Shown here piece after piece: positions 1 to 25,113 of a stretch of 25,113 nucleotides of DNA. The stretch covers positions 1-25,113 of the IMG/VR virus record IMGVR_UViG_3300027963_000316. One strand, given 5' to 3'. Positions within the stretch are counted from its first letter, which is position 1; each line of letters opens with the position of its first letter. Made by a program: the position numbers and the translations under genes. Origin of the DNA: a virus. The notes under the pieces were generated by a model, which saw only the letters and a list, made by a program, of their open reading frames with translations, was not told the DNA's origin and ran no database searches.

Positions 1-507
1 GTTGGCTCCATGCTCAAAAACCTCGGCACTTTTAATTCTTACATTAGGGTTAATGGGATATCGCATGTTACCACTAGCTAATAATTCGGCCATTTTGTCG
101 TAGCACATTTTGGCAAACATTTCACAGCCCACACCTGGTACAATACGCAAATCACAAACACCCGATCTACGATAAGGTTCTATTTTTACACGATCCGGGT
201 TACCGTCGTGTTCTGGATCGCTACTCCAACCACTCATCTGCTTGAAACGGTCTAGCAATGGATCATCTTCGGCAATGACCAAGGTATGATCAAACATACT
301 ATCAGCCCATTCTTTAAATAATTTGAGTCCACCAAAGTCCATACACCAGTTCTTGTCATCTAGTGTTTCGCATTCAAATATTAATTTAATACCAATGCTA
401 TATCCATGCAGTGTGCTACAATGACTGTGTTTAGCCCGCCATTGTCTAAAACAACAACTTAATCCTCGATCATTGCCATATGTTTTTGTTGAATAAAATT
501 TCGCCAT
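1..507 (-). CDS. queD: 6-carboxytetrahydropterin synthase (QueD), C-terminus cut by window edge
   Basis: The frame is open from the ATG at 507 to base 1, giving 169 residues without a stop. QueD/PTPS enzymes turn dihydroneopterin triphosphate into 6-carboxytetrahydropterin, an early step to preQ0 and queuosine or 7-deazaguanine. Seen here: a Cys/His cluster near residues 28-36 (HSHCSTLHGY) matching the zinc and catalytic region, a DFGGLK motif following, then FDHTLVIAEDDP, the family's second conserved block. The start has a strong Shine-Dalgarno sequence (GGAAGG, 6 nt upstream). The final part of the domain lies outside the window. Phages use this pathway for tRNA queuosine or for deazaguanine-modified DNA that escapes restriction; the window cannot show which. 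Family assignment is good; the end use is inference. Confidence 0.88.
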   Translation of the reverse strand, partial: MAKFYSTKTYGNDRGLSCCFRQWRAKHSHCSTLHGYSIGIKLIFECETLDDKNWCMDFGGLKLFKEWADSMFDHTLVIAEDDPLLDRFKQMSGWSSDPEHDGNPDRVKIEPYRRSGVCDLRIVPGVGCEMFAKMCYDKMAELLASGNMRYPINPNVRIKSAEVFEHGAN

Positions 508-584
508 CTCTTGCCTTCCTGTAAAGTAAGTTTGACGACATGCAGAATATTTAAAGTGGGATGAAAGTCGTAAAGTCCACTGGT

Positions 585-923
585 CTATTTATTGGTTTTT
601 TTAAGCTCGTCTAAATCTTTTTTAATATGTTGAAGATCGTGAACAATAGATTCTATTATTTTAAACTCTTCCTCTCTATGATTCAACAGTTTGCGAACTA
701 AATTTACGGTCCAATACCACCAAATAGCCGCTATGGGAATTAAAATAGCAGAAATAGAAACCCATAAAGCTAGGCTGTATGTTTCGACTATAGTAGACCA
801 ATTTATGGTTACAAATGCTAAAAACACTACAAACACATAGCTTAACTTGATCCAATTAGATCTCTGCTGTCGAGCTTCGGAAATAATTTCAAATAATTTT
901 TTCACACATTTATTTACTCGCAC
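585..923 (-). CDS. small two-helix membrane protein with C-terminal coiled coil, unknown function
   Basis: Hypothetical protein of about 112 residues. Two hydrophobic segments are visible, near residues 26-45 (LSYVFVVFLAFVTI) and 51-73 (LALWVSISAILIPIAAIWWY). A charged helical tail rich in E and K follows (residues 80-112), looking like a short coiled coil. The start at 923 is GTG without a clear ribosome binding site; GTG at 905 is an alternative. It lies between the 395-aa unknown (24 nt upstream) and queD in the same direction. The topology would suit a holin-like or membrane-anchoring role, but no motif supports a specific function. Confidence 0.6.
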   Translation of the reverse strand: MRVNKCVKKLFEIISEARQQRSNWIKLSYVFVVFLAFVTINWSTIVETYSLALWVSISAILIPIAAIWWYWTVNLVRKLLNHREEEFKIIESIVHDLQHIKKDLDELKKTNK

Positions 924-946
924 TAGTACAAGGATTTTATTATGAT

Positions 947-2134
947 TTATTTGTAAACTTTAAGAATTACTACATCTTCACTAAACCTACCATTAAGTTG
1001 AGTTTCGGTGGTTTTAAGATTTTTAGTAAACCAAGTTTCAAAACGTTTTTGCGTATTTTGTTCTTTGAATTCTTTAAGTTGTTCTGCGGGTTTACGCAGG
1101 GTCTTTTGCAGGCTCTTTTCTACAAAACTGGTTAACCCGGCACCCTTAACAGCCAACCCTTCACTGGTGTTGGAAATATAATAGCCAATTTTACGAGTCT
1201 TGACATTATATACTACAGCGGCCTGTGCTCTCACTAATTGTGAAGGAGGCACTGAGGTGATACCCAATTTGTCATCGCTGACTTTGAATTTGATTTTTTT
1301 GACCAATTCCTCAGCAGGTTTAACCTTACGGGCACGAGGCTTTTTTAGGACCTTGGCTTCTGCCGCAATTTGGTCGCAGGCAGTCATAATATTGTTGTAA
1401 AACTCAATCAGCTTCTTGAGATTTTTACGTGGATGCCGACTGTATGCTTCACGTAACTGTTCGTCTGCTGAGCCACCGGCTAATTCCAGCAGTTCGTTAT
1501 AACCAAATTCAAAGAATGATTTGATCATTCTTGCATGAGCCGGTTTGGCCTGCTTACTGCGTAACAAACTGAGGATTTTATAATTTGCAGGATTAAAATT
1601 GTCTGAATCTACCAAATAACTGTCAATGGCAGCATCAATTTCTTCGCTCATATCTCCTGCCTGCTCACGAATGCGGTCTTGAATGCTGACTACAGGTGCT
1701 TCTACTCGTTTAACCTTGACTTCTTCTTCTGGTGCTTCATCTTCGGCACCATCTGCAATGACCTTTTGAATACCAAGTTTAAGCCATTCGGCACTGTTGC
1801 GACCGCCATTGAATCCAGGATGAACTGCTGGCATACCTTTGAGTAGGCAACTGGCAATAGCTCCCATGGTCAAAGTACTACGCCAGTCTTTGGTATTTTT
1901 AAATGCCTGTATGTCTGTCTTTGTGAATTCAGCTCGAGACATCCAATCAATGACTTTGGGCTTGAGAGCCTTGCCGGAAAACTCAAGATTGTAGTAGCTC
2001 ATGGCCTCACGGTACCGAGCGGCAAATTGCTCTCCAGTCCATTCTTCTGCCCCATCCCATTTAGGGCTAGGGTCTTTTTTGGAGGTTGCACGAATAGTGG
2101 TACTATTCATAGTTTTGTTTTTGGTAACAGCCAA
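947..2134 (-). CDS. conserved phage protein of unknown function, about 395 aa
   Basis: A soluble, lysine-rich protein with no signal peptide or membrane segment. The N-terminal third carries a WDGAEEWTGEQFAARY stretch. A charged linker near residues 140-160 (EDEAPEEEVKVKR) separates it from a helical middle, followed by a basic patch (KKPRARKVKPAEE) and a C-terminal beta/alpha region (VVYNVKTRKIGYYI). I recognise no catalytic motif. The open frame extends to 2173, but the best start is TTG at 2134, because GGAG sits 6 nt upstream of it; ATG at about 2110 has no such site. It has its own near-consensus sigma-70 promoter at 2164-2192. Possibly structural or DNA-associated, but this is a guess. 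Confidence 0.75.
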   Translation of the reverse strand: MAVTKNKTMNSTTIRATSKKDPSPKWDGAEEWTGEQFAARYREAMSYYNLEFSGKALKPKVIDWMSRAEFTKTDIQAFKNTKDWRSTLTMGAIASCLLKGMPAVHPGFNGGRNSAEWLKLGIQKVIADGAEDEAPEEEVKVKRVEAPVVSIQDRIREQAGDMSEEIDAAIDSYLVDSDNFNPANYKILSLLRSKQAKPAHARMIKSFFEFGYNELLELAGGSADEQLREAYSRHPRKNLKKLIEFYNNIMTACDQIAAEAKVLKKPRARKVKPAEELVKKIKFKVSDDKLGITSVPPSQLVRAQAAVVYNVKTRKIGYYISNTSEGLAVKGAGLTSFVEKSLQKTLRKPAEQLKEFKEQNTQKRFETWFTKNLKTTETQLNGRFSEDVVILKVYK

Positions 2135-2163
2135 TTTTTGCTCCTGTTTGTTCAGTATGCGTA

Positions 2164-2192
2164 ATTGTAACACGACGCTAATTGGCTGTCAA
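2164..2192 (-). promoter_or_regulatory. sigma-70-type promoter for the 395-aa gene
   Basis: Read on the minus strand, TTGACA (2192-2187), a 17-nt spacer and TACAAT (2169-2164) form a near-consensus host sigma-70 promoter 30 nt upstream of the TTG start. It lacks the GTTG-N8-CAAC dyad found at the cassette promoters, so it is probably regulated differently. Confidence 0.7.
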
Positions 2193-2195
2193 CGG

Positions 2196-2882
2196 TCAAT
2201 CTCGTCTGTTGCCAAAAAGCTGCAGAAGGCTCAAAAAGAGATTGATAAAATCCATATACAATGTCAATGCACCCATGATTTCCAAACGATGATCATCATC
2301 ATACATCAGTGTTTCACGAATCTTTTGAGTATCGTATGCAGTAAGTCCAGTAAAGATCACAATGGCCAATGCACTGACTACCTGTGCTAATGGACCACTT
2401 TGTAGGAAAATGTTAATTATACTGGTAATACAGATAGCAATTAATCCTACCATTAGCCATTTTCCAATGCTGTCTAAACTGCGTTTAGTGAAGTATCCGT
2501 AAAAACTCATCACACCAAACAATACTGCGGCGGCCATAAAAGCACCAGCAATACTGCCCATCTGATAGATAGCAAAGATCACAGCAAAACTCAAGCCCAT
2601 AGCACCAGCAAATATGTGCAAGAGTACAGGTGCCATGGTCTTTCCGGCATTACTCAATGCCCACGGCACAACAAATGCCAATACCAGTGGAAGAAACATC
2701 ACAATCCATTTCATTACTCCGGTAAAGAAAAATGCCAACAATGCTGGTGTTGTGCCAACAAAATAACTCACAATCATACTGGTCACTACGGCCAACCCCA
2801 TATGGCCATAAACACGAGCCATGGCAGTATTGATTGCTTCGGCTCCTCTATAACTGCTTCCGTAATAACTGGTTCCGTACAT
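2196..2882 (-). CDS. Bax inhibitor-1/YccA family membrane protein
   Basis: A 228-residue polytopic protein with about seven hydrophobic segments. It ends in the family's signature: YDTQKI, then GALTLYMDFINLFLSLL and a terminal NRRD. Bacterial members (YccA, YbhL) are inner-membrane proteins; YccA modulates the FtsH protease, and the fold (TMBIM/BsYetJ) can leak calcium in a pH-dependent way. The length matches the usual 220-240 aa. A strong ribosome binding site (AAAGGAG) precedes ATG 2882. The gene follows the MoxR gene, a 123-aa protein and a 23-aa micro-gene in one tight run, and so is probably transcribed from the module promoter at 4531-4579. Family assignment is firm; protecting phage membrane proteins from FtsH is only inference. 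Confidence 0.9.
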   Translation of the reverse strand: MYGTSYYGSSYRGAEAINTAMARVYGHMGLAVVTSMIVSYFVGTTPALLAFFFTGVMKWIVMFLPLVLAFVVPWALSNAGKTMAPVLLHIFAGAMGLSFAVIFAIYQMGSIAGAFMAAAVLFGVMSFYGYFTKRSLDSIGKWLMVGLIAICITSIINIFLQSGPLAQVVSALAIVIFTGLTAYDTQKIRETLMYDDDHRLEIMGALTLYMDFINLFLSLLQLFGNRRD

Positions 2883-2886
2883 GATA

Positions 2887-2958
2887 TTACTCCTTTGTTA
2901 AAAATGGTTCAAGATTGGGCGGTGTCCAGCCTACAGGCGGACCAATATAGACTTTCAT
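2887..2958 (-). CDS. 23-aa micro-gene, possible remnant of a MKVYIGPP-type phage protein
   Basis: A 23-codon frame starts at ATG 2958 behind AGGAAA and ends with TAA at 2887, inside the ribosome binding site of the BI-1 gene. The peptide begins MKVYIGPPVGWTPPN. This resembles the start of a small phage protein family (MKVYIGP..W) and the start of the 67-aa protein at 13539 (MKLWVDPPSGW). Either it is a decayed N-terminal remnant that survives as a translational coupler for BI-1, or a real micro-protein. It begins 11 nt after the stop of the 123-aa gene. Confidence in translation is moderate. Confidence 0.45.
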   Translation of the reverse strand: MKVYIGPPVGWTPPNLEPFLTKE

Positions 2959-2969
2959 TTATTTTCCTA

Positions 2970-3341
2970 TTAAACCAATTCAACTTGCATTTCTTTTTCG
3001 ATGCGAATTTCAGTCATATTTCCAGAAACTACCAACACTTCAGGTTCCATTTTAACTGGTTCTTGCTTAGGTGTCAATGGTTTTCCAATATAACGTCCTC
3101 GCATATCAAATTCTTCCGGATTCATCAATTGATAACCAACAACCTTTCGGCCATCTTTATGTACGCGAATAACACCACCATCTTTGCGGATATTATAAAT
3201 GTTTGTACTCAACCTATATAGAACCTTTTCTTGATCCGTGTCTTTAAAACACATAAGAATTTCATTAGGTGAAACAGGATTACCAGAAAGCAAAACAGCA
3301 GCAATGTTTTCATGACGGTTAATTTTAGTATTCGTTCTCAT
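2970..3341 (-). CDS. small basic protein, possible winged-helix fold, in MoxR operon
   Basis: A 123-residue protein of unknown function starting at ATG 3341, with GGAG 9 nt upstream, just after the MoxR stop. Residues about 20-75 alternate short helices (VSPNEILMCFKD, KVLYRLSTNIYNIRK) with a strand-turn-strand (GGVIRVHKDGRKVVGYQLM). That layout is compatible with a winged-helix DNA-binding domain. The C-terminal third is K/P/E-rich and probably extended. It is translationally close to moxR and shares its module promoter, so it is one candidate for a regulator acting on the GTTG-N8-CAAC dyads. No diagnostic motif was seen. Confidence 0.65.
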   Translation of the reverse strand: MRTNTKINRHENIAAVLLSGNPVSPNEILMCFKDTDQEKVLYRLSTNIYNIRKDGGVIRVHKDGRKVVGYQLMNPEEFDMRGRYIGKPLTPKQEPVKMEPEVLVVSGNMTEIRIEKEMQVELV

Positions 3342-3356
3342 CACATTAAACTCCAA

Positions 3357-4502
3357 TTAAAAGGGAATATCATTATCAACAACACTCAACACGCTATCTG
3401 TATTAGCGGTCATTTCCACTTTAGCATCAACCTTTGAATACAGGTCAAGAAAAGCAGTTTTCGTTTCTTCATCAAAACGATTCAGGCACAATGTAATTGC
3501 TTTCATACGATCTTTAAAGATATCGAAAGCTTTTGCAATATGCACCAATCGCCGTGTAGAAATCAATTCATCTGTTGCACCTTGTTTATATGATTGGCGT
3601 ACAACATCTGCCCATTGTACAAGGTTATCAACAAAATCTTTATCTGCAATAAGAGGCGCAAGAATTTTCTTTTCAATTGTTGCAGTCGGGTATTCTTGTT
3701 CTACAGTAATTGGAAAACGCTCCAAAAATGCAGAGTCAAGAATTTGCACAAGGTATTTACCTTCATCCGTGCCTTGCCCTTTTGAATTTGCAGTAGCAAT
3801 TACATTAAAACCAGGTGCAGGTTTAATAACCTCGCCTGTTTTCTTATTATAAAACGATTTACCTTCAAGAATACCTTGCAGGCACATAAGTTTATTAGAA
3901 CCGCGGTCAACCTCATCAATCAAAAGAATTGCACCACGTTTCATTGCAAGCAATACAGGACCATCACGGAATGGAGTATTACCGTCAACAAGAACAGGAC
4001 CACCCAATAGATCGGATTCATCCGTTTCAATAGAGATATTAACACGGATACATTCACGATTCAATTCGGCACAAACCTGTTCGACCATAAGTGTTTTGCC
4101 ATTACCAGAATGACCAGTAATGAAAACTGGATAAAACATTTTAGAACGAACAATGTTTTGCAAATCTTTAAAGAAACCAAAAGGTACATAATTTGGAAAC
4201 TTTTCAGGAATTGCAGAATCAGAATCGTCTTGCAATTTAGTTTGACGTAATTGGACTACTTGTGCAGCCAATGCAATTGGTTCAACTTCTGGTACAGGTG
4301 GTGCATTAAAGGTGCCTTCAAAAACAGAAGGCAATTTATATTTACCGCGACCATAACGGTATTCGCTTTTGGTTACCAACCAATAAGGATAAGCGACACC
4401 CTTTTCTTCAACAACTTGTTGAATGCCATCACGGGTCAGAATTGGACTTTTACCGAACAATTCTTGAGCCGCAACAATAAACGATTTAGCATTTCTATTC
4501 AT
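3357..4502 (-). CDS. MoxR-family AAA+ ATPase (CobS-like) with N-terminal extra domain
   Basis: A 381-aa AAA+ chaperone of the MoxR/AAA_5 group, often labelled CobS in T4-like phages. Walker A is GHSGNGKT (130-137), Walker B AILLIDEVD (191-199), and sensor 1 lies in IATANS (235-240). The region between Walker A and B has the family's DLLGGPVLVDG segment. Residues 1-60 form an extra small domain (ILTRDGIQQVVEEKG...YPYWLV) that resembles a helical DNA- or protein-binding unit. MoxR ATPases work with VWA-domain partners to remodel or activate protein complexes; the likely partner is the VWA protein at 19535-21667. The ribosome binding site is AGAGG before ATG 4502. The upstream module at 4531-4579 drives it. 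Confidence 0.9.
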   Translation of the reverse strand: MNRNAKSFIVAAQELFGKSPILTRDGIQQVVEEKGVAYPYWLVTKSEYRYGRGKYKLPSVFEGTFNAPPVPEVEPIALAAQVVQLRQTKLQDDSDSAIPEKFPNYVPFGFFKDLQNIVRSKMFYPVFITGHSGNGKTLMVEQVCAELNRECIRVNISIETDESDLLGGPVLVDGNTPFRDGPVLLAMKRGAILLIDEVDRGSNKLMCLQGILEGKSFYNKKTGEVIKPAPGFNVIATANSKGQGTDEGKYLVQILDSAFLERFPITVEQEYPTATIEKKILAPLIADKDFVDNLVQWADVVRQSYKQGATDELISTRRLVHIAKAFDIFKDRMKAITLCLNRFDEETKTAFLDLYSKVDAKVEMTANTDSVLSVVDNDIPF

Positions 4503-4530
4503 TTCTACCTCTGTTACTCAACATGATTCA

Positions 4531-4579
4531 ATTATGACAGACATTTCATTAAACGGCAACCTGTTGCCATTTTGCAACA
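4531..4579 (-). promoter_or_regulatory. cassette promoter module (minus strand) for the MoxR operon
   Basis: On the minus strand there is a perfect 6-bp inverted repeat TGTTGC/GCAACA (4562-4579), containing GTTG-N8-CAAC. It is followed after 3 nt by -35 TTGCCG (4559-4554), a 17-nt spacer and -10 CATAAT (4536-4531). This is the same layout as the plus-strand modules, except for one extra spacer base and no AACCTG. ATG 4502 lies about 22 nt beyond the expected start of transcription. Confidence 0.75.
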
Positions 4580-4640
4580 TTACCAAATTTTGTGTCAACT
4601 GGATTCTCTACCATGCGTTATATCTATGTCGCCGTTGCAA

Positions 4641-4736
4641 TTAAACAATACCCGCTACCAATAAGGTAACCACAAACAACCAACCGGCAATAATAAAACC
4701 CATTACAAATGAATCCGTTACTTTGGATTTATACAT
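4641..4736 (-). CDS. 31-aa single-span membrane micro-protein
   Basis: A short frame from ATG 4736 to TAA 4641. The ribosome binding site AAGGAAAAAAG is excellent and a module promoter lies just upstream. The peptide is MYKSKVTDSF followed by a hydrophobic stretch (VMGFIIAGWLFVVTLLVAGIV) that would span a membrane once, with the basic N-terminus inside. Function unknown; early single-span micro-proteins of phages often act on host membrane processes, but nothing here proves that. Promoter, ribosome binding site and hydrophobic composition together make it a likely real gene. Confidence 0.6.
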   Translation of the reverse strand: MYKSKVTDSFVMGFIIAGWLFVVTLLVAGIV

Positions 4737-4763
4737 CTTTTTTCCTTTTGTTAAGATATAATA

Positions 4764-4814
4764 ATAGTATACCAATTTGCTTTGGTAGTCAACCTTGTTG
4801 TTTCGGAACAACAA
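4764..4814 (-). promoter_or_regulatory. cassette promoter module (minus strand) for the 31-aa membrane gene
   Basis: The dyad here is the longest: a perfect 8-bp inverted repeat TTGTTGTT/AACAACAA (4795-4814, loop TCGG) containing GTTG-N8-CAAC at 4797-4812. Reading leftwards, a 4-nt gap is followed by -35 TTGACT (4792-4787), 17 nt and -10 TACTAT (4769-4764). The other side of the dyad abuts the late promoter of the kinase gene at 4816. Confidence 0.65.
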
Positions 4815-4815
4815 A

Positions 4816-4823
4816 TATAAATA
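4816..4823 (+). promoter_or_regulatory. T4-type late promoter TATAAATA
   Basis: An exact match to the T4 late promoter -10 octamer lies 23 nt before the kinase start codon and 1 nt after the 20-bp palindrome. In T4, gp55 and gp33 with the sliding clamp read this element during late transcription. The transcript would start near 4829 and include the ribosome binding site AAGGAG. Confidence 0.7.
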
Positions 4824-4846
4824 GTTGATCGGAACAAGGAGTTACC

Positions 4847-5566
4847 ATGTTAACATTCAAAGAATTTTTATCAGAAGGTGTACATGATCCGGCAAAGTTA
4901 AAAGCAATCTTTATTGCAGGTGGTCCAGGATCAGGAAAATCTCATGTTGTTAAACACGTTCGTGGTGATTTAGGATTTAAGATGGTCAATTCAGATGATG
5001 CATTTGAACATGGCATGAAAAAACATGGATTAAACCCTAAAATGCCTGAACATGAAGCAGAAAAAAGAGATAAAGTGCGTCAACGTGCAAAAGATATAAC
5101 TGCTAAAAAGGCACATTTATATCATAAAGGACGATTAGGCATGGTCATTGACGGAACAGGTAAAGACTTTCATGAAATACATAAAAAGTCTGAGCATCTA
5201 AAGTCATTAGGTTATGATACACATATGTTATATGTTAATACCTCATTAGATGTTGCACATAAAAGAAATAAGATGCGTGATAGATCGGTACCAGATCATG
5301 TTGTAACCAATTCATGGCATAAAGTACATGATAACATTGGTAAATTTCAAGACCATTTTGGTAAAAACAATTTTCATGTGATTGACAATTCAAAAGAAGG
5401 TGTCGATCATGATGCATTACATAAACTACATAAACACATTAGGCATATTGCATCGTCTGAAGTTAAAAATCCTCTTGGTAAAGATTGGATTAGACGCCAA
5501 CAAAGAAGTATTACAAAAGGCGAGCATAATCCATTAAATATGCCAAAAAAACAAAAAGCAGAATAG
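4847..5566 (+). CDS. zeta-toxin/AAA_33-like P-loop kinase with capsid-targeting-like N-terminus
   Basis: A 239-residue P-loop protein. Walker A is GGPGSGKS (25-32); NSDD follows near 48-51 and DGTGK near 102-106. Basic residues around 139-147 (KRNKMRDRS) suit the lid region. This pattern fits zeta-toxin-like or polynucleotide-kinase-like enzymes that phosphorylate a small molecule or nucleic acid end; the substrate is unknown. The first ten residues, MLTFKEFLSE, resemble the T4 internal-protein capsid-targeting peptide (MKTYQEFIAE). L-x-E at 8-10 fits the (L/I)-x-E cleavage rule of the prohead protease gp21. With the late promoter in front, this suggests a protein packed into the head. The C-terminus is basic and disordered (RRQQRSITKGEHN). 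P-loop family is firm; packaging is inference. Confidence 0.85.
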   Translation: MLTFKEFLSEGVHDPAKLKAIFIAGGPGSGKSHVVKHVRGDLGFKMVNSDDAFEHGMKKHGLNPKMPEHEAEKRDKVRQRAKDITAKKAHLYHKGRLGMVIDGTGKDFHEIHKKSEHLKSLGYDTHMLYVNTSLDVAHKRNKMRDRSVPDHVVTNSWHKVHDNIGKFQDHFGKNNFHVIDNSKEGVDHDALHKLHKHIRHIASSEVKNPLGKDWIRRQQRSITKGEHNPLNMPKKQKAE

Positions 5567-5633
5567 TTGTAAATACGCAACACTTTTGTTGTTTTCATAC
5601 AACAGTTGCCACTTGGTCCAAAACCTGTAGAAT
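5566..5633 (+). promoter_or_regulatory. cassette promoter module with two tandem perfect dyads
   Basis: Two GTTG-N8-CAAC dyads occupy 5566-5581 and 5588-5603, 22 bp apart. The second is extended to TGTTGT/ACAACA. After 2 nt come -35 TTGCCA (5606-5611), a 16-nt spacer ending AAACCTG and -10 TAGAAT (5628-5633). TGTTGTGAA follows in the transcribed start. The first dyad overlaps the kinase stop codon. Drives the four-gene cassette 5666-6715. Confidence 0.85.
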
Positions 5634-5665
5634 GGTCAATGTTGTGAATGAAACGAGACTTAAAT

Positions 5666-5950
5666 ATGTGGACTACTGAAAATCAAAACGAAATGGCTGC
5701 AGCCCTTAAACAATTGGTTGAGGATGAAGGCGCCGATTATGCTGCCGGTTATTTTGCAAGTACAATTGTTTCCATGTTGGCCAGTTTGCCAAAGCGTAAA
5801 CAAAAAGAAGAAATTAAAATGATTTTGCGGCATAATGCCGATTTTAAGGTTACTGTTAAAAACCTTATGACTGGTGATGAAATGAAAATTCGCCGTGGTG
5901 ACCGTGGCACTTGTGTGGATCCTAGTACCGAACGGTACTGGTCAATGTAA
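5666..5950 (+). CDS. small protein of unknown function, first gene of cassette 1
   Basis: Hypothetical, 94 aa from ATG 5666. An in-frame ATG at 5648 would add six residues, but it sits inside the conserved transcribed leader shared by the modules, so 5666 is preferred by comparison with the other cassettes. The N-terminal two thirds look alpha-helical (TENQNEMAAALKQLVEDEG, then a YFASTIVSMLASLPKRK amphipathic stretch). The C-terminus is beta-like and charged (GDEMKIRRGDRGTCVD). No known motif. Confidence 0.7.
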   Translation: MWTTENQNEMAAALKQLVEDEGADYAAGYFASTIVSMLASLPKRKQKEEIKMILRHNADFKVTVKNLMTGDEMKIRRGDRGTCVDPSTERYWSM

Positions 5951-5974
5951 TATAAACTGATAGGAAATTTTGTA

Positions 5975-6220
5975 ATGAAAACGTCTGAAATTAAAAAAGG
6001 TATGCGTATTAAACTTGCCAACGGTTGGTTTGGTACCATGAAAGACAATATGCGTGGCGTTACTCGCCTTGCCGAAGTGGAAGGGTATTATACGGAAACT
6101 GGATCCATTTACTCTTTTAACATTGTGTCTGTATGCGTCGATGGCGTATGGGATGCCGTACAATACACGGAAAAAGAATTGAAAGTCCGTGAAATGAATT
6201 TGAAACTTTTTGGAGTTTAA
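5975..6220 (+). CDS. small beta-rich protein of unknown function
   Basis: An 81-aa frame behind AGGAAA. The sequence (MRIKLANGWFGTMKDN, then VTRLAEVEGYYTETGSIYSF) alternates short strands and turns and looks like a small SH3-like or beta-barrel fold, but no named family is recognisable. It lies 24 nt after the previous gene and 2 nt before the next one, in the same cassette. Confidence 0.7.
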   Translation: MKTSEIKKGMRIKLANGWFGTMKDNMRGVTRLAEVEGYYTETGSIYSFNIVSVCVDGVWDAVQYTEKELKVREMNLKLFGV

Positions 6221-6222
6221 TA

Positions 6223-6420
6223 ATGACGCTTACTGAAGCTAAATCAATTCTTGGTAAAGCAATTGCCAATCTTGATGTTGACCCTAATATCTCTATGTGG
6301 GAAGCATTGGATAAACTTGAAACCGTAGGTGTAAAAAATCTGCGTAGTGATGTTTATACTGCGTATTGCATTATGTACGATGAATTGGCTGCGCAAAGTG
6401 GTTTCAATGGAGGTTATTAA
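6223..6420 (+). CDS. small helical protein of unknown function
   Basis: A 65-aa hypothetical with GGAG placed 7 nt before ATG, inside the end of the previous gene. It is predicted mainly helical (TLTEAKSILGKAIANLD; SDVYTAYCIMYDELAAQSG). It is translationally coupled to its neighbours and ends 1 nt before the next start. Confidence 0.65.
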   Translation: MTLTEAKSILGKAIANLDVDPNISMWEALDKLETVGVKNLRSDVYTAYCIMYDELAAQSGFNGGY

Positions 6421-6421
6421 A

Positions 6422-6715
6422 ATGAAAGGTATTTGTCCGGTTTGCAATGGCACTACGCGGATGCCTGTTGCTGAAGAGCATCAAGAATATAAGAGAATCT
6501 ATTCTGGTTATAATCCAGTTACCGATACACTTCCGTGCGATAATTGCGGTGGTCAATATATGTTTAGTTTACCAACAGGTGCAGTGTCATTGCGTCCTGA
6601 TGGTACGCCATGTAAACATGAATATAAATCCAAATCCGATTCGCGCTTTCGGTCATTACACATTTATAATTGCGTCCATTGCGATGATTTTTATGAGATT
6701 GATTCTGGCGATTAA
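6422..6715 (+). CDS. zinc-ribbon-like small protein
   Basis: A 97-aa protein starting at ATG 6422 behind GGAGG. Two CxxC knuckles stand near the N-terminus (CPVC at 5-8, CDNC at 39-42), and a C-terminal Cys/His set (PCKHEY, then NCVHC) could hold a second zinc. This resembles DnaJ-type or rubredoxin-like zinc ribbons that bind protein or nucleic acid. Last gene of the first cassette. Function unknown. Confidence 0.72.
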   Translation: MKGICPVCNGTTRMPVAEEHQEYKRIYSGYNPVTDTLPCDNCGGQYMFSLPTGAVSLRPDGTPCKHEYKSKSDSRFRSLHIYNCVHCDDFYEIDSGD

Positions 6716-6718
6716 AGT

Positions 6719-6786
6719 GTTGTGTGGAAGAGACAGAAGTGTTGCTTTACGGCAACACTTGCCGTTTCGCCTGGAACCTGTAGAAT
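6719..6786 (+). promoter_or_regulatory. cassette promoter module with upstream half-dyad
   Basis: The main dyad is a perfect 8-bp inverted repeat AGTGTTGC/GCAACACT (6738-6759) containing GTTG-N8-CAAC. -35 TTGCCG (6759-6764), a 16-nt spacer ending GGAACCTG and -10 TAGAAT (6781-6786) follow. A second GTTG with an imperfect right half (AGAC) sits exactly 22 bp upstream, at 6719-6734. Confidence 0.85.
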
Positions 6787-6793
6787 GGACTCC

Positions 6794-6934
6794 ATGATGA
6801 AAACGAACACAAAACCAATCGTCGGCAAAGTGCCGAAACCGTTCTGTCGGACGCCGATTAAACCTGGTGTCCGTCATACCATTAAAACCAAATACAATCG
6901 TAAACCTAAACATAAGGAAGTTTATTGTGGGTAA
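6794..6934 (+). CDS. 46-aa very basic protein, possibly leaderless mRNA
   Basis: A lysine/arginine-rich micro-protein (MMKTNTKPIVGKVPKPFCR... ending KHKEVYCG). Its ATG at 6794 (or 6797) falls within 1-2 nt of the transcription start predicted from the -10 at 6781-6786, and no ribosome binding site precedes it, so a leaderless transcript is plausible. The net charge suggests nucleic-acid binding. The stop overlaps the start of the next gene. No family recognised. Confidence 0.5.
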   Translation: MMKTNTKPIVGKVPKPFCRTPIKPGVRHTIKTKYNRKPKHKEVYCG

Positions 6935-7190
6935 AATGTCTGCATTGGCATTGGATATTGAAGAGTCACTTTGTGCCGGTGATGATGTCGGCGATATTGC
7001 CATTCGATACGGTGTTTCCGTTAATGATGTTCTTAATATTAAAGAACATATGATGGAATCAGATTTTGAAAATATGGATATTGAATTAGAAGATTATGAT
7101 GATTCAATGGATGGTGATTTTGATTCTGCTATGGCCTCTGCTGGTTATGGTACCGATGAGGACTATGGTTATTATGGTGATGATTATTAA
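6927..7190 (+). CDS. small protein with HTH-like N-terminus and acidic tail
   Basis: An 87-aa protein from GTG 6927 (GGAAG 6 nt upstream); ATG 6936 lacks a properly spaced site. Residues about 18-45 (AGDDVGDIAIRYGVSVNDVL) look like a helix-turn-helix of the kind that reads 'G.. .DIA..YG.S..DV'. The same pattern occurs in the proteins at 7405 and 10631. The C-terminal half is strongly acidic and Tyr/Gly-rich (DEDYGYYGDDY), resembling DNA-mimic or RNA-polymerase-binding tails. A regulator role is inference. Confidence 0.68.
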   Translation: MGKMSALALDIEESLCAGDDVGDIAIRYGVSVNDVLNIKEHMMESDFENMDIELEDYDDSMDGDFDSAMASAGYGTDEDYGYYGDDY

Positions 7191-7403
7191 ATGAAATATA
7201 TGAAGTATTGTTGGCCTAAAAAATTATATTACGTCTGTTGCCGTTGGATTGATTATCCCAATGGTGGTGGTCGTAATTTTATTGCTACCAAGCACTTAGG
7301 TCGTGCCCGTTACTATGCGAAACGATTGAAGTTGAAGAAAAGGCAGATTGATGTCCATATTCGCGGTGAAAAAGTGTATGTTTTAAAAAATAGTTGGTTA
7401 TAA
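7191..7403 (+). CDS. small basic protein of unknown function
   Basis: A 70-aa, strongly basic protein (net positive, many R/K/Y). It starts directly at the stop of the previous gene (TAA then ATG) and ends 1 nt before the next start. Visible pieces are CCRWIDYPNGGGRNFIA and RARYYAKRLKLKKRQIDVHI, the latter a long basic helix. Probably translated by coupling; a strong ribosome binding site is not seen. Confidence 0.65.
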   Translation: MKYMKYCWPKKLYYVCCRWIDYPNGGGRNFIATKHLGRARYYAKRLKLKKRQIDVHIRGEKVYVLKNSWL

Positions 7404-7404
7404 A

Positions 7405-7860
7405 ATGAAAAAGTCTTTTATTAAAGAGGTTCGATCCTTTGCGGATATGGGCTTTGACGTTGCAACAATCGCTACTAAACTTGGCAAACCCGTATTGGAA
7501 ATTTGCCAAGCAATTATGTTGATTGATACATTGCCGCCACCAAAGGTGAAACCAGTAAAGGTCGCAAAGAAAAAAACAGTTGCATCACCGCTTATTACTT
7601 TTCGCCCTCGCATTAAACGCAAAAAAACAATTGCTGACGTATTTACACCTGATGCATCAGAACAGGCAAAATCTAAAAGGTTTGTGGCAAAACCATATAA
7701 TGAGAATTTTCTAAAGTCTGTTGGTTTTGATTCAATGAATGATGCAGTAAAATATTTGAATGAGTTTAGTGGTACCACAATGCCTGCTAAAGATTGGGCA
7801 ATGGTCAATAAATTGTTTTTTGTAAAGTCTAATGGCACTATTGGGACAGTTGTATTATGA
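7405..7860 (+). CDS. 151-aa protein with HTH-like N-terminus and basic linker
   Basis: Residues 10-37 (SFADMGFDVATIATKLGKPV) show the same helix-turn-helix-like pattern as the proteins at 6927 and 10631. A basic, proline-rich linker follows (KVKPVKVAKKKTVASP...RIKRKKT). The C-terminal part (NENFLKSVGFDSMNDAVKYL) is helical. The layout, small HTH plus basic tail, suits a DNA-binding protein. The stop overlaps the next ATG by 4 nt (ATGA). No named family; regulatory role is inferred. Confidence 0.68.
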   Translation: MKKSFIKEVRSFADMGFDVATIATKLGKPVLEICQAIMLIDTLPPPKVKPVKVAKKKTVASPLITFRPRIKRKKTIADVFTPDASEQAKSKRFVAKPYNENFLKSVGFDSMNDAVKYLNEFSGTTMPAKDWAMVNKLFFVKSNGTIGTVVL

Positions 7861-8021
7861 ATAAATTTGATGAATGGTTTTATGAAACAGAAGGGTTTGG
7901 TGTTCGTGCCGAACGATTATTTGCTGATTTAGAATATGATGGTCGTAAATATGATCTTGTTGTTAAATGGTTAAAATCTGCATACCTAGTTGGTCGCGGC
8001 GATGATGAGGTTGAAGAATGA
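7857..8021 (+). CDS. 54-aa acidic small protein, unknown
   Basis: A frame from ATG 7857 (ATGA overlap with the previous stop) to TGA 8021. The sequence MNKFDEWFYETEGFGVRAERL... ends in an acidic run (GDDEVEE). Tight overlaps on both sides and cassette context support it as a real gene. Function unknown. Confidence 0.6.
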   Translation: MNKFDEWFYETEGFGVRAERLFADLEYDGRKYDLVVKWLKSAYLVGRGDDEVEE

Positions 8022-8188
8022 AAACACTAAAAGAATTAGTTGATATTGAAAAGTTTAAGGATTATCCGTCATGGGCAATACATGATGCCATTCGTAATAA
8101 AGAAATGAATGAGATTCAATTTCGAGAATGGGTAAATTATTTGGTAAGTGAATCGCAAAAGTATACAAATCAACCAAAAGAAGAATAG
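8018..8188 (+). CDS. 56-aa small protein, unknown
   Basis: ATG 8018 overlaps the previous stop (ATGA) and has GAGG 7 nt upstream. The protein (MKTLKELVDIEKFKDYPSWA... ending TNQPKEE) is helical and charged. Its TAG stop shares its last base with the dyad of the next promoter module. Last gene of its cassette. Confidence 0.62.
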   Translation: MKTLKELVDIEKFKDYPSWAIHDAIRNKEMNEIQFREWVNYLVSESQKYTNQPKEE

Positions 8189-8234
8189 TTGCCTAAAAAC
8201 AACACGTTGCTATTCTCCGCGGAACCTGTAGAAT
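8188..8234 (+). promoter_or_regulatory. cassette promoter module driving the tRNA cluster
   Basis: GTTG-N8-CAAC (8188-8203), a 3-nt gap, -35 TTGCTA (8207-8212), a 16-nt spacer ending GGAACCTG and -10 TAGAAT (8229-8234). The TGTTGTGA element follows (from 8240) although the transcript begins with tRNA genes, not a coding region. Confidence 0.82.
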
Positions 8235-8254
8235 AGATTTTGTTGTGATTTTTC

Positions 8255-8331
8255 GGGTCTATAACTCAATTGGTCAGAGTATCAGACTTTTAATCTGAGA
8301 GTTCCCGGTTCGAGTCCGGGTAGACCCACCA
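8255..8331 (+). tRNA. tRNA-Lys (anticodon TTT)
   Basis: A complete cloverleaf: acceptor GGGTCTA pairs with TAGACCC, D stem ACTC/GAGT, anticodon stem TCAGA/TCTGA around loop CTTTTAA (anticodon TTT), T arm with TTCGAGT, discriminator A, and encoded CCA. Decodes AAA and AAG, frequent codons in this AT-rich genome. Confidence 0.96.
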
Positions 8332-8335
8332 TATT

Positions 8336-8412
8336 GCCTTGATAGCTCATTAGGTTAGAGCACCGTCTTGATAAGGCGGTGGTGCCTGGTTCGAATCCAG
8401 GTCAAGGCACCA
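8336..8412 (+). tRNA. tRNA-Ile (anticodon GAT)
   Basis: Acceptor GCCTTGA pairs with TCAAGGC, D stem GCTC/GAGC, anticodon stem CCGTC/GGCGG (one G-T pair) around loop TTGATAA (anticodon GAT), T arm TTCGAAT, discriminator A and encoded CCA. It starts 4 nt after the tRNA-Lys CCA end. Confidence 0.96.
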
Positions 8413-8414
8413 TT

Positions 8415-8502
8415 GGATAGTTGGCAGAGTGGTTAATGCAACGGATTGCTAATCCGTCACCGAGAAATTGGTGCATAGGTTCGAATCCTATACTATCCGC
8501 CA
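8415..8502 (+). tRNA. tRNA-Ser (anticodon GCT)
   Basis: A class II tRNA with acceptor GGATAGT/ACTATCC, anticodon stem ACGGA/TCCGT around loop TTGCTAA (anticodon GCT), a long variable arm (CACCGAGAAATTGGTG), T arm TTCGAAT, discriminator G and encoded CCA. Decodes AGC and AGT. All three tRNAs should be processed from one transcript started near 8241. Confidence 0.95.
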
Positions 8503-8508
8503 AATTAT

Positions 8509-8555
8509 GTTGCGTGGAAACAACACGTTGCCATTTTCCACGGAACCTGTAGAAT
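8509..8555 (+). promoter_or_regulatory. cassette promoter module for the AAA ATPase cassette
   Basis: Dyad GTTG-N8-CAAC (8509-8524), -35 TTGCCA (8528-8533), a 16-nt spacer ending GGAACCTG and -10 TAGAAT (8550-8555), followed by GGACTC and TGTTGTGA. It starts 6 nt after the tRNA-Ser CCA end. Confidence 0.87.
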
Positions 8556-8587
8556 GGACTCTGTTGTGAGATTTTTTGGAAGTTGTT

Positions 8588-9484
8588 ATGATTGATGTTA
8601 AGTTTGTTGGTGGTAAATATATTGCTGTTATTGATGGCAAAACCGTGAAGCGTACAAAAAAAGAGCATATGGATTATGTAATCCGCCAAGCGACTAAAGG
8701 CAAAACCACATTGGCCGCGGCCGTTATTGCGGCACCCGTAGAATCCAAGTTTACTATTAACCAACGATTCGGATTCGTATCGGATATGGTTATGATGTTG
8801 TCCAAAGGCGATCAAGCATCCGTTATCGTTACGGGTCCTGGTGGTCTTGGCAAGTCCTTTACAGTTACCAAGGCATTGTCCGATTCTGGACTCAAGGATG
8901 TTTCCGTCCTTGATGATTATGAGGTCGGCTCTGTTTTGAATTCTAAAAAGACTTTCCGTGTCATTAAAGGTTATTCTACACCAAAAGGTTTGTATCGTAC
9001 CCTTTACGAGAATCGTGATTCTGTAATTGTATTTGATGATTGTGATTCTGTATTGCGTGATCCTGTGTCCTTGAATCTACTCAAAGGTGCATTAGATTCT
9101 TATTCGCGCCGTATTATTTCATGGCGTGCCGATTTCAAAGATGAGGATTTGCCTAATTGTTTTGAATTCAAAGGGCGAGTAGTCTTTATTTCCAATCTTC
9201 CTTCCCATGCAATGGATCAGGCTGTTATCACTCGGTCAATGACAGTTGATTTGACAATGACCAATCAACAAAAGGTCGAGCGTATGTTCTATTTGTTGGA
9301 TCAAAAAGACTTTATGCCTGAATACGAAATGACATTCAAACAAGATGCAATGCGTCTGATTGAAAAGTTGCAAGATTCAGTCAAAGAATTGTCATTGCGT
9401 ACTTTGATTCAAGTTACTAAAATTCGTAAGGCAAATGCCAATAACAATTGGGAAAACCTTGCAGAATATGTTCTGACCAATTAA
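8588..9484 (+). CDS. AAA-family ATPase of phage type
   Basis: A 298-aa P-loop ATPase starting at ATG 8588 behind GGAAG (6 nt). Walker A is GPGGLGKS (83-90), Walker B SVIVFDDCD (145-153), sensor 1 VFISN (199-203), with a likely arginine finger at R216 (VITRSM). The N-terminal 60 residues begin with a small beta unit (VKFVGGKYIAVIDGKTVKR). It is not close to the MoxR protein: Walker motifs and spacing differ. Such proteins could load or remodel nucleic-acid or protein complexes; the substrate is unknown. First gene of its cassette, 9 nt before a lipoprotein gene. Confidence 0.85.
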   Translation: MIDVKFVGGKYIAVIDGKTVKRTKKEHMDYVIRQATKGKTTLAAAVIAAPVESKFTINQRFGFVSDMVMMLSKGDQASVIVTGPGGLGKSFTVTKALSDSGLKDVSVLDDYEVGSVLNSKKTFRVIKGYSTPKGLYRTLYENRDSVIVFDDCDSVLRDPVSLNLLKGALDSYSRRIISWRADFKDEDLPNCFEFKGRVVFISNLPSHAMDQAVITRSMTVDLTMTNQQKVERMFYLLDQKDFMPEYEMTFKQDAMRLIEKLQDSVKELSLRTLIQVTKIRKANANNNWENLAEYVLTN

Positions 9485-9493
9485 GGAGTTTTT

Positions 9494-9748
9494 ATGAAAG
9501 TTTATGTCGTATTGGCAACCAGTCTTTTGATTGGTGCCTGTTCTAGTGCCAAACCAGTTGATGTTAAATCAATGCCAACACCAATTAAAGGGTATGATGG
9601 TCCTGAAGTAATGCATAGAATGGAAGTTATTCAAGCATCCCGTCAATGCATCAATTCTAAAATGAAACCAAATACCGAATATCTGGTTTACAAAACAGAT
9701 GCTGGTAAAGTTATGTTGCCCGTTAATGTACATTGTGATGCTTATTGA
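9494..9748 (+). CDS. small lipoprotein
   Basis: An 84-aa protein behind a strong AAGGAG. The N-terminus is a lipoprotein signal peptide: MKVYVVLATSLLIGAC with the lipobox LIGA-C (Cys16). The mature part is short and hydrophilic, with two further cysteines (near residues 53 and 81) that might form a disulfide in the periplasm. It indicates a Gram-negative host with lipoprotein processing. Candidates are an outer-membrane spanin subunit or a superinfection-exclusion lipoprotein; the sequence does not decide. Confidence 0.8.
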   Translation: MKVYVVLATSLLIGACSSAKPVDVKSMPTPIKGYDGPEVMHRMEVIQASRQCINSKMKPNTEYLVYKTDAGKVMLPVNVHCDAY

Positions 9749-9750
9749 TT

Positions 9751-10089
9751 ATGATTCTTGATACACTTGCACAATATGGTTTTTCTGTAACGATGGTCCA
9801 AATGGCCATTATTGCTGCAGTAGTAATAGCTATTGTCGGTATGTTTTGGCGTATTATTTTTGCTGGAGTTGTAATTGTTTCTATTATTTCTATTTTTAGT
9901 ACAGGAGTTTCCAATACTCCAAATGTCAATACTGCTGTTGCAACACCAGTGCCGCCGGCATTAGTGTCTGAAATTAATTCTGCACCAGTTATGCCTTCAA
10001 AAGAAGAGCAGTTTATGCAGGATTGCCAAGATAAGGCAGAGTATTCTTTAGAAGTATGCAAAAAGATTTGGTATTCAGAAAATGCCTGA
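9751..10089 (+). CDS. two-helix membrane protein with periplasmic tail
   Basis: A 112-aa protein starting at ATG 9751, right after the lipoprotein stop. Two hydrophobic segments (about residues 15-32, VQMAIIAAVVIAIVGMF, and 35-50, IIFAGVVIVSIISIF) are followed by a Pro/Thr/Val-rich linker and a helical C-terminus containing two cysteines (QDCQDK...LEVCKK). Paired with the lipoprotein it could bridge inner and outer membrane. The gene order and spacing resemble a non-overlapping spanin pair, but early-type promoter control argues against lysis. Function open. Confidence 0.68.
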   Translation: MILDTLAQYGFSVTMVQMAIIAAVVIAIVGMFWRIIFAGVVIVSIISIFSTGVSNTPNVNTAVATPVPPALVSEINSAPVMPSKEEQFMQDCQDKAEYSLEVCKKIWYSENA

Positions 10090-10327
10090 TTTGAAAACAG
10101 AATTACAAGACCAAATTAAAATACGCCAAAACCAATGGGATGCCGGAGAATATCCGCATCCCGAGTCCGTATTTCATGCGTCCATGGAATCAGATAATGC
10201 ACTATTGTCAATGCTGTTGCGTTCTAACAACGAAACTGTTGCCAAAAAACGACAGGTTGCCGTTTCGGCAGAAACCTGTACAATGGACTCCATGGTGAAA
10301 ACGAAGCGAAAACCCAAAGCAAAATGA
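10082..10327 (+). CDS. 81-aa protein whose 3' end contains a promoter module
   Basis: ATG 10082 overlaps the previous stop by 8 nt. The first 50 residues are helical and acidic (LKTELQDQIKIRQNQWDAG). From about residue 50 the frame reads through the dyads, -35 and -10 of the next module and ends at TGA 10327, overlapping the next gene by 4 nt. The C-terminal third is thus dictated by promoter sequence, so the original protein was probably shorter and was extended or fused when the module arrived. Function unknown. Confidence 0.6.
   Translation: MPDLKTELQDQIKIRQNQWDAGEYPHPESVFHASMESDNALLSMLLRSNNETVAKKRQVAVSAETCTMDSMVKTKRKPKAK
10216..10284 (+). promoter_or_regulatory. cassette promoter module with tandem dyads, inside a coding frame
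   Basis: A perfect GTTG-N8-CAAC at 10216-10231 and a second dyad at 10238-10253 (right half CGAC) are 22 bp apart. -35 TTGCCG (10257-10262), a 16-nt spacer ending AAACCTG and -10 TACAAT (10279-10284) follow. An ATG lies at 10292, within 1-2 nt of the expected transcript start. Confidence 0.82.
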
Positions 10328-10548
10328 TATCAATTCTTGAAAAGTACCTTGTAACGGATGGCAAATTTGTTGCCGTTTATTCTAATATTCCAATTGAATT
10401 TTTGAATCAATTTCGGGATTTTTATGGTTCTAAGTATCGTATTCGGTATCGTGGACCACGGAAACATCGTATTGCTTCCTACTATAACCGGTCTGGTACT
10501 TGCCTGAAGCGGGATGCTAGGACCTTTTCGGTGTACCGGCAAGCGTGA
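10324..10548 (+). CDS. 74-aa basic protein, unknown
   Basis: ATG 10324 overlaps the previous stop (ATGA). The protein has a beta-rich start (ISILEKYLVTDGKFVAVYSN) and an R/Y/K-rich C-terminus (KYRIRYRGPRKHRIASYY). It is the only clear gene between two modules. Its TGA stop is 2 nt before the next dyad. No known family. Confidence 0.63.
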   Translation: MISILEKYLVTDGKFVAVYSNIPIEFLNQFRDFYGSKYRIRYRGPRKHRIASYYNRSGTCLKRDARTFSVYRQA

Positions 10549-10550
10549 AT

Positions 10551-10596
10551 GTTGCGTCCGTGCAACACTTGCCGTTCCGCCTGGAACCTGTAGAAT
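10551..10596 (+). promoter_or_regulatory. cassette promoter module, close to consensus
   Basis: TGTTGC/GCAACA dyad (10550-10567) with GTTG-N8-CAAC, -35 TTGCCG (10569-10574), a 16-nt spacer ending GGAACCTG and -10 TAGAAT (10591-10596). GGACTC and TGTTGTGAACG follow. The spacer itself holds a perfect GTTCC/GGAAC dyad, starting on the last base of the -35. Confidence 0.88.
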
Positions 10597-10630
10597 GGAC
10601 TCTGTTGTGAACGAAAACGAAGGAAAAAAC

Positions 10631-10834
10631 GTGTCGAAAGTGAATTATACAGTTTATTGCTCGGATGTTGCGGATGCCTTTGATTGTGGTTGGTCACCCG
10701 AGGATGTTGCATCGGTGTTTAAACTTGAATTGAAGGATGTCTTGTCTTTTTATGACGATTATATTGATGCCTATATGGCCCATGTTGTTGCCGATGCTGA
10801 TATTCAGCGCGGTTTTGATGATTACCGGGAGTAA
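10631..10834 (+). CDS. 67-aa protein with HTH-like core
   Basis: GTG 10631 is the best start: GAAGGA lies 6 nt upstream and it follows the conserved leader. The core (FDCGWSPEDVASVFKLELKDVL) matches the helix-turn-helix-like pattern of the proteins at 6927 and 7405. The C-terminus is acidic. The frame is also open upstream through the promoter module, which explains longer possible translations. Likely a small regulator; unproven. Confidence 0.66.
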   Translation: MSKVNYTVYCSDVADAFDCGWSPEDVASVFKLELKDVLSFYDDYIDAYMAHVVADADIQRGFDDYRE

Positions 10835-10839
10835 TTGTA

Positions 10840-11055
10840 ATGTTTACGAAAACTGAAATGGATTTGTTGGCTGAGGTTCTAGTGAAACGCGAAATGGCGA
10901 CTGGCGCGTCAGAAACCGAAGCAAAGTGTTTTGCATTGGGTTATTTGGTTTCTTTTGTGCAAAAGAATTTGATTGATCGCTCATCGGAAGGGCGCCGCAA
11001 ATTGATTCGAGCGGAAGTCCTTGAGCGCGTTTCAATTGTAACAGGAGACCTATAA
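10840..11055 (+). CDS. 71-aa small protein, unknown
   Basis: Starts at ATG 10840 behind GGGAG. Predicted helical (KTEMDLLAEVLVKREMATG; EAKCFALGYLVSFVQKNL) with a basic C-terminal part (RRKLIRAEVLERVS). Its stop overlaps the next start (TAATG). No recognised family. Confidence 0.68.
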   Translation: MFTKTEMDLLAEVLVKREMATGASETEAKCFALGYLVSFVQKNLIDRSSEGRRKLIRAEVLERVSIVTGDL

Positions 11056-11255
11056 TGGGTTGGGATAAGACTGGTTCTTTTATTTCGGGTTTGTACCTCG
11101 ATATGTTTCCGTTTTCTGGTACTGTTACAGAATCCCGTGTTAAATACGGTGGTCAAGTCCAACATAGAGTTGAATTGATTAATCCAATTCGGGTATTTGG
11201 TTCTATTAAAAATGTTGTTTTGATCGAGGAAAACCTTGATCGTGTTTTTGCTTAA
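11055..11255 (+). CDS. 66-aa small protein, unknown
   Basis: ATG 11055 overlaps the previous stop and has AGGAG within that gene. The sequence is beta-rich (TGSFISGLYLDMFPFSGTV; HRVELINPIRVFGSIKNVVL). It may form a small barrel. Function unknown. Confidence 0.68.
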   Translation: MGWDKTGSFISGLYLDMFPFSGTVTESRVKYGGQVQHRVELINPIRVFGSIKNVVLIEENLDRVFA

Positions 11256-11264
11256 GGAATTGCA

Positions 11265-11414
11265 ATGATTGATGAGACTAAACAAGAATTGATTGACCGT
11301 GTTATTGGTCAAATCGAATTGGATTTGGAAAATCGTGATGTAACGGCAATTATTGAATTGTTGAATAAATTGTCTGTTTCTGTATTAGAATCTTATCTTC
11401 CTGAGGTTGAATAA
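11265..11414 (+). CDS. 49-aa small helical protein, unknown
   Basis: A frame from ATG 11265 (AAGGAAT upstream) to TAA 11414. The peptide (MIDETKQELIDRVIGQIEL... ending ESYLPEVE) is acidic and helical. Good spacing to both neighbours supports it. Function unknown. Confidence 0.6.
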   Translation: MIDETKQELIDRVIGQIELDLENRDVTAIIELLNKLSVSVLESYLPEVE

Positions 11415-11416
11415 TA

Positions 11417-11836
11417 ATGGCTACTCGCTCTGCTATTGCAATTGAAACTGGTCTGCCTGAAATGGGCCCATGTATTATCCATGCCGTGTATTGTCATTGG
11501 GATGGTTATGTCACAAACAATGGTGCATTGCTTCTAAAGTATTTTGATTCATTGCCTTCTGCGGTTGCATTGATCAAGGGTGGTTCTATTTCATCTCTTC
11601 GTGAAGGTATTGATAAAACTGTATTCCATTGCCGCGATATGGATCGTGAAATGGTACCCGCTTCCGAATATGGAACTAGGGAAGAGTTTATTGATGACTC
11701 TGATGGTCTTGATTATCTTTATATTCTAAATCAGAATGACGTTTGGGAAATATTCGATATGAATAAACCATGGCGTGGATGGCAACCAGTCAAGGAAGCA
11801 TTGGAGTATGCAATAAAATTTTCGAATGCTGCTTAA
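11417..11836 (+). CDS. conserved phage protein of the MATRS...CHWDGY type
   Basis: A 139-aa protein beginning MATRSAIAIETGL and carrying IHAVYCHWDGYVTNNG near residues 21-36. This start and the YCHWDGY block mark a small protein family I recognise from many phage genomes; its function is unknown. The rest is acidic and mixed alpha/beta (LDYLYILNQNDVWEIFD). It begins 2 nt after the previous stop and its own stop overlaps the epimerase start (TAATG). Confidence 0.8.
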   Translation: MATRSAIAIETGLPEMGPCIIHAVYCHWDGYVTNNGALLLKYFDSLPSAVALIKGGSISSLREGIDKTVFHCRDMDREMVPASEYGTREEFIDDSDGLDYLYILNQNDVWEIFDMNKPWRGWQPVKEALEYAIKFSNAA

Positions 11837-12654
11837 TGCATAAAAAGAAAATCTTAATAACAGGATCGTCAGGATATATTGGATCCCATTTATGTCTATT
11901 GATGAAAGATCAATATGAAATTCATGGTCTAGATATTGTCGATCCTGTTATTCCTGTGAATGAATTCTATCGTGTAGATATAACCAAAAAATTTAAAATT
12001 AAAAATCAATTCGATTGTATTGTTCACTTGGCCGCTAAAGTTAGAGTCGGTGAAGGTGAATCAAATCCAATAAATTATTACACGACCAATATTCAAGGCA
12101 CAATAAATGTTTTAAAAAATATAAAAACTAATAATTTTGTATTGGCTAGTACCGGTGGTGCTAAAAACCAGCATAATGTGTATGGAATCAGTAAACGAGC
12201 GGCCGAACAAGTAACAGAACAATTTTGCAAAAACCATAATTATAGTATATTCAGATTTTTTAATGTTTTAGGTAGTGATGGTATTGTACCTACTAATCCA
12301 GATGGATTAATGTATAATTTAATCAATGCTACAAAAACTGGTGTATTCAATTTATACGGTGACGATTACAATACAAAAGATGGTACTTGCATAAGAGATT
12401 ATGTCCATGTCAATGAGATATGTCATGCATTGATTCAAGCGGTAGAACAACCAAGTGGATGTATTGAAAATCTAGGGCATGGTTATGGTTATAGTGTGAA
12501 AGAAATTATTAAAATATTCAAAGAAGTAAACAATTGCAATTTTGAGATTAAAACATTACCAAAAAGAATAGGCGATTTGGAGGTTAGTGTTTTGGATAAT
12601 CCATCGCAATATATGAAAAAAATGTATAATATTGACCAATTATTAAAGATTTGA
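11836..12654 (+). CDS. GalE-like NAD-dependent sugar-nucleotide epimerase (extended SDR), short form
   Basis: A 272-aa extended short-chain dehydrogenase. The Rossmann motif is TGSSGYIGS (9-17), the aspartate GLDIVD follows strand 2 (31-36), and the catalytic set is Ser105/Thr106 (LASTGG) with YGISK (Tyr116, Lys120). The block LYGDDYNTKDGTCIRDYVHV (173-192) is typical of UDP-glucose 4-epimerases. At 272 aa against about 338 for GalE, the substrate domain is trimmed. The gene is clearly more AT-rich than its neighbours and rich in AAA/AAT/ATA codons, suggesting separate acquisition. It could supply a sugar nucleotide for DNA or surface glycosylation, but no glycosyltransferase is seen in the window. 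Epimerase versus dehydratase is not fully settled. Confidence 0.87.
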   Translation: MHKKKILITGSSGYIGSHLCLLMKDQYEIHGLDIVDPVIPVNEFYRVDITKKFKIKNQFDCIVHLAAKVRVGEGESNPINYYTTNIQGTINVLKNIKTNNFVLASTGGAKNQHNVYGISKRAAEQVTEQFCKNHNYSIFRFFNVLGSDGIVPTNPDGLMYNLINATKTGVFNLYGDDYNTKDGTCIRDYVHVNEICHALIQAVEQPSGCIENLGHGYGYSVKEIIKIFKEVNNCNFEIKTLPKRIGDLEVSVLDNPSQYMKKMYNIDQLLKI

Positions 12655-12686
12655 AATTTTACAAAAAGGTGATGGAAATGTCAAGT

Positions 12687-12732
12687 GTTGCGTGGAAACA
12701 ACGGTTGCCTTTCCGTCCGGTTTCTGTAGAAT
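12687..12732 (+). promoter_or_regulatory. cassette promoter module
   Basis: GTTG-N8-CAAC (12687-12702), a 2-nt gap, -35 TTGCCT (12705-12710), a 16-nt spacer and -10 TAGAAT (12727-12732), followed by GGACTC and TGTTGTGAACG. The spacer ends GGTTTCTG rather than GGAACCTG, the most divergent spacer among the TAGAAT copies. Confidence 0.85.
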
Positions 12733-12769
12733 GGACTCTGTTGTGAACGAAAACGAACAGGAAATCGAA

Positions 12770-13183
12770 ATGAACCAAGTCAATCAAACCACCGTCGAGT
12801 CTGCAATGGAATACAAGTATGTCCCATGGGAAGAAATGCCCCGTATTGAGCAATTCCAATGCATCTATTGGGACGCATACAAGGATGCATATGGTATGCG
12901 TCCTCGTGGTATTGACACGTCCAATTGGACTGAAGCAATGTTTGAGTCCGAATTGACTTATTTGCAAACCGTTATTAATCGTAATGAGGTTGTTCGCCTT
13001 GAAGAAGAGGCATTGGCCGCTGAACAGTTGGAAGAAACCATTGCTAAAATGATGGAATGCGGTTGTCGTAATCGTGAAATGGCAATTCGTTGGCTCCATG
13101 AGGCGTATGAAACCAATGGCGATACCGAATATCTTGAGTTTAATCTCGGTGTCAATTATGGTTATTTTTCTGGTAAAAAATAA
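12770..13183 (+). CDS. conserved phage protein of the YKDAYGxRPR type
   Basis: A 137-aa protein starting at ATG 12770 with CAGGAA upstream. Residues near 33-47 (YWDAYKDAYGMRPRG) form a block seen in many small phage proteins of unknown function. The middle is a long helix (NRNEVVRLEEEALAAEQLEE) and the C-terminus contains CGCRNREMAIRWLHEAY. It is the first gene of a cassette of five overlapping or closely packed genes. No enzymatic motif. Confidence 0.77.
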   Translation: MNQVNQTTVESAMEYKYVPWEEMPRIEQFQCIYWDAYKDAYGMRPRGIDTSNWTEAMFESELTYLQTVINRNEVVRLEEEALAAEQLEETIAKMMECGCRNREMAIRWLHEAYETNGDTEYLEFNLGVNYGYFSGKK

Positions 13184-13341
13184 TGAGTTTTTATATTAGT
13201 TGTGCCGAATGTCAGAAACGGCATTTGGTTGATGAAGTGGAATTCCTTGATGTTGAAGAGGATTACATTGGTCGGGATATTATGCATTTTGTATGTCCTG
13301 AAACTAAAATGTATTCCAAATCATTGGTATATAAAGAATGA
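13183..13341 (+). CDS. 52-aa small protein with CxxC
   Basis: ATG 13183 overlaps the previous stop (TAATG) and TGA 13341 overlaps the next start (ATGA). CAEC at residues 7-10 and a single later Cys (FVCPE) hint at a partial zinc-ribbon. Function unknown. Confidence 0.6.
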   Translation: MSFYISCAECQKRHLVDEVEFLDVEEDYIGRDIMHFVCPETKMYSKSLVYKE

Positions 13342-13535
13342 ACGAACGAATTAAAGAATGTTGGTTAAAGGCTGCTAGAGAAGATTCCAGTGATAAGTGG
13401 GATACGCAAGAAGAATTTATTGAACGATTCGCCAAGTTGATTGTAAATGAATGTTGTCAAATGATGCTAGATATGGAGACAAAGTACCCGGCAAATCTTA
13501 CTGTACGGGAGATTAAAGAACATTTTGGAGTATAA
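13338..13535 (+). CDS. 65-aa small phage protein ending IKEHFGV
   Basis: The sequence has the pattern ERIKECWLKAA, ERFAKLIVNECC and a terminal VREIKEHFGV. I recognise this family in many T4-like phages: a small helical protein of unknown function. The protein at 17489 has the same architecture (LIELVVKECADIARRE, ending AIYKHFNM), so two paralogs are present. Confidence 0.74.
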   Translation: MNERIKECWLKAAREDSSDKWDTQEEFIERFAKLIVNECCQMMLDMETKYPANLTVREIKEHFGV

Positions 13536-13538
13536 TAT

Positions 13539-13742
13539 ATGAAACTATGGGTTGATCCACCAAGTGGATGGAAGTATGGATTTCCTAAGATATGGGACAA
13601 TGAATTGCATCCTAATATGGAATCATGGTTAGTCCGAGAAGGATATCCATGGGGCTTAAAAGAATCTTTTGGACAATATTTTTATTGTCGGCAATGGTTA
13701 GCCGAGGATGATGATAAACAGTTATTGAATGAAGGAAAATAA
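13539..13742 (+). CDS. 67-aa aromatic-rich small phage protein
   Basis: Begins MKLWVDPPSGWKYGFPKIW and is rich in Trp/Tyr/Pro (SWLVREGYPWGLKESFG). The start resembles that of the 23-aa remnant at 2887-2958 (MKVYIGPPVGW). Ends close to the next start. Function unknown. Confidence 0.68.
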   Translation: MKLWVDPPSGWKYGFPKIWDNELHPNMESWLVREGYPWGLKESFGQYFYCRQWLAEDDDKQLLNEGK

Positions 13743-13743
13743 A

Positions 13744-13977
13744 ATGTTGCAAGCCGTATTGATTGATAAAGAAATGGTTAATTATCATTTTTCGAAAAAA
13801 GAATTGTTGGATATTGCAAATTTGCATGATGATTGGGCATTTGGTCCTCGCCGTGCTTATGCGTATTATATTGGACGGGATCCGGATGATACTGCCGGTA
13901 TTAAGACTGAGGATGTAGAGGACTTTATAATTCAATTTTATACCCAATTTAATGCGGAGTTTGGACTAACGTATTGA
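13744..13977 (+). CDS. 77-aa small protein, unknown
   Basis: ATG 13744 is preferred because AAGGAAAA lies just upstream; an in-frame ATG at 13729 would add five residues. The protein (MLQAVLIDKEMVNYHFSKK... FGPRRAYAYYIGRDPDD) is mixed alpha/beta with no known motif. Last gene of its cassette; its stop is 1 nt before the next dyad. Confidence 0.68.
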   Translation: MLQAVLIDKEMVNYHFSKKELLDIANLHDDWAFGPRRAYAYYIGRDPDDTAGIKTEDVEDFIIQFYTQFNAEFGLTY

Positions 13978-13978
13978 T

Positions 13979-14026
13979 GTTGTTTCCAGGCAACATGGTT
14001 GCTTTTTGCCTGGACTAGTGTATAAT
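13979..14026 (+). promoter_or_regulatory. cassette promoter module with TATAAT -10
   Basis: ATGTTG/CAACAT dyad (13977-13996) with GTTG-N8-CAAC, a 4-nt gap, -35 TTGCTT (13999-14004), a 16-nt spacer and a perfect -10 TATAAT (14021-14026). Spacer and leader differ from the consensus (no AACCTG, no TGTTGTGA), while dyad and spacing are kept. Confidence 0.8.
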
Positions 14027-14060
14027 TATTCCTGAAGTCGAGAAAAACGAAGGAAATTTG

Positions 14061-14816
14061 ATGAAATTGCTAACTGCTCCTGTCGGTAATCCAAAGGTCG
14101 CCAAAGGTTTGGCATCCAATTATGCCACTTATATTCTGCACCTTGCACCCGCAAATTTGTCGGGTTATGAGGTTTGTGCTAAACGAACCATCGGTTGCAC
14201 CGATGCTTGTTTAAACCTCGCTGGTCGTGGTGGTATGTTTAAGCGTGGTGAAACCACCAATGTTATTCAGCAAGCGCGAATCCGCAAGACCAAATTGTTT
14301 TTTGAGGATCGTGCCGAGTTTATGCGCCTTTTGGTTGCTGATATTGAATTGGCAATTAAGCAAGCGGCGAAGAAAGGTTTTACTCCTGTTTTCCGTCTTA
14401 ACGGTACCTCTGACATTGCATGGGAAAAGTATCCCGTTATTCGCAATGGTGTATCGTTTATGAATATCTTCCATGCGTTTTCGGATTGCATTTTCTATGA
14501 TTACACCAAGATTCTTGGTCGTAAAATCAATTTGGTTACCAATTACAGTCTGACCTTTTCTGCCGCTGATGGCAATGATGCCGCCGTGTCAAAGGCAATT
14601 GCACAAGGTTATAATGTTGCGGTTGTTTTTGGTATCAAAAAAGGTTCTGCATTCCCAGAATCGTATCTCGGTCTGCCCGTGTTTAATGGTGATGATTCCG
14701 ACTTGCGGTTTCTTGACCCTAAAAATGTTATTGTTGGTCTTTATGCCAAGGGTAAGGCAAAGACTGATACCACTGGTTTTGTAAAGTACCCAACCATTAT
14801 GTTAAAGGCTGCTTGA
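14061..14816 (+). CDS. GP88-family phage protein
   Basis: A 251-aa protein starting at ATG 14061 behind GAAGGA. The start MKLLTAPVGNPKVAKG, the cysteine block VCAKRTIGCTDACLNLAGRG (37-56) and PVFRLNGTSDIAWEKYP (113-129) match the phage 'gene product 88' family known from mycobacteriophages and many others. Its biochemical function is unknown. The three spaced cysteines may bind a metal, as the RLNGTSD strand and the Cys block recall a TIM-barrel radical enzyme-like layout, but that is speculation. Length is normal for the family. Confidence 0.8.
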   Translation: MKLLTAPVGNPKVAKGLASNYATYILHLAPANLSGYEVCAKRTIGCTDACLNLAGRGGMFKRGETTNVIQQARIRKTKLFFEDRAEFMRLLVADIELAIKQAAKKGFTPVFRLNGTSDIAWEKYPVIRNGVSFMNIFHAFSDCIFYDYTKILGRKINLVTNYSLTFSAADGNDAAVSKAIAQGYNVAVVFGIKKGSAFPESYLGLPVFNGDDSDLRFLDPKNVIVGLYAKGKAKTDTTGFVKYPTIMLKAA

Positions 14817-14818
14817 TT

Positions 14819-14977
14819 ATGCGTTATGTTGTTCGTTGTGTTAATGATCATAAATTGTTATGGTCGAATGATGAAGGTTATACCGATTCAGATAATTTTG
14901 AGGTATATACTGCCGAGGAAACCGAAATGTTTGGTTTGCCTCTTGAAGGTGAATGGGTAGAATTGGTAACATTATAA
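14819..14977 (+). CDS. 52-aa acidic small protein
   Basis: ATG 14819 follows the previous stop by 2 nt and runs to TAA 14977. Sequence MRYVVRCVNDHKLLWSND... GEWVELVTL is acidic with beta character. Function unknown. Confidence 0.58.
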   Translation: MRYVVRCVNDHKLLWSNDEGYTDSDNFEVYTAEETEMFGLPLEGEWVELVTL

Positions 14978-15008
14978 ACATTGCTATTTAATTTAAAGGA
15001 AATATATT

Positions 15009-15506
15009 ATGCCTAATTGGTGTTCAAATTGTGTTACGATCAAGTCTGATGATAAAGAATTGATGGCGAAAGTTATTGCCGCTGCTGAATCCTCAAGCGA
15101 GAATGATTTTTTTAGTAAATTTGTTCCTATGCCTGAATCTGAGAGTGATTGGTATGGTTGGAATGTAACCAATTGGGGCACCAAGTGGGATACCGGTGTT
15201 AATATTGTTGATCAATCCGATACTGAAATTGTGTTATCTTTTGATACTGCGTGGTCACCACCAATTGCATTTTATATGGCATTGGAAGAGATGGGTTATG
15301 AGGTAGAGGTTTATTATTATGAACCTGGTATGGGTTTTGCCGGCATATATCGTGATGGTAATGATGATTATTATGAGTATGCAGGATTTACTTCGGATGA
15401 AATATTAGAAATGTTACCATCAGAATTAGATGAAACATTTTTCATTTCTGAATCTGTTGCCGAATGGGAAGAGGAAAATAAAGAGGAAGAGGAGGAGGAC
15501 GAATAA
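15009..15506 (+). CDS. Api92/DUF1281-like ferredoxin-fold protein with acidic tail
   Basis: A 165-aa protein beginning MPNWCSNCVTI, followed by WYGWNVTNWGTKWD (48-61) and FDTAWSPPIAF (78-88). These blocks mark the Api92-like/YubB family found on phages and plasmids, thought to have a ferredoxin-like fold. The last 15 residues are nearly all Glu/Asp (EENKEEEEEDE). AAAGGAAAT precedes the start. Function of the family is unclear; the acidic tail may be a protein-interaction or DNA-mimic element. Confidence 0.82.
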   Translation: MPNWCSNCVTIKSDDKELMAKVIAAAESSSENDFFSKFVPMPESESDWYGWNVTNWGTKWDTGVNIVDQSDTEIVLSFDTAWSPPIAFYMALEEMGYEVEVYYYEPGMGFAGIYRDGNDDYYEYAGFTSDEILEMLPSELDETFFISESVAEWEEENKEEEEEDE

Positions 15507-15507
15507 T

Positions 15508-15708
15508 ATGTACCAATTGCATAAAACCAATTCTGTTGTTGGGTGGGTGCCATTGGACTATATTGATATTTTAACGATTAAGTCTGCATTAATTGCTTAT
15601 AAGATGAATGGTAATAGTCCGGATATGGACAAGTTAGAATCAGGTGATATTTCTTTCATTAATTCTATTCAATCTATTATTAATCGAATCCAATCATTGG
15701 AACAATAG
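15508..15708 (+). CDS. 66-aa small helical protein
   Basis: Starts at ATG 15508, 1 nt after the previous stop, with GAGGAGG inside the acidic-tail codons as ribosome binding site. Sequence MYQLHKTNSVVGWVPLDYID... helical end (SIQSIINRIQSLEQ). Function unknown. Confidence 0.65.
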   Translation: MYQLHKTNSVVGWVPLDYIDILTIKSALIAYKMNGNSPDMDKLESGDISFINSIQSIINRIQSLEQ

Positions 15709-15747
15709 AGTGGTGGATTATAGTGTGGATGCATGGAACGGGCAATT

Positions 15748-15794
15748 GTTGTATAGGAACAACAGGTTGCCTTTTCCGCGCTAACCTGTATAAT
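15748..15794 (+). promoter_or_regulatory. cassette promoter module with TATAAT -10
   Basis: TGTTGT/ACAACA dyad (15747-15764) with GTTG-N8-CAAC, a 3-nt gap, -35 TTGCCT (15767-15772), a 16-nt spacer ending TAACCTG and -10 TATAAT (15789-15794). The leader has CCATGGTGAACG in place of TGTTGTGAACG. Confidence 0.85.
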
Positions 15795-15825
15795 GGTATC
15801 CATGGTGAACGAAACGGAACAGAAA

Positions 15826-16074
15826 ATGCACAAAGCGATGCGTATTGGTGATATTGTCAAGTCTTTTGACTTCAATGGTATTGACAATTGTTTTATTATT
15901 GGTAAGGTAGTTGGTATTTTTGAAACCGATGGTACTTTCCGTGCCAAGTTTATTAAACGGGTATGGGAAGGGCAAGAGGAGAAAAAATCCAATACGGATT
16001 ATTTTACCGCGCCGTTGCAGGGGCATTGTTTTATGGACAATCCTAAATCGCCCCGTGTTATTGTTATTGCTTAA
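15826..16074 (+). CDS. 82-aa small beta-rich protein
   Basis: ATG 15826 is chosen with GGAACAG upstream. ATG 15802 is in frame, lies at the predicted transcript start, and would give a leaderless, eight-residue-longer form. The protein (MRIGDIVKSFDFNGIDNC... IIGKVVGIFETDGTFRAKFI) looks like a small SH3-like barrel. Function unknown. Confidence 0.68.
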   Translation: MHKAMRIGDIVKSFDFNGIDNCFIIGKVVGIFETDGTFRAKFIKRVWEGQEEKKSNTDYFTAPLQGHCFMDNPKSPRVIVIA

Positions 16075-16087
16075 TAGGATTTTAATA

Positions 16088-16321
16088 ATGAATGTCGTCG
16101 AATTGAAAATCGTCACCCTTCGAAAGATGATGGCTGATGTTGATCGGATTGATCCTTCTTCCGAAGAGTATAAATCTTTGGTCCAGTTCCTTAATCGCCA
16201 ATCGATGGATACTCTTAAGGCGCTTGAATCGGCCAAGATTAAGTGGGTTTCCGCGCTTGCGCGGAATCGCATTAATCGGATTAAATTTGCGATGAAAAAC
16301 CTTTCTGAAATGCCTGTTTAA
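16088..16321 (+). CDS. 77-aa basic helical protein
   Basis: ATG 16088 with AGGA upstream. All-helical, basic sequence (ELKIVTLRKMMADVDRIDP; SALARNRINRIKFAMKNL). Lies between two short genes of the same cassette. Function unknown; possibly nucleic-acid binding by charge. Confidence 0.66.
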   Translation: MNVVELKIVTLRKMMADVDRIDPSSEEYKSLVQFLNRQSMDTLKALESAKIKWVSALARNRINRIKFAMKNLSEMPV

Positions 16322-16333
16322 TTGGTGATTATA

Positions 16334-16519
16334 ATGGATGATTTTGATTATTTTCCGTTTGTTTCTGGTGATGATTTGGAAGCGCGTGATGCATGGTTTG
16401 AAAATGGTTGTCCATGTATTGACGATATAGAATATGCTGATGGTGTTGATGACCCGAATTATGTTGTAACGGGTTGCAATGACGATTGGTATGATGACCA
16501 ATATGAGATTGGAGAATAA
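16334..16519 (+). CDS. 61-aa very acidic protein
   Basis: Starts at ATG 16334; the frame is open a little further upstream but without ATG. The protein is dominated by Asp/Glu/Tyr (DDFDYFPFVSGDDLEARD; ADGVDDPNY; DDWYDDQYEIGE). Such strongly acidic phage micro-proteins can mimic DNA, but there is no direct evidence here. Confidence 0.62.
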   Translation: MDDFDYFPFVSGDDLEARDAWFENGCPCIDDIEYADGVDDPNYVVTGCNDDWYDDQYEIGE

Positions 16520-16523
16520 TGTA

Positions 16524-16694
16524 ATGGATTTTTTAATTCGTGCCCAACGATATACTGAAGCACGTGGTGATGAAAATTTCTTTCGTCATTATTACACCAT
16601 GTACCGTGAACATTATTCCGTAAATGAAAGTGTTCGAAAAACGATTGCATGGTTATATGATGATGATGTTGCAGACTTATTGGAGTTTCAATAA
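16524..16694 (+). CDS. 56-aa small protein
   Basis: ATG 16524 behind GGAG. Sequence MDFLIRAQRYTEARGDENFF... ends ADLLEFQ; helical, mixed charge. Its stop overlaps the start of the next gene (TAATG). Function unknown. Confidence 0.64.
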   Translation: MDFLIRAQRYTEARGDENFFRHYYTMYREHYSVNESVRKTIAWLYDDDVADLLEFQ

Positions 16695-16772
16695 TGGATA
16701 AAGTAATTCGTGATGGTAAAGTGGCAGTATTGTATTCACCTGGACAAGGTGTTGGTTGGTATTCTTGGCATG
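16694..16772 (+). repeat. direct repeat copy A (start of paralog 1)
   Basis: The first 79 nt match 17193-17271 at 74 positions, including a perfect run of 38 nt. This points to a recent tandem duplication. Confidence 0.85.
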
Positions 16773-17002
16773 ATATAAATGAATTAATGTATGATCCAAT
16801 TGTAGTCGATATGGTAGAACGAAAAGAACCTGCCAATGTTATTGAATCTTATTGTGAAGAAAAGTATGGTGACCATTATTTCGGTGGTGCGAAAGATTTA
16901 CAAGTAGAATGGATTCCAATTGGAACTAAATTCCGCATTGCCGAATATGATGGTGAATCAATTGAGTATTGCGATGAAACGAACTGGGAGGAGTTTCAAT
17001 AA
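16694..17002 (+). CDS. 102-aa protein, paralog 1 of a tandem pair
   Basis: The protein begins MDKVIRDGKVAVLYSPGQG and contains GWYSWHDINELMYDP and IPIGTKFRIAEYDG. It is clearly paralogous to the protein at 17193: about 74 of the first 79 nt are identical, and the similarity continues at protein level to the end. This is an atypical family, unknown in function, which I recall from T4-like phages as short aromatic proteins. Overlaps both neighbours by TAATG. Confidence 0.74.
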   Translation: MDKVIRDGKVAVLYSPGQGVGWYSWHDINELMYDPIVVDMVERKEPANVIESYCEEKYGDHYFGGAKDLQVEWIPIGTKFRIAEYDGESIEYCDETNWEEFQ

Positions 17003-17193
17003 TGGCGTATACCGTATTCCAACATACCGAATTGCAGAAGTCCTATTCCAAAGTGAAAGGTCTAGAGGGACCATTTCATTATGCTAATGGAATGACTCTG
17101 TATTATGATCCAAAAGAAGGTAAGTATTGGAATCCAAAGTCTGATATGTTCCTTGAGTATGATGATTATATTTTTATTAGAGGTGGTGTATAA
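17002..17193 (+). CDS. 63-aa aromatic small protein between the two paralogs
   Basis: ATG 17002 overlaps the previous stop and its own stop overlaps the next start. Sequence: MAYTVFQHTELQKSYSKVKG... YYDPKEGKYWNPKSDMFLEY, Tyr/Trp/Lys rich. It sits between the duplicated genes, so the duplication unit may have included it once. Function unknown. Confidence 0.66.
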   Translation: MAYTVFQHTELQKSYSKVKGLEGPFHYANGMTLYYDPKEGKYWNPKSDMFLEYDDYIFIRGGV

Positions 17194-17271
17194 TGGAAAA
17201 AGTAATTCGTGATGGTAAAGTGGCAGTATTGTATTCGCCTGGATATGGTGCTGGTTGGTATTCTTGGCATG
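17193..17271 (+). repeat. direct repeat copy B (start of paralog 2)
   Basis: Partner of the repeat at 16694-16772; offset 499 bp. Confidence 0.85.
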
Positions 17272-17504
17272 GTGAAGAAAAATTATTGTATGATCCCGTT
17301 GTCGTTGGTATGATAGAATCGAAAAATCATTACAATGAAATTATAGAATATTGTCAATCGATTTATGGTGATAACCGATGCTTTTCAGGTGCTGAAGATT
17401 TAACCATTGAATGGATCGATATTGGCCGTGAATTTCGAATTGATGAATATGATGGATCAGAATATATTGAATATAAGGATGATTTAGAATGGCACGTCGC
17501 ATGA
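17193..17504 (+). CDS. 103-aa protein, paralog 2 of a tandem pair
   Basis: Begins MEKVIRDGKVAVLYSPGYG with GWYSWHGEEKLLYDP and IDIGREFRIDEYDG, matching paralog 1 in order and spacing. Divergence is concentrated in the middle (residues 45-70), as expected after a duplication with relaxed or shifted selection. Its end overlaps the next gene by 16 nt. Confidence 0.74.
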   Translation: MEKVIRDGKVAVLYSPGYGAGWYSWHGEEKLLYDPVVVGMIESKNHYNEIIEYCQSIYGDNRCFSGAEDLTIEWIDIGREFRIDEYDGSEYIEYKDDLEWHVA

Positions 17505-17761
17505 CAAAGCGATATATTACGAAAGATGATATAGTTGATGTATTGGTTGATCGGGCGCATAAGGTATTATCGGATGATGTTTCGATTTATTCTGTGCATG
17601 AGTTTAATCGGACATTGATTGAGTTGGTAGTAAAAGAATGTGCCGATATTGCACGCCGTGAAATACTAATGTTCAACAATTCTGTTCCATACAATGGTAA
17701 AGTCTTAATAGAAGAAGCAATATATAAACACTTCAATATGGTAAATGAAAGTGATGCGTAA
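17489..17761 (+). CDS. 90-aa small phage protein, paralog of the gene at 13338
   Basis: ATG 17489 with AAGGA upstream; ATG 17501 (ATGA overlap) is the alternative. The core LIELVVKECADIARRE and end EEAIYKHFNM match the small helical family seen at 13338 (LIVNECC, IKEHFGV). The N-terminus is basic (ARRMTKRYITKDD). Function unknown. Confidence 0.72.
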   Translation: MARRMTKRYITKDDIVDVLVDRAHKVLSDDVSIYSVHEFNRTLIELVVKECADIARREILMFNNSVPYNGKVLIEEAIYKHFNMVNESDA

Positions 17762-17852
17762 TATAAATCCACTCGATGTTGCATTAGCTATTTTTATTTG
17801 CGTGTCCTCATTTACTATATTAAACGCAATTGCTGATGCATTGTGTCGTTAA
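17754..17852 (+). CDS. 32-aa single-span membrane micro-protein
   Basis: A frame from ATG 17754, overlapping the previous gene by 8 nt, to TAA 17852. MRNINPLDV is followed by a hydrophobic span (ALAIFICVSSFTILNAIA) and a short tail DALCR. Ribosome binding site weak; support comes from overlap and composition. Function unknown. Confidence 0.45.
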   Translation: MRNINPLDVALAIFICVSSFTILNAIADALCR

Positions 17853-17879
17853 TGTAATAATACAACAAAAAGGATTAAC

Positions 17880-18065
17880 ATGGAAGAAAATCAATTAAAA
17901 GAGTACAATGTAATCATGTTTAAAGAAATGTGGCACGTTGGTGATAAAGAATCACCACAATTAACTATGTTTGTGATATCTGCTAAAGATATCGATGATG
18001 TAAAAAGACAAGCATTAGAGAAATATCCAAATGGACGTGTAGCAGATATTAAATTGAAAGAATAG
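17880..18065 (+). CDS. 61-aa small protein
   Basis: ATG 17880 behind AAAGGA. Sequence MEENQLKEYNVIMFKEMWHVG... SAKDIDDVKRQALEKYPNGRV: a short alpha/beta unit; the C-terminal half recalls small sequence-tolerant 'ISAKDxxxAxxxALEKYP' phage peptides. Last gene before the long non-coding gap. Function unknown. Confidence 0.66.
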   Translation: MEENQLKEYNVIMFKEMWHVGDKESPQLTMFVISAKDIDDVKRQALEKYPNGRVADIKLKE

Positions 18066-18349
18066 TGTAAAAAAGTGTATTTATGTGCAAAAAAGTGTCG
18101 CGGTATATGTCGCGGTGTAACGTATCTGTAATGCTAATTGCAATTTAAATGAGAATTGTTTACGTTTTATTGTGTTAATACAGCGTTAATATGGTGAAAC
18201 ATTGCGTTATATTGGAATATATTAGATTATATTGGAAATTATATCCCACTTAGTCTTTGCCCACAATACCGCAATTTCCGCAATAAACCCGCAATAAATC
18301 TCGCAATATAACCTAATATTATATAATATAACCACATAAGGTATACTGT
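18066..18349. other. AT-rich non-coding gap
   Basis: No gene with usable ribosome binding site was found here. Visible structure: two AAAAAAGTGT copies and two GTCGCGGT copies at 18067-18117, a direct repeat TATATTGGAA at about 18208-18237, four CGCAAT boxes and several TATA-rich tracts. It separates the long plus-strand gene run from the last cassette. Confidence 0.6.
18270..18307 (+). repeat. four CGCAAT boxes with near-helical spacing (iteron-like)
   Basis: CGCAAT occurs at 18270, 18279, 18290 and 18302 (steps of 9, 11 and 12 bp), and once inverted (ATTGCG) at 18201. The array lies between AT-rich tracts. Such clustered boxes recall origin iterons or operator arrays. Origin function is a hypothesis. 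Confidence 0.5.
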
Positions 18350-18417
18350 GTTGTTTTTCTGAGACATTTCTGTTGTTTTTCTGCAACGATTGACAAGTAT
18401 ACCATAACCTGTAGAAT
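18350..18417 (+). promoter_or_regulatory. cassette promoter module with upstream half-dyad
   Basis: GTTG-N8-CAAC at 18372-18387, a 2-nt gap, -35 TTGACA (18390-18395), a 16-nt spacer ending ATAACCTG and -10 TAGAAT (18412-18417). A second GTTG with an imperfect right half (AGAC) lies 22 bp upstream at 18350-18365, within a direct repeat of TGTTGTTTTTCTG. Confidence 0.82.
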
Positions 18418-18448
18418 GGACACATTGAGAGAGCAATTGGAGTAAGTG

Positions 18449-18616
18449 ATGCAAAGCGTTAATGGTAATAGTGTGGCGAAAGCCTGCCAAGGTCTGGAAT
18501 TGTTTATTGATTTTCTGAAATCCGGCAAGGCCGTTACTGTAGTGCCTGCCAAAGGACGCAAGGCAAAGCAGTTCCGCCCAATGCCTGTTCAAAAGGTGGC
18601 TAAGCGTGCGGCGTAA
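18449..18616 (+). CDS. 55-aa basic small protein
   Basis: ATG 18449 with GGAG 6 nt upstream, ending TAA 18616. MQSVNGNSVAKACQGLELF... KGRKAKQFRPMPVQKVAKRAA: a helical start and very basic tail. Clearly GC-richer than its surroundings. First gene behind the module at 18350-18417. Function unknown. Confidence 0.62.
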   Translation: MQSVNGNSVAKACQGLELFIDFLKSGKAVTVVPAKGRKAKQFRPMPVQKVAKRAA

Positions 18617-18788
18617 GCAAACCCGTAAGCAAAACAAACCGGTTGGCGAGTCCCGCATTGCCGGTATTGTCGGCAAATTGGATTTTATGCTTAATGCGGG
18701 ACTCGCTCTGCTTTTGTTTTTTGTGTTCAATTTGCAAGGCAATTCACTGGCATTGGCAAAGCAGCTAATTCGAATTCCGTTGGCGTAA
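18606..18788 (+). CDS. 60-aa basic single-span membrane protein
   Basis: GTG 18606 with AAGGTGG upstream, overlapping the previous stop by 11 nt. A very basic N-terminus (MRRKQTRKQNKP) is followed by a hydrophobic span near residues 29-43 (LNAGLALLLFFVFNL). Probably an inner-membrane micro-protein with N-in orientation. Last plus-strand gene before convergence with the minus block. Confidence 0.55.
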   Translation: MRRKQTRKQNKPVGESRIAGIVGKLDFMLNAGLALLLFFVFNLQGNSLALAKQLIRIPLA

Positions 18789-18925
18789 TAGTCGGCGGGT
18801 TTGCGAAAACGCTATTATAAGAAAAAAGCGGTGGTGGCCCAAATGGCGCGATCAGTAACTTTTTTTCTCGGTTATTTTCCAGTTTTTTTCGATTTTTCAC
18901 TTTTGTATTCCTAAATTTTTTTTCT

Positions 18926-18946
18926 GGTCGGTTTACTGTGCCGACC
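18926..18946. repeat. GC-rich inverted repeat at the convergent junction
   Basis: GGTCGG (18926-18931) and CCGACC (18941-18946) form a 6-bp stem with a 9-nt loop overlapping the stop of the 41-aa gene. A poly-T tract lies on the plus-strand 5' side, so on neither strand does a proper U-run follow the stem; a terminator role is possible but not typical. Confidence 0.4.
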
Positions 18947-19058
18947 TCTGTGCTTTCATATTTTGAAGCATTTCTTCCAGTTCTCCGCGAATTGGACTAT
19001 TCAATGGCATATAACATAGTATGCGATTGATTAGATGGATTAATTGATTTAAGTCCAT
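18933..19058 (-). CDS. 41-aa small helical protein
   Basis: ATG 19058 overlaps the MazG stop by 10 nt and the frame ends at TAA 18933. MDLNQLIHLINRILCYMPL... RGELEEMLQNMKAQRSAQ is helical. The overlap and common strand suggest translational coupling with MazG. Function unknown. Confidence 0.55.
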   Translation of the reverse strand: MDLNQLIHLINRILCYMPLNSPIRGELEEMLQNMKAQRSAQ

Positions 19059-19339
19059 TCTTTATTCTCTTCCGAAAAAATGTTTGACCACTCTTTGAGT
19101 TTTTCAATTTTTTTTTCGGATGCCTGGTAAACATTTTCACGATTTACCACGCCCTTTTCGATAAGAATACCAATCATTGCTAGAAGATCACCTAGTTCTT
19201 CTTCTAGGTGTTCTCTATTGGTTTTTGGTTTTCCAGGTTTAATATTATCCATACCAAATCGAAAGCATTTTGAGATTGCTTGTGCCACTTCTGCACATTC
19301 TTCTTGTGTAATAAGAAGTGTTTCATTATTTTTATCCAT
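19049..19339 (-). CDS. mazG: MazG-like nucleotide pyrophosphohydrolase
   Basis: A 96-aa all-alpha NTP pyrophosphohydrolase. It shows the MazG metal-binding pattern: EE at 13-14 and E17 (QEECAEV), then EEELGD with E48 and D51. This enzyme family hydrolyses (d)NTPs or alarmone-type nucleotides to monophosphates; phage MazG proteins are widespread in aquatic T4-like phages. Start ATG 19339 overlaps the previous stop; ATG 19348 is an in-frame alternative adding three residues. It sits in a coupled run behind the VWA gene. Single-domain length is normal for phage forms. Confidence 0.85.
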   Translation of the reverse strand: MDKNNETLLITQEECAEVAQAISKCFRFGMDNIKPGKPKTNREHLEEELGDLLAMIGILIEKGVVNRENVYQASEKKIEKLKEWSNIFSEENKEWT

Positions 19340-19538
19340 GTTCACCATCTTCTGATATTTGTTTAATTAAAAATCTTCTCTTTTCTTCACCAAGTATTGT
19401 ATCAAAGATTTCTGTTGTTCTTTGAAACATCGCACAAGCTAACAATAACATTTCATTTTTATCATCTGTTAGTTGAATGGCGGAGTCTATGGGTTCCATC
19501 ATTTCTCTCATGCGATCTTGTAGTGTCTTGCGGGTCAT
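19332..19538 (-). CDS. 68-aa helical protein
   Basis: ATG 19538 overlaps the VWA gene stop by 4 nt (ATGA) and the stop overlaps the MazG start. The sequence (MTRKTLQDRMREMMEPIDSA; LLLACAMFQRTTEIFDTIL) is helical and amphipathic. Unknown function; coupling to MazG and the VWA protein suggests a shared regulon. Confidence 0.68.
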   Translation of the reverse strand: MTRKTLQDRMREMMEPIDSAIQLTDDKNEMLLLACAMFQRTTEIFDTILGEEKRRFLIKQISEDGEHG

Positions 19539-21667
19539 GCAATTAGACCAATAAATCGGTTTAATATGACACGGTTACTTAGACGCGAATTGGTATACTT
19601 TGTAAATGCAGATACCAGACTACGAGTTGTTGCATTTTCTTTTACGACCAATTCTTCTGTGTCATCTGTATTAAACGAATCGGCACGAAGCAAGTAATAC
19701 TCATCATACCCTGCAGCAGTTGCAATAGCATAATTTTGTTTACGAAACTTTGCATACAATGCCTGATGGTCTGCTGCTTTACCAAAGAACTTATGCACAT
19801 TGTATCGAAATTGATTCCGATTCAAAATGAAAAACCCAATGACGTTACACTCAGTTCGTTGTTTTAACAGTTCCAACAACCCCTTAGTTAATCCACTAAA
19901 GATATTGTTAACGATAATTTGTTGTTTCGTTAACGGATCCCTCACCACAATACGAGTCTTGGAATTTTGTTCCCACCGATACCCTAACGGTTTTGAATCA
20001 AAAAGACCATTATTTACGTCGGACCGCAGGTACACATTTGAATTTGTATTTGATTCACCATCAGTAAGGAATACTGTATTTACAATCTGCAACTTATACT
20101 TGCATTTAAAGAGAGGCACCATCTGTGACGCAGCAATAATAGTTTCATTGAGCGGCGTTCCGCCTAGATTCATAAAATCTGGATTGTCCTGATACGCATT
20201 AAACTTAGAAATGTAAAACATCGCAGAACACATATAATGAAACTCGGCACTAGACATGCGGAACGAAAACAAATTCAATAACTTAAATTCACCAAGTTGC
20301 AAGTCCTCATGTTTTGGATACACCAAATAATTATCATCATAATTAGAAGTAAACGCAAACACTTCAAACGGAATATTCACCTTACGGCAAAACATCGCCA
20401 ATGCAATCAACTGTTTCACTGTATTGTGAATATTGTTGTCCATCGACCCAGACCAATCAATATACATCAAAAGACCATGAGACTTGCCACCAGGCATAAC
20501 CGTAATCTTACGGAAAATGTCCTCACTAAACTTGTACGAATACAACTTGCTGGCATTTAACTCACCAGTCTTTGCAATAGACGCACGTTTAGTCTGTTCT
20601 GCATTTTTACGCAATTCAAACTCTTTCGCCAGATACGCAACAACTTTACGGTTCTCTGCATAAGTCTTGTTCAAATCACTTAGGTGTTCCGGATCAGTCA
20701 GTATCATTGACCTAGAGAAATATACACCTGCACTAAAATGTTGCGCAATACGTTTTTTCAATACCTTGAAATCGACAATCGCTTCTTCTAAATTAATATT
20801 GGGCAAATTCACATACTCATACCGATAATCATTTGCAAACAGTTTACTTTCGTTCTCGCGGAAAGTCTCATCCGTATGCGAACGAATATCACCATCATTA
20901 CCAGACATTACCTCATTTTGTTCGTCTTGCCCTTCAGTAGAATCATACTGATAAGACCCACGTTTACGGTCATACTCCTCTTCCTCATAATCTTCTTCTT
21001 CGGGATAATCTTCCGGTTCATCATACTCACCATAGTCCTCATCATTGTAATCCTCATACTTTGAATCGGGTTCATCATGCTCGTCAAGAGGATTCTCCTT
21101 TTCACGTTCTTCTTTTTCTTTTTTCAAATACTCAGACACTTTCTTTGACATTTCAATAACGTCATCAAAAGATTCCGTATTTTCAATACCATCGATAAGT
21201 TGCCGCTCAAACGGACTAAACTTGTTTATCGAAACTTGACCAGATTTAAAATGAATATTCACGCGGTCAATAAAATTCATAGCATTAAGGTCAATGCCTT
21301 TTGTACCGAAAAAATCTTTTTCGACCAATTCACGATAACCACGCAAAAATCCAGCACGAATACCAGGATATTTCGTCTTAATCTTACGTTCGATCCGTGC
21401 ATCTTCAATCACATTGACAATAGAAGAGACAAGATTTAATTCTTTTGCTTTTTTTAACCCGTCTAATGGCGTATACAATGCATGCCCGACTTCATGCCCA
21501 ACTAATAGGTCATAAAGATCACTTGAAATTTTTCGGTCCAGAATCGGAATAGTCAAAATTCGATTCTGTACATCAAAAGATGCAGTCGAAACATTACGTT
21601 GTTCGACAATTAGATTCTCGGTTGCCATCAATTTGGCCAGAAGTGATTTGGATTGAATAAGTTCCAT
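19535..21667 (-). CDS. VWA-domain protein with HExxH metallopeptidase-like N-terminus (MoxR partner, CobT-like)
   Basis: A 710-aa protein starting at ATG 21667 (GAGAGGAAA upstream); the open frame to 21721 runs through the promoter. Residues 58-62 HEVGH, followed by E88 (VIEDARIE), form a gluzincin-like zinc site. A highly acidic linker spans about 190-270. The C-terminal VWA domain has an intact MIDAS: DWSGS (404-408), Thr in GGTPLNE (502-508), Asp in LTDGE (534-538). VWA proteins of this sort act with MoxR AAA+ ATPases; the MoxR gene is about 15 kb away on the same strand. Similar phage proteins are usually annotated 'peptidase' or CobT-like. Protease activity itself is unproven. Confidence 0.88.
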   Translation of the reverse strand: MELIQSKSLLAKLMATENLIVEQRNVSTASFDVQNRILTIPILDRKISSDLYDLLVGHEVGHALYTPLDGLKKAKELNLVSSIVNVIEDARIERKIKTKYPGIRAGFLRGYRELVEKDFFGTKGIDLNAMNFIDRVNIHFKSGQVSINKFSPFERQLIDGIENTESFDDVIEMSKKVSEYLKKEKEEREKENPLDEHDEPDSKYEDYNDEDYGEYDEPEDYPEEEDYEEEEYDRKRGSYQYDSTEGQDEQNEVMSGNDGDIRSHTDETFRENESKLFANDYRYEYVNLPNINLEEAIVDFKVLKKRIAQHFSAGVYFSRSMILTDPEHLSDLNKTYAENRKVVAYLAKEFELRKNAEQTKRASIAKTGELNASKLYSYKFSEDIFRKITVMPGGKSHGLLMYIDWSGSMDNNIHNTVKQLIALAMFCRKVNIPFEVFAFTSNYDDNYLVYPKHEDLQLGEFKLLNLFSFRMSSAEFHYMCSAMFYISKFNAYQDNPDFMNLGGTPLNETIIAASQMVPLFKCKYKLQIVNTVFLTDGESNTNSNVYLRSDVNNGLFDSKPLGYRWEQNSKTRIVVRDPLTKQQIIVNNIFSGLTKGLLELLKQRTECNVIGFFILNRNQFRYNVHKFFGKAADHQALYAKFRKQNYAIATAAGYDEYYLLRADSFNTDDTEELVVKENATTRSLVSAFTKYTNSRLSNRVILNRFIGLIA

Positions 21668-21692
21668 GCGATTTCCTCTCTCTAGTGTTATT

Positions 21693-21721
21693 AGTATACT
21701 ATAGAGTGTGTGTCCTGTCAA
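21693..21721 (-). promoter_or_regulatory. near-consensus sigma-70 promoter of the VWA gene with degenerate dyad
   Basis: On the minus strand: TTGACA (21721-21716), 17-nt spacer, TATACT (21698-21693). Upstream at 21741-21726 lies GTTG-N8-ACAC, at the same 4-nt gap from the -35 as in other modules, so it may be a weakened copy of the cassette dyad. The left half overlaps the stop of the AbrB-like gene. Confidence 0.75.
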
Positions 21722-21740
21722 TAGTGTGTACGGAAAACAA

Positions 21741-21896
21741 CTAAATTTTCCTTAAAATTATCGTTCCATCTTCTTCCAAAGAAATTTTAAGTGTATCGCC
21801 TTCTTTCCACCCTAATTCCTCAATCATTTTTTCGGGAAATTCTAAAATAGCATCTCCGGAACCGTCTTCCGCTTCTTTTATCTCAGAGGTATACAT
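21741..21896 (-). CDS. 51-aa AbrB/SpoVT-like small protein
   Basis: ATG 21896 to TAG 21741. The sequence AILEFPEKMIEELGWKEGDT followed by LKISLEEDGTIILRKI is the swapped-hairpin AbrB pattern ('LP..l...LGW.eGD.l.i...dg.i.l'), as in MazE-type antitoxins and transition-state regulators. Conserved in T4-like phages as a single domain. DNA binding is expected for the fold but not shown. It overlaps the upstream gene by 14 nt. Confidence 0.68.
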   Translation of the reverse strand: MYTSEIKEAEDGSGDAILEFPEKMIEELGWKEGDTLKISLEEDGTIILRKI

Positions 21897-22059
21897 GTTT
21901 ATTATAATAATCCCTTAAATGTTGAATTCTTTTTTCCTGAGTACTAGAATCCTGTTGACTTTCCTTCAAATTTTCATAATTTTTTAAGTCATTTTCAAAT
22001 CCGGACATTACTGCCCACTTTCTTGTGACTTGATCCAACTCTTTCCATGCATCATCCAT
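21883..22059 (-). CDS. 58-aa small charged helical protein
   Basis: ATG 22059 with AAGGA upstream, TGA 21883. Sequence MDDAWKELDQVTRKWAVMSG... KRIQHLRDYYNKHVYL is helical, charged and Gln/Lys-rich. Function unknown; coupled to the AbrB-like gene. Confidence 0.6.
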   Translation of the reverse strand: MDDAWKELDQVTRKWAVMSGFENDLKNYENLKESQQDSSTQEKRIQHLRDYYNKHVYL

Positions 22060-22080
22060 TTGTTTTCCTTTATTTTTTTA

Positions 22081-22416
22081 TTACCGACGCATTTGGGACA
22101 TTTCTTTTGCTTCGTCCGAAGAGAAAACTGGCACGGCATTTGATTTATGTAGCGTTCCAATACCCAACATTTTGTCTCCGGTGTAAACTTTTGCGGATTT
22201 TTTTGCCATAACGACAGGACCTGTACTATTTACACTCGGAATATGTTTAGTATCTCTTCCGGGAGGAATAGAAAGGTCATATTTGAACTCGCTTTTCGAA
22301 ACAATCACTTTTTTAGGTTCATGTTTCTTCAACCATTGCTCATATTCTTGTTGCAGGATTTTATATCCTGGTTTGTTCTTCACTTTACGTTTGGAACTTC
22401 TCACATGAATTATCAT
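22081..22416 (-). CDS. 111-aa conserved phage protein, unknown
   Basis: A basic protein (MIIHVRSSKRKVKNKPGYKI). The C-terminus GIGTLHKSNAVPVFSSDEA then KEMSQMRR resembles a small-protein family common in T4-like phages ('H.SNAVPVF..E.A..I..MRR'). Function unknown. Ribosome binding site is weak; it follows the 60-aa gene by 19 nt. Confidence 0.74.
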   Translation of the reverse strand: MIIHVRSSKRKVKNKPGYKILQQEYEQWLKKHEPKKVIVSKSEFKYDLSIPPGRDTKHIPSVNSTGPVVMAKKSAKVYTGDKMLGIGTLHKSNAVPVFSSDEAKEMSQMRR

Positions 22417-22435
22417 AATATAGTCTTTAAGTTAA

Positions 22436-22618
22436 TTAAGGTAGATTTCTATAGTTTTGATTGTAATTATACTCAGAACCATCATCATCGTTATATTTCA
22501 TTCGCCGTTTTTTCTGAATTTCTCGCTTTTTATCTTTTTTATTGTTGAAGGCAAATTCAAAATCATCTTCATGTTCATAATTTTTGTTTTTGCGAAATTT
22601 GGTAACAACCTTGCTCAC
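22436..22618 (-). CDS. 60-aa very basic and acidic-patched small protein
   Basis: GTG 22618 with AGGAG 8 nt upstream. Lysine-rich core (NNKKDKKREIQKKRRMK) followed by an Asp/Asn/Tyr tail. Low-complexity, probably disordered; nucleic-acid binding possible. Unknown. Confidence 0.6.
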   Translation of the reverse strand: MSKVVTKFRKNKNYEHEDDFEFAFNNKKDKKREIQKKRRMKYNDDDGSEYNYNQNYRNLP

Positions 22619-22646
22619 TTAAATGCTCCTATACTAGATTAAAAAA

Positions 22647-23069
22647 TCATGTCAAAATTTTGGGAATGTAATCCCTCACAAATTTAGGCGTTAAACCCCT
22701 AACTCCCAAATCTTTATTAAAAATGCCCATAATAACCTCAGTTTCCCGCGGTTCGAGCGACTCCAATAGTTGATTTAACAACTCATTTCGTTTTTGAATA
22801 TTTAATTTCTCTGCAATAGGGTGTCCTTTTTGGAACAAATACAACCTACGCAATTCTGTTGACAGTCTCGCATGGGAGACGCCAGGTAATGTGTCCGGTA
22901 CTTTATAAGTGTCCGGCATTTCTGTAACTAACCATTGATAATCAGGATGAAATGCAAGTTTCAATACCTCAAGCAATGTTTCTGAATGATTTTTACGAAG
23001 TACTTCAATTCTTTGTTTATCTGTATTTGCCATCTCAAATTCATCGAAAATTTCATATATGTTTTTCAT
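22647..23069 (-). CDS. 140-aa conserved phage protein behind a late promoter
   Basis: MKNIYEIFDEFEMANTDKQR at the start, KLAFHPDYQWLV in the middle and ESLEPREIEV..-like block (ESLEPRETEVIMGIFNKDL) near 107-125. All-helical. I recognise the type from T4-like phages (a ligase-N-terminal-like helical fold has been suggested for such proteins), but no function is established. A TATAAATA octamer sits 23 nt upstream, so it is probably a late gene, unlike its neighbours. Confidence 0.74.
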   Translation of the reverse strand: MKNIYEIFDEFEMANTDKQRIEVLRKNHSETLLEVLKLAFHPDYQWLVTEMPDTYKVPDTLPGVSHARLSTELRRLYLFQKGHPIAEKLNIQKRNELLNQLLESLEPRETEVIMGIFNKDLGVRGLTPKFVRDYIPKILT

Positions 23070-23091
23070 AAAATAACCTTATTGTCTGTAT

Positions 23092-23099
23092 TATTTATA
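23092..23099 (-). promoter_or_regulatory. T4-type late promoter TATAAATA (minus strand)
   Basis: An exact TATAAATA on the minus strand, ending 22 nt before ATG 23069. Same spacing to the start codon as in front of the kinase gene (22-23 nt). Only these two exact copies were found in the window. Confidence 0.68.
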
Positions 23100-23101
23100 T
23101 T

Positions 23102-23449
23102 CTAACACATTTTTCCCAGGTGGTCAAGCATACTTTCCATCATTTTGTTGGATTTTGTTGTTTTTTTGCAAATTACACCAAACCAGTTCAACGGTATCAA
23201 TTCCGAAGCGTATTCCAGCCAATCAGTTAATATTGCATCAAATGTATCTAAATGAATAATTTTTTCATCATCTTTTTTAAATAATAAAATCTGATAACAA
23301 TCACCCATTTTTCCAGTATCTAACTTTTCAGCAGGTTCATCATAGATTGCTGTAGTTATTTCTACCGAGTCTTCTTTTTTGCCAGGTAAAAATATTAAAA
23401 CATCAAAATCTTTAGTTTCATTTTTCAGCGTTCTTAGAATTTCTAACAT
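23102..23449 (-). CDS. 115-aa protein, unknown
   Basis: ATG 23449 with AAGGAATATA upstream, overlapping the GIY-YIG-like gene by 32 nt. Sequence MLEILRTLKNETKDFDVLIF... WLEYASELIPLNWFGVICKK: mixed alpha/beta with a small compact domain. No recognised motif. Confidence 0.68.
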   Translation of the reverse strand: MLEILRTLKNETKDFDVLIFLPGKKEDSVEITTAIYDEPAEKLDTGKMGDCYQILLFKKDDEKIIHLDTFDAILTDWLEYASELIPLNWFGVICKKTTKSNKMMESMLDHLGKMC

Positions 23450-23852
23450 TATATTCCTTAATATGTGATTTTCTAATTCTTATCATAATCCAGCTATTAT
23501 AATAATCATCTTTTTCTAAAACTAAATTAACAAACTGTTCTTTAGCTTCAAGATAATTACATTCACCTTTAGATTTACATAAATGCAATATTTTACGTTT
23601 GAACTTATCCTCACCTAAAGATTTTACATCTTTTTGCAATTCTTCATTTGAACCATAATATGTTTGCCAATCACTTGCAACTTTTATTCTTTTCTTTTTA
23701 CCTTTGACTTGTTTAGTCTTGGAAAAATAGAATAATTTTTTACCAATATATTTTCTATTGGTTTCTAAGTTAGTGATTTCGTAAACAAACCCATAATTAT
23801 CTTCAATTTTTGTTTCATCAAATAATTCATCATTAAATATCCAATTTACCAA
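23418..23852 (-). CDS. GIY-YIG-like endonuclease-family protein
   Basis: A 144-aa protein whose N-terminus carries a GIY-YIG-like pair: YGFVYEITNLETNRKYIGKK (20-39), i.e. 'G-F-V-Y' for GIY and 'KYIGKK' for YIG. The following NEELQKDVKSLGEDKFKRKI and ECNYLEAKEQFV (with a potentially catalytic Glu) match small GIY-YIG proteins common in T4-like phages. Could be a homing or Seg-like nuclease or a degenerate structural relative; the canonical GIY tripeptide is altered (GFV-Y). Its start overlaps the zinc-ribbon gene. Confidence 0.74.
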   Translation of the reverse strand: MVNWIFNDELFDETKIEDNYGFVYEITNLETNRKYIGKKLFYFSKTKQVKGKKKRIKVASDWQTYYGSNEELQKDVKSLGEDKFKRKILHLCKSKGECNYLEAKEQFVNLVLEKDDYYNSWIMIRIRKSHIKEYNVRNSKNAEK

Positions 23853-24031
23853 TCTTCTTCTGAATCATCGTCATCTTCGTCCGATTCGATTTCTTCACTC
23901 AATTCATCAATGACTTCGCCACAAAATGGACAATGTTCTGGATATTCTTGTGAAACTAATTCTTCAGAATATTCCACGGAATAAGTAGACTCGCAATTTC
24001 CACATTCTGCTGTTACAACTTTGATTGTCAT
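23846..24031 (-). CDS. 61-aa zinc-ribbon protein with acidic tail
   Basis: Start ATG 24031 behind AAGGAAT; the longer frame to 24055 lacks such a site. Two CxxC knuckles, CGNC (10-13) and CPFC (34-37), 20 residues apart, form a zinc ribbon; the last 15 residues are almost all Asp/Glu. Zinc-ribbon plus acidic tail suggests interaction with RNA polymerase or nucleic acid, unproven. Sits between nrdB (11 nt) and the GIY-YIG-like gene. Confidence 0.78.
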   Translation of the reverse strand: MTIKVVTAECGNCESTYSVEYSEELVSQEYPEHCPFCGEVIDELSEEIESDEDDDDSEEDW

Positions 24032-24042
24032 ATTAATTCCTT

Positions 24043-25020
24043 TTAATGAGCCCAAACATCAGACCAATCTCCTTTTAATGCGCCTTTTGCATAATCTGTG
24101 GCACGATTTTCGAAGAAGTTTGTATGTGTCGGTGCGTTAATCATTTCTTCTACCCATGGTAATGGATTTTTCTTTATTTTGAAAATGCCTTTTAATCCTA
24201 ATGAAATTAAACGACGATCTGTAATATATCGAATATAAGTTTTAACATCCTCGTTCGTCAAGTTTTCCATCTTATTCATATTAAAAGCCAAATCAATAAA
24301 TTTATCTTCCAACTCGACCATCTTTTCAGCAATTGTATATATTCTAGATTTTAATGAATCATTCCAAATCTCTTTATTTTCCTCAATATAAGTTCTGAAT
24401 AGTTTGATCATATTTTCGGCGTGCATGGTCTCATCCACAATCGACCAGGTAATGATCTGGCCCATGCCACGCATCTTTCCATGTCTGGGAAAATTAAGTA
24501 ACATAATGAACGAACTAAACAATTGCATACCTTCGGTGAAAGCGGAGAACACAGCAATGTGTGTGGCAGTATTCTCTTTACTTGTATTCTGTGAAGAAAT
24601 GTCTAGAATATAATCATGTTTGTCTTTCATCGCTTGGTATTCTAAAAACTGATTATATGTTGTAGACGGAAGTCCAAGTGTTTCAATTAAATGTGAATAT
24701 GCAGCAATATGTAATGCTTCTCGAGCTGAAAACCCAAGAAGCATCATACGCACTTCAGGTTGAGGAAAATATGGAAGATAATTGCGAACATATCCTCCGG
24801 CAACGTCAATGTCACCTTGAGTGAAGAACCTGAAAATGTGCGTCAAAAATTCTTTTTCTTCCTTTGTTAATTGTTTCTTCCAATCTTTTACATCATCCAA
24901 CATTGGAACTTCTGTATGCAACCAATGCGACTGTTCATGTTTCAACCAAGCATCATATGCCCACGGGTAATTGAAAGGTTTAAAATGCGTCCTATCGTCA
25001 GTTAAATTATTCTTGTTCAT
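24043..25020 (-). CDS. nrdB: class I ribonucleotide reductase, beta subunit
   Basis: A 325-aa NrdB. Together with NrdA it reduces ribonucleoside diphosphates, feeding phage DNA synthesis. Iron ligands visible: E101 and H104 (REALHIAAY), E163 (AFTEG), E197 and H200 (VDETMHAE), and an Asp in the QGDIDV block (about 70-72). Tyr108 stands at the spacing of the radical tyrosine of class Ia enzymes (E-x2-H-x3-Y). Shorter than the 375-aa E. coli protein, as is usual in phage and aquatic forms. AAGGATAAA precedes ATG 25020. nrdA is not inside the window. Confidence 0.95.
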   Translation of the reverse strand: MNKNNLTDDRTHFKPFNYPWAYDAWLKHEQSHWLHTEVPMLDDVKDWKKQLTKEEKEFLTHIFRFFTQGDIDVAGGYVRNYLPYFPQPEVRMMLLGFSAREALHIAAYSHLIETLGLPSTTYNQFLEYQAMKDKHDYILDISSQNTSKENTATHIAVFSAFTEGMQLFSSFIMLLNFPRHGKMRGMGQIITWSIVDETMHAENMIKLFRTYIEENKEIWNDSLKSRIYTIAEKMVELEDKFIDLAFNMNKMENLTNEDVKTYIRYITDRRLISLGLKGIFKIKKNPLPWVEEMINAPTHTNFFENRATDYAKGALKGDWSDVWAH

Positions 25021-25021
25021 T

Positions 25022-25113
25022 TTATCCTTTAGCTTTTATTAAATTATCTTTAAAAATTTTCCAACAATTTTCCCACGTCCATTGTTCTGAAGATTTCTCG
25101 ACTTCTTTTCTAT
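25022..25113 (-). CDS. 3' end of an unidentified gene
   Basis: The last 30 codons of a minus-strand gene that begins beyond the window; TAA at 25022-25024, 1 nt before the nrdB start. The visible C-terminus reads EKSSEQWTWENCWKIFKDN then LIKAKG. Too short to assign; the overlap with the nrdB ribosome binding site implies one operon. Confidence 0.6.
   Translation of the reverse strand, partial: RKEVEKSSEQWTWENCWKIFKDNLIKAKG

Follow-up and report, generated by a model that had tools for sequence, protein, structure and literature searches.

Protein p4 of phage phi29, a small phage protein, represses a strong early promoter through the alpha subunit from a binding site upstream of it. In T4, the early promoters are very strong promoters for the host sigma-70 polymerase, with information lying between -40 and -60 (PMC2988021). 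How T4 stops early transcription is less clear: neither ModA nor AsiA accounts for it, and the strategy is unknown according to the same review (PMC2988021). The PeSL cassettes of T4-type phages (Arbiol 2010 and Comeau 2014, cited in PMC4503421) couple an early promoter to a terminator stem-loop.

Here we analyzed a stretch of 25,113 nt of a T4-like virus genome (IMG/VR record IMGVR_UViG_3300027963_000316, hereafter the window), in which the dyad GTTG-N8-CAAC recurs beside sigma-70-type promoters. It resembles the T4 system (MotA/AsiA, Alt, ModA) in its apparently strong host-sigma-70 early promoters with information at -40 to -60, but whereas T4 has A/T-rich UP elements, lacks an operator and modifies the polymerase, that place is taken here by an operator with two-fold symmetry, probably together with a winged-helix protein. 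As with phi29 p4, a small phage protein is proposed to act upstream of strong early promoters through alpha, yet fold and operator are unrelated, and phi29 has one such region compared to about a dozen operators per genome here. The likeness to PeSLs lies in repeated early-promoter modules scattered among the accessory genes of T4-type phages, while the promoter's partner is here a putative protein operator that makes a poor hairpin and has no T-run.

Operator dyads and promoters in the window

The window contained 13 exact dyads and one with a single mismatch, spanning 4563-18387 and serving 12 promoters (Table 1), and a scan of the whole window yielded no exact dyad outside this span. With ~0.45 exact dyads expected from a first-order Markov model (maximum 3 in 300 simulations), this count supports the preliminary description of a promoter/operator module that is repeated over a regulon and whose dyad precedes the transcribed part. 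GTTG-N8-CAAC was the commonest dyad with 4-bp arms in the window when spacers of 0-20 were compared, and its enrichment was limited to spacer 8 (13 copies vs 0-3 at every other spacer). All 12 dyad coordinates given previously were right, and the number 12 holds for the promoters, but the dyads total 14, because overlooked exact dyads at 5566 and 10216 precede those at 5588 and 10238, forming tandem pairs with a 22-bp offset at two promoters. On the opposite sides of two dyads, we observed minus-strand promoter-like sequences, TTGACA-17-TAAAAT from 12684 (dyad 12687) and TTGCCC-17-TATAAT at 15745 (dyad 15748). A search for known RNA families found three tRNAs only.

Table 1. Coordinates of operators and associated genes in the window
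Feature	Position	Strand	Details
Winged-helix protein, 123 aa, proposed operator-binding regulator	2970..3341	-	second gene of operator-driven cobS unit
cobS-like AAA ATPase	3357..4502	-	first gene after operator 4563-4578; phrog_249, E 7.5e-108
Operator dyad, promoter of cobS and winged-helix gene unit	4563..4578	-	TTGCCG at 4559, CATAAT 17 nt on
Operator dyad, second minus-strand promoter	4797..4812	-	TTGACT at 4792
Upstream operator of tandem pair	5566..5581	+	22 bp before 5588
Operator dyad and promoter	5588..5603	+	TTGCCA 5606 / TAGAAT
Operator dyad and promoter	6741..6756	+	TTGCCG 6759 / TAGAAT
Operator dyad and promoter	8188..8203	+	TTGCTA 8207 / TAGAAT; three tRNA genes follow
Operator dyad and promoter	8509..8524	+	TTGCCA 8528 / TAGAAT; upstream of NrdC.10-like ATPase
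NrdC.10-like AAA ATPase	8588..9484	+	phrog_1250; regulon gene
Upstream operator of tandem pair	10216..10231	+	22 bp before 10238
Operator dyad, one mismatch (CGAC), and promoter	10238..10253	+	TTGCCG 10257 / TACAAT
Operator dyad and promoter	10551..10566	+	TTGCCG 10569 / TAGAAT
Operator dyad and promoter	12687..12702	+	TTGCCT 12705 / TAGAAT
Operator dyad and promoter	13979..13994	+	TTGCTT / TATAAT; upstream of GP88-family gene
GP88-family gene	14058..14816	+	PF17338; regulon gene
Operator dyad and promoter	15748..15763	+	TTGCCT 15767 / TATAAT
Operator dyad and promoter	18372..18387	+	TTGACA 18390 / TAGAAT
Degenerate operator, one mismatch	23157..23172	-	29 nt upstream of promoter-like TTGACC 23127 / TAGAAT

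All 12 window promoters have a -35 of TTGACN or TTGCNN, with the dyad-to-TTG gap of 2-4 nt that had been claimed, and the arrangement of T4-type middle promoters, a MotA box centered at -30 that replaces the -35, was not found at any of them. The proposed -35/-10 spacer of 16 nt stands for the plus-strand copies, while of the two minus-strand copies assigned 17 nt, the one at 4812 fits 15 nt to TATACT better. Placed from the hexamers, the dyad center lies at about -44.5 to -46.5 in the window, as described before, and at -44 to -51 across phages, coinciding with neither -41.5 nor -61.5. The gap to the -35 was near-constant within each phage (2-3 nt in the window, 4 nt in G073, G070 and G071, and 7 nt in G068), and between phages it differed by as much as 5 nt, or half a helical turn, with no compensating loss of sites. 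Across modules, -35 and -10 were near consensus, which was partly imposed by the search patterns. The preliminary description had staked its claim on dyads being commoner at promoters than elsewhere, and indeed a promoter (hexamers matching at ≥4/6 and ≥5/6) was found 2-8 nt after 224 dyad orientations compared to 0/96 reversed-dyad controls, with offsets that are partly ascertained.

An alignment of 229 modules gave the consensus TGTTGY-WT-N2-AW-RCAACA, in which the outer flanks prolong the symmetry (T-1 86%, A16 91%), the inner bases are variable and only the half-sites are fixed. The covariation reported for position 5 disappeared in this larger set (T-A 111, C-A 49, T-G 49, C-G 16; chi-square p = 0.46), and positions 6/11 were anti-paired (TT 67, AA 66, AT 23, TA 18; p 8e-12). 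Independence at 5/12 together with anti-pairing at 6/11 thus points to a two-half-site protein operator and not a hairpin. Folding energies of the dyads were weak (-0.8 to -5.2 kcal/mol), no plus-strand dyad was followed by a T-run when read in the same sense as the upstream gene, and the single terminator-like match over a dyad (6760-6737, minus strand) faces away from the upstream plus-strand gene. A hairpin with a covarying stem is ruled out by the 5/12 independence, the 6/11 anti-pairing and the weak folding. Judged by this sequence pattern, the dyad is an 18-letter operator of two half-sites, predicted to bind a protein.

Distribution of the site and its regulon

The architecture is not peculiar to this phage: the strict module (GTTGY-N6-RCAAC, 2-8 nt, TTGACA, 15-18 nt, TATAAT) occurred in at least 120 IMG/VR stretches compared to 1 for the reversed dyad. 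A literature search found no publication describing the site, and no convincing nucleotide match of the module was found among sequenced phages (three matches at E 2-6). Isolates without the candidate protein described below had 0 (HTVC008M), 1 (DLP6) and 2 (S-CAM1) operators vs 2, 5 and 2 controls, and no operator excess was seen in Limnohabitans phage DC31 or other GP88-bearing isolates. A strict scan of GTDB genomes returned 28 matches. Six of them are copies of a single orthologous promoter that precedes an NtrB-like kinase gene in Planctomycetes, while three seem to come from phage contigs in bins.

Genes behind the operator recur in divergent T4-like phages, with rIIA, cobS, an NrdC.10-like ATPase, GP88 and a VWA peptidase as common members. 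Since relatives carry the operator before rIIA, cobS, the VWA peptidase and other conserved genes, it is not confined to the accessory region that the preliminary description saw it organizing. An operator lay ≤260 nt upstream of rIIA (identified by phrog_612) in 11/12 cases, of two small families in 11/14 and 8/11, of the NrdC.10 ATPase in 12/21, of GP88 in 4/10, of the winged-helix gene in 21/55 and of cobS in 15/52, against a background of 6.8% overall and 0/84, 0/43, 0/42 and similar counts in other families. At the GP88-family gene it was kept in L012, L026, L029 and L140. We find two features expected of a regulon, the same symmetric site beside several promoters far above chance and its conservation before orthologues in divergent genomes.

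Candidate operator-binding proteins

The best candidate for the binder is a new, unclassified family of 123-aa winged-helix proteins, for which sequence searches yielded 375 relatives. An AF2 model (pLDDT mostly >90) predicts the helix-helix-helix-strand-strand order and β-hairpin wing of a winged helix-turn-helix (H9-19, H25-31, H39-54, E58-63, E66-72). The structure nearest to this model was the N-terminal domain of BirA (Z 8.3, rmsd 2.5, 66 aligned), with further matches to PadR, PerR and OmpR-type proteins, whereas sequence searches of Pfam, PHROG and PDB with the family gave nothing above cut-offs, and tblastn found no match in 50,697 sequenced phage records. Among 55 distinct loci, fetched by the winged-helix protein and not by dyads, an operator lay 60-170 nt upstream of the winged-helix gene in 25 (chance 1.6%) and there or before the preceding cobS in 34 (chance 8.2%). 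Of 20 T4-like records drawn by UvsX, three encode the protein; these contain 8, 6 and 8 strict sites, compared to 0-5 in the 17 without it (p 0.006). The association is incomplete: G071 (110 kb, a fragment also without cobS) has 9 strict sites and no recognizable family member, the family was likewise not seen in shorter site-bearing fragments (G039, G036, G043, G064, G480), and strict sites number ≤5 in several large records that encode the protein (G495 one, G506 and G508 none).

A second winged-helix family, HTH_39 (PF14090), could be the binder instead, and we keep it as second choice. It shares the predicted fold, is often next to cobS, and directly follows cobS in G067, G006 and records without the 123-aa family, to which it shows weak profile-profile similarity (hhalign 79%, P 1.6e-5). 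However, the 123-aa family reaches neither PF14090 nor any PHROG (window 2970-3341 gave no PF14090 match at gathering score, nor does PF14090 appear in the family listing for 54 relatives), and HTH_39, unlike the 123-aa family, occurs in isolates without operators, including HTVC008M and DLP6. A SpoVT/AbrB-MazE-like 51-aa protein (window 21741-21896, PF04014, phrog_661) is less likely, because it is present in most T4-like records here with no special link to operators.

Proposed mechanism and alternatives

We suggest, with a probability of about 0.5, that the operator defines a phage-encoded early-gene regulon that a winged-helix dimer binds and represses under autoregulation, where we infer the binder, the earliness and the repression. 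The dimer would recognize the half-site TGTTGY on either side of an A/T-rich 6-bp center, a spacing that would let both recognition helices lie on one DNA face at a distance of about a helical turn, with a second dimer 22 bp (two turns) upstream at some promoters. The operator covers about -53 to -37, where the alpha C-terminal domains of RNA polymerase would contact an UP element, next to strong sigma-70 promoters that the host polymerase could use at once. At the onset of infection these promoters would fire unaided; the winged-helix protein would then build up from its own operator-controlled transcription unit until it occupies all copies, turning down the early genes and its own expression. 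Against this reading, overlap with the -35/-10 is more frequent among repressors, and one that binds only upstream of the -35 must act by bending the DNA or via the alpha subunit.

The preliminary description left a choice between a class II activator and a repressor or blocking operator. This choice can be narrowed, as three features fit a class II activator poorly, namely a dyad at -44 to -51 instead of -41.5, an intact -35 close to consensus, and a gap that varies between phages by up to half a turn; no site centered near -41.5 and overlapping a poor -35 was found (centers at -44.5 to -51). More generally, the same phage protein might activate, recruiting the host polymerase, perhaps outcompeting the host, via sigma region 4 or the alpha CTD from about -45. 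In every copy the site precedes the -35 at a distance from which both contacts could be made, and the near-constant gap within one phage would suit this, but near-consensus hexamers should need no help, the shifts of up to 5 nt between phages cost no sites, and the centers match neither -41.5 nor -61.5, so that we regard activation as rather unlikely. Slightly less unlikely is a host DNA-binding protein as the reader of the site, with phages of shared freshwater hosts having evolved operators that sense the state of the host or exploit one of its activators. This would explain why so many divergent phages have the site, among them fragments in which the candidate protein was not seen, and 399 Burkholderiales genomes indeed held 35 strict sites vs 2 reversed controls. 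Yet these were scattered single sites and no host regulon was seen, because each genome had ≤2 strict sites, at unrelated genes and mostly of another subtype, TGTTGCATNNATGCAACA, although the true phage hosts may lie elsewhere and a regulon may have been missed. Isolates of related phages without the site likewise argue against a host factor.

The preliminary description named PeSLs as the nearest concept, which is fair for how copies may spread but not for their build, as no stem-loop terminator is joined to the promoter. The sigma-70-type promoter is repeated among accessory genes, presumably as an early one, the modules separate short ORFan blocks, and in the window they share sequence past the promoter (ACCTGTAGAATGGACTCTGTTGTGAA), as dispersed copies would. 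That the module is mainly a PeSL-type recombination cassette shuffling accessory genes, with the dyad as stem-loop, is nevertheless improbable given the fixed half-sites with variable, non-covarying inner bases, the feeble folds without T-runs toward the upstream gene, and the retention of the site before orthologous core genes such as rIIA. Spread as a cassette is compatible with operator function. Least probable is a direct reading of the element by the host alpha C-terminal domain, as a lineage-specific UP element without a separate regulator: the position (-53 to -37) and the A-tract or T-tract at the center fit, and T4 early promoters have UP elements there (PMC2988021), but near-invariant four-base arms in a strictly two-fold symmetric arrangement do not resemble UP elements, the operator stands at only a minority of the promoter-like sites in the same genomes (for example 12/72 in G073), and it is restricted to a gene subset.

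More tentatively than for the regulon itself, we propose that a large, uncultured T4-like clade uses a dedicated autoregulated winged-helix repressor at about a dozen UP-region operators, a temporal switch undescribed for T4-type phages. While the early stop is unexplained in T4, the textbook lytic phage (PMC2988021), its uncultured relatives apparently possess a simple genetic switch at such promoters, in which a winged-helix protein, often made under the same switch, may turn down early genes in the course of infection. The candidate protein, which is small, lends itself to tests in vitro, and the operator consensus has enough specificity for likely early genes, many of them ORFans, to be listed in metagenomic phage genomes. 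If true, the winged-helix repressor might serve as a model for how relatives of T4 shut off their early genes.

The operator and its promoters

Rescanning the window, we found 13 exact GTTG-N8-CAAC dyads, all within 4563-18387 and none outside, against a mean of 0.45 and a maximum of 3 in 300 runs of first-order Markov sequence. Among all 4-base arms at spacers of 0-20, GTTG/CAAC with an 8-nt spacer ranked first, and the same arms at other spacers up to 30 occurred 0-3 times each. Every dyad coordinate in the preliminary description proved right, and its count of 12 copies holds for the promoters but not for the dyads, as two exact ones had been overlooked, one at 5566, preceding the 5588 dyad by 22 bp, and one at 10216, preceding the 10238 dyad by the same distance; counting the 10238 copy, which carries one mismatch, the total is 14 sites, shared among 12 promoters. 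The described geometry was borne out at these promoters, with 2-4 nt between the dyad and the TTG of the -35 and 16-nt spacers in every plus-strand copy.

As had been proposed, the dyads are tied to promoters and not scattered at random: promoters start 2-8 nt after the dyad, a range that is partly ascertained because our search patterns allowed only gaps of 1-5 or 2-8 nt, and none starts at such offsets after the reversed dyad. The preferred offset varies by genome, being 2-3 nt in the window, 4 nt in the viral_contigs (IMG/VR) records G073, G070 and G071, and 7 nt in G068. Over 229 distinct modules, the consensus is T(86%)GTTG-Y-W-T-N-N-A-W-R-CAAC-A(91%). The four combinations of a pyrimidine (T or C) at position 5 with a purine (A or G) at position 12 occur 111, 49, 49 and 16 times, as independent choice predicts (p 0.46; part of the modules entered through a pattern that demanded Y and R there and left their combination free), which refutes the covariation once suggested for position 5 and indicates that the half-sites are read separately. 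This independence, the mostly identical rather than complementary bases at positions 6 and 11 (TT or AA; p 8e-12), the weak and uneven folding of the dyads as RNA and their location upstream of the predicted transcript start argue for a dimeric protein on double-stranded DNA. The dyad centre is an A-tract or T-tract, and 22 bp (two helical turns) is the most frequent spacing of close dyad pairs (6 of 19 distinct pairs less than 60 bp apart).

Features of the window (positions without a prefix) and of other fetched loci (L-handles)
Feature	Position	Strand	Observation
Promoter of a 408-aa gene	2150-2262	minus	TTGACA at 2192, half operator only (GGCAACA); full operator at what looks like a homologue in locus L145; operator loss at the orthologous promoter possible
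Gene of the 123-aa protein	2970-3341	minus	candidate regulator
Module preceding cobS and then the 123-aa gene	4563-4578	minus	
Sequence past the -10 common to five modules	5606-5660, 6759-6815, 8528-8585, 10569-10625, 12705-12760		GGACTCTGTTGTGAAcGAAAACGAA; either a conserved initial transcribed region or a sign of cassette copying
Small accessory proteins	6867-7190, 7405-7860, 10514-10834		HTH-like stretch IAxxxGxsxxxV common to all three (judged by eye); family searches gave no hit that passed the cut-offs
tRNA genes Lys-TTT, Ile-GAT, Ser-GCT	8255, 8336, 8415		lie between two operator-promoters (8188-8524) and therefore appear to be regulon members
Dyads with promoter-like hexamers also on the minus side	12687-12702, 15748-15763		TTGACA-17-TAAAAT at 12684, TTGCCC-17-TATAAT at 15745; a single operator could serve divergent promoters; dyads flanked on both sides also in viral_contigs record G039
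51-aa SpoVT/AbrB protein, MazE-type (PF04014)	21741-21896	minus	kept in T4-like relatives; no obvious toxin partner
UvsX of G073	L296:14176-16295		apparently split by an intein-like stretch, end ...HHYILEDGTVSHNS
NtrB-like sensor kinase promoter, six Planctomycete genomes	L124, L126, L130, L131, L133, L135		GTTGYYTTTTTGCAAC, 6-8 nt, TTGACA, 17-18 nt, TATAAT before the orthologous gene
Burkholderiales sites	L266-L293		TGTTGCATNNATGCAACA-like, 1-2 per genome, some upstream of outer-membrane porin genes

Distribution and operator-bearing genes

The window, an IMG/VR virus record of 25,113 bases, stems from a T4-like phage. Its genes include NrdB, a CobS-like (phrog_249) and an NrdC.10-like ATPase, a GP88-family gene and a large VWA 'peptidase' (phrog_459), whose isolate relatives, at ~35% identity, come from cyanophages and Pelagibacter phages and from a few others. 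GC skew is positive at ~5-19 kb, a stretch of mostly short plus-strand ORFs of unknown function. In viral_contigs, a pattern modelled on the window matched 38 stretches and a stricter, more general one at least 120, versus 1 with the dyad arms exchanged. The environmental records are contigs throughout, and counts here and below are not independent, as many loci share descent. The contigs found are rich in dyads beyond those searched for, for example 15 in 46 kb (G039), 13 in 43 kb (G001) and 11 in 20 kb (G036), with 0-2 in reversed controls, and a position weight matrix found 16, 13, 15 and 14 operators in G039, G001, G073 and G071, compared with 0-0.3 in shuffled sequence. The operators in these contigs are clustered like those of the window, and dyad-bearing contigs encode T4-type replication genes (DNA polymerase, UvsX, clamp loader). 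In cells, the dyad is used independently at the Planctomycete kinase promoter, and 399 Burkholderiales genomes held 35 sites versus 2 reversed controls.

We surveyed the genes behind the operator in 99 loci, retrieved with the 123-aa protein and the VWA peptidase as queries instead of dyads, scoring an operator within 260 nt upstream for each gene family. Against an overall rate of 6.8%, families were sharply split. The operator preceded rIIA (identified by phrog_612) in 11 of 12 cases, two small families in 11/14 and 8/11, the family of the window gene at 22081-22416 in 10/15, the NrdC.10-like ATPase in 12/21, GP88 in 4/10, the 123-aa gene in 21/55, cobS in 15/52 and the VWA peptidase in 4/14, and families of 84, 43, 42 and 37 members had none in that interval. 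Mainly because T4 expresses rIIA early, we regard the operator-bearing promoters as putatively early.

A winged-helix protein as candidate regulator

For the 123-aa protein, neither Pfam nor PHROG gave a match above cut-off, and a tblastn search of 50,697 sequenced phages found none; viral_contigs held 375 relatives. AlphaFold2 with 54 relatives gave a confident winged helix, and the closest solved folds are DNA-binding winged helices, led by the BirA N-terminal domain (Z 8.3, a value near 8 showing a common arrangement only). In 55 distinct loci the contig reaches far enough upstream to look for an operator; in 25 of them one lies 60-170 nt before the gene (chance 1.6%), and the number rises to 34 (chance 8.2%) when operators 1.2-1.65 kb ahead of the gene, in front of cobS, are counted as well. 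The gene is therefore a regulon member, as expected of an autoregulator. As other members are equally well linked, it is the predicted fold, and not the operator link alone, that singles out this protein as the likely regulator.

Among 20 T4-like records drawn by UvsX, blind to dyad and protein, strict sites (GTTGY-N6-RCAAC, 2-8 nt, TTGACA, 15-18 nt, TATAAT) number 8, 6 and 8 in the three that encode the 123-aa protein and 0-5 in the 17 that do not, or 7.0 versus 1.5 per 100 kb (p 0.006, but the protein-bearing records are longer). Neither operators nor the protein were found in the closest isolates. A counter-example is G071, whose 110 kb contain 9 strict sites but not the 123-aa gene; this record is probably incomplete because it is without cobS and the VWA peptidase too. 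In the opposite exceptions, G506 and G508, the gene is present and strict sites are absent over 75 and 66 kb. HTH_39 (PF14090) proteins are a second, weaker candidate, since they occur also in the operator-free isolate phages HTVC008M and DLP6.

Mode of regulation

The operator promoters resemble T4 early promoters. In T4, the mechanism of early shut-off has been described as unknown (PMC2988021), and no T4 core genes for transcription regulation were detected in uncultured freshwater Far-T4 relatives (PMC4360716). For the marine T4-like methylophage Melnitz, early promoters were predicted with a general tool, and the passages located in that paper report no such site (PMC9004378).

With -35 and -10 elements near consensus, these promoters should fire unaided. 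If the -10 spans -12 to -7 and lies 16 nt from the -35, with the start predicted from the hexamers, a dyad at the 2-nt offset is centred at -44.5; at -53 to -37 the site would cover the alpha-CTD/UP contacts and leave the -35 untouched. This is not the class II activator placement that had been considered, nor, given the near-consensus -35, a MotA promoter. PeSL cassettes, put forward as the nearest concept, differ as well, since no terminator stem-loop is joined to the module. Activation by the operator is possible, but as the gap between dyad and -35 measures 2, 4 or 7 nt depending on genome, it would demand tolerance of half a helical turn in that distance. Near-consensus elements, a site over the UP region and the variable offset are best fitted by negative autoregulation combined with early shut-off, in which the 123-aa protein would repress itself and shut off early genes. 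We propose that the system would work somewhat like phi29 p4, a phage-encoded early repressor.
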